A stretch of DNA of 64,000 nt. Source: Streptomyces sp. NBC_00425. Its GTDB lineage: Bacteria > Actinomycetota > Actinomycetes > Streptomycetales > Streptomycetaceae. Of the stretch, positions 1-64,000 are shown one piece after another; the first letter of the stretch is position 1, and every line of letters starts with the position of its first letter. A program made the position numbers and the translations under genes. The stretch lies in assembly GCF_036030735.1 (NCBI RefSeq), contig NZ_CP107928.1:1116001-1180000 (forward strand). Direction: 5' to 3'. The notes beneath the pieces were generated by a model that saw nothing but the letters and a program-made list of their open reading frames with translations, was not told the DNA's origin and made no database searches.

Positions 1-262
1 CGTTGATCACCCAGGGGTAGAGCGGCCACTCCTCGGTGATGCGCCCCTCGATCAGCTCCGGCCAGTGCCGGCGTGCGTCCTTCGACACCCGGGGATCGGT
101 CAGCAGCCGCTCCACCTCGCGCTGCCGCAGCACCGCCCACGCGATCACGCCTCCCGGCAACTCCACCCGCACGGCGGGCCCTTGGGCCCGGAGCATCGCC
201 GCCTCGCCCGCGAGATCGCGCCCGGTCACGTCCAGGGCGTAGGGGCAGGTTGTCGTATCCAT
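1..262 (-). CDS. Cytochrome P450, N-terminal fragment (Cyp17-like)
   Basis: Only the first 87 or so residues are in the window; the gene runs off the left end. It starts [20 protein letters not shown], and [20 protein letters not shown] followed by [15 protein letters not shown] is typical of the N-terminal region of actinobacterial P450s. The heme Cys loop lies outside the window. It is on the same strand as, and downstream of, the autoregulator receptor gene, with a possible terminator between them. P450, receptor and divergent acyl-CoA oxidase is the cyp17-avaR1-aco order of the avenolide locus of S. avermitilis, where the P450 hydroxylates the butenolide precursor. The P450 assignment is good; the Cyp17 role rests on context. 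Confidence 0.72.
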
Positions 263-307
263 CGTCGAACTCCCAGGGTCGGTCCTGCAGTCGGCCTGCG
301 CACCGGT

Positions 308-336
308 CGGGAGGAGGGGGCGTTCCCCGCCTCCCG
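308..336 (-). terminator. GC-rich hairpin between receptor and P450 genes
   Basis: Positions 308-319 pair with 325-336, with one A-G mismatch and a five-base loop. It sits in the 300-base gap downstream of the autoregulator receptor and 46 bases upstream of the P450 start. It would stop or attenuate read-through from the receptor. I see no gene in the rest of this gap. Confidence 0.45.
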
Positions 337-565
337 GCCGAGGACGCGCAACCACGCCCCCGGACAACCGTTCGCCCCGGACCCCTCCCCCTGCCGCCCC
401 GCCCTCAACCACCGCCCCGCACGCGCCTGCCGCCCCACGCGTACGCCGGGGCCGGCCCGTGCCCGGTCGCCGCCTCACACACCCCCGCGCGGGCCGGGGC
501 CGCGAGCCGCCCGGCGACCCCCGCCCGCGCCGCGGGACGGCCCTCGCCGGACGAGGCCCCGCCGC

Positions 566-1249
566 TCATCCGGCGGCCCGGGGCGCTCCCGTCGGCCAGC
601 TGGCCCTCACGGCCTCCTCGTACACCCGCGCGCCCCGGTCGGCCGCCGTGTCCAGCTGCAACAGCACGGCCGGCACCGCGACCCCGGCCAGCAGGTGCCG
701 CTGAAGGTCCGCCACCCGCTCCGGCAGGTCCGCATGCCCCGTCATGATCTTGGACAGCACCTGGACCCCGGTGAAGGCCCCCACGAACATCCGCGCGGCG
801 GCCGCCACATCGACGTGCGGAAGCAGTTCTCCGCGCTCCTTCGCCCGTCCCAGCAGGTCCGCGTTGTGCGCGATCCACCCGCTCATCGGCGCGCGCCGGT
901 CCAGCCCGTCCGTCGGCGCCCCCTGGTCCACGGTCAGCCTGATGCTCCCCTGGACCAGCGGATCGCCCACCGACAGCAGATGGGCCAGGACGAACGCCTC
1001 GTCCAGCCCCTGCTGCAGCAGCAACTCCCGTGCGGGCACGGCCGGGACGGTCTCCAGCTGGCCGGCCAGCACGGCCTGCGCCAGCTCCTCCTTGGAGGAG
1101 AAGTGGAAGTAGAGCGCCCCCTTGGTCACACCGGCCCGGGCGAGGATCTCCGCGATCGTCGCAGCCTCGTACCCCACCTCGGCGAACACCGCCGCGGCCG
1201 CGACGAGGACGGCCCGCCTCGTCCGGACGGCCCGTTCCTGCAGCGCCAC
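566..1249 (-). CDS. avaR1-like: Gamma-butyrolactone/butenolide autoregulator receptor, TetR family (AvaR1/ScbR type)
   Basis: A 227-residue TetR-family repressor. The N-terminal helix-turn-helix (TIAEILARAGVTKGALYFHF, residues 31-50) matches the ArpA/ScbR/AvaR1 receptors, and Trp125 in SGWIAHN corresponds to the ligand-pocket Trp of that family. GTG at 1249 is chosen because GGAGGTGGGGC lies just upstream and the TetR domain begins there; longer in-frame starts are not supported. Family members bind ARE palindromes and release them on binding a gamma-butyrolactone or butenolide. The divergent acyl-CoA oxidase and downstream P450 make it the likely receptor for an avenolide-type butenolide. 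Two ARE-like sites lie in the divergent gap. A pseudo-receptor cannot be excluded from sequence alone. Confidence 0.85.
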   Translation of the reverse strand: MALQERAVRTRRAVLVAAAAVFAEVGYEAATIAEILARAGVTKGALYFHFSSKEELAQAVLAGQLETVPAVPARELLLQQGLDEAFVLAHLLSVGDPLVQGSIRLTVDQGAPTDGLDRRAPMSGWIAHNADLLGRAKERGELLPHVDVAAAARMFVGAFTGVQVLSKIMTGHADLPERVADLQRHLLAGVAVPAVLLQLDTAADRGARVYEEAVRASWPTGAPRAAG

Positions 1250-1286
1250 GCCCCACCTCCGAGGTAGCTCCGGCGAATCCGGCTCG

Positions 1287-1306
1287 AAAATATACCGACA
1301 GGTCTG
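1287..1306. promoter_or_regulatory. ARE-like operator near the receptor start
   Basis: The sequence AAAATATACCGACAGGTCTG has a good left half of the autoregulatory element (ATACCGAC) and a weaker right half. It is 38 bases upstream of the receptor GTG, where it could mediate autorepression. The match is to a remembered family consensus, so it is a candidate only. Confidence 0.5.
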
Positions 1307-1507
1307 ACTCCTGCCACCTCGACGCCGCATGTCCGCCATCGCACCGGCGACCTGTCCGGCTGCCGGTCGCCGCGGGCTTCCACGCCGCAATCGCCGGACC
1401 TCGGAAGTGAGTTCGCCGCACCCGTGCCGGGCGCGCGCCCGCCTCCCGGGCACCCCCCAAAACACGCCATCGGCGGCCGGTCGGATTGCCGGTTTCCGAC
1501 TTGATGA

Positions 1508-1532
1508 GAAAACCGGTAGGTCCGTATCTTTT
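1508..1532. promoter_or_regulatory. ARE-like operator upstream of acyl-CoA oxidase gene
   Basis: On the minus strand the core reads AGATACGGACC followed by TACCGGTTTT, close to both halves of an ARE. It lies 58-82 bases upstream of the acyl-CoA oxidase start, where the receptor could block transcription of the hormone-synthesis gene. This is the more palindromic of the two sites. Confidence 0.5.
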
Positions 1533-1589
1533 GGCGGACGGCGCAACCAGAGGTACCGGCGTGCGGATCCGCGACAACGGGGAGTGGTC

Positions 1590-3485
1590 ATGGCCCTTCT
1601 GGCATTCCACGGCGCGGAGCGCCCCGCCGGGCCGCACCGCAGCGGTCCTCGCTCCTTCGCCGACGCGGCCGACGGCCCTGCGGGAGGCGACACCGCGACC
1701 GTGCGCGAGCTGACCCGGCTGCTGTTCGACCAGGACGGCGAACGGGAGCGCGTCCACGCCCCGTGGCGCCGCCTCATCGCGAGGGACGACTTCCGTCACC
1801 GGCCCGGTCTCACCCCCGAGGAGCGGGCCGCGCAGTCCTACGCCTGGCTGCGTCTGGTCAACGACCTGCTGACCGACCCCGCGTCGCTCGCGACCGACCC
1901 GGCCCTCCTCACGGCGCTGCACGAGTGGGCCGCCATCGTGGACGGCGGCGGCGGCCTCACCACCGTCGCCAGCATCCACTACAACCTCTTTCTCGGCAGC
2001 CTCCTCGACCACGACGCAGAACCCTCGAGGGACCTGACCGAGTTCACCGCGCTGCGCCGCACCGGAACCTTCCTGTGCACCGAGGTCGACCACGGCAACG
2101 ACGCCTTCGCGTTGGAGACCACCGCCCGTCTCGACCCCGCGACGGGCGGGTTCCTCCTGCACACCCCTCACCCCGGCGCCGCCAAGTTCATGCCCAACAC
2201 CAGCACGCTGGGCGGCCCCAAGAGCGCCGTCGTGGCCGCGCGCCTGCTCGTCGGCGACCGCGACCACGGAGTGTTCCTCTTCCTGACCCCGCTCACCGAC
2301 CACGACGGGCCGCTCCCCCACATCACGGTGACACCCCTCCCGCTGCGACCCAACGCCCCCGTCGACCACTGCCTCACCTCCTTCGACCACCTCCCGCTGC
2401 CACGCCGGGCCCTCCTTCAGGGCGAGCACGGGCGACTGGGTCCCGACGGCTCCCTCACCAGCAGCCTCGGCAACCGCCGTAAACGCTTCCTCACCTCGAT
2501 CTCCCGGGTCACCGTCGGCAAGCTGTGCATGAGCGCCGCGGCCGTCGGAGCCTCGCGCGCGGCACTCGCCATCGCCGTCCGTTACGGCGACCACCGGCAC
2601 GTCAGCGGAGCCCGTCCCGATCAGCGGCTGCCCATCAACACCCATCGCACCCACCACAGCAGGCTGCTCCAGGGTGTCGCGACCAGCTACGCGATGACGC
2701 TCCTGCACCGCTCGCTCACCGCGCGGTGGAGCAGCCACGACGCCGCGGACCGGCCCCCGCTCGAACGCCTCGTCGCGCTCGCCAAGGCCTGGATCACCTG
2801 GGAGGCGCGCACCATCGCGCTCGAGGCGCGGGAGCGCTGCGGCGCGCAGGGGCTCCTTCCCGCCAACCACCTCGCCGGCTTCTCCGAGTACATCGAGGGG
2901 ACCATCACGGCGGAGGGCGACAACCTCCTCATCACCACCAAGGCGGCCGCGGAACTGCTCCACCACCCGCCGGCCCGGCCCACCCCGGACGCCGGGCCGC
3001 CCGTCCTGACCAACCCCCACCACCTGCGCAACCTGCTCGCCCGCACCGAGCAGACCTTCCACGACCAGGCACACCGGGCTCTGCGCCACGGGCCCTCACG
3101 CGACCCGCAGGCCCGCTGGAACACGGCCTCCGCGCCCGCGCTGCAGAAGGCGCAGAGCCACATCAGGCTGCAGGCCGCGGACGCCCTCCTGGCCGCCCTG
3201 GCCCGCACGACCCACGAGCCGGCCCGCCGCCTCCTCGGCGAGGTCACCACCCTCTACCTGCTCACCCACCTCGCCCCGCACACCGGCATACTCCTCGCCG
3301 ACGGCCACATCGACCCGGGTCACGTGCACGGGCTGCCGGACGCCGTCGACGCCGTCACCCACAGCCTCCAGCCCCATCTCGCCACCCTGACCCGGGCCTT
3401 CGACCACCCGCCGGAGTACCTGGACGCCCTGCCGCTCCTGCAGAGGCCCGGGCCGTCGCGGGGGGACGTGGACGGCGAGGCGTAG
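1590..3485 (+). CDS. aco: Acyl-CoA oxidase, butenolide hormone biosynthesis (Aco type)
   Basis: A 631-residue protein, the usual length of acyl-CoA oxidases. FLCTEVDHGNDAFALETTA (about residues 160-180) is the FAD/substrate signature of the family. Glu442 in ITAEGDNLLITTK is the expected catalytic base. The C-terminal 200 residues form the helical ACOX domain. FAD-dependent oxidases of this type introduce the alpha-beta double bond into acyl-CoA. In S. avermitilis, Aco is required for avenolide synthesis and is divergent from avaR1, as here. The ATG at 1590 follows GGGGAGTGGTC. An ordinary fatty-acid oxidase is the alternative, but the neighbours argue against it. Confidence 0.82.
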   Translation: MALLAFHGAERPAGPHRSGPRSFADAADGPAGGDTATVRELTRLLFDQDGERERVHAPWRRLIARDDFRHRPGLTPEERAAQSYAWLRLVNDLLTDPASLATDPALLTALHEWAAIVDGGGGLTTVASIHYNLFLGSLLDHDAEPSRDLTEFTALRRTGTFLCTEVDHGNDAFALETTARLDPATGGFLLHTPHPGAAKFMPNTSTLGGPKSAVVAARLLVGDRDHGVFLFLTPLTDHDGPLPHITVTPLPLRPNAPVDHCLTSFDHLPLPRRALLQGEHGRLGPDGSLTSSLGNRRKRFLTSISRVTVGKLCMSAAAVGASRAALAIAVRYGDHRHVSGARPDQRLPINTHRTHHSRLLQGVATSYAMTLLHRSLTARWSSHDAADRPPLERLVALAKAWITWEARTIALEARERCGAQGLLPANHLAGFSEYIEGTITAEGDNLLITTKAAAELLHHPPARPTPDAGPPVLTNPHHLRNLLARTEQTFHDQAHRALRHGPSRDPQARWNTASAPALQKAQSHIRLQAADALLAALARTTHEPARRLLGEVTTLYLLTHLAPHTGILLADGHIDPGHVHGLPDAVDAVTHSLQPHLATLTRAFDHPPEYLDALPLLQRPGPSRGDVDGEA

Positions 3486-3515
3486 GGGGCCGGGACGGGG
3501 GGGGACGGCGGACGA

Positions 3516-3612
3516 CCGTCAGGTGGCGGTGACGGCGGACGGCCGTCAGGTGGCGGTGACGGCGGACGGCCGTCAGGTGGCGGTGACGGCGGACGGCCGT
3601 CAGGTGGCGGTG
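3516..3612. repeat. 27-bp tandem repeat, three full copies plus 16 bases
   Basis: Copies begin at 3516, 3543, 3570 and 3597 and are near identical. The last, partial copy contains the stop codon and final Thr-Ala-Thr codons of the minus-strand oxidoreductase gene. Because 27 is divisible by three, each downstream copy repeats ACC GCC ACC TGA in that gene's frame. The repeat therefore looks like amplification of the gene's own 3' end. Confidence 0.9.
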
Positions 3613-4706
3613 TATCCGAGCTGTCGGCGCATGTACGGGGTCATGAGGGTCTTCGCCTTGGCGAGGACGGAGGTGCGGCCGCCCAGCACCGCGCTCTCGC
3701 CGCCCGGCACGGGCAGCAGCGTGAGTCCGTCGGTCTGGCCGAAGGGCACGATCAGCGGCGTGCGCTGGAGCGGCCGATAGAGGCGGGGCTCCCTGCGGTG
3801 TCTGCCGGGACTCTGCAGGTATCCGCGGATGTTGTGGGCGGCCAGGTCGGCCTGGGCGAGCGCGGCGGGGGTGATCTTGAGTTCGGTCGCGTCGTTGACG
3901 TCACCGACGGCGAACACGTCCGGCCATCCCTCGACCCGCAGCAGGCGGTCGACCCGGACGTGCCCGGCCGGGTTCAGCCAGTCGCCGAGTCCGGCCAGGC
4001 GCAGCCACAGGGTGTTGGGGGTGGTGCCGGTCGCCCAGAACGAGAGGTCGGCCTCGAGAACGCCGCCGTGCGCGTCGCGATAGGTGGCGAAGTCGTTGCC
4101 GCGGGACATGAACGAGTTCAGCCGGACCTCGACGTCGTGCGACTCCAGCCAGGCCTGCGCCTTGCGGCCGGCCCGTTCGCTGCCCGTGGCGTGCAGCAGC
4201 GCGGGCCCCGAGTGCGCGAGAGTGACCCGGGCGTCCGGCCGGGCCAGGCGTATCTCGGCGCTGAGCTCGACGCCGGAGGGGCCGCCGCCCACCACGAGGA
4301 CGTGGTCGGCGGCGGCGACGGCACGCTGGTGACCGGCGAACGCCTTGAGGGTCTCCTCTGCGGTGGTACCGGTGAAGCGGGCCGGTTCGGGGTAGTCGGC
4401 GCCGGTGGCGATCACCACCACGTCGTAGGGCAGCCGCTCGCCGCCGGCCAGGACGACCTGCCGTTCGGCGGTGTCGATGCGGATCGCCTTGCCGACGACC
4501 ATCCGGCCGTCGCGCATCAGCCGGTCGTACGGGATGAACGGGGTGACCGACCACTCGGGGCGCACACCGGCGCGGAGGGAGGCGATGCGGTGGAAGAACA
4601 CGTCCTTGCGGTCGACCAGAGTGACCCGGGCCGTCGCGTCCAGCCGTTTCGCCAGGCGGACGCCCGCATAACCGCCGCCGATCACCACTACGTCGCCGTC
4701 GCGCAC
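3600..4706 (-). CDS. FAD-dependent NAD(P)H oxidoreductase (NDH-2/AIFM2-like)
   Basis: A 368-residue flavoprotein with two Rossmann folds: VIGGGYAGVRLAKRL near residues 9-22 binds FAD, and VLVVGGGPSGVELSAEI at 136-151 binds NAD(P)H. VFAVGDVND near 263-272 is the second FAD contact. Length and motifs fit type-II NADH dehydrogenase or FSP1/AIFM2-like quinone reductases; no C-terminal membrane anchor is obvious. GTG at 4706 is preferred because AGGAGA lies six bases upstream and the FAD motif follows at once. It lies downstream of an AhpD-like gene on the same strand, with a strong hairpin between them, so it probably has its own promoter. The substrate is unknown. Confidence 0.8.
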   Translation of the reverse strand: MRDGDVVVIGGGYAGVRLAKRLDATARVTLVDRKDVFFHRIASLRAGVRPEWSVTPFIPYDRLMRDGRMVVGKAIRIDTAERQVVLAGGERLPYDVVVIATGADYPEPARFTGTTAEETLKAFAGHQRAVAAADHVLVVGGGPSGVELSAEIRLARPDARVTLAHSGPALLHATGSERAGRKAQAWLESHDVEVRLNSFMSRGNDFATYRDAHGGVLEADLSFWATGTTPNTLWLRLAGLGDWLNPAGHVRVDRLLRVEGWPDVFAVGDVNDATELKITPAALAQADLAAHNIRGYLQSPGRHRREPRLYRPLQRTPLIVPFGQTDGLTLLPVPGGESAVLGGRTSVLAKAKTLMTPYMRRQLGYTAT

Positions 4707-4862
4707 GCGATTCTCCTGAGCATGGGGGGATACGAGCGGCTCGGCGAGGGGTCCGGCCGCTCGGACTGCCGACGAGCGTAGCGCTTGAAACCTAAAGTTC
4801 ACGGGGGCAGTTGTGCACGTTCCGTGAAGCCGAGGGCATTGGGCAGAGACGGCAGAGGATGA

Positions 4863-4910
4863 GAACGACTGTGGCTCGAGGGGCGGTCACCCCTCGAGCC
4901 ACAGTCGTTC
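4863..4910 (-). terminator. Perfect 21-bp stem-loop terminator after the AhpD-like gene
   Basis: The stem 4863-4883 pairs perfectly with 4890-4910 around a six-base loop, ten bases past the stop codon of the minus-strand AhpD-like gene. There is no T tract, as is usual in Streptomyces terminators. It separates this gene from the downstream oxidoreductase. Confidence 0.85.
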
Positions 4911-4920
4911 GATCGGCCCG

Positions 4921-5394
4921 TCAGCCGAACATGCCGGGCCGGTAGTCACCCGCGGGCTGCCGGACGATCACGTTCAGACGGTTGTAGGCGTTGATGAGTG
5001 CGATGAGCGCCACCAGAGCCGTGAGCTGCTCCTCGTCGTAGTGCTTCACGGCGTTCGCCCAGACCTCGTCGGGCACGCCGCCCGCCGCGTCGGCGATGCG
5101 CGTGCCCTGCTCGGTCAGCTCCAGCGCGGCCCGCTCGGCGTCGGTGAACACCTTGGCCTCCCGCCACACCGCGACCAGATGCAGGCGCTGATCGGACTCG
5201 CCCGCGTGCACGGCGTCCTTGGTGTGCATGTCGGTGCAGAAACCGCAGCCGTTGATCTGGCTGGCCCGCAGCATCACCAGCTGCTGGACCGTGCCCGGCA
5301 GGGTCGACCGGGTGACGGCCTTGCCCGCCGTGTTGAAGTGCTTCATCAGAGTGCCGGCGAACGGGGTGCCGAGCAGGTCGAGTCGCGCTTCCAT
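4921..5394 (-). CDS. Carboxymuconolactone decarboxylase-family protein, AhpD-like
   Basis: A 157-residue protein of the CMD/AhpD fold. The redox motif is CGFCTDMHTKD, with Cys50, Cys53 and His57 in the AhpD arrangement, so a peroxidase or disulfide-reductase role is likely rather than decarboxylation. The ATG at 5394 follows AAGGAGATCATC. The downstream gene on the same strand is a flavin oxidoreductase, which suggests a shared redox-stress role, but a strong hairpin separates the two. The physiological partner cannot be told from sequence. Confidence 0.85.
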   Translation of the reverse strand: MEARLDLLGTPFAGTLMKHFNTAGKAVTRSTLPGTVQQLVMLRASQINGCGFCTDMHTKDAVHAGESDQRLHLVAVWREAKVFTDAERAALELTEQGTRIADAAGGVPDEVWANAVKHYDEEQLTALVALIALINAYNRLNVIVRQPAGDYRPGMFG

Positions 5395-5514
5395 GATGAT
5401 CTCCTTGCCGTGTCGGGGCTTGCACGGTGATGACGGCTCGCGCCGCCGGCGTGTGACGGACGGCGGCAACGGCCCCATGTGACGTGCGTCTCCCCTGGCT
5501 CAGGCGCCGTGCCG

Positions 5515-7701
5515 TCAGCGCCGCAGGTTCGCGGCGGTGGCGGCGGCGACGACGCGGTCCCGTTCGGCCTGCGTGAACCGTCCGTCGGCCTGCCAGGCGT
5601 CGGCCAGGGCGCGCACCGCGGCCAGAAAGGCGGCGGACGTCGAGAACGGCGCCTGCTGCCACAGGACGTCGAGGAAGGTCAGGCCGTCGCCGCGGGAGCG
5701 GTTCGGCACGCCCGAGTCGGACGCGCCGAAGACGACGACCGGCTCCACGCGCCGGAAGTAGGCGTGGTACCGGGCGTCGTCCGCGACATGGAACGGGGCC
5801 AGGGTCAGACCGTGTGTGGTGAAGTACTGCGGACGGCCCTGCGGACGGATCACGTCGGCCAGGTCACCGCGCAGGGTGAAGTCCTTGTAGAACGAGAACT
5901 GCCGGAAGTCCGCGGCCTGGCTCCGCGCGACCAGCAGGACCGGCCCGTGGAAGAGGGACTGCACGGACGGATCGTCCGACGCCCGCTCCACGCGTAGCCG
6001 GTAGGGCGCGGAGACGGTGACCTGGTCGCCGCGCCGCCAGTCCCTGCGCAGGGTGAGAAAGCTGCCGGGGACCGCCGACACCTGCTGCTGGACCCCGTTG
6101 ACGGCGACGGTGAAGCCGGCCGTGGCCCAGGAGGGGACCCTGAGCTTCACATCGAGGCCGCCACCGCCCTCGCGGAACGTCAGCGTGCGGACGCCCTCCG
6201 CCGGATACGTGCTCGTCTGCTCCACGACCAGCCCGCGCTCCGGCCACCGCAGCGTCGAGGCGAGGTAGAGGTTGACGTACAGCGCGTCGCCGGCGGCCGA
6301 GCGGAAGTACACCGAGTCCTGGTACTTGGTGTGGTTCTCCATGCCGGTGCCGCCGCAGCAGGTGCCGGTGTTGTCGTACTGGCGCACCGTCCCCGGGCCC
6401 ATGCCGACGAAGTAGGTGACCTCCGGGCTCGTCGTACTGCTCACGTCCCGGCGGGAGGCCAGGATGTGGTTGGTGAGGCCGCGCTCGTAGTAGTCCATGT
6501 AGGCGGCGTCCGGTGCGTGGAAGAACAGCTGACGGCTCAGTTTGAGCATGTTGTACGTCGCGCAGGTCTCGGCGTTGTCCTCGCCCAGGGTGGCCGCGAT
6601 CGCGCCCCGCGCCCGGAAGATCTCCCCCTTGCCGGCGCCTCCCTGACTGTAGGTGCGCGGACCCACGACCATGCCCCAGAAGTTGCGGGCCGCGGCCGCG
6701 TACTGCGGCTCACCCGTGTGGTCGAAGAGCCGCACGTAGCCGGTGAACTGGGGGATGTGCTGGTTGGCGTGCCGGCCGTCCAGGACGTCCCGGTCGCCGG
6801 CGCAGGCGTCCAGGAGTGCGGTGTTGTCGAAGCAGCGGGCGGCGGCGAGGTGCTCCGCCCGGCCGGTGAGCGCGTACAGGTCCGCCATCACCTCGTTCAT
6901 CCCGCCGTACTCCCCGGCGATGTAGATCGACCACATGCGCTCCAACTGCGCCTTCGGCAGGCGTCCGAGGCGGCTGTGCACCCAGTCGCCCATCTTCGAG
7001 GCGATCGTCAGCGCCTGTGCGTTCCCGGCCAGGGTGTGCGCGTCGAGCAGCCCGCGCATGATCTTGTGGCAGGTGTAGTAGGGGGCCCAGATGGTGGGGT
7101 AGGTCGTGTAGCTCTCCAGCAGGATGAACTGGGTCTCCGGGTAGGCCGCCAGGTAACCGGGGTGACTCGGCTTCGGCGAGCCGTGTTCGGCCAGTGCCCG
7201 CTGACACTCTCCCAGCGCGGTCACCAGGTGGTCGAGCTTGGTCTTGAGGGCGGTCTCCCGGGTGTCGGCGTACGCCTGGGAGATGAGCGTGAGGAAGTGG
7301 CCGCCGTAGTGGCCGCGGAGGTTGCCGTCGGACGTCTCCCAGCCGCCCGGCGGCAGGGCGCCGCGGGTGTCGAGCCCCGCGTTGGCCCGGAAGACGGCGA
7401 GGATCCGGTCGGCCGGGTAGGACCTGGCGTAGCCGAGCATCAGGTCGCGCTTGCGGCGGAACGCACCGTCGCCGAGGGTCACCTGGTCCAGTGCGAAGGG
7501 CTGGACGGCCCAGGTCGGCGGGACGGGCGCGACGGCCGCGGCGGGAGCCGCGGAAGCGGCGGACGCTCGGGAGGCCGTCGTCGCCGTGGCCGGCCCGGCG
7601 GCGGCACGGGCCGCCGCGGGAGTCGCGTTCAGCAGCGGCGCCGCGGCCGCGGTCCCGGTGGCCATCCTCAACAGATGGCGGCGAGAGGGGGGTTGGGACA
7701 T
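5515..7701 (-). CDS. Secreted beta-L-arabinofuranosidase, DUF1680 superfamily (GH146-like), Tat signal
   Basis: A 728-residue protein beginning MSQPPSRRHLLRMATG, a twin-arginine signal followed by an Ala-rich segment, so it is probably exported folded. The (alpha/alpha)6 barrel carries the superfamily's metal-site residues: Glu378 and Cys380 in ETCATYNMLKL, and Cys448-Cys449 in TCCGGTGMENH. GGMNEVMADLYALTG and CCGGTGMENH resemble GH146 more than classical GH127. These enzymes remove L-arabinofuranose with retention, using a zinc-bound Cys nucleophile. It is the last gene of the minus-strand arm of the arabinoside locus. The family call is strong; the exact linkage is inferred. Confidence 0.85.
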   Translation of the reverse strand: MSQPPSRRHLLRMATGTAAAAPLLNATPAAARAAAGPATATTASRASAASAAPAAAVAPVPPTWAVQPFALDQVTLGDGAFRRKRDLMLGYARSYPADRILAVFRANAGLDTRGALPPGGWETSDGNLRGHYGGHFLTLISQAYADTRETALKTKLDHLVTALGECQRALAEHGSPKPSHPGYLAAYPETQFILLESYTTYPTIWAPYYTCHKIMRGLLDAHTLAGNAQALTIASKMGDWVHSRLGRLPKAQLERMWSIYIAGEYGGMNEVMADLYALTGRAEHLAAARCFDNTALLDACAGDRDVLDGRHANQHIPQFTGYVRLFDHTGEPQYAAAARNFWGMVVGPRTYSQGGAGKGEIFRARGAIAATLGEDNAETCATYNMLKLSRQLFFHAPDAAYMDYYERGLTNHILASRRDVSSTTSPEVTYFVGMGPGTVRQYDNTGTCCGGTGMENHTKYQDSVYFRSAAGDALYVNLYLASTLRWPERGLVVEQTSTYPAEGVRTLTFREGGGGLDVKLRVPSWATAGFTVAVNGVQQQVSAVPGSFLTLRRDWRRGDQVTVSAPYRLRVERASDDPSVQSLFHGPVLLVARSQAADFRQFSFYKDFTLRGDLADVIRPQGRPQYFTTHGLTLAPFHVADDARYHAYFRRVEPVVVFGASDSGVPNRSRGDGLTFLDVLWQQAPFSTSAAFLAAVRALADAWQADGRFTQAERDRVVAAATAANLRR

Positions 7702-7734
7702 GGTCGGACTCCCATCGTGGGGGCGTGGGTGGTC

Positions 7735-7788
7735 GGGTCGGACGGTGTGGACGTCATGGCCGGGTCGGACGGTGGGGACGTCATGGCC
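7735..7788. repeat. 27-bp tandem duplication upstream of the GH146-like gene
   Basis: Two copies, 7735-7761 and 7762-7788, differ at one base. They lie in the 224-base gap between the two DUF1680 genes, in the leader of the Tat-exported enzyme. I see no other feature in that gap. Confidence 0.85.
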
Positions 7789-7925
7789 GGAGCGGATGTC
7801 GCCGAGGGCCGGGGCTCGTCAGGCCGGCGTCGGAGCCGGTGCTCCTCACCCGGGTCCGCCGCCCCGGGGCCCCGCGCGGGCCCGGCGCTTTCCGCGGCGC
7901 ACGAGGGCGCCCGGTCGACGCACGT

Positions 7926-10085
7926 CTACCTCCCGGGGGGTTCGGCCGGCGGTGGCGTCGTGGGCAGCCACACGCGCATCGTCGAGGGGCCTCGGTTCGC
8001 CCAGGAGTGGTAGGGCACGAGAACGATGTCGGCACGTTCTCCGACCGGCGCGGCGGCCTCGTCGAGCGGCGCGTACGGCCACCGGGTGTCGGCGTCCGGC
8101 CCGGCCCGTCCATCCGCGTTCGTATCCGTCTTCGTATCTGTATTCGTATAGGCATCCGTATCCGCGTCTGTTCCCGTGTCTGTTTCGCCGCCTGTTTCGC
8201 CGCCTGTTTCTCCGTCTGTTTCTCCGTCTGTTTCTCCGTCTGTTTCTCCGTCTGTTTCTGCGGCGGGATCGGTGGACTCACCGGGGGTCCCGGACTCCGC
8301 CGTTCGCGCGTCCGGCGCCGCGACCAGTGCGCCCGACGCCACGACGCTGCCGTCCGGCCCGTCCTGCGGCTGGACGGACGGGTTCACCCGGACGGCGTCG
8401 ACCTCGTGGCCCGGCGGGAGGTCGACGGACTCGGCGCAGTAGACGAGCGGCCCGCGCTGGACGGCGACGGTGCCGCGTACGGCGTCGATGCGGGGGTCGG
8501 GGGCGATCCAGCGCGGGGCCACGGGCAGCTCCAGCCGTATCTCGTCGCCGGGCCGGAAGCGCCGGGTGACGGCGACCGTGCCCGGCGAGACAGCGCGGCC
8601 CACCCCGTCCGGGTCGACCAGTCGGGCGTCGGCGCCCGTGGCCCAGGCGGGCACCCGGAGCGACAGGGTCCAGGGGTGCTCCGGCGACCGGTCGATCCGT
8701 ACGCTCACGCTGGCGCCGGTCGGGTAGTCGGTGCGCACCCGCAGGGCGACGTTCCGGCCGCCGGCGAGGGAGGTGGCGAGCTCGGCGTCGGCGTACTGGT
8801 GCAGTTGCACGCCGTCGTCGTCGGCCGTCGCCAGGTAGGCGGGCAGCAGGGCAAGGGTCCGCGCCACGTTGGTCGGGCAGCAGGACACCGCGAACCAGGG
8901 GGCGCGCAGGCCCGAATCTGCGCGCGGGCTCTGCTCGTCGGCGGCGGACGTCGTCCCACGGCGGCGCCGGTGCAGGGTGTTGGCGTAGAAGAAGGTCCGG
9001 CCGTCCTCGGACGGGGAGGTCGCGACCACGTTGAACAGGGTCCGCTCGGCGAGGTCGGCGTAGCGCGGTTCACCGGTGGCCAGCAGCAGCCGCCAGCTGA
9101 GCATCACGGAGGCCACGGCCGCGCAGGTCTCGGAGTAGGCGCGGTCGGGGGGCAGGACGAAGTCGTCGCCGAAGGACTCGTCCCGGTGGTGGGATCCCAT
9201 GCCGCCGGTCAGGTAGGTGCGCCGGGCGACGGCGGTCTCCCACTGCCGGACGACCGCGGCGAGCAGCGCGTCGTCCCCGGTCTCCACCGCCACGTCCACG
9301 GCGCCGGCCGCGAGGTAGAGGGCGCGTACGGCGTGGCCGCGCAGCGTGGTGGCCTCCCGGACGGGCACGTCGTCCTGGTAGTAGGCGCGGCCGAACTCGG
9401 ACTCGGCGAGGGTGTGCCGGCCGCGGCGGTCGACGAAGAGCGCGGCCTGGTCGAGGTAGCGCTGCTCGCCGGTCGTCCGGGCCAGTTCCACCAGGGCCGT
9501 CTCGATCTCCGGGTGCCCGCAGACGCGTTCGATGCCACCAGGGCCGAAGGCCGCGCACACGTGGTCGGCGGCGCGCCGGGCGATCTTCGCCAGTTCGCCC
9601 TCGCCGCGGGCCCGCATCTGGGCCACGCCCGCCTGGATCAGATGCCCGTAGCAGTACAGCTCGTGGCCCCATTCGAGGTCGCTGTACCGGGGCTGTTGCC
9701 CGGGGCGGCCGAAGGCGGTGTTGAGGTAGCCGTCCGGTTCCTGGGCGGGAGCGATGGTGTCGGTGAGTGCGGCGATCTGCGCGTCGAGCGCGGCGCCGGA
9801 GCCGTGGCGGGCCTCCCAGGCCATGGCCTCGATCAGTTTGTAGACGTCGGAGTCGGCGAACTCGCGGCCACGCCGGTCCCGGTGGATCCGGCCCTCCACC
9901 GCGGCGCGGAAGTTGCCCGTCCAGCCGACGCGTTCCATCCAGTCGCGGCAGTGGTCGAGTGTCGCGGTCGCGTTGACCTGTCGGCGCAGGGCCCAGAAGC
10001 CCCCGGTGATGGTGACCTCGTCGAGACCCAGCGGCCGCAGCAGCCCCCGGCTCGGCGCCACCGGCAGGACGGCTGACCCCGTCAT
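7926..10085 (-). CDS. Cytoplasmic beta-L-arabinofuranosidase, GH127 (HypBA1-like)
   Basis: A 719-residue DUF1680 protein without a signal peptide. Glu319 and Cys321 (YSETCAAV) and Cys402-Cys403 (SCCPTNVART) match the catalytic zinc-thiolate set of bifidobacterial HypBA1, with nearly the same spacing. HypBA1 cleaves beta-1,2-linked arabinobiose to L-arabinose inside the cell. The adjacent importer fits uptake of short arabinosides. ATG at 10085 is preferred over GTG at 10097 because GAGGGAGA precedes it. Near residues 608-660, in the C-terminal beta domain, there is an odd Glu-Thr-Asp-Gly repeat followed by alternating Thr-Asp, encoded by a DNA tandem repeat. Both sides of it keep conserved sequence. 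Confidence 0.85.
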   Translation of the reverse strand: MTGSAVLPVAPSRGLLRPLGLDEVTITGGFWALRRQVNATATLDHCRDWMERVGWTGNFRAAVEGRIHRDRRGREFADSDVYKLIEAMAWEARHGSGAALDAQIAALTDTIAPAQEPDGYLNTAFGRPGQQPRYSDLEWGHELYCYGHLIQAGVAQMRARGEGELAKIARRAADHVCAAFGPGGIERVCGHPEIETALVELARTTGEQRYLDQAALFVDRRGRHTLAESEFGRAYYQDDVPVREATTLRGHAVRALYLAAGAVDVAVETGDDALLAAVVRQWETAVARRTYLTGGMGSHHRDESFGDDFVLPPDRAYSETCAAVASVMLSWRLLLATGEPRYADLAERTLFNVVATSPSEDGRTFFYANTLHRRRRGTTSAADEQSPRADSGLRAPWFAVSCCPTNVARTLALLPAYLATADDDGVQLHQYADAELATSLAGGRNVALRVRTDYPTGASVSVRIDRSPEHPWTLSLRVPAWATGADARLVDPDGVGRAVSPGTVAVTRRFRPGDEIRLELPVAPRWIAPDPRIDAVRGTVAVQRGPLVYCAESVDLPPGHEVDAVRVNPSVQPQDGPDGSVVASGALVAAPDARTAESGTPGESTDPAAETDGETDGETDGETDGETGGETGGETDTGTDADTDAYTNTDTKTDTNADGRAGPDADTRWPYAPLDEAAAPVGERADIVLVPYHSWANRGPSTMRVWLPTTPPPAEPPGR
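8105..8262. repeat. In-gene 12-bp tandem repeat and flanking low-complexity tract
   Basis: About seven 12-base copies (8179-8262) encode ETDG/ETGG on the minus strand. They are followed, toward the C terminus, by a Thr-Asp-rich tract (8105-8178). The unit keeps the reading frame, so copy number can vary without truncating the GH127 enzyme. Confidence 0.9.
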
Positions 10086-10206
10086 GTTCTCCCTCACCAG
10101 TTCATGCCTTCGGTTCGTCCTCTCGGTTGCCCGTCAAGGGTGTTCAGGTGGTCGTCGGTCCCGGTGGGTCCGGCCTCGGCGGCGGTCCGGCCGGTCGCGC
10201 GGCGCC

Positions 10207-11061
10207 TCAGCCCTTGAGCGCGCCCGACATGAAGCCCCGTACGTAGTGCCGTTGCAGCAGCAGGAAGAGGAGGAGGCAGGGCACGGCGAGAACCACCACC
10301 CCGGCCTCGGTCGCGCCGTAGTCGACGGCGCCCATGCTCTGCTGCCGCAGGTTCGCGACGGCGAGCGGCAGGGGGGCCTTGCGGCTGTCGGAGATGAGGA
10401 TCAGCGGAGCGATGAAGTCGTTCCAGGCCGCGAGGAAGGCGAAGAGACCCACGGTGATCAGTCCCGGCCGCACCGCCGGAAGCAGGACCCGGCGCAGGGC
10501 GCCCGCGGTGCCGCAGCCGTCGACGAGGGCCGACTCCTCCAGTTCGCGCGGCACCGCCTCGAAGGAGATCCGCATCATGAAGGTGGCGAACGGCAGTTGG
10601 AACATCGCCAGCACCAGACTCAGCCCGAGCAGCGAGTTCTGCAGATGGAGCCTGCCGAGCAGCACGTACAGCGGGATGAGCAGGGTGGCGTAGGGGACCA
10701 TGAGGATCGCCAGGGTCAGCAGGAACAGCAGGTTCTTGCCGGGGAACTCGAAGCGTGCGAAGGCGTAGCCGCCGAGCAGCGAGACCCCGAGGGTCAGGGC
10801 GACGGTGAGCACGGAGACGAGGGTGCTGTTGCCGAGGTAGCGCCACAGCCCGGCGTCGTAGTCGAGCAGTGTGCGGTAGTTGCCGAGGCCGTGGCCGGAC
10901 TCCTGCGCGGTGCCGGGCTGGGCGCTGACCGAGGCCCAGGCGTTCCACAGCAGCGGGAAGAGGAAGATGACGGCCAGTCCTGCGGCGGCGACGTAGTGGG
11001 GCGTCCGGCCGAGGGCTCGGGTGAGCACCGGGGTGTCCCTTCTCCAGGAGGCGGGGGTCAT
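10207..11061 (-). CDS. Sugar ABC transporter permease, MalG/CUT1 type
   Basis: A 284-residue inner-membrane protein with about six hydrophobic segments. The EAA loop, ELEESALVDGCGTAGALRRV, precedes the last two membrane segments and contacts the ATPase. Homology is to MalG/UgpE permeases of the CUT1 family. The ATG at 11061 overlaps the stop of the upstream permease by four bases, implying coupled translation. No ATPase is in this operon; Streptomyces commonly use a shared MsiK ATPase for such importers. Given the flanking GH127 enzymes, the likely cargo is a short arabinoside. That cargo is inferred. Confidence 0.88.
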   Translation of the reverse strand: MTPASWRRDTPVLTRALGRTPHYVAAAGLAVIFLFPLLWNAWASVSAQPGTAQESGHGLGNYRTLLDYDAGLWRYLGNSTLVSVLTVALTLGVSLLGGYAFARFEFPGKNLLFLLTLAILMVPYATLLIPLYVLLGRLHLQNSLLGLSLVLAMFQLPFATFMMRISFEAVPRELEESALVDGCGTAGALRRVLLPAVRPGLITVGLFAFLAAWNDFIAPLILISDSRKAPLPLAVANLRQQSMGAVDYGATEAGVVVLAVPCLLLFLLLQRHYVRGFMSGALKG

Positions 11062-12020
11062 GACTCGTCGGAGCGGCGCAGACCGCGGAACTGCACGGCG
11101 TTCAGCAGCAGCAGCGCGCCCAGCACGAGGATCGACAGGGCGGCCGCGGTGCCGAGGTTCAGCCGCTGGAACGCCTCGCGGTAGATGAGCTGCACGACGG
11201 TGACGGTGCTGTTGTCGGGTCCGCCCTTGGTGAGGACGAAGAACTGGTCGAAGGCCAGCAGTGAGCCGGTGACGCAGAGCAGCAGGGACAGGGCGAGCGA
11301 CGGACGCAGCAGCGGCAGGGTGATGGAGCGGAAGATCTGGCCGCGGCTCGCGCCGTCCATCCGGGCGGCCTCGTACACCTCGTGCGGGATGCGCTGCAGG
11401 CCGACGAGGAGGATCAGCATGTAGAAGCCGGCGAACTTCCAGACGACGAGGAAGACCGTCGACAGCAGGGCGGAGGTCGGGGTGCCGAGGAAGGACACCG
11501 GGCCGTCGACGAGGCCGAGGTGTTCGAGGATGCTGCTGAGCGGTCCGGTGGTGGGGCTGTACAGGCCCCAGAAGAGCAGCGAGGCCGAGGCCAGGCCGAC
11601 GGCTCCCGGCAGGAAGTAGACCGTGCGGAAGAAGCCGGCGCCGGGGCGGGACTCCTGGACGAGCAGGGCGAGCAGCAGGGCCAGGCCCAGGAGGACGACG
11701 GTGACGACCGCCGTGTAGAGGAGGGTGAAGCGGACGGCGGGCCAGAACAGCGGGCTGTCCATGACGTCGGTGTAGTTCTCGGGGGCGTTGGCCCCCTGGT
11801 CCCCCGCGAGCAGCGGCCAGTCGTCGAGGGACATCTGTCCGACCAGCAGCAGGGGCAGCAGGAAGAAGACGATGACGAAGACGGCCGTGGGGGCGGCGTA
11901 CGCGAGGCCCTGGATCCTCCGGGAATGCCGGCGCGGGGCGGTGGTGCGGGGGCGGCGGGCGGGACGCTGCGTCGGGGGCGGCTGCTCGGCGGTCGCCCGG
12001 TCGGGCGCCTTGACCTGCAT
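11058..12020 (-). CDS. Sugar ABC transporter permease, MalF/CUT1 type
   Basis: A 320-residue permease with a basic cytoplasmic N terminus (residues 1-35), then about six membrane segments beginning LAYAAPTAVFVIVFFLLPLL. The EAA loop is EVYEAARMDGASRGQIFRSI. It pairs with the overlapping downstream permease to form the channel. ATG at 12020 follows GAGGAG. Upstream, between it and the binding-protein gene, are five perfect 26-base repeats, which may lower expression of the permeases relative to the binding protein. It belongs to the LacI-controlled minus-strand operon. Confidence 0.9.
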   Translation of the reverse strand: MQVKAPDRATAEQPPPTQRPARRPRTTAPRRHSRRIQGLAYAAPTAVFVIVFFLLPLLLVGQMSLDDWPLLAGDQGANAPENYTDVMDSPLFWPAVRFTLLYTAVVTVVLLGLALLLALLVQESRPGAGFFRTVYFLPGAVGLASASLLFWGLYSPTTGPLSSILEHLGLVDGPVSFLGTPTSALLSTVFLVVWKFAGFYMLILLVGLQRIPHEVYEAARMDGASRGQIFRSITLPLLRPSLALSLLLCVTGSLLAFDQFFVLTKGGPDNSTVTVVQLIYREAFQRLNLGTAAALSILVLGALLLLNAVQFRGLRRSDES

Positions 12021-12084
12021 GGCTCTCCTCTGCCGTGTGCGGTGGGGAGGGGTCGTGCGGGAGCACGGCGTCCGGCCGCGTTTC

Positions 12085-12257
12085 CATGCCGTGCGCCCGC
12101 GTCGTACGTCGGTGCCGTGCGCCCTCGTCGTGCGTCGGTGCCGTGCGCCCTCGTCGTGCGTCGGTGCCGTGCGCCCTCGTCGTGCGTCGGTGCCGTGCGC
12201 CCTCGTCGTGCGTCGGTGCCGTGCGCCCTCGTCGTGCGTCGGTGCCGTGCGCCCTCG
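12085..12257. repeat. 26-bp tandem repeat between binding protein and permease genes
   Basis: Five perfect copies run 12111-12240, with a degenerate copy at 12085-12110 and a partial one at 12241-12257. They fill most of the 265-base gap between the binding-protein stop and the first permease. The copies are contiguous with no spacers, so this is not a CRISPR array. 26 bases is not a multiple of three, so the tract is non-coding. Confidence 0.95.
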
Positions 12258-12285
12258 CGTGCCGTGCCGTGCGAGGTCGTGCGGG

Positions 12286-13599
12286 TCAGTCGGCCAGGGA
12301 GGCGGTGACGGCCTTGTTGTCCTTCTCGAGCGACGCCCCGTCGCCGAAGACCGCGTCGCGCATCAGGGACAGCCAGGGCCCGTTGGGGTCGTTGAAGGTC
12401 TGTCCGAACTTCAGGGCGTACGGGGTGCGGCCGTCCGCGACCAGTTGGTTGACGGCTACCAGACGGGGGTCGGCGGCGGAGTACTTGTTGGCGGCGAGGT
12501 CGGTGCGGGCCACGACGTCCTTGTGTGCGGCGACCACGTTCACCTGGGCGTCGTCGCCCAGTGACCATGCGAGGAAGTTCCAGGCCTGGTCGACCTTCTT
12601 GCTGGTGGCCGAGACGCCGACGGCGTCGCCGCCGACGAAGGTGGACCTGCCGCCGTCGGGTCCGGGGATGGGAGCGACGCCGAGGTCGAGGTTCTTGGGC
12701 ATCAGGCCCAGCGTGGTCGACGGCATGGGCATGACCCCGACCTTGCCCTTGGGGAAGACGCCGGTCCAGGTGGCGCCGGTCTCGTCGCGCGCGCCGGGGG
12801 CCACGATGTCGTCCTTCACCCATCCGCGGTAGGTGTCGTAGACCTTCTTCGCGGTGGCGGAGTCGAGGTTCGCCCCGGTGCCCTCCTTGTTCAGCACCTC
12901 CGCTCCCCCGGCCCAGATGGACGGCCACCAGGTGAAGACGCCGCAGCCGCCGCAGTTGCCGCCGAAGAAGGTGCCGTCGACTCCGTTGCCCAGCGCGTCG
13001 ACGGCCCGGGCCTGCCGGTCCCAGTCGGCGAGGGTGGCGGGCGGCTTCTCGGGGTCGAGCTTGGCCTTGCGGTAGAGGTCCTTGTTGTAGAAGAGCACCG
13101 ACAGGTCCAGCGTGTGCGGGACGACGTACTTCCTGCCCTTGTACGTGCCGGCCTTGATGTGCGACTGGGCCAGGCTCGCGGCGAAGGGCAGGGCGTCGAT
13201 GCGTTGGGTGAGGTCGGCGAAGAGCCGGCTGGTGGTGTAGTTCGGCACGAACACCACATCGGAGGCGAAGAGGTCGGGGAGGTCGTGGGAACCTGCCGCC
13301 GCGCCCACCTTGGCCTGGTAGTCGTCGGTGGGGACGACGGTCAGCTCGATCTTGTTCTTGTGACTGGCGTTGTAGGCCTTGACCAGGGCCTCGCTCTGCG
13401 GCCGGGTGGCCGCCCGCGTCCACATCGTCAGCGTGGCGCCGTCGTCGACGCCCTTGGCGTCGGCCGTCCGGCCGGATCCGCCGGCAGAATCGCCGTCCCC
13501 CGATCCGCAGGCCGTGATGAGGCTCGCAGCGGCGAGGAACGCGACGGCGCCGACGGCGAGTCTGCGAACGGGTCCACGTGGTCCGGTCGTGCTCCCCAT
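12286..13599 (-). CDS. Sugar-binding lipoprotein of ABC importer (arabinoside locus)
   Basis: A 437-residue solute-binding protein of the CUT1 family. The lipoprotein signal ends in SLITACGSG, with Cys31 as the lipidated residue, so it is anchored on the outer face of the membrane. The mature protein has the typical two-lobed pattern (DGATLTMWTRA near the start, FFGGNCGGCGVFTWWPSIW in the middle). The Cys pair in that segment is unusual and may form a disulfide. ATG at 13599 follows AGGGGGATCGTC. It is first in a minus-strand operon with two permeases and two DUF1680 enzymes. Its promoter carries a palindrome likely read by the divergent LacI regulator. Confidence 0.9.
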   Translation of the reverse strand: MGSTTGPRGPVRRLAVGAVAFLAAASLITACGSGDGDSAGGSGRTADAKGVDDGATLTMWTRAATRPQSEALVKAYNASHKNKIELTVVPTDDYQAKVGAAAGSHDLPDLFASDVVFVPNYTTSRLFADLTQRIDALPFAASLAQSHIKAGTYKGRKYVVPHTLDLSVLFYNKDLYRKAKLDPEKPPATLADWDRQARAVDALGNGVDGTFFGGNCGGCGVFTWWPSIWAGGAEVLNKEGTGANLDSATAKKVYDTYRGWVKDDIVAPGARDETGATWTGVFPKGKVGVMPMPSTTLGLMPKNLDLGVAPIPGPDGGRSTFVGGDAVGVSATSKKVDQAWNFLAWSLGDDAQVNVVAAHKDVVARTDLAANKYSAADPRLVAVNQLVADGRTPYALKFGQTFNDPNGPWLSLMRDAVFGDGASLEKDNKAVTASLAD

Positions 13600-13646
13600 G
13601 ACGATCCCCCTAGTGTGGGCTCTTCGAACGGAAAGGAACCGAAAAG

Positions 13647-13684
13647 GCTTTCTGAAAGCTAGGACCCGGCTGACAGCCCGTCAA
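13647..13684 (-). promoter_or_regulatory. Promoter with overlapping LacI-type operator for the arabinoside operon
   Basis: On the minus strand, TTGACG (13679-13684) and TAGCTT (13656-13661) are 17 bases apart, a near-consensus vegetative promoter. The palindrome GCTTTCTGAAAGC (13647-13659) overlaps the -10 box, so a bound repressor would block polymerase. The adjacent divergent LacI gene is the obvious candidate regulator. Confidence 0.7.
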
Positions 13685-13803
13685 TCCCCCTGCAGCAAGC
13701 GGTATTGAGAGCTCCGCCGAAACCTGTGAAATCGCCTGGGCCGGGCCACGGCCGAAACAACTCGCGTACGGTTTACTCACGCGCCGCGCGACAGGAGATC
13801 CCC

Positions 13804-14832
13804 ATGACACCGGCCCCCGGCACCTCTCGTTCGCACCCCGCCACGCTCAGCGACGTCGCCCGGCTGGCCGGCGTGTCCATCGCCACCGCGTCCAAGGCGC
13901 TCAACGGCCGCAGCCAGGTGCGCGCCGAGACCCGGCAGCGGGTGATCGAGGCCGCCGAACGGCTGGCCTTCCGGCCCAACCAGCTGGCCCGCGGACTGCT
14001 CGTGGGACGGTCGGGCACCGTGGGTCTGCTCACCAGCGACCTCGAGGGCCGTTTCAGCATCCCGATCCTGATGGGCGCGGAGGACGCGTTCGGGGCGGGC
14101 GAGGTCGCCGTGTTCCTGTGCGACGCCCGTGGCGACGCGATCCGTGAACAGCACCATGTCCGGGCTCTGCTGGGGCGCCGCGTCGACGGCCTCATCGTGG
14201 TGGGCAGCCGGACCGACCCGCGCCCGTCGCTGGGACGCGAGCTGCCCGTGCCCGTCGTCTACGCCTACGCGCCGTCGGACGATCCGGCGGATCTGTCCAT
14301 CGTCCCGGACAGCGTCGACGCCGGCCGGATCGCAGTGGAACACCTGCTGGCCTGCGGGCGGAGCCGGATCGCGCACATCACCGGCGACCCCGGGTACCTC
14401 GCGGCCCGGGAGCGGGCCGAGGGCGCCGGGGCCGCGCTGGCCGCCGCCGGCCTCGCCCCGGTCGGCGAACCGCGGTTCGGCGCCTGGTCGGAGGGCTGGG
14501 GCCGGGCGGCCACCGCGCTGCTGCTGGACCGGCATCCGGATCTCGACGCCGTGCTGTGCGGCAGCGACCAGATAGCCCGCGGCGTCATGGACGTCCTGCG
14601 GGAGCGCGGCCACCGGGTGCCGGAGGACGTGGCGGTGATGGGCTTCGACAACTGGCAGGTCCTGACCGCCTCTTCGCGCCCGCCGCTGACCAGCGTCGAC
14701 ATGAACCTGGAACAGGTGGGGCGGGCGGCCGCACACGCCTTGTTCCTCGCGATCGGCGGGGCGCAGCGCTCGGGGATGGAGACGGTGCGCGGCCGGGTGG
14801 TCATCCGGGAGTCGACGGCGCCGCTGTCCTGA
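13804..14832 (+). CDS. LacI-family transcriptional regulator of the arabinoside locus
   Basis: A 342-residue LacI/GalR protein. The DNA-binding helices are TLSDVARLAGVSIATASKAL (residues 14-33). The rest is a periplasmic-binding-protein-like sensor ending with VMGFDNWQVLTASSRPPLTS and ending in a typical STAPL tail. ATG at 13804 follows AGGAGATCCCC. It lies between two divergent sets of arabinoside genes. Operator-like palindromes occur in both flanking promoters, so it probably represses both arms until an arabinose-containing sugar is sensed. The ligand is not evident from sequence. Confidence 0.88.
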   Translation: MTPAPGTSRSHPATLSDVARLAGVSIATASKALNGRSQVRAETRQRVIEAAERLAFRPNQLARGLLVGRSGTVGLLTSDLEGRFSIPILMGAEDAFGAGEVAVFLCDARGDAIREQHHVRALLGRRVDGLIVVGSRTDPRPSLGRELPVPVVYAYAPSDDPADLSIVPDSVDAGRIAVEHLLACGRSRIAHITGDPGYLAARERAEGAGAALAAAGLAPVGEPRFGAWSEGWGRAATALLLDRHPDLDAVLCGSDQIARGVMDVLRERGHRVPEDVAVMGFDNWQVLTASSRPPLTSVDMNLEQVGRAAAHALFLAIGGAQRSGMETVRGRVVIRESTAPLS

Positions 14833-14874
14833 GCCTCGCTCCCCGGGGCCCTGAGCGCCGGTGAACTCGCGCTG

Positions 14875-14915
14875 AAGCGCTTTCCCTTGACAGGGCATCA
14901 GGTCGCTCCTACGTT
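14875..14915 (+). promoter_or_regulatory. Promoter and LacI-type operator for the secreted hydrolase genes
   Basis: TTGACA (14887-14892) and TACGTT (14910-14915) are 17 bases apart. The palindrome AAGCGCTT (14875-14882) abuts the -35 box, and a second half-symmetric element, GCGAAAACCTTTTAGG, begins just after the -10 box. The same AAGCGCTT core recurs at 27920 in front of a DUF6807 gene. Confidence 0.65.
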
Positions 14916-14995
14916 GCGAAAACCTTTTAGGTGAGTTTCCTCGCACGTATGTCAGGCGCATGACACCTCGATACCGCCAACCGGAGAGGGAGCCC

Positions 14996-17900
14996 ATGAA
15001 GCGCCTCCTCGTCGCCCTCGTGCTCATCCTGTGTTCCGTCTGTTCCGTCAGCCCGGCCTCCGCCGCGCAGACCATCGGGTTCCCCGTCTTCAACGGGCCC
15101 GCGATCCCGGCACCGCCCGTCGCCTACACGCCCGGCGACATGATGCGCAGCATCTACGACGCCGAGAGTTCCGGCACCGACTTCTGGATGGACCGCCTGC
15201 TCGCCCGCTCCGGCGACGACCCGGCGGGACCCTGGCTGATGAGCCGGGGGCGGGCACTCTTCATGAAGACCCACAACCCCGCGGTCCTCGGGTTCGGCGG
15301 CCATGTCGCCTACTGGGAGAGCGTCAACGACAACAACGCCTACACCGTCGCGATCACCCCGGGCGCCTTCACCGAGCAGGTCTCCCAGCGCCGGCAGGTC
15401 CCGAGCCACTGGAGGAGCGTCCACACCAGCGGCTCGATCGCGGTCACCCAGACCAAGTTCATCACCGGGAACAACGTCGCCGTCACCAACCTGTCGATCA
15501 AGAACAACGGCGGCAGCTCCACCACCTTGCAGTTGCGGGCGACGTCGCCGTACGCCACCACGGGCAGCGGCAGCGAGCTGACCGGCCAGGTCAACGCCTA
15601 CAACAACCTCACCACCATCCGGCCGCGGCTCACCGGCGACGGATTCAGCGTCTCGGGCGGCGGCCTCAACCGGTCCGTCACCATCGGCGCCGGAGCCACG
15701 GTGACCGCCAAGCTCGTGATGGGCTTCGTCACCGACGAGATCCCCGAGTCGCTCACCGAGTACAACGCCTACGCGGGCTACAGCGACGCCACCGCGTTCG
15801 CCACCCACGTCAAGGCCTACAACCTGTGGTGGGCGAAGAACGTGCCCTACATCGACGTGCCCGAGCCCGCGATCAAGAAGAACATCTACTACCGCTGGTG
15901 GCTGATGCGCTTCAACAACCTCGACGCCGACATCCCCGGGCAGACCTTCCAGTTCCCGACGTCGACCGAGGGCGTCCTCGGGTACAACAACGCGATCGCG
16001 CTCACCCAGCCCATGCACATCGACGACCTCAAGTACCTGCGCGACCCGTCCTACGCCTACGGGGACTGGCTCAGCGTCGGCCAGACCTCCAAGGGCGGCC
16101 GCTTCCTCGACAACCCCGGCGACCCGGAGAACTGGTCCAACAGCTACACCCAGTTCATCGCCGAAGCCGCCTGGAAGAGCTACCAGATCCACGGAGGGCA
16201 GCCGGCCATCGCCGGCAACCTCGCCCGCTACGCCGAGGGCGACGTCAAGGGCCAGCTCGCCTACTACGACCACGACAACAACAAGCTGATCGAGTACGAC
16301 TGGGGCGCGCTCACCGGCAACGACGCCGACGCGGTCTCCTTCCACTGGAAGCCCGGCTCCATGGACCGCGCCGAGTCCGCCTACCAGTACAGCGGCGCGC
16401 TCGCCGCCGCCCAGGCCTACGAGGCGACCGGCAACACCGCCAAGGCCGCCGAGATGCGCACCCTCGCGACGCAGATCAAGGACGCCATCGTCAACGTCCT
16501 GTGGAACCCGGGCCGGCAGCTGTTCGAGCACCGGCTGAAGTCGACCAACGAGTGGGTCCCCTGGAAGGAGATCAACAACTACTACCCGTTCTCGGTCGGC
16601 GCCGTCCCCAACACGGCGACGTACAAGCAGGCCCTGCGCCTCTACGACGACCCCGCGCAGTACCCGGTGTTCCCCTTCTACACCGCCAACCAGGTCGACA
16701 AGAAGGCGGCGGCCGACGCCGGCAACCCCGGCTCCAACAACTTCTCCACCATCAACTCCACCGTGCAGTTCCGGCTGTACTCCTCCGTCCTGCGCAACTA
16801 CCCCAACTCGTGGATGAACGCCACGGACTACAAGAAGCTGCTGTACTGGAACACCTGGGCGCAGTACGTCGGCGGCAACACCCAGTGGCCCGACGCCAAC
16901 GAGTTCTGGGCCGACTGGAACGGCAGCGGCATCGACTACCGCTCGTGGATCCACCACAACATCCTGGGCAGCAGCAACTGGACGGTGATCGAGGACGTCG
17001 CGGGGCTGCGGCCGCGCAACGACGCCAAGGTGGAGGTCTCGCCGATCAACATCGGCTGGAGCCACTTCACCGTCAACAACCTCCGCTACCGCAACGCCGA
17101 CCTGTCGATCGTCTGGGACGACCCGGCCGACGGGGTGGTGCGCTATCCCGGCGTCCCCGAGGGTTACTCGATCTACGTCAACGGCACCCGGGCCGCCACC
17201 GTCAACTCACTCGTGCCCTTCACCTGGGACCCCGCCACCGGTGACGTCACCACGAGCGGCACGGTCACCCACCACACGGCCGTGTCCGGACTGCAGGCCC
17301 CCCAGCAGGTCGTGCAGAACAGCCCCCGCATGGTCGACATGCTCGCCAAGGCCGGCGTCGACCTCACCGCGGACCTGACCAACCTGGCCGCCGGGGCGAC
17401 GACCACCGCCTCCTACACCGGCTCCGGCAGCAACGTCTCCGGCGCGGTGGACGGCTATCCCACCAACGAACCCTTCTGGGGCGCCGGCGGGTCCCCCAAC
17501 AGTCAGGACTGGTACGAACTCAACTTCGGCACGGCCCGCACACTGAACGAGATGCGCCTGTACTTCAAGGACAGCCGCCCGGCCTCGGCCACCTACCGGG
17601 CGCCGTCCGCCTACGCCGTCCAGTACCACAACGGCAGTTCCTGGGTGAACGTGCCGGGGCAGAGCAAGAGTCCGGCAGCGCCACGGGCCAACTACAACCT
17701 GGTGCAGTTCCCGGCGGTCACCGCCCAGCGCGTGCGGATCCTGGCCACCAACGCCTCCGGTGCCAAGACCGGTCTCACCGAGGTCAAGGCGTACAACCGG
17801 GGCGGCGCCCAGCCACCCCAGCCACCGGCCAACCTGGCGACGTCCGCGACGCCCACCGCGTCGTACACCTCCCCCTGGGAAAGCGTCGCCGCCATCAACG

Positions 17901-18256
17901 ACGGCGTGGACCCGCCGTCGTCCGACGACACGGTGAACCCGCGCTGGGGCACCTGGCCGCAGACCGGTCAGCAGTGGGCCGAGCTGACCTGGCCGTCGGC
18001 GAAGAACGTCGACAGGGCCGACGTGTACTTCTTCGACGACGACGACGGCATCGACATGCCGGCCTCCTGGAAGCTCCAGTACTGGAACGGCAGCGCCTAC
18101 GCCGACGTGCCCGGCGCGAGCGGCTATCCGCTGGCCAGGAACCAGTACAACTCCGTCTCCTTCACCGCTGTGAACACCACACGGCTACGGGTGCTGCTCA
18201 CCGGCAACGGCACCGACTCCGTCGGCCTCCTCGAAGCAAAGGTGTACGGACCGTGA
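14996..18256 (+). CDS. Large secreted (alpha/alpha)6-barrel glycoside hydrolase with two discoidin/CBM32-type domains
   Basis: A 1086-residue exported protein. A Sec signal ends near residue 24 (VSPASAA). A beta-sandwich (about 30-260) is followed by a helical barrel (about 270-700) with LTQPMHIDDLKYLRDPSYAYG and HWKPGSMDRAESAYQYS, resembling MGH1-like/GH63-clan hydrolases. Two F5/8-type C domains start near residues 795 (NLAAGATTTASYTG) and 945 (NLATSATPTASYTS). I cannot assign the GH family from sequence alone. GH121 or GH142 would fit best, because their known members act on beta-L-arabinosides, the substrates of the neighbouring DUF1680 enzymes. ATG at 14996 follows GGAGAGGGAG. It begins the plus-strand arm and overlaps the next gene by four bases. 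Confidence 0.7.
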   Translation: MKRLLVALVLILCSVCSVSPASAAQTIGFPVFNGPAIPAPPVAYTPGDMMRSIYDAESSGTDFWMDRLLARSGDDPAGPWLMSRGRALFMKTHNPAVLGFGGHVAYWESVNDNNAYTVAITPGAFTEQVSQRRQVPSHWRSVHTSGSIAVTQTKFITGNNVAVTNLSIKNNGGSSTTLQLRATSPYATTGSGSELTGQVNAYNNLTTIRPRLTGDGFSVSGGGLNRSVTIGAGATVTAKLVMGFVTDEIPESLTEYNAYAGYSDATAFATHVKAYNLWWAKNVPYIDVPEPAIKKNIYYRWWLMRFNNLDADIPGQTFQFPTSTEGVLGYNNAIALTQPMHIDDLKYLRDPSYAYGDWLSVGQTSKGGRFLDNPGDPENWSNSYTQFIAEAAWKSYQIHGGQPAIAGNLARYAEGDVKGQLAYYDHDNNKLIEYDWGALTGNDADAVSFHWKPGSMDRAESAYQYSGALAAAQAYEATGNTAKAAEMRTLATQIKDAIVNVLWNPGRQLFEHRLKSTNEWVPWKEINNYYPFSVGAVPNTATYKQALRLYDDPAQYPVFPFYTANQVDKKAAADAGNPGSNNFSTINSTVQFRLYSSVLRNYPNSWMNATDYKKLLYWNTWAQYVGGNTQWPDANEFWADWNGSGIDYRSWIHHNILGSSNWTVIEDVAGLRPRNDAKVEVSPINIGWSHFTVNNLRYRNADLSIVWDDPADGVVRYPGVPEGYSIYVNGTRAATVNSLVPFTWDPATGDVTTSGTVTHHTAVSGLQAPQQVVQNSPRMVDMLAKAGVDLTADLTNLAAGATTTASYTGSGSNVSGAVDGYPTNEPFWGAGGSPNSQDWYELNFGTARTLNEMRLYFKDSRPASATYRAPSAYAVQYHNGSSWVNVPGQSKSPAAPRANYNLVQFPAVTAQRVRILATNASGAKTGLTEVKAYNRGGAQPPQPPANLATSATPTASYTSPWESVAAINDGVDPPSSDDTVNPRWGTWPQTGQQWAELTWPSAKNVDRADVYFFDDDDGIDMPASWKLQYWNGSAYADVPGASGYPLARNQYNSVSFTAVNTTRLRVLLTGNGTDSVGLLEAKVYGP

Positions 18257-19749
18257 CCCGTTCCAGATGCCTGTCCGCGCTCGTCGCGGCACTCCTCACG
18301 GCGGTCGCCTTCCTGGTGGCGCCGCCCACCGCCTCCGCCGCCGTCGCGTTCACCTCGACGGGGGTCAACCAGAGCGGCGGCAACTGCCTCGACCTGCCCG
18401 GGGGTTCGACGACCGTGGGGGCCCAGTTGCGGGCCTTCGCCTGCGCCGCGGGCGCCAACCAGAACTTCGGGTACACCCTGGTCTCCGGCACCACCGACAC
18501 CTACTCGATCACCGGGCAGTCCGGCCAGTGCGTCGACGTCCACGGGGCGTCCACGGCGGACAACGCGGCGATCATCCAGTGGCCCTGCCACGGTGGGACC
18601 AACCAGCAGTGGCGACTCGTGCCGGTGGCGGTGAGCGGAACCGACAAGACCTTCAACCTGGTCTCCGTGAGCTCGGGCAAGTGCGTGACGCCGAGCGGCG
18701 GTTCGTCGGCCTCGAACACCGACCTGGTGCAGCTGCCCTGCGCCACGGCGGGCGGCAGGGTGTGGCGGCTGCCCGCCTTCGCCGGCGGCGGCACGGGGAC
18801 GAAGACCTTCACCAACCCGCTCTCCCAGCACGGACCCGACCCCTGGCTGACGTACTACAACGGTTACTACTACCTCGCCACCACGACCTGGAACTCGACG
18901 GTCACCATGCGCAAGGCGAGCACCCTCGCCGGCCTCGCCTCCGCCTCCGACCAGGTGATCTTCAACCTCACCCGGCCCAACGGCGCCGGCACCATGTGGG
19001 CGCCGGAGTTCCATCTGCTCGACGGTCCGAACGGCAAGCGGTGGTACTTCTACTACACCGCCGGGCGGGAGCCCTACGACCTGGGCACCCAGCGGATCCA
19101 CGTGCTGGAGAGCACCGGGCTGGACCCGATGGGTCCCTACAGCTTCAAGGCCGACCTGCTCGACCCGACCCAGGACGACACCTGGGAGCTCGACCCGGGC
19201 ATCCTCCAGCTCAACGGACAGCTCTACCTGCTGGGCACGTTCTACAACGGCTCGCAGCCGATGTTCATCCGGCCGCTGTCCAACCCCTGGACGGCGAGCG
19301 GCACCCGCCGCGTGCTCTCCACACCGACCTACAGCTGGGAGACGGTGGGCGGCGCGGTCAACGAGGGCGCCGAGGTCCTCCAGCGGGGCGGGAAGACGTT
19401 CATCGTCTACTCGGCCAGTCACTGCTCCACACCCGACTACAAGCTGGGCATGCTCACCTACAACGGCGGCGACCCGCTCAGTTCCTCCTCGTGGGTCAAG
19501 TCGCCCAACCCGGTCTTCCAGCGATCCAACGCCAACGGCGTCTACGGACCTGGGCACAACGGCTTCTTCAAGTCACCGGACGGCACCGAGGACTGGATCG
19601 TCTACCACGCCAACAACTCCACGAGCGGCGGCTGCGACATGAACCGGACCACCAGAGCGCAGAAGTTCACCTGGAACGCCGACGGCACGCCTAACTTCGG
19701 CGCCCCGGTGGCACTCGGCGTGACCCTGCCCGCACCCTCGGGGGAGTAG
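18253..19749 (+). CDS. Secreted ricin-type lectin (CBM13) - GH43 alpha-L-arabinofuranosidase
   Basis: A 498-residue secreted enzyme. After a Sec signal (to about residue 31) comes one ricin-B/CBM13 trefoil (about 35-180) with NCLDLPG, QCVDVHG and KCVTPSG repeats. A GH43 five-bladed propeller follows. The GH43 acids are Asp196 (HGPDPWLTYYNGYYYL), Asp314 (WELDPGI) and Glu371 (NEGAEVL), the expected base, modulator and acid. GH43 enzymes of this type release alpha-L-arabinofuranose from arabinan or glycoprotein side chains. The GTG start overlaps the previous stop by four bases, implying translational coupling. Its lectin domain is paralogous to that of the next gene. Exact linkage specificity is inferred. 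Confidence 0.85.
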   Translation: MTRSRCLSALVAALLTAVAFLVAPPTASAAVAFTSTGVNQSGGNCLDLPGGSTTVGAQLRAFACAAGANQNFGYTLVSGTTDTYSITGQSGQCVDVHGASTADNAAIIQWPCHGGTNQQWRLVPVAVSGTDKTFNLVSVSSGKCVTPSGGSSASNTDLVQLPCATAGGRVWRLPAFAGGGTGTKTFTNPLSQHGPDPWLTYYNGYYYLATTTWNSTVTMRKASTLAGLASASDQVIFNLTRPNGAGTMWAPEFHLLDGPNGKRWYFYYTAGREPYDLGTQRIHVLESTGLDPMGPYSFKADLLDPTQDDTWELDPGILQLNGQLYLLGTFYNGSQPMFIRPLSNPWTASGTRRVLSTPTYSWETVGGAVNEGAEVLQRGGKTFIVYSASHCSTPDYKLGMLTYNGGDPLSSSSWVKSPNPVFQRSNANGVYGPGHNGFFKSPDGTEDWIVYHANNSTSGGCDMNRTTRAQKFTWNADGTPNFGAPVALGVTLPAPSGE

Positions 19750-19753
19750 TCGG

Positions 19754-20914
19754 ATGACCCGATCCCGGTTCCTCCCCCTCTGGGCGATGGTGCTCACGCT
19801 GATGTTCGGTGCGGTCATGGGCGCCGTCGCGATCGCGCCGCCCGTCCACGCCGCGACGGCGTTCGCCTCCACCGCGGTCAACCGCGGCGGCGGCAACTGC
19901 CTGGACGTGCCGGGCAGTTCCACCGCCGACGGACTCCAGCTCATCCAGTGGACCTGCCACGGCGAGGCCAACCAGAACTTCACCTTCACCCCGGTCGGCG
20001 GGACCACCGACCAGTACGGCATCGGCACGTCGGCCGGCGGACGGTGCGTGGACGTCAACGGAGCGTCCGGCGCCGACAACGCCACGATCGTCCAGCGGGC
20101 CTGCGGCACGGGCGCCGGTCAGAAGTTCCGTCTCGTGCCCGTGACGGTCAGCGGCACCACCGACGTCTTCAGTCTGCAGTCGGTGTCCTCCGGCAAGTGC
20201 GTCACCCCCGCCGGCGACTCCTCGGCCTCCGGCACCGGCCTCGTCCAGCTGCCCTGCACCGGCGCCGCGGCCCGGACCTGGCGGCTGCCCGGCTTCACCG
20301 GCAGCGGCGGCGGCCCGACCACTCCGCCCACGAAGACCGTCCGGGTGTACTGGCTGAAGCCCTCCGACGTCCCGTTCGACCAGAGGTACCCCGACGGCAT
20401 CGCCAAGGTGATGCGCGAGGCACAGCGCTACTACCGGCAGGAGCTCGGCAAGACCTTCAAGCTGAACACCACCGTGGTGGAGGTCGTGAACGGCGACCAG
20501 CCCCGGAGCTGGTACGAGAACACGCCCAACGGCGGCGACCGCTACTGGTGGGCCGTCACCAACATGCAGAACGAACTCGCCAGGAAGTTCGGCCTGAACA
20601 ACCCCGACAGCCGCTGGCTGAACGTGGGCGAGATCAGCGCCGAGGGAGAAGGCGCCGGCGGGGGCGCGAGCCCCGGCTGGGTCGTCCTGAGCGGGCACGA
20701 CGCCGACGGCGCCGCGGGCACCAGCGGACAGTCGATGAACCGCTGGTACGGCGGGATGGTCCACGAACTCGGGCACGCGTTCGGTCTGCCCGACTCGTCC
20801 TCGACCGACGGCACACCGATGTCCGCGTCTTTCTACGACTACCCCGACACGCACTTCAGCCAGAGCCAGAAGAACCAGATCCTGGGCGGCCCCTACGGGA
20901 GCTTCCTGTCCTGA
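19754..20914 (+). CDS. Secreted ricin-type lectin - metzincin-like zinc metalloprotease
   Basis: A 386-residue secreted protein that starts four bases after the GH43 stop. A Sec signal (to about residue 34) and a CBM13 trefoil (about 36-185, close kin of the GH43 lectin) precede a Pro-Thr linker and a 190-residue catalytic domain. The zinc motif HELGHAFGLPD places His337, Glu338, His341 and Asp347 in the HExxHxxGxxD pattern, which snapalysin and some other metzincins use. A Met in GTPMSASFYDYP may form the Met-turn. Inside an arabinoside operon, a glycan-targeted protease suggests attack on glycosylated cell-wall proteins. Family membership beyond metzincin-like is uncertain. Confidence 0.8.
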   Translation: MTRSRFLPLWAMVLTLMFGAVMGAVAIAPPVHAATAFASTAVNRGGGNCLDVPGSSTADGLQLIQWTCHGEANQNFTFTPVGGTTDQYGIGTSAGGRCVDVNGASGADNATIVQRACGTGAGQKFRLVPVTVSGTTDVFSLQSVSSGKCVTPAGDSSASGTGLVQLPCTGAAARTWRLPGFTGSGGGPTTPPTKTVRVYWLKPSDVPFDQRYPDGIAKVMREAQRYYRQELGKTFKLNTTVVEVVNGDQPRSWYENTPNGGDRYWWAVTNMQNELARKFGLNNPDSRWLNVGEISAEGEGAGGGASPGWVVLSGHDADGAAGTSGQSMNRWYGGMVHELGHAFGLPDSSSTDGTPMSASFYDYPDTHFSQSQKNQILGGPYGSFLS

Positions 20915-20948
20915 CCCGGCGCGCGGCGGGCCCGCGGGGGCCCCGTGG

Positions 20949-20985
20949 ACCTCGGCGGGGCGTCGCACCGACGCCCCGCCGAGGT
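20949..20985. terminator. Perfect 16-bp stem-loop, bidirectional terminator
   Basis: Stem 20949-20964 pairs perfectly with 20970-20985 around a five-base loop. It lies between the ends of the convergent metalloprotease and jelly-roll protein genes and can stop transcription from both. Confidence 0.85.
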
Positions 20986-21035
20986 GTGTCGTCACGCGTC
21001 CCTGTACCGCGGCACTGCGTGCGACACGCTCCCTG

Positions 21036-21866
21036 TCACGGGGCGCACCCGCCGACCCGCCGGGTGCTGAGCGCCACGTCGTCCATGCGGACGTCGTACG
21101 ACGAGGGCGTCGGGCCGGCCTGGTACAGCTGCCAGCCCAGCTTGAGCTTGTCGAAGCGGGGGAAGACGAAGTCGTCCGCACTGCCCCCGTGCTCCTTGGT
21201 GGAGACGGTCAGATCGGAGCGCTCCACGCCGTCCTGGTACACGGTGACGCGGTTGTCGGTGGCGTCGAGATGGAACTCCACGCAAGCCCAGGTCGCGGCC
21301 GTGGCGGGAGCGGAGGTGCGCCACGCGGTCCAGTCCCCGGTGGGGCCGAGATCGGAGCCGACGCCCCAGAAGTTCGCCTGCGAGGTGGGCACGTACTGGC
21401 CACCCAACGGGCGTACCAGCGTGGGGTCGTCGGCGCCGGACACCTCGGCGACGGTCCAGTGCGCCCAGTCGGGAGCGGTCGGGAACCCGTCGACGCGCAG
21501 CCGCAGCCGGGCCCAGAAACTGTTCCCGGCGGGTGCGAGATCGGACAGGACGAGGAAGGCGCGGCCGTTGCCCTCCGTGTGCAGCCGCAGTTCGCGGCCG
21601 TGGCCGGTGCTGCTGGGTTCGACGGTCAGGGAGCCGTCCTTGGCGTCGGTGGTCCAGCCGTGGCCCGCGGTGACCGGACCGAGCGGGAGCCGGTCGAAGT
21701 CCTCGCGGACGAAGGTCTTGCGGGAGACGGTGTCACCGGCGGCGCGGGTGGGGCGGTCGGCGGAGGCGGTGGGTTCGGCGGGGCCGGCAGAGGCGGTGGG
21801 GGGTAACGCGAGCAGTGCGCCCGATGCGGCCAGCAGGGCGGCCGCGATCTTCCTCATGCGTGTCAT
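21036..21866 (-). CDS. Secreted jelly-roll protein, Cip1-like
   Basis: A roughly 276-residue secreted protein. The signal peptide ends around LPPTASAGPAE. The mature part is a beta-rich concanavalin/jelly-roll-like fold with PDWAHWTVAEVSGADDP, GVGSDLGPTGDWTAWRTS and CVEFHLDATDNRVTVYQDG. The pattern recalls fungal and Streptomyces Cip1 proteins, secreted accessory proteins of cellulolytic cultures, some with lyase activity. It converges on the arabinoside operon and probably acts outside the cell on plant polymers. ATG at 21866 is chosen over 21857 or GTG at 21884, but none has a clear ribosome-binding site. The Cip1 assignment is from memory of fold motifs. Confidence 0.6.
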   Translation of the reverse strand: MTRMRKIAAALLAASGALLALPPTASAGPAEPTASADRPTRAAGDTVSRKTFVREDFDRLPLGPVTAGHGWTTDAKDGSLTVEPSSTGHGRELRLHTEGNGRAFLVLSDLAPAGNSFWARLRLRVDGFPTAPDWAHWTVAEVSGADDPTLVRPLGGQYVPTSQANFWGVGSDLGPTGDWTAWRTSAPATAATWACVEFHLDATDNRVTVYQDGVERSDLTVSTKEHGGSADDFVFPRFDKLKLGWQLYQAGPTPSSYDVRMDDVALSTRRVGGCAP

Positions 21867-21923
21867 GGGCACAGTCTGCAACACCCGTCACGGCGATCAC
21901 AGAGGTCGCCCGGGTCACCGTGG

Positions 21924-23078
21924 TCACACGGCCCGCTCTCCCAACGCCGCCCCTTCCAGGGCCGGTTGGGGGACGTCTGCTTCGGCCGGGCCCGCCGTCG
22001 GCTTACGGATCAGCAGCAGCGCCGCGTCGTCGTGCAGCCGTCCGCCGACATGCGTCAGCAGTTCCTCGTGGATCGAGTCGAGCGTGCGCGCCGGCTCGTC
22101 GCAGAGGTGGCGGGACAGTCCTTCGGCGAGCGGGTAGAACTCCCGGTGGCGATCGCGGGCCTCGATGACGCCGTCCGTGTAGAGCAGCAGTTGGTCCCCG
22201 TCGGCGAACGGCAGCACCTGGCGGTCGGGCCGCTGGTCGGAGAGGGCGCGCAGGCCGAGGGGCGGGGCCGGGTGGGGGCTCTCGACGGCCACGACGTCCC
22301 CGGACGAACGCACCAGCAGCGGCGGCGCGTGTCCGCAGTTCACCACTTCCAGCTCCCCGGGGCGCGGGTGCCCGGCGACGACGGCGGTGACGAAGTCGTC
22401 GGCGCCGAGGTTGCGTGCCAGGCTCCGCTCGATCCGGTCGACGACGGCGAGGAGATCGGGCTCGTCGTAGGCGGCCTCGCGGAAGACGCCGACCACGAGG
22501 GCGGCCGTCCCCACGGCGGGCAACCCCTTGCCCCGCACATCGCCGACGATCAGGCGGACGCCGTAGGGGGTGGGCACCAGCGCGTAGAGGTCCCCGCCGA
22601 TCCTCGCCTCCGCGGCGGCGGCGCTGTAGCGGACGGCCACCTCGAAGGGCCCGACCGTGGCGGGGACCGGCTTCAGCAGGGCGTGTTGGGCGGCCTCCGC
22701 GACGGAACGCACGTCGGCGAGCACCCGCTCCCGGCGTGAGCGCAGCGCGCCGGCGAGGGCGCTCGCCAGGGTGACGGCCAGCAGGGCGGCCAGCACGGCG
22801 GCCAGCTCCGGGCCGGGCGCGCCGTCCCGGGCGCCGAGCGTCGTACCGAGCACGGCGGCCAGGAGTCCGACGCAGAGAACGCCACGCGGCCCGTTCGTGG
22901 TGGCGGCCAGCGCCGGTCCGGCCGCCAGCAGGGGCAGCCAGGTCATCCCCGCTCCGCCGACGAGATCGACGAGCACGACGACGAAGACGATCAGGACGGG
23001 CAGGAGGGGACCTGCCGGTCGGTGTCCGAACAGCCGCGTCGGGATGGGCTCGCCGCCATGGTTCCGGGCCTGACTCAT
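21924..23078 (-). CDS. Membrane-anchored SpoIIE-type PP2C phosphatase
   Basis: A 384-residue protein with about four hydrophobic segments in residues 24-110, a short linker, then a SpoIIE PP2C domain (about 135-360). Metal-binding motifs are visible: GGDLYALVPT, LIVGDVRGKGLPAVG, YTDGVIEARDR and DDAALLLIRK. Such phosphatases dephosphorylate anti-anti-sigma factors of the STAS class and so release alternative sigma factors. The membrane segments suggest control by an envelope signal. The start at 23078 has only a weak ribosome-binding site. No partner STAS gene lies nearby. Confidence 0.88.
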   Translation of the reverse strand: MSQARNHGGEPIPTRLFGHRPAGPLLPVLIVFVVVLVDLVGGAGMTWLPLLAAGPALAATTNGPRGVLCVGLLAAVLGTTLGARDGAPGPELAAVLAALLAVTLASALAGALRSRRERVLADVRSVAEAAQHALLKPVPATVGPFEVAVRYSAAAAEARIGGDLYALVPTPYGVRLIVGDVRGKGLPAVGTAALVVGVFREAAYDEPDLLAVVDRIERSLARNLGADDFVTAVVAGHPRPGELEVVNCGHAPPLLVRSSGDVVAVESPHPAPPLGLRALSDQRPDRQVLPFADGDQLLLYTDGVIEARDRHREFYPLAEGLSRHLCDEPARTLDSIHEELLTHVGGRLHDDAALLLIRKPTAGPAEADVPQPALEGAALGERAV

Positions 23079-23124
23079 GCTGGGTATGCAGTCCTCACCG
23101 TGCCCCGGGGCACATCACATATGT

Positions 23125-23144
23125 CCGTTTCCTCTAGGAAACGG
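23125..23144. promoter_or_regulatory. 20-base palindrome between IclR and SpoIIE genes
   Basis: CCGTTTCC pairs with GGAAACGG around TCTA. It lies downstream of the IclR gene and 47 bases upstream of the phosphatase start. It could be a short terminator for IclR or an operator in the phosphatase promoter; the sequence does not decide. Confidence 0.4.
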
Positions 23145-23191
23145 GAGGCCTGCCATCGCTCACAAGGCGCAGCTTTTCAGATAATGAACGA

Positions 23192-23950
23192 TCAGGCGCG
23201 CAGCGAAAGAGTCCTGGTCACGCGGTTCGCGGTGGGGATCAGCCGGTCCCGGACCTGCTCGATCCGGGACAGCCGGTCGGCGGGCAGGGAGACGCCGAGC
23301 GAGCCGATGACGTCACCGCTGTAGACGGGGACGGCGACGCAGACCGTGCCGAGGGCGTACTCCTCCAGATCGGTGACGGCCGGGGCCACGGGCGAGGCGT
23401 CCAGCCGCCGGATCAGTTCCGGAGCGCTGGTGATGGTCCTCGGGGTGAGGTCGGCGAGCTGGTGGCGGGAGAGGTAGTCCCGGCGGGCGTCGTCGTCCAT
23501 CTCCCGCAGGACGGACTTGCCGAGGGCGGTGGCGTGCCCCGCGTCCTCGAAACCGACCCACAGGTCCACGCGGGGCGTCCGGGGGCCGTCCACGATCTCG
23601 GCGACCCGGATCTCGCCCTCCTCGTAGAACGTGAGGTAGGCGGCGGTCGTCAGCTCGTCCCGCAGCGCGGCGAGCGTCGGACGGACCCGGCTGAGCAGCG
23701 CCTGGCCGCGGCCCGCGGTGTGCAACGTCTGCAGTCTGTCGCCGAGGATGAACCCGCCGTCCTGGAGTTTTTGCAGGTAGCCGTCGTGGACCAGGGTCCG
23801 CAGCAGGTGGTAGGCGGTGGCCAGGGGCAGCCCGGACTCCCGCGCCAGCTGTTTCGCCGGCGCACCGTTCTCGTGCTCGCTCACCGCCTCCAGCAGACGG
23901 AACGCCCGCTGCACGGAGGTGATGAGCGTGGGGCCGTCCCGCGCACTCAT
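23192..23950 (-). CDS. IclR-family transcriptional regulator
   Basis: A 252-residue regulator. The winged helix is at residues 11-70 (LITSVQRAFRLLEAVSEHEN, then LPLATAYHLLRTL). The C-terminal GAF-like effector domain ends with TVCVAVPVYSGDVIGSLGVS. IclR proteins usually control catabolic operons for small carboxylates or aromatics. No catabolic gene is adjacent; the neighbours are phosphatases, so the target is unknown. ATG at 23950 gives the normal family length; no strong ribosome-binding site is seen. Confidence 0.9.
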   Translation of the reverse strand: MSARDGPTLITSVQRAFRLLEAVSEHENGAPAKQLARESGLPLATAYHLLRTLVHDGYLQKLQDGGFILGDRLQTLHTAGRGQALLSRVRPTLAALRDELTTAAYLTFYEEGEIRVAEIVDGPRTPRVDLWVGFEDAGHATALGKSVLREMDDDARRDYLSRHQLADLTPRTITSAPELIRRLDASPVAPAVTDLEEYALGTVCVAVPVYSGDVIGSLGVSLPADRLSRIEQVRDRLIPTANRVTRTLSLRA

Positions 23951-24048
23951 ACGACCAGCGTGCGCCTGGCGGACCGGGCAGGCAAGACACGAGGCCGCCC
24001 GCCCCGTCGTGACGCCGCCGGTTCCGGCGCGCGCACCGGCCGTCGCCG

Positions 24049-26193
24049 TCACCCGGCGAACGCGGACGCCGGGAACTCCGCCGACTCGCTCAGCTCGGCC
24101 CAGACCGTCTTGCCGCGACGGGCGTGGCGGGTGCCCCAGTGCTCCGCCAGCTGGGCGACCAGCAGCAGGCCGCGTCCGCCCTCGTCGGAGACCCGGGCCC
24201 GGCGCAGGTGCGGAGTGGTGTTGCTGCCGTCGGAGACCTCGCACAGCAGTCCGCGGTCGTGGATGAGGCGCAGCCTGATCGGGGGCCGGCCGTAGCGGAT
24301 CGCGTTGGTGGCCAGTTCGCTGACCACCAGCTCGGCGGTGAAGGCGAGCTCCTCCAGACCCCACTCGCCCAGCTGCCGGGAGACGTCCGAACGGGCCCGG
24401 GCGACGGCGGCCGGGTCGGCGTCCAGATCCCAGGTGGCGACCTGGCGTGCGCCGAGGGCGTGGGTGCGCGCGAGGAGGAGGGCGACGTCGTCGTCCGGAC
24501 GGTCGGGCAGCATGGTTTCGAGGACGCTGTCGCAGATCGCCTCCAGGGAGGCCTCCGGCCGGGCGAGGGCGTGGCGCAGCCGCGTGAGCCCCGCGTCGAC
24601 GTCATGGTCGCGGGCCTCGATCAGTCCGTCGGTGAACAGGGCGATCAGGCTGCCCTCCGGCAGTTCCACCTCCGTCGCCTCGAAGGGCAGGCCGCCCAGC
24701 CCGAGCGGCGGCCCGGGCGGCAGCTCCAGCAGCTCGACCGTCCCGTCCCGGTTCGTCAGGGCCGGCGGGACGTGGCCGGCGCGGGCCAGGGTGCACCGGC
24801 GGGAGACGGGGTCGTAGACGGCGTACAGGCAGGTGGCCCCCGTCTCGCCGAGGTATTCGTCCGGGTCCCCGTCCGGGTCGTCGGAGGCCTCGCCGGAGGG
24901 GCGCAGAACCACGTCGTCCAGGTGGGTGAGGAGTTCGTCGGGCGGCAAGTCGATGTCGGCGAGGGTGCGCACGGCGGTCCGCAGCCGGCCCATGGTGGCG
25001 GCGGCGTGGATGCCGTGGCCGACCACGTCGCCCACCACGAGGGCGACCCGGGCCCCGGACAGCGGGATGACGTCGTACCAGTCGCCGCCCACCCCGGCCT
25101 GGCCGCCGGCCGGACGATATCGGTGGGCGACCTCCACGGCCGACTGCTGGGGGGCGTGCCGCGGGAGCAGACTGCGCTGCAGGGTGAGCGCGGTGGCGCG
25201 GGCATGCGTGTAGCGGCGGGCGTTGTCGACGGCGATGGCCGCCCGGGCGGCGATCTCCTGGGCGAGCAGCAGGTCCTCGTCGTCGTAGAGGTCGGGGGTG
25301 CGGTGCCGGCAGAACTCGGCGACGCCCAGCGTGCTGCCGCGGGCGCGCAGCGGCACCACCAGGGTGGAGTGGATGCCGCGCCCGTCCAGGCTTTGGCCGC
25401 CGTGGTGCCGGGAGGGCCGTCCGGTGGCCAGGGCGCGCGCCGTCGGCGATCCGTCGACGCAGGTGGTCAGCTGCCACGCGGCGACGGCGGGGGGCTGCGC
25501 GTCGCGTGCGGCCGCGGGCGCCCGCGCGACCCGGCGCACGGCGAGCCGGTCCTGACCCGGGGTGTCGTCGCCGTGCAGCGCGGAGTCCAGCAGGTCGACG
25601 GTGACGAGGTCCGCGAACCGCTCCGCGGCGAGGTCGGCGAGCTCCTGGGTGGTGCGGGCGACGTCCAGCGTGGTCCCGATGCGCACGCCCGCCTCGTTCA
25701 CCATCGCCATTCGCCACTGGCGCCGGCGGTCGCGCTCCTCCTGGAACGCGACGACGTCCTGTTCCGAGGTGCGGTCGACGTACCCGGTCGTCGTCGCGAT
25801 CACGTACCGGGTCGCCCTGGTGACCAGGGGGGCGTCGGCGGTGAACCGGGGCAGCTCCCCGATGAGCCGGTCGAGGACGACGCCCTGCGCCAGCCGGAAG
25901 GCCCGCAGCATCGTGTCCAGGGACAGACCGTACCGGGCCAGGCGGCGGGAGCGCTCCAGGGCGGCCGAAGGCACTTCGATCAGCTCCGGCTCGACCGAGT
26001 GCGCGAGGGCGGACAGCCCGGCCACGATGTACTCGGCGACGTTCTGCGACACCGTGCGGGCGATCTCCGGAGTCTCCCAGAGCGCGGGAAGCTCCCGTCG
26101 CAGAGCCTTCTCCACGTCGGCGATCACCTCGTCCGCCCGCGCGCCGAGCTCGCGCGCGACGCGGGACACGAGACGGTCGGCCTGGTCGTCCAC
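24049..26193 (-). CDS. Multidomain RsbRD/GAF - SpoIIE phosphatase - RsbW-like kinase
   Basis: A 714-residue soluble signalling protein. Domains in order are an N-terminal RsbRD-like helical region (about 1-170), GAF (about 180-350; LAQEIAARAAIAVDNARRYT at its end), SpoIIE PP2C (about 365-580; GGDWYDVIPL, VVGDVVGHGIHAAATM, FTDGLIEARD) and a GHKL ATPase of the RsbW class (about 590-714; [33 protein letters not shown]). A phosphatase and an anti-sigma-type kinase in one chain can set the phosphorylation of an anti-anti-sigma factor in either direction. GTG at 26193 begins the conserved region, but its ribosome-binding site is poorly spaced, so the start is uncertain. Confidence 0.88.
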   Translation of the reverse strand: MDDQADRLVSRVARELGARADEVIADVEKALRRELPALWETPEIARTVSQNVAEYIVAGLSALAHSVEPELIEVPSAALERSRRLARYGLSLDTMLRAFRLAQGVVLDRLIGELPRFTADAPLVTRATRYVIATTTGYVDRTSEQDVVAFQEERDRRRQWRMAMVNEAGVRIGTTLDVARTTQELADLAAERFADLVTVDLLDSALHGDDTPGQDRLAVRRVARAPAAARDAQPPAVAAWQLTTCVDGSPTARALATGRPSRHHGGQSLDGRGIHSTLVVPLRARGSTLGVAEFCRHRTPDLYDDEDLLLAQEIAARAAIAVDNARRYTHARATALTLQRSLLPRHAPQQSAVEVAHRYRPAGGQAGVGGDWYDVIPLSGARVALVVGDVVGHGIHAAATMGRLRTAVRTLADIDLPPDELLTHLDDVVLRPSGEASDDPDGDPDEYLGETGATCLYAVYDPVSRRCTLARAGHVPPALTNRDGTVELLELPPGPPLGLGGLPFEATEVELPEGSLIALFTDGLIEARDHDVDAGLTRLRHALARPEASLEAICDSVLETMLPDRPDDDVALLLARTHALGARQVATWDLDADPAAVARARSDVSRQLGEWGLEELAFTAELVVSELATNAIRYGRPPIRLRLIHDRGLLCEVSDGSNTTPHLRRARVSDEGGRGLLLVAQLAEHWGTRHARRGKTVWAELSESAEFPASAFAG

Positions 26194-26229
26194 CCTTCCG
26201 ACGGTACGCCGTATGCGGGCGCGGGCCCC

Positions 26230-26325
26230 GCCGGGCGACGGGCGGCAGACGGCGGGCGGCAGACGCCGGGGCGCAGACGGCAGACGGCGGGCGGCGGGCG
26301 GCGGGGCGCAGACGGCGGGCTGCGG
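26230..26325. repeat. Imperfect CAGACGGCGGGCGG low-complexity tract
   Basis: Irregular repeats of GCAGACGGC and GGGCGGC fill the 223-base divergent gap between the multidomain phosphatase and the monooxygenase genes. The unit is less regular than the other repeats here. Promoters for both flanking genes must lie in or beside it; none is obvious. Confidence 0.7.
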
Positions 26326-26416
26326 GCCCGCCTCACAGCGCGCGGCGGTGGGTCCGGGGCCGTCGGACCGGTGGGGTGACTGCCGGCCCGGGCGCCCCCG
26401 GGGGCAGGATGGGGGC

Positions 26417-26740
26417 ATGAGCGTAGTCAAGATCAACGTACTGACCGTCCCGGCAGAACAGCGGGAGACCCTCGAGAAGCGCTTCGCCGCCCGCGGTCAC
26501 GCCGTCGAGAACTCCGACGGCTTCGAGTGGTTCGAGCTGCTCCGGCCGGTGGAGGGCACCGACACCTACCTCGTCTACACGCGCTGGCGTGACGAGGAGT
26601 CGTTCCGCGCGTGGGCCGAGGGCCCGATGAGGGCGGCGCACCAGGGCGGCTCGGAGGGGGAGCGTCCCAAGCCCGCCGCCTCGGCCTCCACCCTCTGGTC
26701 GTTCGAGGTCGCCCAGCAGGTGACGCCCAAGGGGGCGTAG
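26417..26740 (+). CDS. ABM-domain (antibiotic biosynthesis monooxygenase-like) protein
   Basis: A 107-residue dimeric alpha-beta barrel (ABM) protein. VVKINVLTVPAEQRETLEKR and FEWFELLRPVEGTDTYLVYT are the typical first strand/helix and middle strands. The family includes cofactor-free quinone-forming monooxygenases and IsdG-type heme-degrading enzymes. The Asn and Trp residues of this group, together with LVYTRWRDEESFRAW, make an IsdG-like heme protein possible. It is monocistronic. ATG at 26417 follows a GGGGGC stretch. Function cannot be fixed. Confidence 0.75.
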   Translation: MSVVKINVLTVPAEQRETLEKRFAARGHAVENSDGFEWFELLRPVEGTDTYLVYTRWRDEESFRAWAEGPMRAAHQGGSEGERPKPAASASTLWSFEVAQQVTPKGA

Positions 26741-26884
26741 CTCCTCACCGCAGGACCGGACGGGCGCGGCGGCCCGCACGGGCCGGCGGCTCCGCGCCCG
26801 CCGGCCGCGGTGCACTGCTGCTCCGGCGGGCGTCGGCGCGCCCGGCCGCGATCGCGGTCCCGCGCGGGCCTATGGGTGTGGTCC

Positions 26885-26906
26885 CCCCGCGGGCCGGCCC
26901 GCGGGG
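26885..26906. terminator. Perfect 22-base GC palindrome between convergent genes
   Basis: CCCCGCGGGCC is followed directly by its complement GGCCCGCGGGG. It lies between the stops of the convergent ABM and DUF6807 genes and is a likely bidirectional terminator, or a cruciform. Confidence 0.6.
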
Positions 26907-26933
26907 TGCGGTTGCCGCGCGGCGCGGACGCTG

Positions 26934-27866
26934 TCACCACGGGAGGTTGCGCAGATACGTGTCCACGCGTTCGCGGTCCCAGACTCCGTCGGCGACGATC
27001 ACGCGGTAGCGGTAGGCGAAGGACTCGCCCGGCGGCAGCGCGAACTCCTCGAAGAACGCCCAGGAGAACGCGACCGTCGGGGTCGGTTCGGAGCGCACGA
27101 ACCAGTGCGACTCGTGGATGGCCCTCCGCTCGTCGAGGTTCTCGGGCGCGTGGGCGAAGACGAGCGTGGAGTGAGCGTCGACGTCGTCGTGCTCGGCGGT
27201 GAAGGCGAGCCACGGGCCCTGGGCGCCCATCAGCTTCGCGGCGCCGGCGTCCGCCTCGACGTCCGGGGCGAACACCGCGCCGCCGGTGAAGTCGCGCGGG
27301 CCGCGCCACTGCAGGCCGGTGTAGCCGGCGGGTTCGCGGCCGGCGGTGGTCGGGGAGCCGAAGACGAGCGGTGCGTCGCGGATGTTGGTGAGCCGGATCG
27401 ACCAGTCCAGCGCCCACGCTCCCACCGCTTCGTCGACGGAGTGGACGGTGAGGCCCCGCTGCTCGCGCGCCCATTCCTCGCCGCCGTGCGTGACCCAGGT
27501 GAGCTGCTCGGTGACGGCGAGCCTGTCGTCCGTCACCGTGAACGCGGGGAAGCCGTCGTGCCGCATCGAACCGACGCGTTCGGGCAGGGCCAGGTAGCCG
27601 CGGCCGTGGACGTAGGAGTTGCCACCCCAGAAGTTCTGGCCGGACAGGTGGCTCGCCGTCATCTGCAGGCCTTTGTGCCAGCGGTGGTCACTGGGCCGGT
27701 AGCCGGTCACAGTGCGGCCGGCGAGGGTGCGCACCGGGTGCGCGTACGGTTTGGGCGACTCGAACGCGTCGGGGTCGGGACGGTACACGTACCGGAAGAT
27801 CTCCGTCCCGTCCGCCGCAGCGACCGCGATGTGCTCGCCGCACGCGTGACTGACTCGGATGCTCAT
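26934..27866 (-). CDS. DUF6807 (PmoA-annotated) family protein
   Basis: A 310-residue protein of the DUF6807 family. Databases often call it PmoA, but it is unrelated to particulate methane monooxygenase. Typical segments are RPSDHRWHKGLQMTASHL, QNFWGGNSYVHG and AWALDWSIRLTN; the family is beta-rich and usually found with sugar or cyclitol catabolism genes. No enzyme activity can be assigned. ATG at 27866 follows GAGGAG. The promoter carries an AAGCGCTT palindrome typical of LacI-family operators, which suggests carbon-source control. The divergent gene is a GntR regulator, a second candidate controller. Confidence 0.75.
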   Translation of the reverse strand: MSIRVSHACGEHIAVAAADGTEIFRYVYRPDPDAFESPKPYAHPVRTLAGRTVTGYRPSDHRWHKGLQMTASHLSGQNFWGGNSYVHGRGYLALPERVGSMRHDGFPAFTVTDDRLAVTEQLTWVTHGGEEWAREQRGLTVHSVDEAVGAWALDWSIRLTNIRDAPLVFGSPTTAGREPAGYTGLQWRGPRDFTGGAVFAPDVEADAGAAKLMGAQGPWLAFTAEHDDVDAHSTLVFAHAPENLDERRAIHESHWFVRSEPTPTVAFSWAFFEEFALPPGESFAYRYRVIVADGVWDRERVDTYLRNLPW

Positions 27867-27916
27867 GCGCGCTCCTCAGGGCCCGTTGCATGGTCGCCAT
27901 GTGGGTGACGGAGCGG

Positions 27917-27971
27917 AGAAAGCGCTTGCCCCCGTGAGGCGACCCTACGGGCGCGGCGAATGTCAGGACAA
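27917..27971 (-). promoter_or_regulatory. Promoter with LacI-type operator for the DUF6807 gene
   Basis: On the minus strand, TTGTCC (27966-27971) and TAGGGT (27942-27947) are 18 bases apart. AGAAAGCGCTTGCC (27917-27930, palindromic core 27920-27927) lies just after the expected start point, as in repressor sites. No LacI gene is adjacent, so the regulator would act in trans. Confidence 0.6.
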
Positions 27972-28040
27972 CCCCTGTGTCCGAATGCGGCGAGCGCCTT
28001 CACGGAATCATCGCGCTCTGGCACGTCCCTCGTCCCGGGG

Positions 28041-28139
28041 CGAAGGACGGCCCGCGGGGTCACCGGCCCCGGGCGAAGGACGGCCCGCGGGGTCACCGGC
28101 CCCGGGCGAAGGGCGGCCCGCGGGGTCACCGGCCCCGGG
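28041..28139. repeat. 33-bp tandem repeat, three copies
   Basis: Copies at 28041-28073, 28074-28106 and 28107-28139 differ by one base. They lie in the 380-base gap between the DUF6807 and GntR genes, upstream of the GntR start. The unit keeps an open frame only because its length is a multiple of three; I do not read it as coding. Confidence 0.92.
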
Positions 28140-28247
28140 CGGGGAGCGGGGCGGCCGGCCGGTTCACGGTGCCGGCCGCCCGTCGGCTCGACTCCCTCCG
28201 TCGGCCGAGTACCATCGACGTCACCCTCGGGAAGGGAGGAGCCCCCG

Positions 28248-28982
28248 TTGTCTCTGACGGACAGGGCCATCGAGCAGATCCGTGAGCTCATCCGCACCGG
28301 CGCTCTGCCCCCGGGGTCGAAGCTCCCCCCGGAACCGGACCTGGCCGCCCAGCTCGGACTCTCCCGCAACCTCGCCCGCGAGGCGGTCAAGGCGCTGGCC
28401 GTGGCCCGGATCCTGGAGGTCCGGCGCGGCGACGGCACCTACGTGACCAGCCTGCAGCCGAGTCTGCTACTGGAGGGGCTCGGCGGGGCGGTGGAGCTGC
28501 TGCAGGGCGACTCGGCCGCGCTGCAGGACCTCATGGAGGTGCGGCGGCTGCTCGAACCGGTCGCCACCGCACTGGCCGCCACCCGGATCTCCGACGACCA
28601 ACTGGCCGAGGTCGAGCGGCACTTGGATGCCATGAGAGCGGCTCGCGACGACGTGGAGCTGCTCAACGCGCATGACGCGTCCTTCCACCGCGCCGTCGTG
28701 GCCGCGACCGGCAACGAGTCACTGCTCGCCCTGCTCGAGGGCGTCTCCGGCCGTACGCTGCGCGCCCGCATCTGGCGCGGCCTGGTCGACGACCAGGCCG
28801 CGGGCCGCACCCTCGCAGAGCACGAGGCGATCTTCCACGCGCTGGCCGCACGCGACGCAACCCTCAGCCAGGCCGCCGCCCTGTTGCACGTGAGCACCAC
28901 CGAAGGGTGGCTGAGAGAGCACCTGCGCACGGACGGAGCGCCCGGCCCGGCGGTCCGGCCGTCTGAGGCCCCGGCCGTCTGA
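28248..28982 (+). CDS. GntR-family regulator, FadR/FCD subfamily
   Basis: A 244-residue regulator. The N-terminal winged helix (LSLTDRAIEQIRELIRTGAL, then GLSRNLAREAVKALAVARIL) precedes an all-helical FCD effector domain with HDASFHRAVVAATGNESLL and AEHEAIFHALAARD, whose Asp and His residues often bind a metal and a carboxylate ligand. TTG at 28248 is chosen because AAGGGAGGAG lies nine to ten bases upstream and the helix-turn-helix begins there. An in-frame extension through the upstream 33-bp repeats is rejected. The last eight codons and the stop lie inside a 16-bp tandem repeat, so the C terminus is likely to vary between strains. Confidence 0.85.
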   Translation: MSLTDRAIEQIRELIRTGALPPGSKLPPEPDLAAQLGLSRNLAREAVKALAVARILEVRRGDGTYVTSLQPSLLLEGLGGAVELLQGDSAALQDLMEVRRLLEPVATALAATRISDDQLAEVERHLDAMRAARDDVELLNAHDASFHRAVVAATGNESLLALLEGVSGRTLRARIWRGLVDDQAAGRTLAEHEAIFHALAARDATLSQAAALLHVSTTEGWLREHLRTDGAPGPAVRPSEAPAV

Positions 28983-29036
28983 GGCCCCGGCCGTCCGAGG
29001 CCCCGGCCGTCCGAGGCGCCGGCCGTCCGAGGCGCC
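28957..29036. repeat. 16-bp tandem repeat, five copies, crossing the GntR stop codon
   Basis: Units begin at 28957, 28973, 28989, 29005 and 29021; the last two differ by one base from the third. The GntR stop TGA is at 28980-28982 in the second copy. The tract ends three bases before the stop codon of the convergent VOC gene. Confidence 0.93.
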
Positions 29037-29039
29037 GGC

Positions 29040-29831
29040 TCAGCCGCCGGACGGGGCGAGCACCACGAAGTCCGCTTTCGACGGGTCGAGACAGACGGCC
29101 AGCCGACCGACGCCCGGCATGTCCGCCGGGCCCATCTGCACACTGCCGCCGTTCCCGGTGACGGCGGCGACCGCGGCGTCGCAGTCGGCGACGGCGAAGA
29201 CCGGGTGCCAGTAGGGCCGTCCGTCCGCCAGGGCGAGGTCCTGCGCGCGGACCTGCATGACGCCACCCTGCATGCGCTCCTCGGGCAGCCCCTCCGGCGT
29301 GACGAGGGAGTACTCACCGCCTCCCCCGGGCAGATCCATCGGGCTGAAACGCCAGCCGAACACACTGCCGTAGAACTCCTTCGCCGCCGGGGCGTCGGTC
29401 GTGTACAGCTCGGTCCAGCACAGCGAGCCCGGCTCGTCGACGAGCTCGAAACCTGCGTTCCTCCCCGGCTGCCAGACCGCGAACTGACCGCCCAGCGGGT
29501 CGCTGTACTGCGCCATCCGGCCCCAGTCTCCGAGGTCCCTGGTCGCCAGCCGCACGGTACCGCCCACACGCTCGACGGCCCGGGTCGTGGCCTCCGCGTC
29601 GGTGACCGTGTAGTAGATCATCCAGGCGGAGCGGGCCCCCTCCTCGGTCAGCTTGCCGAGCCCGGCGACGGTCTTGCCGTCCTTCTGGAACATGCCGCCT
29701 TCGGCGTCCTGCCCCTCCATGGGCTCGTACCGCCAGCCGAGCACAGCGCCGTAGAAGGCCGCGGCGGCCGGGACGTCCGGGGCGCCGAGGTCGAGCCAGC
29801 AGGGGGCGCCGGGGGTGGGGTCGGTGGTCAT
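29040..29831 (-). CDS. Two-domain VOC (glyoxalase/bleomycin-resistance fold) protein
   Basis: A 263-residue protein with two vicinal-oxygen-chelate domains: residues about 8-125 (PCWLDLGAPDVPAAAAFYG) and about 135-263 (SLCWTELYTTDAPAAKEFYG). The family spans glyoxalase I, extradiol dioxygenases and drug-binding resistance proteins. The metal ligands of true enzymes are not clearly kept, so a small-molecule binding role is plausible. Related Streptomyces proteins are annotated hydroxylases without evidence. ATG at 29831 is adopted; a GTG directly upstream shares the same ribosome-binding site. The gene converges on GntR with almost no gap. Confidence 0.8.
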   Translation of the reverse strand: MTTDPTPGAPCWLDLGAPDVPAAAAFYGAVLGWRYEPMEGQDAEGGMFQKDGKTVAGLGKLTEEGARSAWMIYYTVTDAEATTRAVERVGGTVRLATRDLGDWGRMAQYSDPLGGQFAVWQPGRNAGFELVDEPGSLCWTELYTTDAPAAKEFYGSVFGWRFSPMDLPGGGGEYSLVTPEGLPEERMQGGVMQVRAQDLALADGRPYWHPVFAVADCDAAVAAVTGNGGSVQMGPADMPGVGRLAVCLDPSKADFVVLAPSGG

Positions 29832-29943
29832 CACGGCGTCGCCCTTTCGCAGATCCGTCAACGTCCTCAGCGTGGCACCGCGCTCCGGCGACCGCGCGTC
29901 GGCCGCAGCGGGCCGGGGACCGAACGGGTGGTTCGCCTCGCCC

Positions 29944-32649
29944 TCAGGTGACGGGCAGTCCGTAGACCCGGTCGAAGTGCTGGGCCACCAGGTGTCCGGC
30001 GCCGTCGCAGGAGAGCTGCCACCGGTTGACGCCGGTCTCCCGGCCGTCGGTGAAGTTCCACAGCAGACGGCCCGAGGCGGTGTCGATCGCGTAGAAGCCG
30101 TGCTTGTTCTCGAAGGCCGTCACGTACACGGCGTGCGCGCCCACCGCGACCGGGCTGTCCATGTCGAGGCGGGGGGTCTCGCAGAACCAGCGCCGGGAGC
30201 CGCTCGCCGCGTCGAAGGCGTGCACGCCGCAGGGGTCCGTGCTGGTGACGTAGACGGTGTTGCCGACCGCTCCCAGGGAGGCGTACGTGCCCCGTTCCGC
30301 CTTCGCGTTCCACCGGAGCCTGCCGGTGGCCAGCTCCAGGGCGATGAGCTCGGAGCCGATGGCGAACACGGTCTGCCCGAGGACGGCCAGGCCCGGCCTG
30401 AGGTCGTATCCCACCTGGTGCCTCCAGCGCAGGCTGCCGCCGTCACGGGTGCCGCGGACGGCGACGTTGCGCAGTCCGTCGGCGTAGACGAAGTACTCGT
30501 CGGTGATGACGGGCTGCAGCGCGATGCCGACGTCCTGCGGATCGATCGGTATGACGAGGGCCTGCCGCGCCTCGATGTCGACGCTGAACACGGAGTCGGT
30601 GGAGGTCGCCACCCCCTGCTCCCCCGGCCGGCGCTGCAGCTTGGCTCCGAGCACCGAGACACTGTGGTCGTCGTAGCCGCCGAGCAACTGGTCGAACCGG
30701 TAGTCCTCGCCGAAGTCGAGGGTGAACTGCTCCGCGCCGCCGACAGGGTCCACTCCGATCACCGTCGCGCCCGCGCCCAGCGCGACCGCCGCGCCGTGGA
30801 TCAACAGGACGGGTCCGGGCGAGAGGCTGATGCCCTGGTACACCCAGCGGGGCCGCGAGCCGTTCCTCACGTCCAGGCCGATCATGTCACCCGGACGGGT
30901 CTTCAGCAGGGCTGTGCCGTCGTGGAAGACCGCCGGGGCCTGCAGCAGCGGTCCGCCCCGGTACACCCAGGTCGGCTCGGGCGCCCGGCCGAGCGGACGC
31001 GCCGTCTGCGCGCCCGGCGTTCCGCGGACGGCGAGTGCCGCTCCCCCGACCAGGGCCACCCCGGCGGTCGCGGCCAGGACCGTGCGCCGGGCGACTCCGG
31101 AGCGTGCGGGGGCACGGTGGTGCGCGGGCGCGGCGGAACGTTTCGACGCCGTTTGCGGCAACGTGTCGCGCACCGCCTGGAGACCCGTGAGCTTCTTGGC
31201 AAGCGTCGAACCCGGCGCGGGTGTCCGCCCCTTGGCCGGTTCCGGCGCCTGCGCCCGTGCCTCGGACCGGTCTTCGGCCTGGTCCGCCGACAGGACCTCG
31301 GCCTGGGTTTCCGCCCGGGCCGGCGCCTCTGCCTGGGCTCGGGCCTGCGACTGGGCTCGGGCCCCGGCCCGTGACCCGGCCCGGGTGAGCGTCCGCGCCC
31401 GGGGCCGTGCCCGGTCCGGCTCGTCCGGTGAGGCGAACGACTCGGCTCCCGGCAGCACCGCGGAGGGTCTCGCGCCGCCGACGGCTCCGGTGCCCTCGCC
31501 GCGGCCCCTGTTTCCGTATCCGCTTCCGCTTCCGCTTCCGCTGCGGCCTTCGCCGTCGCCTCCGACTCCGGCTCCGGTTTCGGTATCGCTTTCGCTTTCG
31601 CTTTCGCTTTCGGGAGCGCCGCACTTCGGCCGGTCGACGGTCGGGTGGGCGGGCCTCCGCCCGGCAGGCTCGGGCGGCCCGACGACGGGCTCCGCGGCCG
31701 GCTCTCGCAGAGGCGGCGCGAAGGCTCCGGGGCCCGGGACCCTGTCCGGCGGTGCGAGGCGGTCCAGGTCCCGCACGGCCGCCCGGTGGGCGTCGACCAT
31801 GGCGGACACGGGCGCCGGCAACCAGCCCTCCGTCAGCACCTGTTCGGCGCCGCCGGGAGCACAGGCCGCGGAGAGCCGGTCGGGGTGGATCCTCAGGACC
31901 GGGTCCTTGGCGTGACAGAGACTGATGATCTTGTCCAGTGGTTCGGGCACCAGGCTCAGGTCCGGCGACCCGTGGGCCACCTGGTAGAGCTGCGCCGCGC
32001 CCACCGCCCCGCCGAACGGCGAGCGTCCGGACGCGGCGAACGCGAGCACCGAGCCGAGGCAGAAGACGTCGCCCTCCGGGCCCATCGGATCCCCGGTGGC
32101 CTGCTCCGGGCACATGTAGTCGAGAGAACCGAACAGGGTCCCCGAACCGGTGAGTTCATAACCGTCACGGGCGCGCACGATGCCGAAGTCGATGACCCGC
32201 GGGCCGTCCGCCGCGAGCAGCACGTTGGACGGTTTCAGGTCACGGTGCACGAGCCCTTCGGCGTGCACCGCGGTCAGCGCCTCGGCGATGCCCGCGCCCA
32301 GTGCGAGGACCGTCTCCACCGGCAGCGGCCCGTGCGCGGCGACCGCCTCGGCCAGGGTGGGGCCGGGTACGTGGTCGGTGGCGAGCCAGGGCGTCTCGTC
32401 GTCGGGCGCGGCGTCCACGACGTGTGCCGTGTAGGGGCCGCCGACCGCCGCCGCTGCCGCCACCTCGCGCCGGAACCGGATCCGGAAGTTGTCGTCGTCC
32501 GCCATCTCGGGACGGATCACCTTGACCGCGACGACGCGGCCGGCCGAGGACCGCGCCAGATAGACCCGGCCCATGCCGCCTGCACCGAGCCGGGCCACGA
32601 GCCGGTAGGGCCCGAGCTGCTCGGGGTCTTCTGGACGCAGTGGCTGCAT
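29944..32649 (-). CDS. Membrane Ser/Thr protein kinase with C-terminal PQQ-like propeller
   Basis: A 901-residue Hanks-type kinase. Catalytic features are the Gly loop LGAGGMGRVYLA, Lys43 in AVKVIRPE, HRDLKPSN (residues 135-142) and the DFG at 154-156. A long disordered linker (about 320-510) carries Ser-Glu, Ser-Gly and Arg-Ala-Gln repeats. A membrane segment (VLAATAGVALVGGAALAV, about 525-542) separates the cytoplasmic kinase from an outside PQQ-like beta-propeller (about 560-901). The propeller probably senses an extracellular ligand or cell-wall state. ATG at 32649 follows GAGGG. No substrate gene is adjacent. The kinase call is firm; the ligand is unknown. Confidence 0.9.
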   Translation of the reverse strand: MQPLRPEDPEQLGPYRLVARLGAGGMGRVYLARSSAGRVVAVKVIRPEMADDDNFRIRFRREVAAAAAVGGPYTAHVVDAAPDDETPWLATDHVPGPTLAEAVAAHGPLPVETVLALGAGIAEALTAVHAEGLVHRDLKPSNVLLAADGPRVIDFGIVRARDGYELTGSGTLFGSLDYMCPEQATGDPMGPEGDVFCLGSVLAFAASGRSPFGGAVGAAQLYQVAHGSPDLSLVPEPLDKIISLCHAKDPVLRIHPDRLSAACAPGGAEQVLTEGWLPAPVSAMVDAHRAAVRDLDRLAPPDRVPGPGAFAPPLREPAAEPVVGPPEPAGRRPAHPTVDRPKCGAPESESESESDTETGAGVGGDGEGRSGSGSGSGYGNRGRGEGTGAVGGARPSAVLPGAESFASPDEPDRARPRARTLTRAGSRAGARAQSQARAQAEAPARAETQAEVLSADQAEDRSEARAQAPEPAKGRTPAPGSTLAKKLTGLQAVRDTLPQTASKRSAAPAHHRAPARSGVARRTVLAATAGVALVGGAALAVRGTPGAQTARPLGRAPEPTWVYRGGPLLQAPAVFHDGTALLKTRPGDMIGLDVRNGSRPRWVYQGISLSPGPVLLIHGAAVALGAGATVIGVDPVGGAEQFTLDFGEDYRFDQLLGGYDDHSVSVLGAKLQRRPGEQGVATSTDSVFSVDIEARQALVIPIDPQDVGIALQPVITDEYFVYADGLRNVAVRGTRDGGSLRWRHQVGYDLRPGLAVLGQTVFAIGSELIALELATGRLRWNAKAERGTYASLGAVGNTVYVTSTDPCGVHAFDAASGSRRWFCETPRLDMDSPVAVGAHAVYVTAFENKHGFYAIDTASGRLLWNFTDGRETGVNRWQLSCDGAGHLVAQHFDRVYGLPVT

Positions 32650-32880
32650 GCCCTCGGCCGCCTGTTCTCGGTGGTGACGGGCGGAGATCCCGCCCACGCT
32701 GCGGGGGAAGGCCCGGTGGGGTCCGGACCACAGACTAGGCGCTGGAACGGCGGACAGGAGTGCGTCCTCGTACGCGGGTCCACGCACCTGGAAGTAAGTG
32801 CCCGGTCGTCCTCCGGTTCCCCCACGTCCATGTGACGTCATGTCAGAGATCGGGTGACACGTGCTTTCCCTGCGGGAACA

Positions 32881-32909
32881 GTGCACGATGAGCAACAAGT
32901 GCACGATGA
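32881..32909. repeat. Direct repeat GTGCACGATGA, 18-base spacing
   Basis: Two identical 11-base copies begin at 32881 and 32899, each with a palindromic GTGCAC core; a third core variant (ATGCAC) follows. They lie in the 340-base divergent gap between the kinase gene and the cobalamin riboswitch and could be a transcription-factor site for either. Nothing else stands out in this gap. Confidence 0.5.
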
Positions 32910-32988
32910 ATGCACCTTGCGGGCCCGAGACCTCCGATGTGCCGAAGGTCACCCCCGCCGGCGCCCTCGACGCCTGTGGTAGCTTGCC

Positions 32989-33170
32989 GAGGCCAGTCGT
33001 ACTCGTGTGCGCCCCCGGGCGCGCAGGGGTCAGGGAATCCGGTGGGACTCCGGAGCTGACGCGCAGCGGTAAGGGCGACGGGCGGGGCTTTCGGCCACTG
33101 GAACGCGCATGCGCTCCGGGAAGGCGCCTCGCCCGGGTGACCCCGAGTCCGAAGACCTGCTGGCGGCCTC
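32989..33170 (+). ncRNA. Cobalamin riboswitch (long form) upstream of btuFCD-like genes
   Basis: The transcript contains the conserved core in order: GGGAATCCGGTG, then CTCCGGAGCTGACGCGCAGC, GGTAAGGGCG, GGCCACTGGAA, CCGGGAAGGCG and, at the 3' side, GAGTCCGAAGACCTGC, a B12-box variant. GAGGCCAG (32989-32996) can pair with CTGG/GGCCTC (33160-33170) as P1. It ends 78 bases before the binding-protein start. Adenosylcobalamin binding would reduce expression of the importer. Confidence 0.92.
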
Positions 33171-33248
33171 CGGTGTCGCAGACCGGCCGGAGGAGCGCAC
33201 CGTACGACCGGGCTTCGCGCTTGAGCCCTCGACGCCGAAGGAAACTCC

Positions 33249-34310
33249 GTGCCGTTCGCACGTCCCGTCCGCTCTGCCGTGCTGTTCCTGGCGGGCGCCC
33301 TCCTGTCGACCGGCTGCGGCGGCTCCGCCGCTCCCGCCGGCTCTTCCGGCTCCTCCGCGGACGGTTCCGCCGGCAGCGACGCGGCCGGCCGTACGGTCAC
33401 TCTGGACAACTGCGGACAGCGGGTCCGGATCGAGACGCCCCCTCGTCGGGCGGTCTCCCTGAACCAGGGCACCACGGAGATCATGCTCTCCCTCGGGCTC
33501 GCCGACCGGATGGCGGGCACCGCCACCTGGACCGACCCGCTGCCCAAGAGCCTCGAGAAGGCCGACGCCCGGGTGAAGCGGCTGGCCGACAACGCGCCCT
33601 CCTTCGAGAAGGTCCTGGACGCCGAACCCGACTTCGTGGCCGCCTCGTTCGCCTCCACGCTCGGCACCGGCGGGGTGGCCACCCGCGCCCAGTTCGAGAA
33701 GCTCGGGGTCCCGACCTATCTCTCTCCCTCCGACTGCGCCGGCAAGGACAACAGCGGCGGCGGCGACGGCGTCCGCACCGAGCCGCTGACCATGGACACG
33801 GTCTACGGCGAAGTACGCGACCTGGCACGGGTCTTCGGGGTCGAGAAGCGGGGGGAGGAACTGGTGGCCGACCTCGAGTCCCGGATCGCCCGGGCCGCTT
33901 CGGGCCTCGACGCCGAGAACGTCACCCTCCTGTACTGGTTCGCCAACTCCCAGTCCCCCTACCTGGCCGGCTGCTGCGGCGCCCCCGGCGTCATCACCCG
34001 CGAACTCGGCGCGAAGAACGTCTTCGACGACACCGAGGAGGAGTGGCCGCAGGTCAACTGGGAGACGGTCGCCGACCGCGACCCGGACGTCCTCGTCATC
34101 GGCGATCTGACCCGTAGGCAGCAGACGGCCGAGACCGCGGCCAAGAAGATCGCGTTCCTGGAGAACGACCCGGTCACGAGGAACATGACCGCGGTGCGGA
34201 AGAAGCGGTATGTGCTCCTGTCCGGGCAGGCGATGAACCCGACCGTGCGCACGGTCGAGGGAGTGGAGAAGGTGGCGGCGGCACTGCGCGCGTACGGCCT
34301 CGCGGGATGA
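33249..34310 (+). CDS. btuF: Cobalamin ABC transporter substrate-binding lipoprotein, BtuF-like
   Basis: A 353-residue lipoprotein; the signal ends FLAGALLSTGC with Cys23 lipidated. The mature part is a class-III periplasmic-binding-protein fold (LNQGTTEIMLSLGLADRMAG, then LDAEPDFVAASF and VLVIGDLTRRQ), as in BtuF and siderophore-binding proteins. The cobalamin riboswitch immediately upstream favours B12 or cobalt-corrinoid cargo over iron. GTG at 33249 follows AAGGAAACTCC. It is the first gene of a four-base-overlap operon with its permease and ATPase. Confidence 0.85.
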   Translation: MPFARPVRSAVLFLAGALLSTGCGGSAAPAGSSGSSADGSAGSDAAGRTVTLDNCGQRVRIETPPRRAVSLNQGTTEIMLSLGLADRMAGTATWTDPLPKSLEKADARVKRLADNAPSFEKVLDAEPDFVAASFASTLGTGGVATRAQFEKLGVPTYLSPSDCAGKDNSGGGDGVRTEPLTMDTVYGEVRDLARVFGVEKRGEELVADLESRIARAASGLDAENVTLLYWFANSQSPYLAGCCGAPGVITRELGAKNVFDDTEEEWPQVNWETVADRDPDVLVIGDLTRRQQTAETAAKKIAFLENDPVTRNMTAVRKKRYVLLSGQAMNPTVRTVEGVEKVAAALRAYGLAG

Positions 34311-35365
34311 GCGCCGCGGGCCCGGCGGCCGCCGCGCCCGCGACGGCGGCGCGGGGGCTGCGGCACGTGCTGCTGTGGGCGGCCGGTCTCGCCCTGCTGT
34401 GCGCGTCCGTCGCCGTGGCGATCACCATCGGCCCAGCGGACATCGCGGTCGCAGACGTGTGGTCCACGGTGGCCGCCCATCTCGGCATCGGCGAGGCCGG
34501 GTTGACGCCGCTGAGAGACGGCATCGTGTGGAATCTGCGGCTGCCGCGCACCCTGCTGGCCGCGGTGTGCGGCGCCGGCCTCGCCGTGTGCGGCGCGGTG
34601 ATGCAGTCCCTGCTGCGCAACCCGCTCGCCGACCCGTTCGTCCTCGGGATCTCCTCCGGCGCCTCGACGGGCGCGGTCGTGGTGGTCGTGCTGGGGGCGG
34701 GCGGCGGGGCCCTGTCGGTGTCCGGCGGCGCGTTCCTCGGTGCGGCGGTCTCCTTCGCGCTGGTGCTGCTGCTCAGTCACACACTGGGCGGCGCCACGGA
34801 CCGGGTGGTGCTCGCCGGGGTGGCGGCCATGCAGATGTTCTCGGCGCTCACCTCGTTCGTCGTCATGACGACCGCCGACGCGGAGACCACCCGCGGGGTC
34901 CTGTTCTGGCTGCTCGGCTCGCTCAGCGGGGCCGACTGGGCGGACGTGGGCCTGGGGCTCGCGGTGCTGGCCGCGGTGCTGGTGGTGTGCACGGGGTACG
35001 CGACGACCCTGGACGCCTTCGCGTTCGGGCAGGACGCCGCCGCGTCGCTGGGCGTGCACGTGGCCCGCACCCGGCTGGTCCTGCTGTGCGTCACCGCCCT
35101 GCTGACGGCCACTCTGGTCAGCTCGGCGGGGGCGATCGGCTTCGTGGGCCTCGTGCTCCCGCACGCGGCCCGGGCCCTGACCGGTCCCGGGCACACCAGG
35201 CTGTTGCCGGCCACCGCGCTGGCGGGGGCGGTGTTCCTGGTGTGGGTGGACACCCTCGCCCGCACCGTCCTGGACCCGCAGGAGGTGCCGGTGGGCGTGG
35301 TGACCTCGCTGATCGGCGTCCCCGCGTTCGTCCTCGTGCTGTACCGGACCAGGAGCGCGCGATGA
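34307..35365 (+). CDS. btuC: Cobalamin ABC transporter permease, FecCD/BtuC type
   Basis: A 352-residue membrane protein with about ten helices. WNLRLPRTLLAAVCGAGLAV and LRNPLADPFVLGISSGASTG are hallmark segments of the FecCD/BtuC family, and GAIGFVGLVLPHAARALTGP is its coupling-helix region. The ATG overlaps the upstream stop (ATGA). It is under the upstream riboswitch through the polycistronic transcript. Specificity for cobalamin is inferred from that riboswitch. Confidence 0.9.
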   Translation: MSAAGPAAAAPATAARGLRHVLLWAAGLALLCASVAVAITIGPADIAVADVWSTVAAHLGIGEAGLTPLRDGIVWNLRLPRTLLAAVCGAGLAVCGAVMQSLLRNPLADPFVLGISSGASTGAVVVVVLGAGGGALSVSGGAFLGAAVSFALVLLLSHTLGGATDRVVLAGVAAMQMFSALTSFVVMTTADAETTRGVLFWLLGSLSGADWADVGLGLAVLAAVLVVCTGYATTLDAFAFGQDAAASLGVHVARTRLVLLCVTALLTATLVSSAGAIGFVGLVLPHAARALTGPGHTRLLPATALAGAVFLVWVDTLARTVLDPQEVPVGVVTSLIGVPAFVLVLYRTRSAR

Positions 35366-36282
35366 CCGGGACCGCCGAGGACTCCGGTCTGCGCGGCGAC
35401 CGCCTCGCCTACGCGGCGGGCGGCTCGCTGATCCTGGACGGGGTCGACCTCACACTGCGCCCGGGGACCGTCACCGGCCTGCTCGGCCCGAACGGTTCCG
35501 GCAAGTCCACGCTGCTGCGTCTGCTCGCCGGTGTCCTCGCCCCCGCCTCGGGCGTCGTCACCCTCGACGGCCGCCCGCTGGCGCAGGTCGGCCGGCGGGC
35601 GGTCGCCCGGCGCATCGCCGTCGTCGAGCAACAGGCAGACGCCCAGGTCGCGTTGAGCGTTCTGGACGTCGTGCGCCTGGGCCGTGTCCCGCATCGTCGG
35701 GCCTGGGGCGCCGCCTCGGTCGAGGACGAGGCCGCGGTCCGTTCCGCACTGGAGCGGACCGGCCTCGGCGACAAGGCCGGCCGTCTGTGGCACACCCTCT
35801 CCGGAGGCGAACGCCAGCGTGTGCAGGTCGCCCGCGCGCTCGCCCAGCAGCCGCGGGAGCTGCTGCTGGACGAGCCCACCAACCACCTCGACATCCAGCA
35901 CCAGCTCGCGCTGCTGGACCTGATCACCGAGCTCGGCGTGACCAGTGTCGTCGCACTGCACGATCTGAACCTGGCCGCGATGTACTGCGACCGGGTCGTC
36001 GTCCTCAAGCAGGGCAGGGCGGTGGCCGGCGGCACACCCCAGGAGGTGCTCACCGAGGCGCTGATCGCCGACGTCTACGGGGTGCGGGCCAGCCTCACAC
36101 GCGACGGCCCCGACGGCCGCCCGCACATACGCTTCCTGGGCGCCCTGCCCGCCGGACGGAACGGGGAGCACCAGGGCGGGGAGCCGCAGGACGGGGAGCC
36201 GCAGGACTGCCAGGGGCGGAGCGGGGGCAGTGGCACGAGGGACGGCCGGGCGGCGTGCAACGACCGGCGGCCGGCGCTCTGA
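35362..36282 (+). CDS. btuD: Cobalamin ABC transporter ATP-binding protein, BtuD type
   Basis: A 306-residue ATPase with Walker A GPNGSGKST (residues 42-50), signature LSGGERQRVQ, Walker B LLLDEPTNHLD and the switch His in VVALHDLNLAAMYC. It overlaps the permease gene by four bases. The last 45 residues are a Gly-, Glu- and Gln-rich tail with a small duplication (GGEPQDGEPQDC) that is not part of the fold and comes from an imperfect DNA repeat near 36175. It powers the importer encoded by the two upstream genes. Confidence 0.92.
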   Translation: MTGTAEDSGLRGDRLAYAAGGSLILDGVDLTLRPGTVTGLLGPNGSGKSTLLRLLAGVLAPASGVVTLDGRPLAQVGRRAVARRIAVVEQQADAQVALSVLDVVRLGRVPHRRAWGAASVEDEAAVRSALERTGLGDKAGRLWHTLSGGERQRVQVARALAQQPRELLLDEPTNHLDIQHQLALLDLITELGVTSVVALHDLNLAAMYCDRVVVLKQGRAVAGGTPQEVLTEALIADVYGVRASLTRDGPDGRPHIRFLGALPAGRNGEHQGGEPQDGEPQDCQGRSGGSGTRDGRAACNDRRPAL

Positions 36283-36418
36283 CCGTCTGTCGCGGGGCGC
36301 GGCGTCGCCGTCCCTGCGCACGACCACGTCCTGCGCGACACCTCCTCGGCGCGACCACGTCCTCGCGCTCCGCACCGGGAGACCCTACGTTGATGACCTC
36401 ACCAGAAGGAGCCGCCAC

Positions 36419-37000
36419 GTGACCATCCGGGTCGTACTCGTCTCGCCCGCGACGAGTTCGTCGCTGCGGCAGGCCCGTTTCGACGACGGGGCCTCGATCG
36501 ACGCCGCCGGGGCGGCGCTCGCCCGCGCCGCGGCCGGGACCCTGCCCGCAGCCGCGCGGGTCCTCGTCTCGCCCGGTGTGCGGTGCGGTGAGACGGCGGC
36601 AGCCCTCGGTCTCGACGCGCTGGAGACGGCGGAGCTGGCGGGTCTGGGGGTGGGCCGGTGGCGGGGCCTGACGCTCGCCGAGGTCGGCGCCGCCGAGCCG
36701 GAGGCGGTGGCCCGCTGGCTCGCCGATCCCGGGTCGGCGCCGCACGGCGGCGAGTCCGTGCGGGATCTGTGCGACCGGGTGGCCGGCTGGCTGGAGAGGG
36801 CTGCGGACGACGAGGGACGCATCGTGGCCGTCGTCGAGCCGGAGATCGTACGGGCCGCGGTGGTGCATGTGCTGGGGGCGTCCGCCACGGCCTTCTGGCG
36901 GCTGGACGTGCCGCCGTTGACGGCGACCTCCCTCAGCGGGCGCGGCGGACGCTGGAACCTGCGGCTGGGACTTCCACTGGATCGGGCGGACGCGGCCTGA
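36419..37000 (+). CDS. Degenerate histidine-phosphatase-fold protein in the cobalamin cluster
   Basis: A 193-residue protein with the layout of the phosphoglycerate-mutase/CobC superfamily: VRVLVSPGVRCGETAAALGL resembles the helix after the catalytic loop, and GLGVGRWRGLTLAEV and PHGGESVRDLCDRVAGWL fit the middle. The catalytic RHG motif expected at the N terminus is replaced by VLVSPATSSS, and the second His region reads VVEPEIVRAAVV. Both key His residues appear lost, so it is unlikely to be an active phosphatase. GTG at 36419 follows AGAAGGAG. It lies between the B12 importer and cbtAB, so a corrinoid-related binding or regulatory role is possible. Confidence 0.72.
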   Translation: MTIRVVLVSPATSSSLRQARFDDGASIDAAGAALARAAAGTLPAAARVLVSPGVRCGETAAALGLDALETAELAGLGVGRWRGLTLAEVGAAEPEAVARWLADPGSAPHGGESVRDLCDRVAGWLERAADDEGRIVAVVEPEIVRAAVVHVLGASATAFWRLDVPPLTATSLSGRGGRWNLRLGLPLDRADAA

Positions 37001-37017
37001 GGCCGTGTCCGCCCGAT
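36981..37017. terminator. 17-bp stem-loop with the TGA stop codon as its loop
   Basis: Positions 36981-36997 pair with 37001-37017 with one G-T wobble. The three loop bases are the stop codon of the phosphatase-like gene. It lies between the ends of two convergent genes and can act on both. Confidence 0.85.
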
Positions 37018-37048
37018 CGTCGTCGGTCTCCGGGACGGAGTCCGCGGC

Positions 37049-37807
37049 TCACCGCGAGGCGGTCACCGCCGTCCCCGCGGGGATCGCGGCGGGCTTCGGG
37101 TTCAGCAGCCGTTCGGCCAGTTCCCCGAAGACGAGGCCGAAGCCTGCCCACATCGTGATCTGCAAGGCGAGCGAGGAGAGCCGGAACCGCCACAGCAGGG
37201 CCGCCGGGAAGTCCGTCGGCACCTCGTTGACGGAGGGCAGGAACGCGTAGGCCAGCCCGATCACGACGGTGAAGCCGAGAACGGCGACGACCGTGGCGTA
37301 CCAGGCTCCCAGTCCCGGTGCGAGCCGTTTGCCCGCGATCACGGCGGCGACCGCGAGGAGCACGCCGAGCACCATCATCAGGAAGTACAGGGTGGTCCGC
37401 TTGGCGATGGTGTCGTGGTCACCGACCGCGGGCGGATTGGCCGGGTACTTGAGGAACGGGACGACGTACACGGTGAGCAGCGCCGCTCCCGAGAGCAGGA
37501 GCGCCGTGGCCCGGGGGCTGAAGCGGCCGACGCGGCCGAGCGCGAAGCAGTACGCCAGGGCGGCGATGCCGCCGAAGGCGACCCCGTACACCAGGACGCC
37601 GGTGGCGAGGCCCGCGGTGGACTGGAGGCTGCGGGAGACGAGTTCGACCTCGTGCTCGTGCGCGGGCGCGTGGGACTCCTCGAAGCCGATCGCGCCGTCG
37701 ACGTTCGGCTCACCGAGGAAGTAGGCGACGACCAGGGCGAGCACGCCGGCCGCGAGGCCGGCGAGCATGCCGCGGACGAGCAGGTTTCTTACCGTTGCGG
37801 AGTTCAT
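37049..37807 (-). CDS. cbtA: Cobalt transporter subunit CbtA
   Basis: A 252-residue membrane protein with about six hydrophobic segments. The first (NLLVRGMLAGLAAGVLALVV) is followed by a His/Glu-rich loop, ESHAPAHEHEVELV, a likely metal-binding stretch typical of CbtA. It lies 20 bases downstream of cbtB, with which it forms a predicted cobalt uptake system. Both are on one transcript that begins with a cobalamin riboswitch, so uptake should fall when B12 is plentiful. The start at 37807 has a distant GAGGG; the assignment is good, but activity of the family rests mainly on genomic context. Confidence 0.85.
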   Translation of the reverse strand: MNSATVRNLLVRGMLAGLAAGVLALVVAYFLGEPNVDGAIGFEESHAPAHEHEVELVSRSLQSTAGLATGVLVYGVAFGGIAALAYCFALGRVGRFSPRATALLLSGAALLTVYVVPFLKYPANPPAVGDHDTIAKRTTLYFLMMVLGVLLAVAAVIAGKRLAPGLGAWYATVVAVLGFTVVIGLAYAFLPSVNEVPTDFPAALLWRFRLSSLALQITMWAGFGLVFGELAERLLNPKPAAIPAGTAVTASR

Positions 37808-37827
37808 CGAGTGCGCGGCGTCCCTCG

Positions 37828-38049
37828 TCAGTGGCAGGGGAAGCCGAGAAGGTGGCGTGCGTCGTGCACCCACTCGTGGACTCCCTCGCCGGAGACGACG
37901 GAGGTGGCGCCCTGTTCGGCGCCGACGAAGTAGAGCAGGACCAGCATCAGGACGCCGAAGAAGACGGCCCAGGGGGCGATGTCCTTCAGCGGCAACTTGG
38001 CGGGTACCACAGGGGTGGTGGGGGTCGGCTGGGCGACATGCTGCGCCAT
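37828..38049 (-). CDS. cbtB: Cobalt transporter subunit CbtB
   Basis: A 73-residue protein with one membrane helix (APWAVFFGVLMLVLLYFVG) and the CbtB C-terminal His-rich tail HEWVHDARHLLGFPCH, a likely cobalt-binding motif. ATG at 38049 follows GAGGAGG. It is the first gene after the short cobalamin riboswitch and is translationally close to cbtA. CbtB and CbtA together are predicted to import cobalt for B12 synthesis. Confidence 0.9.
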   Translation of the reverse strand: MAQHVAQPTPTTPVVPAKLPLKDIAPWAVFFGVLMLVLLYFVGAEQGATSVVSGEGVHEWVHDARHLLGFPCH

Positions 38050-38096
38050 GGCAGGGCCTCCTCTGGGAGTTCGCGTCCCATCTCGGTGGTGCACAG

Positions 38097-38203
38097 GACG
38101 ACGGCTCCGGGTCTGACTCTTGATGTGCCCCTCGAGGAGGAGCGCACCGTTCACAGTGGCGCGACCGTGCCGGATTTCCACCGGCTTCCGTGCTGACGTC
38201 GTC
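38097..38203 (-). ncRNA. Cobalamin riboswitch (short form) upstream of cbtBA
   Basis: On the minus strand the leader reads GTCAGCACGGAAGCCGGTGG, AAATCCGGCACGGTCGCGCC, ACTGTGAACGGTGCG and finally AGTCAGACCCGGAGCCGTCG. Those are the cobalamin core and the AGTCAGACC B12 box. GACGAC (38198-38203) pairs with GTCGTC (38097-38102) as P1. It is about 107 bases, compact, and lacks the extra stems of the other riboswitch here. It ends 48 bases before the cbtB start, beside the ribosome-binding site. Confidence 0.9.
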
Positions 38204-38215
38204 GATATCAGAGCG

Positions 38216-38244
38216 ACGGTACCGCGTGTCGCCCGCTCGGCCAA
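38216..38244 (-). promoter_or_regulatory. Promoter of the cbtBA riboswitch leader
   Basis: TTGGCC (38239-38244) and TACCGT (38216-38221) are exactly 17 bases apart on the minus strand. The predicted start point is about five bases upstream of the riboswitch P1 stem, so the leader begins with the aptamer. Confidence 0.65.
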
Positions 38245-38390
38245 TACCGCACCGCCTGCCGTGATGTCGCTCGCAGCGGCCAAGTGGTGCGGATCACCGG
38301 CAGGATCGGGTGCTGACCGGAGGGCAGAGCGGGTGCTGATCGTGTGGCGATCGCCGGACCGCGAGCGTCGGACGGCTGCCGCGGTGACCG

Positions 38391-40547
38391 TCACGGCGAC
38401 GGACTGATGCCGGCGGACGGGTCGAGGAGGCCGGCGACCAGGGCGGCGAACTCGTCGGGGGCGGCGAGGCGGACGCCGAGGGCCTCGGCCTTGGCGCGCT
38501 TGGACCCGGCGCCCTCCCCGGCCACCACGAGAGAGGTCTTCCCGGAGACGCTGGAGGAGGAGCGGCCGCCGGCCCGTTCGATGAGTTCGTTCATCTGATT
38601 GCGGCTCAGCTTCTCCAGCGCTCCGGTCATCGCGCCGGTGACGACCACGGTCATCCCGGCCAGCGGACCGCCCGCCGCGTCGGCGCCTTCCGCGCCTTGC
38701 ATGCCTTCCGTGTCTTTCGTGCCGTCGTCTTCGCCCTCGTCGGCTGCCGCGGCTGTGCGGGGCACGGGCGGGGTGGCGCCCGGTTCGGTCATGTTCACCC
38801 CGGCCGCGACGAGTTTGTCGATGAGCGGGGCCAGTTCGGCGAGTTCGGCGACGATCGACGGGGCCTTCTCGACGCCGATGCCCTCGACCTGCCGGATCCC
38901 CTCGGCGTCGGCGGCGCGGAGATGGTCCATGGTGGCGAAGTGCCGGGCGATGCGCCGCGACATCGAACGGCCGGTGCCGCGCACGCCCAGCGCGCACAGC
39001 ACCCGCGACAGCGGCTGCGCCCTGGCGGCGGCGAGCGCGGCCAGCAGGTTGTCGGTGCTGGTCTCCCCCATCCGCTCGAGGCCCAGCAGCTGGTCCCGGG
39101 TCAGGGTGAAGAGGTCGGCGAGGTCCGCGACCAGTCCGGCGTCGACGAGCTGGACGACCCGGGTGTGGCCGAGGCCCTCGATGTCGAGCTGGTCGCGCCC
39201 GGCCGCGTAGGACAGGGAGGCGACGAGATGGCAGTTGCGGCCGTTCTCGCAGCGCCAGCGCTGCTCGCTGGTGTCGATGCCCGACCCGCACCGCGGACAC
39301 GTCTCGGGGAACAGGATGGGCTGCTCCTCCCCGGTGCGCAGATGGGCGACGGGCGCCTCGATGCGCGGGATGACGTCACCGGCCCGGTGGACCATGACCC
39401 GGTCGCCGAGGCGCAGGTCCCGGCGGGTGATGTCGGCCGGGTTGTGCAGGGTGGCGTAGGTGATGGTGGAGCCCTCGATCTCCACCGGCTCCAGGACGGC
39501 GCGCGGCGCGATGACGCCGGTGCGGCCCACGTTCCACTCCACCGCCAACAGTCGGGTGATCTTCTCCACGGCCCGCAGCTTGAAGGCGATCGCCCAGCGC
39601 GGGGCCCGTGAACCGGATCCGGCCGCCGCCTGGTCGGCGGCCAGGTCGGCCTTGACGACGATCCCGTCGATCCCGAACGGCAGCGCGGCGCGCAGCGCGG
39701 CCGTCTCCTCGACCCGGGTCAGGACCTCGTCGACGGTGGCCGCGGTGATGCCGGGCACGGCGGTGGCGGCCGTGGTGTTCACGCCCAGCGCCGCGGCCTC
39801 GGTCATGAGGTCGCTGTGCGCGCTCTCCCGCAGACGCTCGGCGAGTGCCGGGTCGCTGTCGGCGAGAGGCAGCAGGCCGTAGCCGAAGAACGTCATCGGG
39901 ACGGTGTAGGCGCGTTCCCTGGCGCGCAGGGTGCCCGCGGCGGCGTTGCGGGGGTTGGCGAACGGTGCTCCGCCGTGCGCGGTGCGCACCTCGTTGGCGT
40001 GCTCGAACTGGGCGTTCGTCATGAGGACTTCGCCGCGCACCTCCACCGTGAGCGGCTGCGCCAGTTCGGCCGGCAGACCCTCCACGGTGCCGATCGCGTG
40101 CGAGACGTCCTCCCCGGCCGTCCCGTCGCCGCGGGTGACGAGCTGTGTCAGCCGGCCCTGCCGGTAGCGGGCCGCGATCGCCAGCCCGTCGAGCTTGGGC
40201 TCCACGCTGAACCGGGTGACCTCGCGGCCGATGCGTCTGGTCAGCGAGACGGTCCACGCCGTGAACTCCTCGGGCGAGAACACGTTGTCCAGGCTCAGCA
40301 TCGCCACCGTGTGCGGGACGTCGCCCACCACGGCCCCGCCGGCGACCTTCCCCGTCGGCGAGTCGGCCAGCGTCTGCTCCGGGTGCTCGGCCTCCCAGGC
40401 CGCGATGGACCGCACCAGCCGGTCGTAGTCGTCGTCGTCGAGCCCCGACGTGCCGGCCGCGTAGTACGCCGCCGACGCCTTCACCGCGTCCTCGACCGCC
40501 TGCGCGTAGGCGGCGGCGTCCCCGATCACTGCACCACGTGTTGTCAT
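38391..40547 (-). CDS. ligA: NAD-dependent DNA ligase, divergent LigA (probable second copy)
   Basis: A 718-residue NAD-dependent ligase. Lys118 in VEPKLDG is the adenylated residue. The Ia domain ([20 protein letters not shown]), OB fold, a four-Cys zinc finger ([20 protein letters not shown]), helix-hairpin-helix region and C-terminal BRCT ([20 protein letters not shown]) are all present. It seals nicks using NAD+. The motif wording differs from the housekeeping Streptomyces LigA I recall (which has CELKVDGLA), and an acidic linker before the BRCT is longer than usual. It may therefore be an auxiliary paralogue, unproven from this window. ATG at 40547 fits the domain start. Confidence 0.9.
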
Positions 40548-40712
40548 GCAGGCATCCTGCCCGCCACCACTGACAACGCCCTGGAGCGCCGCTGCCGCGG
40601 CCGCCCCCGGGAGGCGCGGACCGGTGCCTGCGATGGCCGGCCGTGCGTCAGCGATCTTCGCAACTGGACTTGGGACCAGCGCATTTGACGCATCATCATA
40701 GAGTGAGTCAGG

Positions 40713-42143
40713 GTGCGTGGCGGCTCCCCTTCCCCGTCGCGCGGCCGGAGCCCCCACTGGAAAGGCACGACCCTGCGGAACGAACCGCACAGCGCCACCC
40801 CCGACCCGTCCGCCGCCCTGCCCTCCCCCCGCCGGTCGGCGTTCTCGCCCGCCGCCGACGTCATCGGCACGGAACTCGACCTGCGGATGACCTCCGACCA
40901 TCTGGTGCACGCGCTGACCCCCGGGTTCTGCGACGCGGCCTCGGTGTACCTGCTGGAGCGCTGGCGTCTGGAGGAGAACGCGCGCGTCCGCGCGGACGCG
41001 CCCCGGGTCGAGGTGCGCCGGACGGCGCTGCGCGTCGGGCCCGGCGCGCTGGCGGACTGGGAGGCCGCGTTGCCGGTGGGCGAGATGGTCGCCCACTCCC
41101 GCCGGACGCCCTACGCCCGCGTCCTCGCCGACGGACAGGCGCGGGTGCTCGACGCGGTGGACCCGCACACGTCCGGGCGGCTCGCCGGTCCGCGCGGCGG
41201 CGACGCGCGCGCCGGCGACCTGCTGCGCGTGACGTCGTTCCTGGTGGTCCCGCTGCGACTGCGGGACAAGCCCATCGGCTTCGTCAACTGCACGCGGGGA
41301 CCGGGCCGGCCGGCGTTCGGCACGGCCGACGTGGCCGCCGTGGAGGCGCTGGCCGCACGGACCGCCGTCGCCCTGGACAACGCGCGCCGGTACGAGCGTG
41401 AGCGGCGCACCGCGCTCGCCATCCGCAACAGCCTGCCGTCCGGCGCCGCCGAGGAGTTCGGAGGCTGCCGCGCCGCCCACGGCTGTCTGCCGGCCGGGCA
41501 CGGCAATCTCGTCGGCGGCGACTGGTCCGACGTGTTGCGGCGGCCCGGCGACCGGGTCAGTCTGATCGTCGGGGACGCGATGGGACACGGTCCCGAGTCC
41601 GCCGTCGCGATGATCCAACTCCGCACCGCCGTGCGGACCCTGGCGGCACTGGACATCCCCGCGGCCGACCTCGTGGGACGACTCGACGCGCTCGCCGGGG
41701 ACTCCCCCGGGGTCTCCTTCGCCACCTGCATCTACGCCGAGTGGGACGCCCGGCGGCGCACCTGCACCCTGGTGGGGGCCGGCCATCCTCCCCCACTGCT
41801 GCGCGGCCCGCGGGGCCGGACCGCGCCCGTCGCGCTGGCCGGGGCGGGTCTGCCCCTCGGACTTGGCGCGGGCAGCTACGAGGAGACCGTGCTGAGCGTG
41901 CCCGACCCCTCCCTGCTGGTCCTCTACAGCGACGGTCTGGTCGAGTCCCGCGACGCCGACATCGACCACGAGATCACCCGCCTGGCGCGCACCGTGGACG
42001 CGGCCGTCGCCGAACCCGTGGACGGCGCCGCGCAGGACGCGCTGCCGTCCCTGTGCCGACGGCTCCTGCACGCAGCGTCGGGCACGGCCGGAGCCGACGA
42101 CCGCACCCTGCTGCTCGCCGAACTGACGCCCTCGGGTCGCTGA
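40713..42143 (+). CDS. GAF - SpoIIE-type PP2C phosphatase
   Basis: A soluble protein of up to 476 residues with a GAF-like domain (about 50-230, ending [19 protein letters not shown]) and a SpoIIE PP2C domain (about 240-470). Metal motifs are [47 protein letters not shown] and [10 protein letters not shown]. The GAF probably senses a small molecule and controls dephosphorylation of an anti-anti-sigma factor. GTG at 40713 has only a weak ribosome-binding site; a later start near residue 20 is possible. The next gene on the opposite strand is an RsbW-like ATPase, a plausible partner. Confidence 0.85.
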
Positions 42144-42187
42144 CGCCCGGCCGAACGCCAGGAAGCAGCCGCGCCCGAGGTGTGCGC

Positions 42188-42625
42188 TCAGTCCGCCAGG
42201 GTCGCCCACACCGCGTTGCCGCCGGTGAGTGTGGACCGGTCCACACCCCAGGACTGGGACAGCTGCTCCACGAGGAGCAGGCCGCGGCCGCCCTCGTCGT
42301 CGGGGCCGGGTTCGCAGCGCGGCAGGCCGCGGCCCGTGCGGTCGTGGTCGTGCACCTCCAGACGCAGGCATCCCTCGGTGACGAGGCCGACCCCGCACAG
42401 GAACCGGGTGCCGAGGGTGTGCCGTACGGCGTTGGTGGCCAGTTCCGAGACGAGCAGGGCGGCGTCCGCGCACACCTCGCCCGGCAACCGCCACGCGGTC
42501 AGCCACATGGTCATGGAGCGGCGGGCGATGGACACGCTGGAGCGGTGCGCGGGAAGTTCGAGCCAGTGCGTCCGGTCCGGGCTCCAGGTGTCTAAGAACT
42601 GGGGGGAGGTCGCGTGGGGGGACAC
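42188..42625 (-). CDS. RsbW/AbaA-type anti-sigma-like ATPase
   Basis: A 145-residue GHKL ATPase. The N box is [19 protein letters not shown] and the G box is [19 protein letters not shown]. Such short proteins are widespread in Streptomyces and usually stand beside a WhiJ-like helix-turn-helix gene and a DUF397 gene, as here. They may phosphorylate an anti-anti-sigma factor or simply bind a regulator. GTG at 42625 follows GGAAGG at good spacing; an in-frame upstream extension has no homology and is rejected. Confidence 0.85.
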
Positions 42626-42935
42626 GGTGGTCGCCTTCCGTGGGGGACGGGAGCAGCCAGAGGCCGGGGAAGGTGAGCAAAGGGCCCGGAAGAAGGGGAC
42701 GTTGTGGACGGGCCCTGCGCCGGTGAACTGTCGAGCGAGCCAACTCACGCGGGGATGGCGGAGCTTGACGGGGGAACGCTCGAGTTCGGCGGCGCGCTTC
42801 ACACAAGTAACTATGCTCGCAACGAAGTTCAAGCTGCAACCGACTGCCTGATAATTTCAGCAAGCCGATATCCGTCTGGCCGCTTCAGTATGCCGCTGCC
42901 AGACTCGCGGCGGTGTCTCTCCCCAGGAGGTAGGC
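42626..42935. other. Divergent promoter region, partly AT-rich
   Basis: This 310-base gap separates the RsbW-like ATPase and XRE genes. The stretch around 42800-42890 is clearly more AT-rich than its surroundings (for example CTGATAATTTCAGC near 42848). It probably holds both promoters, though no pair of boxes has good spacing. I see no gene here. Confidence 0.5.
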
Positions 42936-43811
42936 GTGAGCGAAGGCCGTTCGGGCGCGGGCAGCCCCAGTGCGCCCACCGTGCTGCGCATGATCCTCGG
43001 CCGGCGACTGCAGGAGCGGCGCCAGCACGCGGGCGTCTCCCTGGAGGACGCGGCCCGGGCCCTGCGGGTCAAGCCGCTGACCGTACGACGCCTGGAGAAG
43101 GCGGAGGTCGGACTGCGGCCCCTCTACGTGGAGATCCTGCTGGAGACGTACGGGGCCGGCCGGCAGGAGATCGAGGAGTTCGTCGGTCTCGCCGAGCGGG
43201 CCAACGAGCCGGGCTGGTGGCACCCCTACCGCGATGTGCTGCCGAGCTGGTTCAGCGCCTACGTCAGCCTGGAGACCGCGGCCCGTACCCTGCGCGCCTA
43301 CGAGCCCCACTACGTCACCGGGCTGCTGCAGACCGCGCGTTACGCGCGCGCGGTCCTGAGCGGCGGCTTCCCGAACGACCGGGACGACGACCTGCGGCGC
43401 CGCGTCGACCTGCGGCTGCGCCGCCAGAGCCTGCTGGAGAGATCCGACGCGCCCACACTGTGGGTGGTGCTGGAGGAGGCCGTGCTGCACCGGGTGGTGG
43501 GCGACGCCGAGGTGATGCGCGAGCAGATCGACCGGCTGCTCGAGATGTCGGAACAGGAGCACGTCAGCGTCGACGTCGTGCCGTTCGCGGCCGGCGCCCA
43601 CGTCGGCGCGTGCGCCCCGTTCACCTACTTCCGGTTCGAGGAGCCGGAACTGCCCGACATCGTCTACACCGAGATCCTCTCCGGCGCCGTCTATCTGGAC
43701 CAGCGCTCCGATGTCGCCGCCCATCTGGAGGCGCACAACCGCATGTCCCTGCTGACCTCGGACCACGACAGCAGGGCACTCCTGAACCGGATGCGCAAGG
43801 AGTACTCATGA
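42936..43811 (+). CDS. XRE-family helix-turn-helix regulator with DUF5753 (WhiJ/Scr-like)
   Basis: A 291-residue protein. The XRE helix-turn-helix is at residues 20-70 (LQERRQHAGVSLEDAARALR, then VKPLTVRRLEKAEVG). The DUF5753 domain follows, with WWHPYRDVLPSWFSAYVSLE, TGLLQTARYARAVL and APFTYFRFEEPELPDIVYTE. GTG at 42936 follows CAGGAGGTAGGC. Its stop overlaps the DUF397 start (ATGA). XRE-DUF397 pairs of this kind in S. coelicolor (WhiJ/AbaA paralogues) affect development and antibiotic output. Its direct targets are unknown. Confidence 0.9.
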   Translation: MSEGRSGAGSPSAPTVLRMILGRRLQERRQHAGVSLEDAARALRVKPLTVRRLEKAEVGLRPLYVEILLETYGAGRQEIEEFVGLAERANEPGWWHPYRDVLPSWFSAYVSLETAARTLRAYEPHYVTGLLQTARYARAVLSGGFPNDRDDDLRRRVDLRLRRQSLLERSDAPTLWVVLEEAVLHRVVGDAEVMREQIDRLLEMSEQEHVSVDVVPFAAGAHVGACAPFTYFRFEEPELPDIVYTEILSGAVYLDQRSDVAAHLEAHNRMSLLTSDHDSRALLNRMRKEYS

Positions 43812-44080
43812 CCGGCGCCCAGGGCATCGAGGGCCGTGCCCACCACCACGTCTACAACGGGATGCCCGCCGCCGACCTCGGCGAGCACGGCTGGGAGTCC
43901 CCGTGGAGCGGCCCCAACGGCGGCCAGTGCGTGCAGACGAAGCAACTGGCCGACGGACGGGTGGCGATGAGGCAGTCGACCGATCCCGGCGGCCCCGCGC
44001 TGATCTACACCCCCGAGGAGATCGCCGCGTTCGTCGCGGGCGTCAAACGGGGCCTCGCCGACCATCTCACGGCCGGCTGA
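43808..44080 (+). CDS. DUF397 protein, partner of the XRE regulator
   Basis: A 90-residue DUF397 protein. WESPWSGPNGGQCVQTKQLA, VAMRQSTDPGGPALIYTPEE and IAAFVAGVKRGLADHL are the family signature, with a typical Ser-to-Gly variation. It overlaps the XRE gene by four bases, so the two are made together. DUF397 proteins bind or modulate their XRE partner and have been discussed as toxin-antitoxin-like pairs. No catalytic residues are seen. Confidence 0.92.
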   Translation: MTGAQGIEGRAHHHVYNGMPAADLGEHGWESPWSGPNGGQCVQTKQLADGRVAMRQSTDPGGPALIYTPEEIAAFVAGVKRGLADHLTAG

Positions 44081-44164
44081 GACCCGGGCACGGACGGCGC
44101 GAGGCGTCCGCCCACCGGCCTGATCCGCCGGACACCCCCCACACACAGCACCGAAAGGCACAGG

Positions 44165-44971
44165 ATGACCACCTCGAACGCCCCGCGGGACATCGACACC
44201 AGCAGGCCGCACTCCGCCCGGATGTACGACTACTACCTCGGCGGCAAGGACCACTTCGACGTGGACAAGCAGGCCGCGGAGACCGTGGCGTCGGTCTACC
44301 CGGGCATCTTCGTGTGCGCCCGGGAGAACCGCGCGTTCATGCACCGGGCGACCAGGGTCCTCGCGCGCGAGCACGGCATCCGCCAGTGGCTGGACATCGG
44401 CACCGGCATTCCCACCGAACCCAACCTGCACCAGGTCGCCCAGTCGGTGGTCCCCGACGCACGCGTCGTCTACGCCGACAACGACCCGCTCGTCCTGAAG
44501 TACGCGGAGCGGCTGATGCGCAGCACGCCCCAGGGCCGTACGGCCTATGTCCACGGTGACGTGAACGACCCCGGCGCGCTGCTCGCCGCGCCCGCCCTGG
44601 CCGATGTGCTCGACCTGGACCGGCCGGTGGCCCTGTCCCTCAACGCGCTCATGCACTTCGTCACCGACGCGCAGGACCCGTACGGCATCGTGGGCCGGCT
44701 GCTGGACGCCCTGCCGTCGGGCAGCGCGCTGGCCCTCAGCCACTGCACGCCCGACTTCGATCCGGTCACCTGGCAGAAGGTCACCGACATCTACACGGGG
44801 GCGGGCACGCCGGTGCGGTTCCGCTCACAGCAGGACGTCACCCGCTTCTTCGACGGGCTCGACCTCCTCGACCCCGGGGTCACGGTCGGCCACCGCTGGC
44901 GTCCGGACGGCGCCGTCGAGGCCACGGACGCCACCGTCAGTCTCTGGACGGGCGTCGGCATCAAGCCCTGA
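44165..44971 (+). CDS. DUF574 SAM-dependent methyltransferase (first copy)
   Basis: A 268-residue protein of the DUF574 family. HSARMYDYYLGGKDHFDVDK is the family N-terminal motif. The SAM-binding glycine loop is QWLDIGTGIPTEPNLHQVAQ, and VVYADNDPLVLKYAERL ends with the acidic SAM contact. The substrate is unknown for the whole family. ATG at 44165 follows GAAAGG. It lies just after the XRE-DUF397 pair. A paralogue lies at 46868, past two kinase-like genes. Confidence 0.88.
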   Translation: MTTSNAPRDIDTSRPHSARMYDYYLGGKDHFDVDKQAAETVASVYPGIFVCARENRAFMHRATRVLAREHGIRQWLDIGTGIPTEPNLHQVAQSVVPDARVVYADNDPLVLKYAERLMRSTPQGRTAYVHGDVNDPGALLAAPALADVLDLDRPVALSLNALMHFVTDAQDPYGIVGRLLDALPSGSALALSHCTPDFDPVTWQKVTDIYTGAGTPVRFRSQQDVTRFFDGLDLLDPGVTVGHRWRPDGAVEATDATVSLWTGVGIKP

Positions 44972-45025
44972 CCGGCCCCCACCCCCACCACCACCGGCAC
45001 ACCGACAGCTCGACAGGAGTTACAG

Positions 45026-46060
45026 ATGCACGACACGGGCGGCCTGGGTGACGTCGTCGCGGACGCCTACACGCTGGGCGACGGCGACTGGGCCATGGAA
45101 CCCGTCGCCCGTGGCGCGCTCGGTCAGATCTGGAAGCTGACGCGGAAGGACGCGCCGAACGGCCCGGCGGGCGGGCCGGCGTGGGCGGTGAAGGAGTTGC
45201 TCTTCGACGGTGACGAGGAGCAGGTTCTGCGGGAGTCCGCGCTGCGCGGCGCCGCGGAGCGGCTGGGCATCGCCTCTCCGCGGCTCTTCGCCGACCGTGC
45301 GGGCGCCTGCCTCACACGGCTCGGCGGCTCACCCGACGGGCCCTGGGTGAAGCTGTACGAGTGGGTCGACGGAGTCCCGGCGGACGCGTCCGATCCGGAG
45401 ATCCTCAGCTGGTGCGGGCGGACGCTCGCCGCCCTGCACCGGGCCGGGGCGGAGCCGGCCGGGACGCCCGACCCCTGGTACGAGCGGTGCCCTTCGCCCG
45501 CCGAGTGGGCGCAGCTCCACTCACGGGTGCGGCGGGCCGGCGTGCCGTGGTCGGACGCCCTGGGCCGGTTCGTCGCCTCGGCGGCCGGGGAGCTCGCCCG
45601 CCACGTCTCGGCGTCCGTCACCGAGGGCGTCCCGGCCGACGGTGAGGAGGTGGTGGTGTCGCACCTCGATGTGAAGCCCCAGAACGTGCTGGTGGGGCCC
45701 CGCGGGCCGGTTCTCCTCGACTGGGACAACGCCGGGCCGACGTCGGCGGGGCGCGAACTCGCGCAGGCCGCGTTCGTCTGGTCCGGCGGGAACGACTTCC
45801 ACGCCGGGTCCGCCCGGCGGCTGGTGCGCGCGTACCGGGAAGCCGGGGGCCGCCCCGTGCTCAGGGGCCTCGGCTCGTTCTCGATGCTGTTCGCCACGGC
45901 CCTGAACTACGTCCGCGTGCAGGCCGAGTGCGCGATCGACCCGACGGTGACGCCGGCGCAACGGGAGTTCGCGAGCGGTCAGGTCGTCGCCTCGCTGCGG
46001 GATCTGCCGGATCCGGCCGCCGTCGCACGGCTGGCGGAGTGTCTGGAGTCCGCGTGGTGA
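45026..46060 (+). CDS. Aminoglycoside-phosphotransferase-fold kinase
   Basis: A 344-residue protein of the APH/choline-kinase fold. The catalytic loop is SHLDVKPQNVLV (Asp and Asn in the Brenner motif) and the metal loop is LLDWDNAGP. AWAVKELLF holds the probable ATP-binding Lys. It could phosphorylate a small alcohol, sugar or antibiotic. ATG at 45026 follows CAGGAGTTACAG. It is 54 bases downstream of the DUF574 gene and likely co-transcribed. No resistance role should be assumed. Confidence 0.82.
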   Translation: MHDTGGLGDVVADAYTLGDGDWAMEPVARGALGQIWKLTRKDAPNGPAGGPAWAVKELLFDGDEEQVLRESALRGAAERLGIASPRLFADRAGACLTRLGGSPDGPWVKLYEWVDGVPADASDPEILSWCGRTLAALHRAGAEPAGTPDPWYERCPSPAEWAQLHSRVRRAGVPWSDALGRFVASAAGELARHVSASVTEGVPADGEEVVVSHLDVKPQNVLVGPRGPVLLDWDNAGPTSAGRELAQAAFVWSGGNDFHAGSARRLVRAYREAGGRPVLRGLGSFSMLFATALNYVRVQAECAIDPTVTPAQREFASGQVVASLRDLPDPAAVARLAECLESAW

Positions 46061-46094
46061 CGGCAGTCGCCCGGCAGGAGGCGGGGGACGCCGG

Positions 46095-46640
46095 TCAGCG
46101 GTCCGTCGGCGGCAGACGGTCCAGGCCCGTGTCGCGCAGAATGCGCTCGACGGTGTCGTCGAGGGCGCTGTCCGCGCCGATGACGGTCTCGGCCCCGCCC
46201 GGCAGCAGATCCAGGGGGCGGTACCAGTCGCGCAGGTCCGCCTCGCCCACCTCGTGCGCGATCGGCTTGGTGGCGTGGCGCCGGAGGGTCTCGGCGAACG
46301 GCACGTCGAGGTAGTAGGCGTGGGTGGGGCCGCGGTGGTCGGCGCGCAGCCGGGCGAGCATGACGCCGTAGTGGTCGGCGTACATGAGGCCCTCGAGGAC
46401 GACGTGGTAGCCGGCGTCCAGGGCGTAGCGGGCGACGGCGTCGATCAGTCCGATGTTCGCGGCCCCGGGCCGGTCGCGCTCGCGCAGCACGACCCGGCGG
46501 AGGTTGTCCTGGCCCACCAGGGCGAGACCGCGGCCGAACCGGTCGCGCAGGGCCGCCGCGATCGAGGACTTGCCCGAGGCGCTGTTGCCGCGCAGCACGA
46601 CCAGCCGGGTGTCACGGGTGCCTGCCTTCACGGCGGCCAC
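46095..46640 (-). CDS. P-loop kinase (zeta-toxin/gluconate-kinase-like fold)
   Basis: A 181-residue P-loop protein: RLVVLRGNSASGKSSIAAAL near the N terminus is Walker A. QDNLRRVVLRERDRPGAANI and YHVVLEGLMYADHYG match the substrate and Walker B regions of small-molecule kinases related to zeta toxins and chloramphenicol phosphotransferase. No antitoxin is adjacent. GTG at 46640 is tentative; a second GTG at 46631 is equally close to the conserved part, and neither has a good ribosome-binding site. It converges with the APH-like kinase gene. The substrate is unknown. Confidence 0.75.
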   Translation of the reverse strand: MAAVKAGTRDTRLVVLRGNSASGKSSIAAALRDRFGRGLALVGQDNLRRVVLRERDRPGAANIGLIDAVARYALDAGYHVVLEGLMYADHYGVMLARLRADHRGPTHAYYLDVPFAETLRRHATKPIAHEVGEADLRDWYRPLDLLPGGAETVIGADSALDDTVERILRDTGLDRLPPTDR

Positions 46641-46867
46641 GGTACCGGTCCCGAGCCCCGGCGGTCGGGGCGCCGGCGCGGCCGTGGGCCCGGTCGTGGG
46701 GCCGCGCGTCGACAACGTCCGGGAGCACCGATACGCCACACCGGGCATTTGCGCCGATAGGTCGCTGAAGCCGAACGAAAATGTTAACTGGTGTCCGTAA
46801 CATGGCCGTTGGGACGTAAGTTGTGGCTCGACCTGCTCACGCCACGGCTGAAAGACGGACGCCCCTC

Positions 46868-47683
46868 ATGACCGACCATGTCACCACGCCAGGACCTGCG
46901 GCCCCTCAGAAGATCGACACGACGGTGCCGCACTCGGCCCGCATCTGGAACTACTGGCTGGGCGGGAAGGACAACTACCCCGTCGACGAGCAGGCCGGCG
47001 ACGCGTACACCGCCGTCTTCCCCGGCATCGTCACCATCGCCCGCAGCAGCCGGGCCTTCCTGCGCCGCAACATCACCTTCCTCGTCGCCGAGGCCGGCAT
47101 TCGCCAGTTCCTCGACGTGGGGACCGGCCTGCCGACCGCCGAGAACACCCACGAGGTCGCCCAGGGCCTGGCTCCCGAGACGCGGATCGTCTACGTCGAC
47201 AACGACCCGCTGGTCCTCGCGCACGCCCGCGCCCTGCTCACCTCCACCCCGCAGGGCGCGACCGCGTACGTCGACGCCAACGTGCTGGACCCCGAGCGCA
47301 TCCTGGCGGCGGCCGCCGAGACGCTGGACTTCACCCGCCCCACGGCGCTCATCCTCAGCAACATCCTGGGCCATGTCGCCGACTACGACGAGGCCCGCTC
47401 CGTCGTCACCCGGCTGATGGCCGCCCTGCCCTCCGGGAGCTACCTGTCCGTCAACGACGGTTCGCGGGGCGTGGACCCGGTCTTCGAGCAGGCCCAGGAC
47501 GCTTACAACGAGAGCGGCGCGGTCCCGTACAACCTGCGCACGGTCGACGAGATCACGGCGTACTTCGAGGGCCTCGAGCTGCTGGAGCCCGGAGTCGTCT
47601 CGGTTCCGCTGTGGCGTCCGGAGTCCGCCTCCCCGGCCCCGGCCGTGATCGGCGAGCACGGCGGCCTCGCCCGCAAGCCCTAG
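46868..47683 (+). CDS. DUF574 SAM-dependent methyltransferase (second copy)
   Basis: A 271-residue paralogue of the protein at 44165, with HSARIWNYWLGGKDNYPVDE, FLDVGTGLPTAENTHEVAQG and IVYVDNDPLVLAHARALL. Divergence is moderate, so this is an old duplication rather than a recent tandem copy. ATG at 46868 is chosen because the conserved part follows; a GTG at 46823 is possible. A strong terminator follows its stop. The substrate is unknown. Confidence 0.88.
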   Translation: MTDHVTTPGPAAPQKIDTTVPHSARIWNYWLGGKDNYPVDEQAGDAYTAVFPGIVTIARSSRAFLRRNITFLVAEAGIRQFLDVGTGLPTAENTHEVAQGLAPETRIVYVDNDPLVLAHARALLTSTPQGATAYVDANVLDPERILAAAAETLDFTRPTALILSNILGHVADYDEARSVVTRLMAALPSGSYLSVNDGSRGVDPVFEQAQDAYNESGAVPYNLRTVDEITAYFEGLELLEPGVVSVPLWRPESASPAPAVIGEHGGLARKP

Positions 47684-47690
47684 CGGACGG

Positions 47691-47728
47691 CCGGACCGCC
47701 GGGCGGGCCGGACCGCCCGGCGGTCCGG
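47691..47728 (+). terminator. Perfect 16-bp stem-loop after the second DUF574 gene
   Basis: Stem 47691-47706 pairs perfectly with 47713-47728 around a six-base loop, starting eight bases after the stop codon. Confidence 0.85.
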
Positions 47729-47836
47729 GCGAACGGACCTCGCCTCCGCCGCGACAGCCCGTCAGGGGCATCGCGGCGGGGGCGTCGCGCCGTCACCCCC
47801 GCCGGAGCGCGTCGCGGACGTGCTCCCCGAGGCCGC

Positions 47837-49291
47837 TCACAACAGTCGTCGGATGTCGCCGCGGACCCGGTAGAAGCCGCCGGCCGCCGAGTGCAGGGCG
47901 TCCACCACGTACCGCGCCCCGGGCTCGCGTATCTCACGCGGGAACTGCACGTTCCACGACGTGTCGTAGCCCTCGGAGACCACGTGCACCCGGACGCGGC
48001 CGCCCTCCCGGACGCACTCGACGACGACGGCGCCGGCGGGCGCCTGGGCGACCGTCGCCACCGCGCTCACGGCGGTGGCCGGCGCATAGGTCGGCAGGAC
48101 CGCCGCGAGCTTCACGTCCCGGGCCACCGGCACGGTGCCCTGCTGCGCCGCGGAGACGGCCGTCTCGCTCGCGTCCACGCAGACCAGCGAGCCGTCCGTG
48201 GTCACCAGGTACAGCCGTTCGTCGTGGTACTGCATCGACAGGGCCGAGCCGCCGCCGGTGCCGAGCTTCCACAGGCGCGTGCCGTCCCGGTCGAAGCAGT
48301 AGACGGACGACGACGCGTCACCCGCGAACACGAACCGGCCGCCCGGCGAGGTGGCGCACGAGTACACCGCGCTGTCACAGCCGTACGTGGCCTCGATCGC
48401 GCCGGTCGCCTTCGACAGCCGCTGGACCACGCGGTGGGCGGTGCCCGCGTACACGGCGTCGTCCTCCTGCCAGCCGAAGAGGACGCCGCCGCGGGTGGGC
48501 GTGTGCCAGAGCTCGCCGCCGCCGTCGGGCGCGTAGGCGGTGACGCCCCGGTGGTGGCCGTGGTAGACGCCGCGGTCGTCGGCGCGGACCATCCAGGCGT
48601 GCTCGCCCTGGCTGCGGCGGGCCCACTGGTGCTCGTCCTCGTGGTCGATGACGGTGAGCCGACCGCCCCGGTCCGAGACGTTCAGCACGCCCTCGTGGAT
48701 GTCCAGCCAGAAGATGTCGACGTCGGCCGTGATGTCGTAGGCCGCGAACGGCAGCTTGGACGACAGGTCGTACACCTTGCCGTCGTCGCAGCCGGCGTAG
48801 ATCCAGAAGTCGTCGGCGACCAGGCACTTCACGCCGTCCGGCAGGTTGAAGCGGGCGAGGACGCCGCCTTCGTGGTCCAGGGTGTAGACGTCGCCCGCCT
48901 GGTTGCCGACCCAGCAGTGGTCGTCGTCGACATGGATGCCGAAGGCGGAGGAGCCGGTGCGGAACCGCCACAGCACCGGGGCCACCGCGCGCGCCGTGGA
49001 CGGCGCCGACGCGACCTGACGGCGCGTGACCGCACGGGGGGCGCGCTGCCCGGCGACGGCCGGGGCATAGCCCTTGCGGACCTTCTCCCCGACCTTCTTC
49101 GCGGCGGCGGCGCGCGCCTTCTCGGCGGTGGGGAACGCGGTCGTCTGCACCTGGCCCGTGGCGCCGATCCGCCCGTAGCGCACCGTCACCACCGTGCCGT
49201 CGACGGTGACTTCGTAGAACTTGTGCGCGCTCCCGTCGTCCTGCGACAACTCCAGATACGTCGTGGACAGCGTGCTGGACCCGGCAGACAT
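47837..49291 (-). CDS. WGR domain - beta-propeller protein
   Basis: A 484-residue protein. The N-terminal WGR domain (about 8-75; AHKFYEVTVDGTVVTVRYGR, then IGATGQVQTTAFPTAEKARA) is followed by a PQQ/WD-like propeller (about 105-400; VGNQAGDVYTLDHEGG, YAGCDDGKVYDLSSKLPF, FAGDASSSVYCFDRDGT) and a C-terminal domain. WGR domains bind nucleic acid in PARP proteins and occur in bacterial MolR-like regulators. No enzyme motif is seen. ATG at 49291 follows GGGGAGGGG. The role is unknown; it may be a scaffold or DNA-linked sensor. The neighbours give little help. Confidence 0.8.
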   Translation of the reverse strand: MSAGSSTLSTTYLELSQDDGSAHKFYEVTVDGTVVTVRYGRIGATGQVQTTAFPTAEKARAAAAKKVGEKVRKGYAPAVAGQRAPRAVTRRQVASAPSTARAVAPVLWRFRTGSSAFGIHVDDDHCWVGNQAGDVYTLDHEGGVLARFNLPDGVKCLVADDFWIYAGCDDGKVYDLSSKLPFAAYDITADVDIFWLDIHEGVLNVSDRGGRLTVIDHEDEHQWARRSQGEHAWMVRADDRGVYHGHHRGVTAYAPDGGGELWHTPTRGGVLFGWQEDDAVYAGTAHRVVQRLSKATGAIEATYGCDSAVYSCATSPGGRFVFAGDASSSVYCFDRDGTRLWKLGTGGGSALSMQYHDERLYLVTTDGSLVCVDASETAVSAAQQGTVPVARDVKLAAVLPTYAPATAVSAVATVAQAPAGAVVVECVREGGRVRVHVVSEGYDTSWNVQFPREIREPGARYVVDALHSAAGGFYRVRGDIRRLL

Positions 49292-49418
49292 GACACACCC
49301 CTCCCCAGGCGGGCCCGCGGCCGTTCCGGCGAGTCCCACTGATCGAACCGTAGGCGCAGGCACTGACATCGGGGTGCCGCGCAGGCTCCGGTGGCGGCCC
49401 GGGCGCCGGGCGGCGCCG

Positions 49419-50414
49419 TCAGTCCTCGGCGTCCTTCCCCGGACGGCCGGGCGGGGCCTCGCCCGCGGTGAGGTGTTCCAGGACCTCGACCAGTTCCTGA
49501 CAGGCACGTTCCACGGAGCGGCGGGTGTTGCGCTGCTCCGTGATCACCGCGGACAGGAGCAGGGCGGTCAGGGCCATCGTCCCGTTGAAGGCCTGGAGTT
49601 TGATCATCACCTCGATCCGGGACAGACCCTCGAAGGGCCCGACGGCGTCCGTCGCGGCGACCGTGGCGAGGACCGAGGTGAACAGGGCGCACAGCATGCT
49701 GCCGGCGAGCTGGAAGCGCAGTGCCGCCCAGATCAGCAGCGGGTAGACCAGGAACAGGAGGCTGACGGGACTCCGCGTGGCCAGCGGGACCAGGACGCAG
49801 GCGCTCAGGGCCAGTCCCGTGGCCTCCTTCCAGCGCGACAGGTCCAGGGGCAGGCGCATCGCGAACAGCATCAGCAGCACGGGGGTGACGAGCAGCACGC
49901 CCATCGCGTCGCCGACCCACCAGGCGAGCCAGACCGGCCAGAAGCTGTGCGCGCCGAGGCGGTCGGTGAGCAGCAGCAGACCGACGCCCACGGTCGCGCT
50001 CACCAGCATCGCCGTGAGCGCCCCCAGGAACACCAGTGCGAGGCCGTCGCGCAGTCGGGCCAGGTCGTTGCGGAAGCCCACCCTGCGCAGCATGAGGTAC
50101 GCGCACACCGGGGCGGCGGTGTTGCCCAGCAGATTGCCGATCACCACGGGACGCAGCGAGGTCAGGGACATGATGACGAGCAGGGCCCCGAGGGCGATGC
50201 CCGGCGCGCAGCGCAGCCCGAAGAGCAGCAGGCAGGCCACCGCGACGCCGGTGGGCGGCCAGATGGGGGTGAAGACCGCGCCCTCGACGACGAGCTCCCG
50301 CATGAGGCCCAGGCGCCCCGCCGCGTAGTAGCAGAGGGCGACGGCCAGCGTCAGCACGACGAAGCCGGCCGCCCGGCGCAGATCCTCGGTACCCACCACG
50401 CTGCCATCAGACAC
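49419..50414 (-). CDS. MASE1-domain integral membrane sensor protein
   Basis: A 331-residue protein with about eight membrane helices in residues 12-290; FTPIWPPTGVAVACLLLFGL and GNLLGNTAAPVCAYLMLRRV are hallmarks of MASE1 sensor domains. A short C-terminal coiled segment (AVITEQRNTRRSVERACQEL) replaces the output domain that usually follows MASE1. It lies 79 bases downstream of a soluble SpoIIE phosphatase on the same strand. The two may form a split version of the MASE1-SpoIIE fusions known elsewhere. GTG at 50414 lacks a clear ribosome-binding site. Confidence 0.85.
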   Translation of the reverse strand: MSDGSVVGTEDLRRAAGFVVLTLAVALCYYAAGRLGLMRELVVEGAVFTPIWPPTGVAVACLLLFGLRCAPGIALGALLVIMSLTSLRPVVIGNLLGNTAAPVCAYLMLRRVGFRNDLARLRDGLALVFLGALTAMLVSATVGVGLLLLTDRLGAHSFWPVWLAWWVGDAMGVLLVTPVLLMLFAMRLPLDLSRWKEATGLALSACVLVPLATRSPVSLLFLVYPLLIWAALRFQLAGSMLCALFTSVLATVAATDAVGPFEGLSRIEVMIKLQAFNGTMALTALLLSAVITEQRNTRRSVERACQELVEVLEHLTAGEAPPGRPGKDAED

Positions 50415-50493
50415 CGGCTGCGCGTCCTCGGCGAGGCGGGAGACCCCCGTGTCCGGCCTACGGCTGAAGCTCGGCGCTGCCCGCGACCGCTCC

Positions 50494-51342
50494 CTACAGC
50501 CGTACGCGGGGCACTTCCGGCGCCACCAGCCCGTCGTGCCCCACCACGAGCACCGCCGCGTCGTCCTCGTGCCCGACCCGCTCGGCGCCCTTGATGACCG
50601 CGGCGGCCAGCGAGCCCGCCTCCATGCCCGCGACGGCGGCTATGCCCGCGAGCCGCACGACCTGGTCGAGGCCCTCCTCGACGCTCAGGTGCGGCCCTTC
50701 CACGACACCGTCCGTGAGCAGGACGAACACCCCGCCCTTGGTGAGCCGATAGCGGGTGACGGGATAGTCCGAGCCCTCCTGGACCCCCAGCGGCGGTCCG
50801 CCCTCGTCCTCGGCGACGCCGGACTTGCCGTCCGCGGTGGCCCACACGCACGGGATGTGGCCCGCCCGGGCGCTCTCGAGCACTCCGGTGGCGGGATCGA
50901 GCCGCATGAACGTGCAGGTGGCGAAGAGATCGCTGCCGAGCGAGACGAGCAGGTCGTTGGTCCGGGCGAGGAGCTCGCCCGGCTCGCCGGTCACGGAGGC
51001 GAGGGCGCGCAGCCCGGCCCGGACCTGACCCATGAAGGCGGTCGCCTCTATGTTGTGGCCCTGGACGTCACCGATGGACAGGCCGACCCGCCCGTCCGGC
51101 ATGGCGAAGGCGTCGTACCAGTCTCCGCCCACGTTGAGGCCGTGACAGGCGGGCGCGTACTGCACGGCCAGCCGGAAACCGGGACCGGTGGGCAGGTCGC
51201 GGGGCAGCATGCCGCGCTGCAGGGCGAGGGCCAGTTCGACGCGGGAGCGTTGCTGCTCCGCGCGTTCCCGCGCCTGGGCGGTCAGCGAACCGAGTCTGGC
51301 CAGCAGCTCGTCGCCGTCGTCCGTGGTGCGCTTGCGGGACAT
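50494..51342 (-). CDS. Soluble SpoIIE-type PP2C phosphatase next to the MASE1 gene
   Basis: A 282-residue phosphatase. An N-terminal coiled coil (LLARLGSLTAQARERAEQQR) leads into the SpoIIE domain with LNVGGDWYDAFAMPDG, SIGDVQGHNIEATAFM, LLTDGVVEGPH and DDAAVLVVGHD. The coiled coil resembles the linker that normally joins a sensor to SpoIIE. It probably acts on an anti-anti-sigma factor. ATG at 51342 follows GGAG. With the downstream MASE1 gene it likely forms a two-gene membrane-linked module. Confidence 0.88.
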   Translation of the reverse strand: MSRKRTTDDGDELLARLGSLTAQARERAEQQRSRVELALALQRGMLPRDLPTGPGFRLAVQYAPACHGLNVGGDWYDAFAMPDGRVGLSIGDVQGHNIEATAFMGQVRAGLRALASVTGEPGELLARTNDLLVSLGSDLFATCTFMRLDPATGVLESARAGHIPCVWATADGKSGVAEDEGGPPLGVQEGSDYPVTRYRLTKGGVFVLLTDGVVEGPHLSVEEGLDQVVRLAGIAAVAGMEAGSLAAAVIKGAERVGHEDDAAVLVVGHDGLVAPEVPRVRL

Positions 51343-51569
51343 GATCACTCCGGCGGGACGGCAGCTCGTCGGGAGGACGCCCCTTTCGGGCAAACCTCAC
51401 ATTTTACCTTTAGAGGATGATAGCGGTCGCGAGGCGAGGCCCGTCAGGCGAACCGGACCCGAGCGCGCCCGCAGAGCCCGGCACAGCCGCCACCCCCCGC
51501 GGACAACCGGGGGCGCGACCGGGGGCGCGGGCGCCCGGCGGGCGCACCGGACGCCGCCCCGACGCCCCC

Positions 51570-51601
51570 GCGTCCCCGCGTCCCCGCGTCCCCGCGTCCC
51601 C
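51570..51601. repeat. 8-bp tandem repeat GCGTCCCC, four copies
   Basis: Four perfect copies lie eight bases beyond the stop codon of the phosphoglucomutase gene, in the 267-base gap to the SpoIIE gene. Apart from an AT-rich patch near 51395-51425 (upstream of the SpoIIE start), I see nothing else in this gap. Confidence 0.9.
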
Positions 51602-51609
51602 GAAGGAGC

Positions 51610-53250
<1,641 letters not shown>

Positions 53251-53359
53251 GTGCCCGCTCCTCCACGTCGGTCGACCATTGCCGTGCGGTCCCATCTTCC
53301 CTCGTGGGAGCGGCTGTCCGCGAGTACGGGCCGGCTTTTCGCGGCCGTCGGCGGTCCGC

Positions 53360-53536
53360 TCAGCGCCGGCGGCCGCGCACCGACCAGCCGCTGCCGATGC
53401 CCGCGACGTGGAGGGCGAGCGCGGTCAGGCCGAGGAGCATCAGGTTGGTGGAGGTGAAGGTGTCGTTGGTGGAGATGTCCGCCGCGTTGATCAGGAAGGC
53501 GATGAAGAACAGCACTGCCGAGACGATGGCGACCAC
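53360..53536 (-). CDS. Small membrane protein, 58 residues, unknown function
   Basis: A 58-residue protein with two predicted membrane helices ([19 protein letters not shown] and [18 protein letters not shown]) and a basic C terminus (RGRRR). GTG at 53536 is favoured because GAAAGGAC lies about nine bases upstream. Similar two-helix proteins are common in Streptomyces and have no known function. It lies 109 bases upstream of pgm on the same strand. Confidence 0.75.
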
Positions 53537-53725
53537 GGGGTCCGTCCTTTCGGGGTGGGGGCTCCTTCGGGGGAGCCGCTGTTCTGCGCATGCCCCCGAC
53601 GGGGCTCCGAACACCGGTGGTTCCGGGAGGTGTTCGCCGTGGCGATCTGAGTAGCGGTACTCAGGCGTGGCCGGTCGTGACCCACGACACTGAGGCTCCG
53701 ACCGCCCTTACGGAGAGGCACCCTC

Positions 53726-54379
53726 GTGTTCAGCCGAGCTGTCATCGCCCTGACGCCGCTCTTCGGGCGGCTCACCGTCACCAGTGAGATCAAGCTGCGT
53801 CTGCCCGCGGGCACCATCTTCGTGGCCAACCACGACTCCATGGCCGACCCCGCCGTCGTCATGACCGCCCTGCGGCGCTTCGAGCTGGACCCGGTGGTCA
53901 TGGCGACCGCGGGACTGTGGCGCATACCGCTGCTCGGCCGGGCGCTGACCCGGGAGGGACACATCCCGGTCCACCGCCGCACCGCGCACGCGGCGCTGGC
54001 CCTCGACGCCGCCGCCGAGGCGCTGGCCGGCGGGCGGCACGTGCTCCTGTACGGCGAGGGCGGACTGCCGCGCCGCAGGGACGCCGCGGCGACCGCGCCC
54101 GAACCGTTCCGCACCGGGCTGGCCCGCCTGGCTCGGACGACCGGCGCCCTGGTCGTGCCGGTGGGCCACGCGGGCGCCCGGCGCATCGCCTCGGGCTCGG
54201 CCGCGAAGCAGCTGGCGGGCACGTTGACGGCGCCCGTCCGGCGCCCGCACTGCCACGTCCACCTGGGCGCGCCGCTGCGGCTTCCCGCGGAGACCGAGCG
54301 CGGGACGACGGCGGCGCGGCTCGCCGTCACCACGGCGTGGCGTACCGCGGCCCGGGCCGTCGGCGAGCACCCGAGGTGA
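53726..54379 (+). CDS. 1-acyl-sn-glycerol-3-phosphate acyltransferase (PlsC) family protein
   Basis: A 217-residue acyltransferase. VANHDSMADPAVV is the catalytic NHxxxxD box, and LLYGEGGLPRR corresponds to the EGxR motif, though altered, with GLPR after EG. It lacks long hydrophobic N-terminal segments, so it is probably a peripheral membrane enzyme. It may acylate lysophosphatidate or another alcohol. GTG at 53726 follows AGAGG. It stands alone, divergent from the small membrane protein gene. Confidence 0.82.
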   Translation: MFSRAVIALTPLFGRLTVTSEIKLRLPAGTIFVANHDSMADPAVVMTALRRFELDPVVMATAGLWRIPLLGRALTREGHIPVHRRTAHAALALDAAAEALAGGRHVLLYGEGGLPRRRDAAATAPEPFRTGLARLARTTGALVVPVGHAGARRIASGSAAKQLAGTLTAPVRRPHCHVHLGAPLRLPAETERGTTAARLAVTTAWRTAARAVGEHPR

Positions 54380-54532
54380 CCGGGCCCCCGGACACGGGGA
54401 CGCCCCGAGTCGCCCTGCGGTCCGCGATGTCGCCGGGCAGCCGTGCCCGGCGCGACCGGCTGCGGACAGGGCCCGGCGACGGCGGACGGACCTCGCCGTC
54501 GTCTCCTCCCGGGACGGCGCGGGCGGGTCCGG

Positions 54533-55579
54533 TCAGTCCGCCCCGGGCGGCGGCGCCGTGCTCTGCCGGTGCACGAGCCGCGTCGGCACCAGCGTGGTCC
54601 CGTGCTCGGCGCCGTCCGGGCGCATCTTGCGCAGCACGGCCTGGACGCACAGCCGGCCCACCTCGGCGAAGTCCTGGTGCAGGGTGGTGAGCGGGGGCAG
54701 GAAGGAACTGGCCTCGGGGATGTCGTCGAAGCCGATGACGCTGACGTCCTCGGGCACCCGGCGGCCGCCCTCGTGCAGGGCGCGGAGCAGCCCCAGGGCC
54801 ATCTGGTCGTTGGCCGCGAAGACGGCCGTGCACTCCTCGCGGGCCGCGAGCTCGCGACCGGCCAGGTAGCCGGACTCCGCCGACCAGTCGCCGCGGACCA
54901 GGGGCGGGGCCGGGCGGCCCGCCTCGGTGAGGGCGGCGCGCCAGGCGTCCGCGCGACGCTGGGCGGCGAACGAGCCCTCGGGTCCGCCCAGGTGCCAGAC
55001 GGTGCGGTGGCCGAGGTCGAGGAGGTGCTGGACGGCGGTGCGGGTGCCGCCGGCCTGGTCGGTGTCGACGACGGTGTAGTGGTCGCCGGCGTCGGAGTCC
55101 ACCACGACGACCTGGACGTGCGGCGGGAGTTTGACGGTCGCCGCGTCGAGCAGGTGCACCTCCATGATGACGATCACCGCGTCGACGGCCAGCTCCTCCA
55201 GCCGGGAGAACGCGCCGCGCACCTCGTCGGAGGTGGGCACGGCCACCGGGAGCAGCGTCACCGCGTAGCCCTCCTCCGCCGCCGAGGTGGCGATCGCCTC
55301 CAGGGTGCGTACGTTGCCGGTCGTGGACAGCGTGAACGTGATGACGCCTATCGTGCGGAACTCGCCGCGCTTGAGGGCCCGGGCGGCGCTGTTGGGCCGG
55401 TAGCCGAGCTCCTTCATGGCCTCGAGCACCTGCTGCCGGGTCTCCTCGTTCACCCCGGCGTACCCGTTGGAGACCCGGGACACCGTCTGCGAGGACACCC
55501 CCGCGAGGCGCGCGACGTCCGCCATGGAGGCCGTGGCCCGCGCACGCCGCGAGCCCCTCGCCGGTGTTCTTTCGGCCAT
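54533..55579 (-). CDS. LacI-family regulator of the galactan locus
   Basis: A 348-residue LacI/GalR protein. The helix-turn-helix (SMADVARLAGVSSQTVSRVS, residues 18-37) and hinge (YRPNSAARALKRG) are standard. The sensor domain ends with VSVIGFDDIPEASSFLPPLT and a STAPP tail. ATG at 55579 gives the normal length. It is divergent from the ABC importer, and two near-identical palindromes lie between. It probably represses importer and galactosidase genes until a galactose-containing ligand binds. Confidence 0.9.
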   Translation of the reverse strand: MAERTPARGSRRARATASMADVARLAGVSSQTVSRVSNGYAGVNEETRQQVLEAMKELGYRPNSAARALKRGEFRTIGVITFTLSTTGNVRTLEAIATSAAEEGYAVTLLPVAVPTSDEVRGAFSRLEELAVDAVIVIMEVHLLDAATVKLPPHVQVVVVDSDAGDHYTVVDTDQAGGTRTAVQHLLDLGHRTVWHLGGPEGSFAAQRRADAWRAALTEAGRPAPPLVRGDWSAESGYLAGRELAAREECTAVFAANDQMALGLLRALHEGGRRVPEDVSVIGFDDIPEASSFLPPLTTLHQDFAEVGRLCVQAVLRKMRPDGAEHGTTLVPTRLVHRQSTAPPPGAD

Positions 55580-55681
55580 GTTCACCCCGTGTGTCCGCCT
55601 CTCTGTCGGCTCGGCCGTCACAGTCTCCCCGGAGGCCCCTTGACCATCGTTATCGGGGCAGTGTAGACATGCCGCCATCAG

Positions 55682-55697
55682 ATGTTTACGTAAACAT
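55682..55697. promoter_or_regulatory. LacI-type operator O1
   Basis: ATGTTTACGTAAACAT is a perfect 16-base palindrome with the central CG typical of LacI/GalR operators. It is about 100 bases upstream of the regulator start and 120 bases upstream of the permease start. Confidence 0.85.
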
Positions 55698-55727
55698 AAC
55701 AGCTTGTACATCCCCCTTGCGTGGCTG

Positions 55728-55743
55728 ATGTTTACGCAAACAT
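55728..55743. promoter_or_regulatory. LacI-type operator O2
   Basis: ATGTTTACGCAAACAT matches O1 at 15 of 16 bases. The flanking bases extend it to GATG and CATC. Its centre is 46 bases from that of O1, which would allow two dimers to bind together or loop. Confidence 0.85.
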
Positions 55744-55817
55744 CATGGTGGCGGTGGGGCGACCGGAAATCTCCGCGCACCACCACCGGTTCCAGGACTG
55801 GACGAGCGAGGAACTAC

Positions 55818-56744
55818 ATGACGACGCTGCAACCGCCGGTGGCCGCCGAGCCGCGGCCGGCACCGCCTCCGGCGAAACGGGACCGCCGCTCCTGGACCGG
55901 GTGGGGTTTCCTCGGTCCGTTCGTGGCCGTGTTCGCCCTGGTCTTCCTGGCCCCGATCGTGTATTCGATCTACCTCAGCCTCTTCCGGAACCAGCTCATC
56001 GGCGGAAACCAGTTCGTCGGCCTGGACAACTACACCCGGGCCCTGCAGGACGACGCCTTCTGGGGCGCCGTCGGCCGGGTGGCGCTCTTCCTGGCCGTCC
56101 AGGTGCCGCTCATGCTCGGCATCGCCCTGCTGGTCGCGCTGGCACTGGACAGCGGCCGACTCTACGGCAAGAGCTTCTTCCGCATCACGATCTTCCTGCC
56201 GTACGCCGTGCCCGCCGTGGTGGCCACCCTGATGTGGGGCTTCATGTACGGCACCAAGTACGGCCTGGTGGGCGACATCAACTCCGCGTTCGGTGTCACC
56301 CTGCCCGACCTGCTCTCCCCCGGCTGGGTGCTCGCCTCCATCGGCAACATCGTGACCTGGGAGTTCGTCGGGTACAACATGCTGATCTTCTACTCGGCGC
56401 TGCGCGTCGTGCCGACCTCGCTGTACGAGGCGGCGGAGATCGACGGCGCCGGCCAGTGGCGGATCATCCGCTCGATCAAGCTGCCCGCGATCCGGGGAGC
56501 GATCGTCATCGCCACGATCTTCTCGATCATCGGCAGCTTCCAGCTCTTCAACGAGCCGAGCATCCTGCGCCCGCTGGCGCTGAACTCCATCACCACGGAC
56601 TTCACGCCGAACTTCTACACGTACTCGCTGTCGTTCAACGGCCAGCAGCACAACTACTCCGCGACGGTGGCCATCATCATGGGCGTCATCACGATGGTCG
56701 TCGCCTACGCCGTCCAGCTGCGCGGCATGCGCAAGGAAGCGTGA
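55818..56744 (+). CDS. Sugar ABC transporter permease, MalF/CUT1 type (galactan locus)
   Basis: A 308-residue permease with about six membrane segments, the first starting GFLGPFVAVFALVFLAPIVY. The EAA loop is SLYEAAEIDGAGQWRIIRSI. ATG at 55818 follows GAGGAA. It is first in an operon with the second permease, the binding protein and two glycosidases. No ATPase is encoded here, so a shared ATPase such as MsiK is expected. The cargo is likely a galacto-oligosaccharide. Confidence 0.9.
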   Translation: MTTLQPPVAAEPRPAPPPAKRDRRSWTGWGFLGPFVAVFALVFLAPIVYSIYLSLFRNQLIGGNQFVGLDNYTRALQDDAFWGAVGRVALFLAVQVPLMLGIALLVALALDSGRLYGKSFFRITIFLPYAVPAVVATLMWGFMYGTKYGLVGDINSAFGVTLPDLLSPGWVLASIGNIVTWEFVGYNMLIFYSALRVVPTSLYEAAEIDGAGQWRIIRSIKLPAIRGAIVIATIFSIIGSFQLFNEPSILRPLALNSITTDFTPNFYTYSLSFNGQQHNYSATVAIIMGVITMVVAYAVQLRGMRKEA

Positions 56745-56748
56745 CCCG

Positions 56749-57672
56749 ATGAGCACCTCTGTCACCGCCTCCCCCGCGAAGAGCACCGCGCCCAGACTGC
56801 GGACCCCGCGCAAGAAGCACACCCCCGGCAAGCCGAAGCGCAATGTGCTGCTGACCGTGCTGATGGCCCTGATGGTCCTCTACACCGTGGTGCCGCTGAT
56901 CTGGCTGATCATCAACTCGACGAAGACCCAGTCCGGCCTGGCCGACTCCAACGGTCTGTGGTTCGCCCACGACTTCGCCCTGTGGGACAACGTCCGGGAC
57001 ACCTTCACCTACCACGACGGCATCTTCGGCCGCTGGCTGCTGAACACCCTGCTGTACGTCGGGCTCGGCGCGGGCGGCGCGACCCTGCTGGCCGTGCTCG
57101 GCGGGTACGCGCTGGCGAAGTTCCAGTTCCCCGGCAGGCGCGCCGTGTTCGCCGTGGTGATCGGCGCGGTGGCCGTGCCCGGTACGGCGCTGGCGGTGCC
57201 CACCTTCCTGATGTTCAGCAAGATGGGACTGACCGACACCCCCTGGGCGGTCATCATCCCGTCGCTGGTGTCGCCGTTCGGCCTCTATCTGATGTGGGTG
57301 TTCGCCGCCGAGGCGATCCCGACCGAGCTGCTGGAGGCGGCCCGGATGGACGGGGCGAGCGAGGTGCGGACCTTCTTCCAGGTCGCGCTGCCGCTGCTGG
57401 CCCCGGGGATCGTGACCGTGCTGCTGTTCACCACGGTCGCCACCTGGAACAACTACTTCCTCCCGCTGATCATGCTGAAGGACCCGAACTGGTACCCGCT
57501 GACGCTGGGTCTGAGCGCCTGGAGCTCCCAGGCACAGACCATCGGCGGTGACGTGATCTTCAACCTGGTGATCACGGGGTCCCTGCTGACGATCCTTCCG
57601 CTGATCGCCGCCTTCCTGTTCCTCCAGAAGTACTGGCAGTCCGGCCTCTCCGCCGGAAGCGTCAAGGAGTGA
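56749..57672 (+). CDS. Sugar ABC transporter permease, MalG/CUT1 type (galactan locus)
   Basis: A 307-residue permease starting four bases after the first permease. A basic N terminus (residues 1-35) precedes about six membrane segments; the EAA loop is ELLEAARMDGASEVRTFFQV. It forms the heterodimeric channel with the upstream protein. The ribosome-binding site GGAAG lies within the end of the preceding gene, suggesting coupling. Confidence 0.9.
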   Translation: MSTSVTASPAKSTAPRLRTPRKKHTPGKPKRNVLLTVLMALMVLYTVVPLIWLIINSTKTQSGLADSNGLWFAHDFALWDNVRDTFTYHDGIFGRWLLNTLLYVGLGAGGATLLAVLGGYALAKFQFPGRRAVFAVVIGAVAVPGTALAVPTFLMFSKMGLTDTPWAVIIPSLVSPFGLYLMWVFAAEAIPTELLEAARMDGASEVRTFFQVALPLLAPGIVTVLLFTTVATWNNYFLPLIMLKDPNWYPLTLGLSAWSSQAQTIGGDVIFNLVITGSLLTILPLIAAFLFLQKYWQSGLSAGSVKE

Positions 57673-57766
57673 CGTGGACGGCCCCCCAAGCCCCACATTT
57701 AAGCCTTACCAGCACCAGCACCACCCCCACCCTCACCTGTCCCACCCACGAAGAAGTGGAAGCCCC

Positions 57767-59104
57767 ATGCGCAGAACAACGAGCCGCATCCTGCGCGGCA
57801 TCGCCCTCGTCTCCACCCTGGCCCTGGGCGTCACCGCCTGCGGCGGCTCGGACGACGACTCCGACACCAAGGCCGTCTCCGCCGGCGACATCCAGGCAGC
57901 CCTGGACAAGGGCGGCGACATCACGGTCTGGGCCTGGGAGCCCACCCTGAAGACCGTGGCCGCCGACTTCCAGAAGAAGTACCCGAAGGTCAAGGTCAAC
58001 CTGGTCAGCGAGCGCTCCGGCGACAAGCACTACACCGCGCTGTCCAACGCGATCTCGGCCGGCAAGGGCGTCCCGGACGTCGCCCAGGTCGAGTACTTCG
58101 CACTCGGCCAGTACTCCCTGACCAAGGGCCTGACCGACCTGGCCCCCTACGGCGCCGACAAGCTCGCGTCGAAGTACACGCCGGGCCCGTGGAACGCGGT
58201 CAGCGACGGCGACAAGGTCTACGGCCTGCCGATGGACTCGGGCCCGATGGCGCTGTTCTACAACAAGACGGTCTTCGACAAGTACAAGATCGCCGTCCCC
58301 ACCACCTGGGACGAGTACCTGGACGCGGCCCGCAAGCTCCACAAGGCCGACCCGAAGGCCTACATCACCAGCGACCTCGGCGACGCGGGCCTCACCACCT
58401 CCCTGCTGTGGCAGGCCGGTTCGCGCCCCTACAAGGTCGACGGCACCAAGCTCGGCATCAACTTCGACGACGCCGGCGCCAAGAAGTACGAGACGGTCTG
58501 GCAGCAGCTGATCAGCGAGAAGCTGCTCGCCCCGGTCAACGGCTGGACCGACGACTGGTACAAGGGCCTGGGCGACGGCACCATCGCCACCCTGGCCACC
58601 GGAGCCTGGATGCCGGCCAACTTCGCCACCGGCGTCCCGAACGCCAAGGGCCAGTGGCGCGCGGCGCCGATGCCGGCCTGGACCAAGGGCGACAAGGCGA
58701 GCGCGGAGAACGGCGGCAGCTCGCTGGCCGTCCCGGCGCTGGCCAAGAACAAGGAACTCGCCTACGCCTTCACCGAGTACGCCAACTCCGGCGCCGGTGT
58801 CGCCACCCGCATCAGCGAGGGCGCCTTCCCCGCCACCAAGGCGGAGCTCGAGTCGCCCGCGTTCCAGAGCAAGAAGTTCGACTACTTCGACGGCCAGGAG
58901 GCGAACAAGATCTTCGCCGACTCCGCCGCGAACGTGGCGAGCGACTGGTCGTACCTTCCGTTCCAGCCGTACGCCAACTCGATCTTCAACGACACGGTGG
59001 GCAAGGCGTACGTCTCCGGCACCAAGCTGGCTGACGGCCTGAAGGCCTGGCAGGACGCCTCGGTCAAGTACGGCGAGGAGCAGGGCTTCACCATCCAGAA
59101 GTAA
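57767..59104 (+). CDS. Sugar-binding lipoprotein of ABC importer (galactan locus)
   Basis: A 445-residue solute-binding lipoprotein; the signal ends LALGVTACGG with Cys25 lipidated. GDITVWAWEPTLKTVAADFQ and the following lobes are typical of CUT1 sugar receptors, with many Trp residues for sugar stacking. ATG at 57767 is preceded by GTGGAAG. It is third in the operon and is followed by a strong stem-loop, which may protect its mRNA and explain higher levels than downstream enzymes. The cargo is inferred from the GH42 and GH30 genes that follow. Confidence 0.92.
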   Translation: MRRTTSRILRGIALVSTLALGVTACGGSDDDSDTKAVSAGDIQAALDKGGDITVWAWEPTLKTVAADFQKKYPKVKVNLVSERSGDKHYTALSNAISAGKGVPDVAQVEYFALGQYSLTKGLTDLAPYGADKLASKYTPGPWNAVSDGDKVYGLPMDSGPMALFYNKTVFDKYKIAVPTTWDEYLDAARKLHKADPKAYITSDLGDAGLTTSLLWQAGSRPYKVDGTKLGINFDDAGAKKYETVWQQLISEKLLAPVNGWTDDWYKGLGDGTIATLATGAWMPANFATGVPNAKGQWRAAPMPAWTKGDKASAENGGSSLAVPALAKNKELAYAFTEYANSGAGVATRISEGAFPATKAELESPAFQSKKFDYFDGQEANKIFADSAANVASDWSYLPFQPYANSIFNDTVGKAYVSGTKLADGLKAWQDASVKYGEEQGFTIQK

Positions 59105-59160
59105 TCGAGAAGCCGTCGACCGCGAAGCGGTCGGCCGGCACCAGCACAGCAGTAAACGCC

Positions 59161-59190
59161 GGGCGGCGCGGCACTCGGGCCGCGCCGCCC
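59161..59190 (+). terminator. 12-bp stem-loop after the binding-protein gene
   Basis: Positions 59161-59172 pair perfectly with 59179-59190 around a six-base loop, in the 113-base gap before the GH42 gene. It is likely a partial terminator or mRNA-stabilising end inside the operon. Confidence 0.7.
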
Positions 59191-59217
59191 CCGTGCACCA
59201 CCTTCGGAAGGACCGCC

Positions 59218-61263
59218 ATGATCTCCACCCTCCAGTCCCGCATGCTGAGCGGGGCGGACGGTGACCCCGCTCCGCGTCTGGCCTACGGCGCCGACTACAA
59301 CCCCGAGCAGTGGCCCAGGGACGTGTGGGCGGAGGACGTCCGGCTGATGCAGGACGCCGGCGTCACCGTCGTCTCCGTGGGGATCTTCTCCTGGGCCCGC
59401 ATCCAGCCGGGCCCGGACACCTGGGACTTCGGCTGGCTCGACGAGGTCATGGACCTGCTGCACGCCGGCGGGATCGGCGTCGACCTGGCCACCGCCACCG
59501 CCTCCCCGCCGCCGTGGCTGACCACCGCCCACCCCGAGATCCTGCCGGTCACGGCGAACGGCGAGACCCTGTGGCCGGGGGCGCGCCAGCACTGGCGGCC
59601 CACCTCGCCGGTCTTCCGCGAGCACGCCCTGCGGCTGGTCCGGGAGATCGCCGGCCGCTACAAGGACCACCCGGCCCTCGTCGCCTGGCACGTCTCCAAC
59701 GAGCTGGGCTGCCACAACGTATACGACCACTCGGACGACGCCGCCCGCGCCTTCCGGGTCTGGCTGCGCGCCCGCTACGGCAGCCTCGACGCGCTCAACC
59801 ACGCCTGGGGAACGGCGTTCTGGTCGCAGCGCTACAGCGACTGGGAGCAGATCCTGCCGCCCCGGCTGGCCGCCTCGCACCCCAACCCGACCCAGCAGCT
59901 GGACTTCAAGCGGTTCTCCTCGGACGCCCTCAAGGACCACCTCGTCGCCGAGCGGGAGATCCTGCGGGAGATCACCCCCCAGATCCCGGTCACCACCAAC
60001 TTCATGGTGATGGGCGGCACCAAGGGCATGAACTACGCGGACTGGGCGAGCGAGATCGACTTCGTCTCCAACGACCACTACGTGCACCCCGGCCCCCAGG
60101 ACCGCGACGAGCTCTCGTTCAGCGCGAACCTGGTCAGCGGCATCGCGGGAGGCCGGCCGTGGTTCCTCATGGAGCACTCCACCAGCGCGGTCAACTGGCA
60201 GCCCGTCAACGTGGCGAAGCGGCCCGGCGACCTGGCCCGCGACTCGCTGCTACACGTGGCGCACGGCGCTGACGCGGTGTGCTTCTTCCAGTGGCGGCAG
60301 TCCGCGGCGGGCGCCGAGAAGTACCACTCGGCGATGGTTCCGCACGCCGGCCCCGACAGCGACCTCTTCCGCGCGGTCGCCGACCTCGGCGCCCAGCTCA
60401 AGACCCTGGCCCCGGTGGCGGGTTCGGAGCGCGAGGCGGCCTCCGTCGGCATCCTCTACGACTGGGAGTCGTGGTGGGCGAGCGAGCAGGACTCCCACCC
60501 CACCGCCCTGCTGGACTACCGGCAGGAGGCGCTCGACTGGTACTCGGCGCTGCTCGCCCTCGGCGTCCGCGCCGACCTCGTGACCACCCGCGCCGACCTC
60601 TCCCGTCACCAGGTGCTCGTCGCGCCCGTGCTGCACGTCGTCCCCGCCGAGCTCGCCAAGGAGCTCACCCGGTACGCCGAGCAGGGCGGCCACCTCGTCA
60701 CCACGTACTTCTCCGGGATCGTCGACGAGAACGACCACGTCTGGCTCGGCGGTTACCCGGGCGCCCTGCGCGACCTGCTCGGCCTGCGCATCGAGGAGTT
60801 CGGCCCGCTGCTCGCCGGGGAGAGCGTGGAGCTCGACGACTCCACCTGGGGCACCCTGTGGACGGACCGGATCGCCGTGACCGACGACGACACCGAGGTG
60901 CTGGCGCGCTACCGCACCGGAGTGCACGCCGGCCGCCCCGCCGTCACCCGGCGGCCCGCCGGCGGCGGCTCCGCCTCCTACGTCTCCACGCGGCTCGGCG
61001 TCGACGGGCTCCGCGCGCTGCTGCCGCGGCTGCTGGACCCGGCCGGCGTCGGCAGCGAACTCCCCGCCGACGTGCGGGGCAAGGTCGAGCTGACCGTCCG
61101 CCGCGGCGCCGGGGAACGGTTCCTGTTCCTCGTCAACCGGACCGACGCGACGGTACCGGTGACCGGGCTCGAGGGAGAGATCCTGATCGGCTCCGGCGGC
61201 GCGGACGGCGCCCCCGTGCTCGGCCCGCGGGAGGTCGCCGTCCTGCGACAGCCCGCTCACTAG
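59218..61263 (+). CDS. Beta-galactosidase, GH42
   Basis: A 681-residue enzyme without a signal peptide, so it acts in the cytoplasm on imported sugars. The acid/base is Glu162 (WHVSNELGCHN) and the nucleophile is Glu319 (FLMEHST). A trimerisation domain (about 390-600) and a small C-terminal beta domain complete the GH42 fold. LAYGADYNPEQWP at the start is typical. ATG at 59218 follows GGAAGGAC. It would split galacto-oligosaccharides delivered by the upstream importer, giving free galactose. Confidence 0.93.
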   Translation: MISTLQSRMLSGADGDPAPRLAYGADYNPEQWPRDVWAEDVRLMQDAGVTVVSVGIFSWARIQPGPDTWDFGWLDEVMDLLHAGGIGVDLATATASPPPWLTTAHPEILPVTANGETLWPGARQHWRPTSPVFREHALRLVREIAGRYKDHPALVAWHVSNELGCHNVYDHSDDAARAFRVWLRARYGSLDALNHAWGTAFWSQRYSDWEQILPPRLAASHPNPTQQLDFKRFSSDALKDHLVAEREILREITPQIPVTTNFMVMGGTKGMNYADWASEIDFVSNDHYVHPGPQDRDELSFSANLVSGIAGGRPWFLMEHSTSAVNWQPVNVAKRPGDLARDSLLHVAHGADAVCFFQWRQSAAGAEKYHSAMVPHAGPDSDLFRAVADLGAQLKTLAPVAGSEREAASVGILYDWESWWASEQDSHPTALLDYRQEALDWYSALLALGVRADLVTTRADLSRHQVLVAPVLHVVPAELAKELTRYAEQGGHLVTTYFSGIVDENDHVWLGGYPGALRDLLGLRIEEFGPLLAGESVELDDSTWGTLWTDRIAVTDDDTEVLARYRTGVHAGRPAVTRRPAGGGSASYVSTRLGVDGLRALLPRLLDPAGVGSELPADVRGKVELTVRRGAGERFLFLVNRTDATVPVTGLEGEILIGSGGADGAPVLGPREVAVLRQPAH

Positions 61264-61346
61264 CCGGGGCAGACCGCACGGCACCTCGTCGTCACCGCAC
61301 CCCCCACGACTCCCCGGCACGGCCTGCGCCCGCGGCCGGGGGCCAT

Positions 61347-61373
61347 CCCCTGCCGCCCGCGCGGCGGCAGGGG
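61347..61373 (+). terminator. 11-bp stem-loop between GH42 and GH30 genes
   Basis: Positions 61347-61357 pair perfectly with 61363-61373 around CGCGC, in the 146-base gap upstream of the GH30 gene. It may terminate the importer-GH42 transcript or reduce read-through into GH30. Confidence 0.7.
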
Positions 61374-61409
61374 CCCACCACAGCGACCGCACCGCAGTTG
61401 GGAGCACAG

Positions 61410-63437
61410 ATGGCACGCCGTACCCGCAGCAAACGGACCCTCGGGGCCGCCGCACTCACCGCCCTGGCCACCGGGGCCGCGCTCCTCGGCGTCCCCGTGC
61501 AGGCGCACGCCGAGGCCGCCGTCACCGTGACGCCGGACCCGTCGTACCAGCAGGAGAAGTTCGAGGGCTGGGGCACCAGCCTGGTCTGGTTCGCGAACGC
61601 CACCGGCGACTACCCGCCGGCGGTCCGCGAGAAGCTCGCCAAGCTGCTGTTCGGCGACGACGGCCTGGCGCTGAACATCGCCCGCTACAACATCGGGGGC
61701 GGCAACGCGCCGGACGTGAAGGACTACCTGCGCGCGGGCGGCGCCGTCGAGGGCTGGTGGAAGGCGCCCGCGGGCACCACCCGCGAGGACACCGACTGGT
61801 GGAGCGCGGACGACCCGGCGGACTGGAACAAGAACGCCGACGCCACCCAGCGCTGGTGGGTCGACCGCATCAAGAAGGACATCACCCACTGGGAGACGTT
61901 CAGCAACTCCCCGCCCTGGTTCATGACGGAGAGCGGTTACGTCTCGGGCGGCTTCAACGCCAACACCGACCAGTTGAAGGCCGACTCGGTCGACGACTTC
62001 GCCGCCTACGTCGCGGGCGCGACGAAACGGCTGGAGAAGGCCGAGGGCATCAAGGTCGACACGGTCGACCCGTTCAACGAGCCCAACACCGGCTACTGGG
62101 GCACCCGCCTCGACGCGAACGGCGTGCCGGTCGGCGGCCGCCAGGAGGGCGCCCACATCGGTCCCGCGCTCCAGCAGAAGGTCCTCGCCGCACTGGCGCC
62201 CGCGCTGAAGAAGGCGAAGACCAAGGCGAAGATATCGGCGATGGACGAGACCAACCCGTCCATCTTCGCGACCAACTGGAACTCCTACTCGCAGGCCTCC
62301 AAGGACCTCGTGGACCAGATGAACGTCCACACCTACGGCACCGGTCAGCGCACCACCGTCCGCGACCTCGCCAAGGCCGCCGACAAGCCGTTGTGGATGA
62401 GCGAGGTCGAGGGCGACTGGGGCGACGGGCAGAGCTTCACCGACATGCGTCCGGGCCTCGGGCTCGCCCAGCAGATGGTGAACGACCTGCGTGAACTGGA
62501 GCCCAGCGCCTGGGTGTTCTGGCAGCCGGTCGAGGACTACGACAACATGAAGCCGGGCGGCGAGTCCGCCAAGGGCGGCAACTGGGGCGAGATCCAGCTC
62601 CCGTTCAGCTGCACCAAGTCGGACACCCTGAAGTCGTGCCCGATCTACACGAACACCAAGTTCGACACGGCCCGCAACTTCACGCACTTCATCAAGCCGG
62701 GCGACAAGCTCATCAAGGTGGACGACACCTCCAGCGCCGCCGCCGTGACGAAGGACGGCAAGGGCCTCTCCCTCGTCCACGTCAACTCCACCACCGCGGC
62801 CCGCACGGTCACCCTCGACCTGTCGAAGTTCCGCACCGTCAAGCGGAGCGCGACCGTCACGCCGACCGTGACCAGCGCCGACGGCAAGCTGAAGCAGCAG
62901 GCCCCGGTCAAGGTCGTCGACGGCAAAGCCACCTACACCGTCCCGGCGCAGTCCGTGACCTCCTTCGCCGTGAAGGGCGTCTCGGGCGTCGCGAAGAACG
63001 CGGGTCTGTTCAGCAAGGGCCACTCGTACACGCTGACCGGCGTGCAGAGCGGCAAGGCGGTGACCGTCGCTGCCAACGGCACGAGCCTCGTCATCGGCTC
63101 GGCCAACGGCAGCACCGCGCAGGCGTGGCAGCTCGACGCCCGGCACGGCGAGAAGGGCGCGCGCCAGCGGTACGTCTTCGCCAACCCGGCCGAGGGCAAG
63201 CGTCTCGCCGTCCGCGACAACGTGCCGGTGGTCGAGCCCGACACCGGCAAGCGTGACCCCGCCACCGAGTGGATCATGTCGACCACCGGTGACAGCACGT
63301 GGACCCTGGTCAACGTGGCGACCGGACGTCTCCTCGAGGTCGGCGGCCAGGCCACCAACGAGGGCGCGGCCGTCACCACCTGGCAGGCCAACTCCGGCTC
63401 CAACCAGCGCTGGAGGGTCACGGACGTGACGCCGTAG
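61410..63437 (+). CDS. Secreted GH30 glycosidase with ricin-like lectin domain, probable endo-beta-1,6-galactanase
   Basis: A 675-residue secreted enzyme. The signal runs to about residue 33 (GVPVQAHAEA). The GH30 (beta/alpha)8 barrel and side beta domain (about 35-520) have Glu224 (DPFNEPNTGYWG) as acid/base and Glu332 (LWMSEVEGDW) as nucleophile. FEGWGTSLVWFANATG is the typical N-terminal segment of subfamily 5, whose characterised Streptomyces member cuts beta-1,6-galactan. A CBM13-like domain (about 540-675; SYTLTGVQSGKAVTV, GSNQRWRVTD) follows. ATG at 61410 follows GGGAG. It would act outside, before the importer and GH42. Subfamily assignment is inferred. Confidence 0.85.
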   Translation: MARRTRSKRTLGAAALTALATGAALLGVPVQAHAEAAVTVTPDPSYQQEKFEGWGTSLVWFANATGDYPPAVREKLAKLLFGDDGLALNIARYNIGGGNAPDVKDYLRAGGAVEGWWKAPAGTTREDTDWWSADDPADWNKNADATQRWWVDRIKKDITHWETFSNSPPWFMTESGYVSGGFNANTDQLKADSVDDFAAYVAGATKRLEKAEGIKVDTVDPFNEPNTGYWGTRLDANGVPVGGRQEGAHIGPALQQKVLAALAPALKKAKTKAKISAMDETNPSIFATNWNSYSQASKDLVDQMNVHTYGTGQRTTVRDLAKAADKPLWMSEVEGDWGDGQSFTDMRPGLGLAQQMVNDLRELEPSAWVFWQPVEDYDNMKPGGESAKGGNWGEIQLPFSCTKSDTLKSCPIYTNTKFDTARNFTHFIKPGDKLIKVDDTSSAAAVTKDGKGLSLVHVNSTTAARTVTLDLSKFRTVKRSATVTPTVTSADGKLKQQAPVKVVDGKATYTVPAQSVTSFAVKGVSGVAKNAGLFSKGHSYTLTGVQSGKAVTVAANGTSLVIGSANGSTAQAWQLDARHGEKGARQRYVFANPAEGKRLAVRDNVPVVEPDTGKRDPATEWIMSTTGDSTWTLVNVATGRLLEVGGQATNEGAAVTTWQANSGSNQRWRVTDVTP

Positions 63438-63461
63438 CGCGTCTTACGTCTGCACGCCCCG

Positions 63462-64000
63462 TCAGTCCGTGGTCCCCGCCCGCGTCACGATCCCCGTGAC
63501 GCGGGCGGGGTGCTGTGCGGGGGCGGCCGCCGGGATGCGTTCCAGGACGCCCCCGGCGAAGACGTCGTACAGCGGCAGTGTCTCCAGGTGGACGTAACCG
63601 ATGTGGCAGTCGCAGACGGCGAGCGGGCATGCCCTCGGGCGCAGCGCGGCACGATAGGAGCCGTCGTAGAGGTTCCCCAGTTCGGCGCGGACGAAGTGGC
63701 AGCGCCGCACGGTGCCCTCGCCGTCGACCGAGATCACGGACTCGCCCGTGCGGCAGGGCAGGCCGGCGCTGGTGTGCGGGTGGCGGCTGTAGGGGAAGAG
63801 GGGGTCGATCGCGGTCCAGTCGTCGGCATCGGCGTCCGTGTACGTGTGCCCCTCGGCCGCGTTGATCCACAGGTAGACGTGCGCGGGCAGGTCGGCGCGC
63901 AGCCGGCGGGCCGCTTCCCGGTGTCCCGGCAGTCCGACCACGCCGACGCTGAAGCGCACGCCCCGGTCGGCCAGGTCGCGGCACTTGGCGAGGAACCGGT
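63462..64000 (-). CDS. Radical SAM family protein, C-terminal part (STM4011-like), cut by window end
   Basis: The open frame runs beyond base 64000, so only about 179 C-terminal residues are seen. RFSVGVVGLPGHREAARRLR and VYLWINAAEGHTYTDADADD fit the late part of a radical SAM barrel. The C terminus has Cys pairs in LPCRTGESVISVDGEGTVRR, RACPLAVCDCHIGYVHLE, which resemble the Cys-rich region of the STM4011 family. The SAM-binding CxxxCxxC cluster would lie outside the window. STM4011 proteins occur with other radical SAM proteins and hydrolases of unknown product. The family call is from memory of this C-terminal motif. Confidence 0.65.
   Translation of the reverse strand, partial: RFLAKCRDLADRGVRFSVGVVGLPGHREAARRLRADLPAHVYLWINAAEGHTYTDADADDWTAIDPLFPYSRHPHTSAGLPCRTGESVISVDGEGTVRRCHFVRAELGNLYDGSYRAALRPRACPLAVCDCHIGYVHLETLPLYDVFAGGVLERIPAAAPAQHPARVTGIVTRAGTTD
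63474..63510. terminator. Perfect 16-bp stem-loop inside the end of the radical SAM gene
   Basis: Stem 63474-63489 pairs perfectly with 63495-63510 around a five-base loop, 37 bases past the GH30 stop. It lies within the last codons of the convergent radical SAM gene, so it terminates the plus-strand operon while being translated on the minus strand. Confidence 0.8.

Follow-up and report, generated by a model that had tools for sequence, protein, structure and literature searches.

A probable Streptomyces locus for the use of plant hydroxyproline-rich glycoproteins, with a lectin-peptidase encoded in the putative operon of a GH121-type enzyme

Introduction

Extensins are hard to digest owing to their dense arabinosylation. 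Among the closest described systems is that of Bifidobacterium longum, which comprises HypBA1, HypBA2 and HypAA, the BauABC importer and the LacI-type regulator BauR (PMC5928203, PMC7263609; these and the other papers are cited from extracts). HypBA2 needs the residues E383, D515 and E713 (PMC7263609), and characterised GH121 members free beta-Ara2 from Hyp-linked arabinosides (PMC7263609, PMC6085000); Bifidobacterium first takes up the disaccharide that is set free (PMC5928203). A similar three-enzyme set, XeHypBA1, XeHypBA2 and XeHypAA of Xanthomonas euvesicatoria, acts in turn on the Ara4-Hyp of hydroxyproline-rich glycoproteins (HRGPs), with GH43 followed by GH121 and then GH127 (PMC6085000). 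The extracts of that paper describe control by HrpX and no peptidase or importer partner, and expect the deglycosylated HRGPs to be open to proteases. They also mention hypBA2/hypAA homologues in the actinomycetes Streptosporangium, Actinosynnema and Micromonospora. The Svx proteins of Pectobacterium and Dickeya are bacterial metallopeptidases proposed to cut extensin (PMC9266454, PMC10815107). Finally, according to extracts of one paper (PMC9513282), every known O-glycopeptidase is from a host-adapted microbe.

Here, we analysed a window of 64,000 nucleotides (C1:1116001-1180000) in a single-contig Streptomyces genome of 9,805,310 bases. As in the HypBA/Bau system of B. longum, GH121, GH127, a GH43, an ABC importer and a LacI regulator are encoded in one locus, which bears out the preliminary description of this DNA as an actinomycete counterpart of HypBA. 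The Streptomyces GH121 is far shorter (1098 versus 1943 residues), with no C-terminal anchor seen, and the GH43 carries a lectin domain, its HypAA type being conjectural. The locus also adds a GH146-type enzyme and a secreted metallopeptidase in the GH121 operon. Unlike the HrpX-controlled set of X. euvesicatoria, it has a LacI regulator. We consider it likely that this is an actinomycete locus for the utilisation of plant HRGPs (extensin-type, possibly arabinogalactan protein (AGP)), in which sugar and backbone are both attacked. As GH121 in actinomycetes is already known (extracts of PMC6085000), the new part is the lectin-peptidase family.

Layout of the locus

The gene list of the preliminary description (a DUF1680 pair, an importer, a LacI regulator, a large hydrolase, a lectin-GH43 enzyme and a lectin-protease) was found to be right, with corrected boundaries (Table 1). 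The LacI gene is flanked by two divergent arms. The leftward arm encodes the solute-binding protein, two permeases, GH127 and the GH146-type enzyme, while the rightward arm runs from GH121 through GH43 to the peptidase. The GH43 gene begins at a GTG that overlaps the stop codon of GH121, and 4 nt separate its end from the peptidase gene downstream, so the three genes are read as one operon. Gene content, families, active-site residues, operon packing, the two operators and the linkage and co-occurrence of the peptidase are all assigned from sequence. Two open reading frames, 10094-10948(-) and 18267-19694(+), were rejected as genes because they lie in the wrong frame.

Table 1. Predicted genes, one protein domain and operator-like sites of the locus, in window positions.
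Feature	Position	Strand	Remark
GH146-type DUF1680 enzyme (predicted), twin-arginine-like leader (by eye)	5515-7701	-	5opj best PDB match
GH127 beta-L-arabinofuranosidase-type enzyme, low-complexity insert in C-terminal part	7926-10097	-	PDB matches
MalG-type sugar permease	10207-11061	-	
MalF-type sugar permease	11058-12020	-	
Solute-binding lipoprotein of importer	12286-13599	-	lipobox by eye
Operator facing importer arm, GAAAGCCTTTTCGGT	13638-13652	-	
LacI-family regulator	13804-14832 (ORF from 13705)	+	start probably 13804
Operator facing GH121, GAAAACCTTTTAGGT	14918-14932	+	
Secreted GH121 beta-L-arabinobiosidase-type enzyme, discoidin-like domains behind it	14996-18256	+	PDB and NCBIfam matches
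Secreted ricin-B lectin and GH43 enzyme	18253-19749	+	
Secreted ricin-B lectin and metallopeptidase	19754-20914	+	
Metallopeptidase domain, HExxHxxGxxD, O-glycopeptidase-like fold	20336-20914	+	192 residues
Last gene of interval	21036-21866	-	sub-threshold Cip1/laminin-G similarity

Sugar-cleaving enzymes and importer

By sequence, the large hydrolase is a GH121 enzyme of HypBA2 type, predicted to release arabinobiose. It matches the beta-L-arabinobiosidase structure 6m5a (E 2e-180, query residues 74-802 in two stretches) and the NCBIfam HypBA2 model NF041578 with 824 bits over profile positions 44-1033, below the equivalog cut-off of 3200 for this model of 1709 positions. Aligned to 6m5a, the three acids needed by HypBA2 correspond to E325, D443 and E636 of the protein read from the start at 14996; they are kept in 39/39 sequences checked, the window's own among them. 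The preliminary description had left the family of this protein to be checked, a family acting on non-arabinose substrates being the outcome that would have told against its reading; since the protein is a GH121, that outcome did not arise. Signal peptides were read by eye on GH121, GH43 and the lectin-peptidase.

The two DUF1680 enzymes, both of which carry the Glu and Cys motifs, can be told apart by their closest PDB relatives, in agreement with their earlier naming as GH146-like and GH127. The GH127 protein matches 6ex6 (E 8.5e-95), 4qjy and 3wkw (E 3e-81), has ETC at 323 and CC at 406, and shows no leader peptide by eye. The other protein, with ETC at 378 and CC at 448, has 5opj as its best match (E 1e-76), with 8k7x and 8k7y also among the best. 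We take all three structures to be GH146, so the protein is predicted to be GH146-type. The names that the depositors of 5opj gave their molecule differ from the GH146 label.

The two permeases and the solute-binding protein confirm the CUT1 importer, while no importer ATPase was detected among the window proteins scanned. The lectin-bearing GH43 had also been noted before and is present. Its equivalence to HypAA is weaker, as its nearest solved relative is 3akf (E 5.3e-67), presumably an exo-1,5-alpha-L-arabinofuranosidase of S. avermitilis and, we assume, of a different GH43 subfamily from HypAA.

This GH43 relative would also suit a locus that serves pectic arabinan or arabinogalactan side chains ending in beta-L-Araf, with extensin as a side substrate at most. 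So would the GH146-type enzyme, as a bifidobacterial GH146 takes Araf-beta1,3-Araf off AGPs and arabinan (extracts of PMC10850190). We find this decidedly unlikely. GH121, next to GH43, is the conserved core, whereas the stretches examined in the relatives L137, L140, L141 and L144 lack GH146; characterised GH121 enzymes act on Hyp-linked arabinosides; and a peptidase that keeps recurring as a partner would be hard to explain if the substrate were purely a polysaccharide. The extensin side of the earlier title, extensin/AGP, is upheld by GH121. Its AGP side is weaker, GH146 being the one enzyme that points there, and no galactan-degrading family was detected among the proteins scanned in the window.

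The lectin-peptidase family

The nearest named relatives of the peptidase are from Streptomyces, and its catalytic domain falls in a family for which the matches listed give no function. The motif HExxHxxGxxD is kept in 60/60 family sequences, as are H143, E144, H147, G150, D153 and M162 (domain numbering). The domain thus has the metzincin (clan MA(M)) pattern, HExxHxxGxx[HD] with a Met-turn methionine, which would be M162; the confidence of the structure model is low in this region (about 63 at residues 151-170).

Among the folds listed by Foldseek and VIA-align, the model of the domain is closest to OgpA and AMUC_1438 of Akkermansia muciniphila, with the same overall fold. The motif WYGGMxHELGH is shared with OgpA. 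W137, located six residues before the first His and present in 60/60 domains, corresponds to the glycan-site aromatic, W199 in OgpA and Y217 in AMUC_1438. In contrast, the third zinc ligand position is Asp (D153) in 60/60 domains, while it is His in OgpA (H215) and AMUC_1438 (H233). The beta-sandwich domain of OgpA is not part of the 192-residue Streptomyces domain, which is linked to plant-arabinoside genes and not to mucin use. Similarly, the family differs from Svx, which is described as a gluzincin with HExxHX(8,28)E and M60-like carbohydrate-binding residues (extracts of PMC9266454): after HELGH, the invariant residues include G150, L151, P152, D153, T157, D158, G159, T160 and M162, with no invariant Glu found in the peptidase family.

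The fold likeness of the predicted model suggests that the peptidase may be glycan-directed, which agrees with the earlier suggestion of a glycan-targeted protease. AMUC_1438 reads alpha-GalNAc-Ser. In extensin, Ser carries alpha-galactose beside arabinosylated Hyp (extracts of PMC9266454), and as alpha-galactose-Ser resembles the mark read by AMUC_1438, either sugar, the Ser-galactose or the Hyp-arabinoside, could by analogy be the mark. We propose tentatively, with slightly more doubt than confidence, that the domain represents a new family of plant-directed O-glycopeptidases: Asp-ligand metzincins that would recognise the galactose on Ser, or the arabinoside on Hyp, in extensins and cleave the protein chain next to that sugar. 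Such a family would be a plant-wall counterpart of the mucinases and, in evolution, a repeated companion of GH121. Compared with the known O-glycopeptidases, the family is mainly actinomycete and tied to plant-sugar genes. Among the literature matches listed (mostly non-subscription papers), titles and abstract openings did not report the family or a GH121-peptidase locus, nor its link to beta-arabinoside loci or its likeness to mucin O-glycopeptidases.

Linkage and co-occurrence of the peptidase with sugar genes

A scan of genome contigs with the peptidase domain gave at least 72 loci. Neighbour genes were called with a GC-based caller, with which 24 edge genes came out empty. A locus was counted as linked when genes of the Streptomyces locus lay within its flank (10 kb or less); LacI or permease matches below 40% were left out, and L115 and G246:C45, which by their length are one contig, were counted once. 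Linkage was found in 17 of the 72 loci listed, from nine named genera and one MAG: four in Streptomyces, three each in Amycolatopsis and Lentzea, and one each in Micromonospora, Paractinoplanes, Kibdelosporangium, Dactylosporangium, Glycomyces, Actinophytocola and an Actinomycetales MAG. GH121 is present in seven of the 17, while L082 and L086 are linked through GH43 alone. The position of the peptidase gene varies: it may follow GH43 or GH127, sit between GH127 and GH146, adjoin LacI, or neighbour GH121 on one or the other strand. Clustering of the called neighbours gave, in at least four genera, a permease, the solute-binding protein, GH127, LacI, the other permease and GH121, along with a ricin/peptidase cluster, a SARP-type-regulator-like cluster, one further cluster and a short antisense-looking ORF; the GH146 cluster occurs in three genera. 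On a tree of 71 rows (20 linked), the linked state changes at least nine times, eight of them forced by well-supported branches, against a mean of 17.7 changes after shuffling (0/500 as low as 9). Linkage is therefore clustered on the tree, yet was gained or lost many times.

For co-occurrence across genomes, the whole lectin-peptidase matched 381/394 genomes because of its ricin domain, and the domain alone was therefore used as the query. In the family sample (window's genome included), the peptidase was found in 7/394 genomes, GH121 in 13/394 and both in five (Fisher p 3.4e-7, kinship ignored); G315, one of the five, has them far apart. Two genomes have the peptidase without GH121. Eight of the 13 have GH121 without the peptidase, so the peptidase is optional. 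In the phylum sample, each was found in 3/396 genomes, the same three, all of the window's genus. Moreover, among 20 genomes chosen from the unlinked loci (20 species, 17 genera), 18 carry GH121 elsewhere, against the backgrounds of 13/394 and 3/396, which are not genus-matched to them; GH121 was not found in Actinoallomurus (L075) and one Streptomyces (L102) among the 20. Linkage and co-occurrence thus support the earlier view of the protease as a partner of the sugar genes.

A different reading is that the peptidase is a general secreted plant-wall protease, tethered by ricin-B or CBM2 and reading no glycan, which lies near arabinoside genes since both serve plant decay. Many relatives have a cellulose-binding CBM2 in place of the ricin domain, which points to the plant wall generally rather than to HRGPs; 55 of the 72 loci listed have no gene of this locus in the flank; and the Asp ligand is unlike OgpA. 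We nevertheless regard it as rather unlikely, given that the identifiable sugar-degradation families recurring in at least three genera (part of the clusters were identified) were those of this locus, that the rare GH121 is found in 18 of the 20 chosen unlinked genomes, and that the closest folds are glycan-dependent peptidases whose glycan-site Trp is kept throughout the family. The gene packing, which suggests co-transcription with GH121 and GH43, would also fit a peptidase whose targets are proteins secreted by the bacterium itself, such as the neighbouring lectin-bearing enzymes, which it would mature. This is highly improbable: the eight genomes mentioned have GH121 and GH43 of this type but no peptidase gene, and the peptidase has its own plant-wall-type binding domain.

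Proposed mechanism

For HRGP utilisation, the reading that we prefer, we infer the substrate, the order of the steps, the inducer and the glycan dependence of cutting as follows. Outside the cell, the ricin-domain GH43 would trim alpha-linked arabinose (an alpha-1,3 cut of Ara4-Hyp is conjecture), and GH121 would free beta-1,2-arabinobiose from Hyp. The ricin-domain metallopeptidase would cut the protein backbone, most likely beside a glycosylated residue, like its closest structural relatives. The GH146-type enzyme would take off other beta-L-Araf caps, outside the cell if the twin-arginine-like leader read on it is genuine. The CUT1 importer would bring in the arabinobiose, to be split to L-arabinose by the cytoplasmic GH127. 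Backbone cutting would be a step added to the known GH43/GH121/GH127 chemistry.

A deglycosylating set with its own peptidase in one locus would explain extensin recycling by soil actinomycetes. A glycan-reading peptidase for Hyp-rich glycoproteins, if true, would be of use for mapping O-glycosylation in plants, in the way that OgpA serves for mucin-type glycans.

Regulation and flanking genes

The sequence GAAARCCTTTTMGGT, with at most one mismatch, occurs twice in the whole genome, both times at this locus and once per arm, in line with the matching palindromes noted earlier for the two divergent arms. The LacI repressor would control both arms through this shared operator. The GH121-side site was found as GAAAACCTTTTAGGT or GAAAACCTTTCAGGT in the 10 other distinct loci listed. 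Similar sites lie 5' of the importer gene in L061, L062 and L115, and a GGAAACCGGTTTCC-like site is found at the importer gene in loci of Amycolatopsis (L085, L091, L097) and Actinophytocola (L117). A strict sigma-70 and terminator scan of positions 13500-15100 gave no matches; by eye, TTGACA-N17-TACGTT can be seen 5' of the GH121 operator.

The preliminary description had extended the utilisation locus to the last gene of the interval. The core genes stand, while this gene was rejected as a core part, being present in three of the other examined loci (G009, G052 and L061), and is probably peripheral. An arabinose isomerase gene lies about 30 kb from the locus.

Further peptidase, GH121 and DUF1680 genes

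In one genome (G315, locus L139), both the peptidase and a GH121 locus are present, lying >8 Mb apart on the record. The peptidase domain is found in a Polyangiaceae MAG protein (P0098) and its close relatives, for which the Pfam listing shows no domain alongside it. A second GH121 type, 56–58% identical, was mapped in two relatives (L145 and L150, in G249 and G170) to the importer arm, between GH146 and GH127; no peptidase was found in the stretch covered.

Elsewhere in the host genome, two parts of the HypBA2 model matched a 1047-residue frame (L005 and L007), the similarity being distant. The third DUF1680 gene (L001), distant from the locus, has the highest score of the three in this genome.

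Repeats in the importer arm

Tandem repeats with units of 26 and 27 bp were detected in this arm, as were 12-bp repeats that encode a low-complexity Thr/Asp/Gly/Glu stretch of GH127, which falls inside the match to the GH127 C-terminal domain.

Positions of the repeats and of the additional host genes
Feature	Coordinates	Location
26-bp unit, 7.3 copies	window 12087-12273	between MalF-type permease and solute-binding protein genes
27-bp unit	window 7730-7796	between GH146 and GH127 genes
12-bp repeats	window 8119-8259	within GH127 gene
HypBA2-like frame	G000:C1:297102-299540	
Third DUF1680 gene	G000:C1:9361034-9362197
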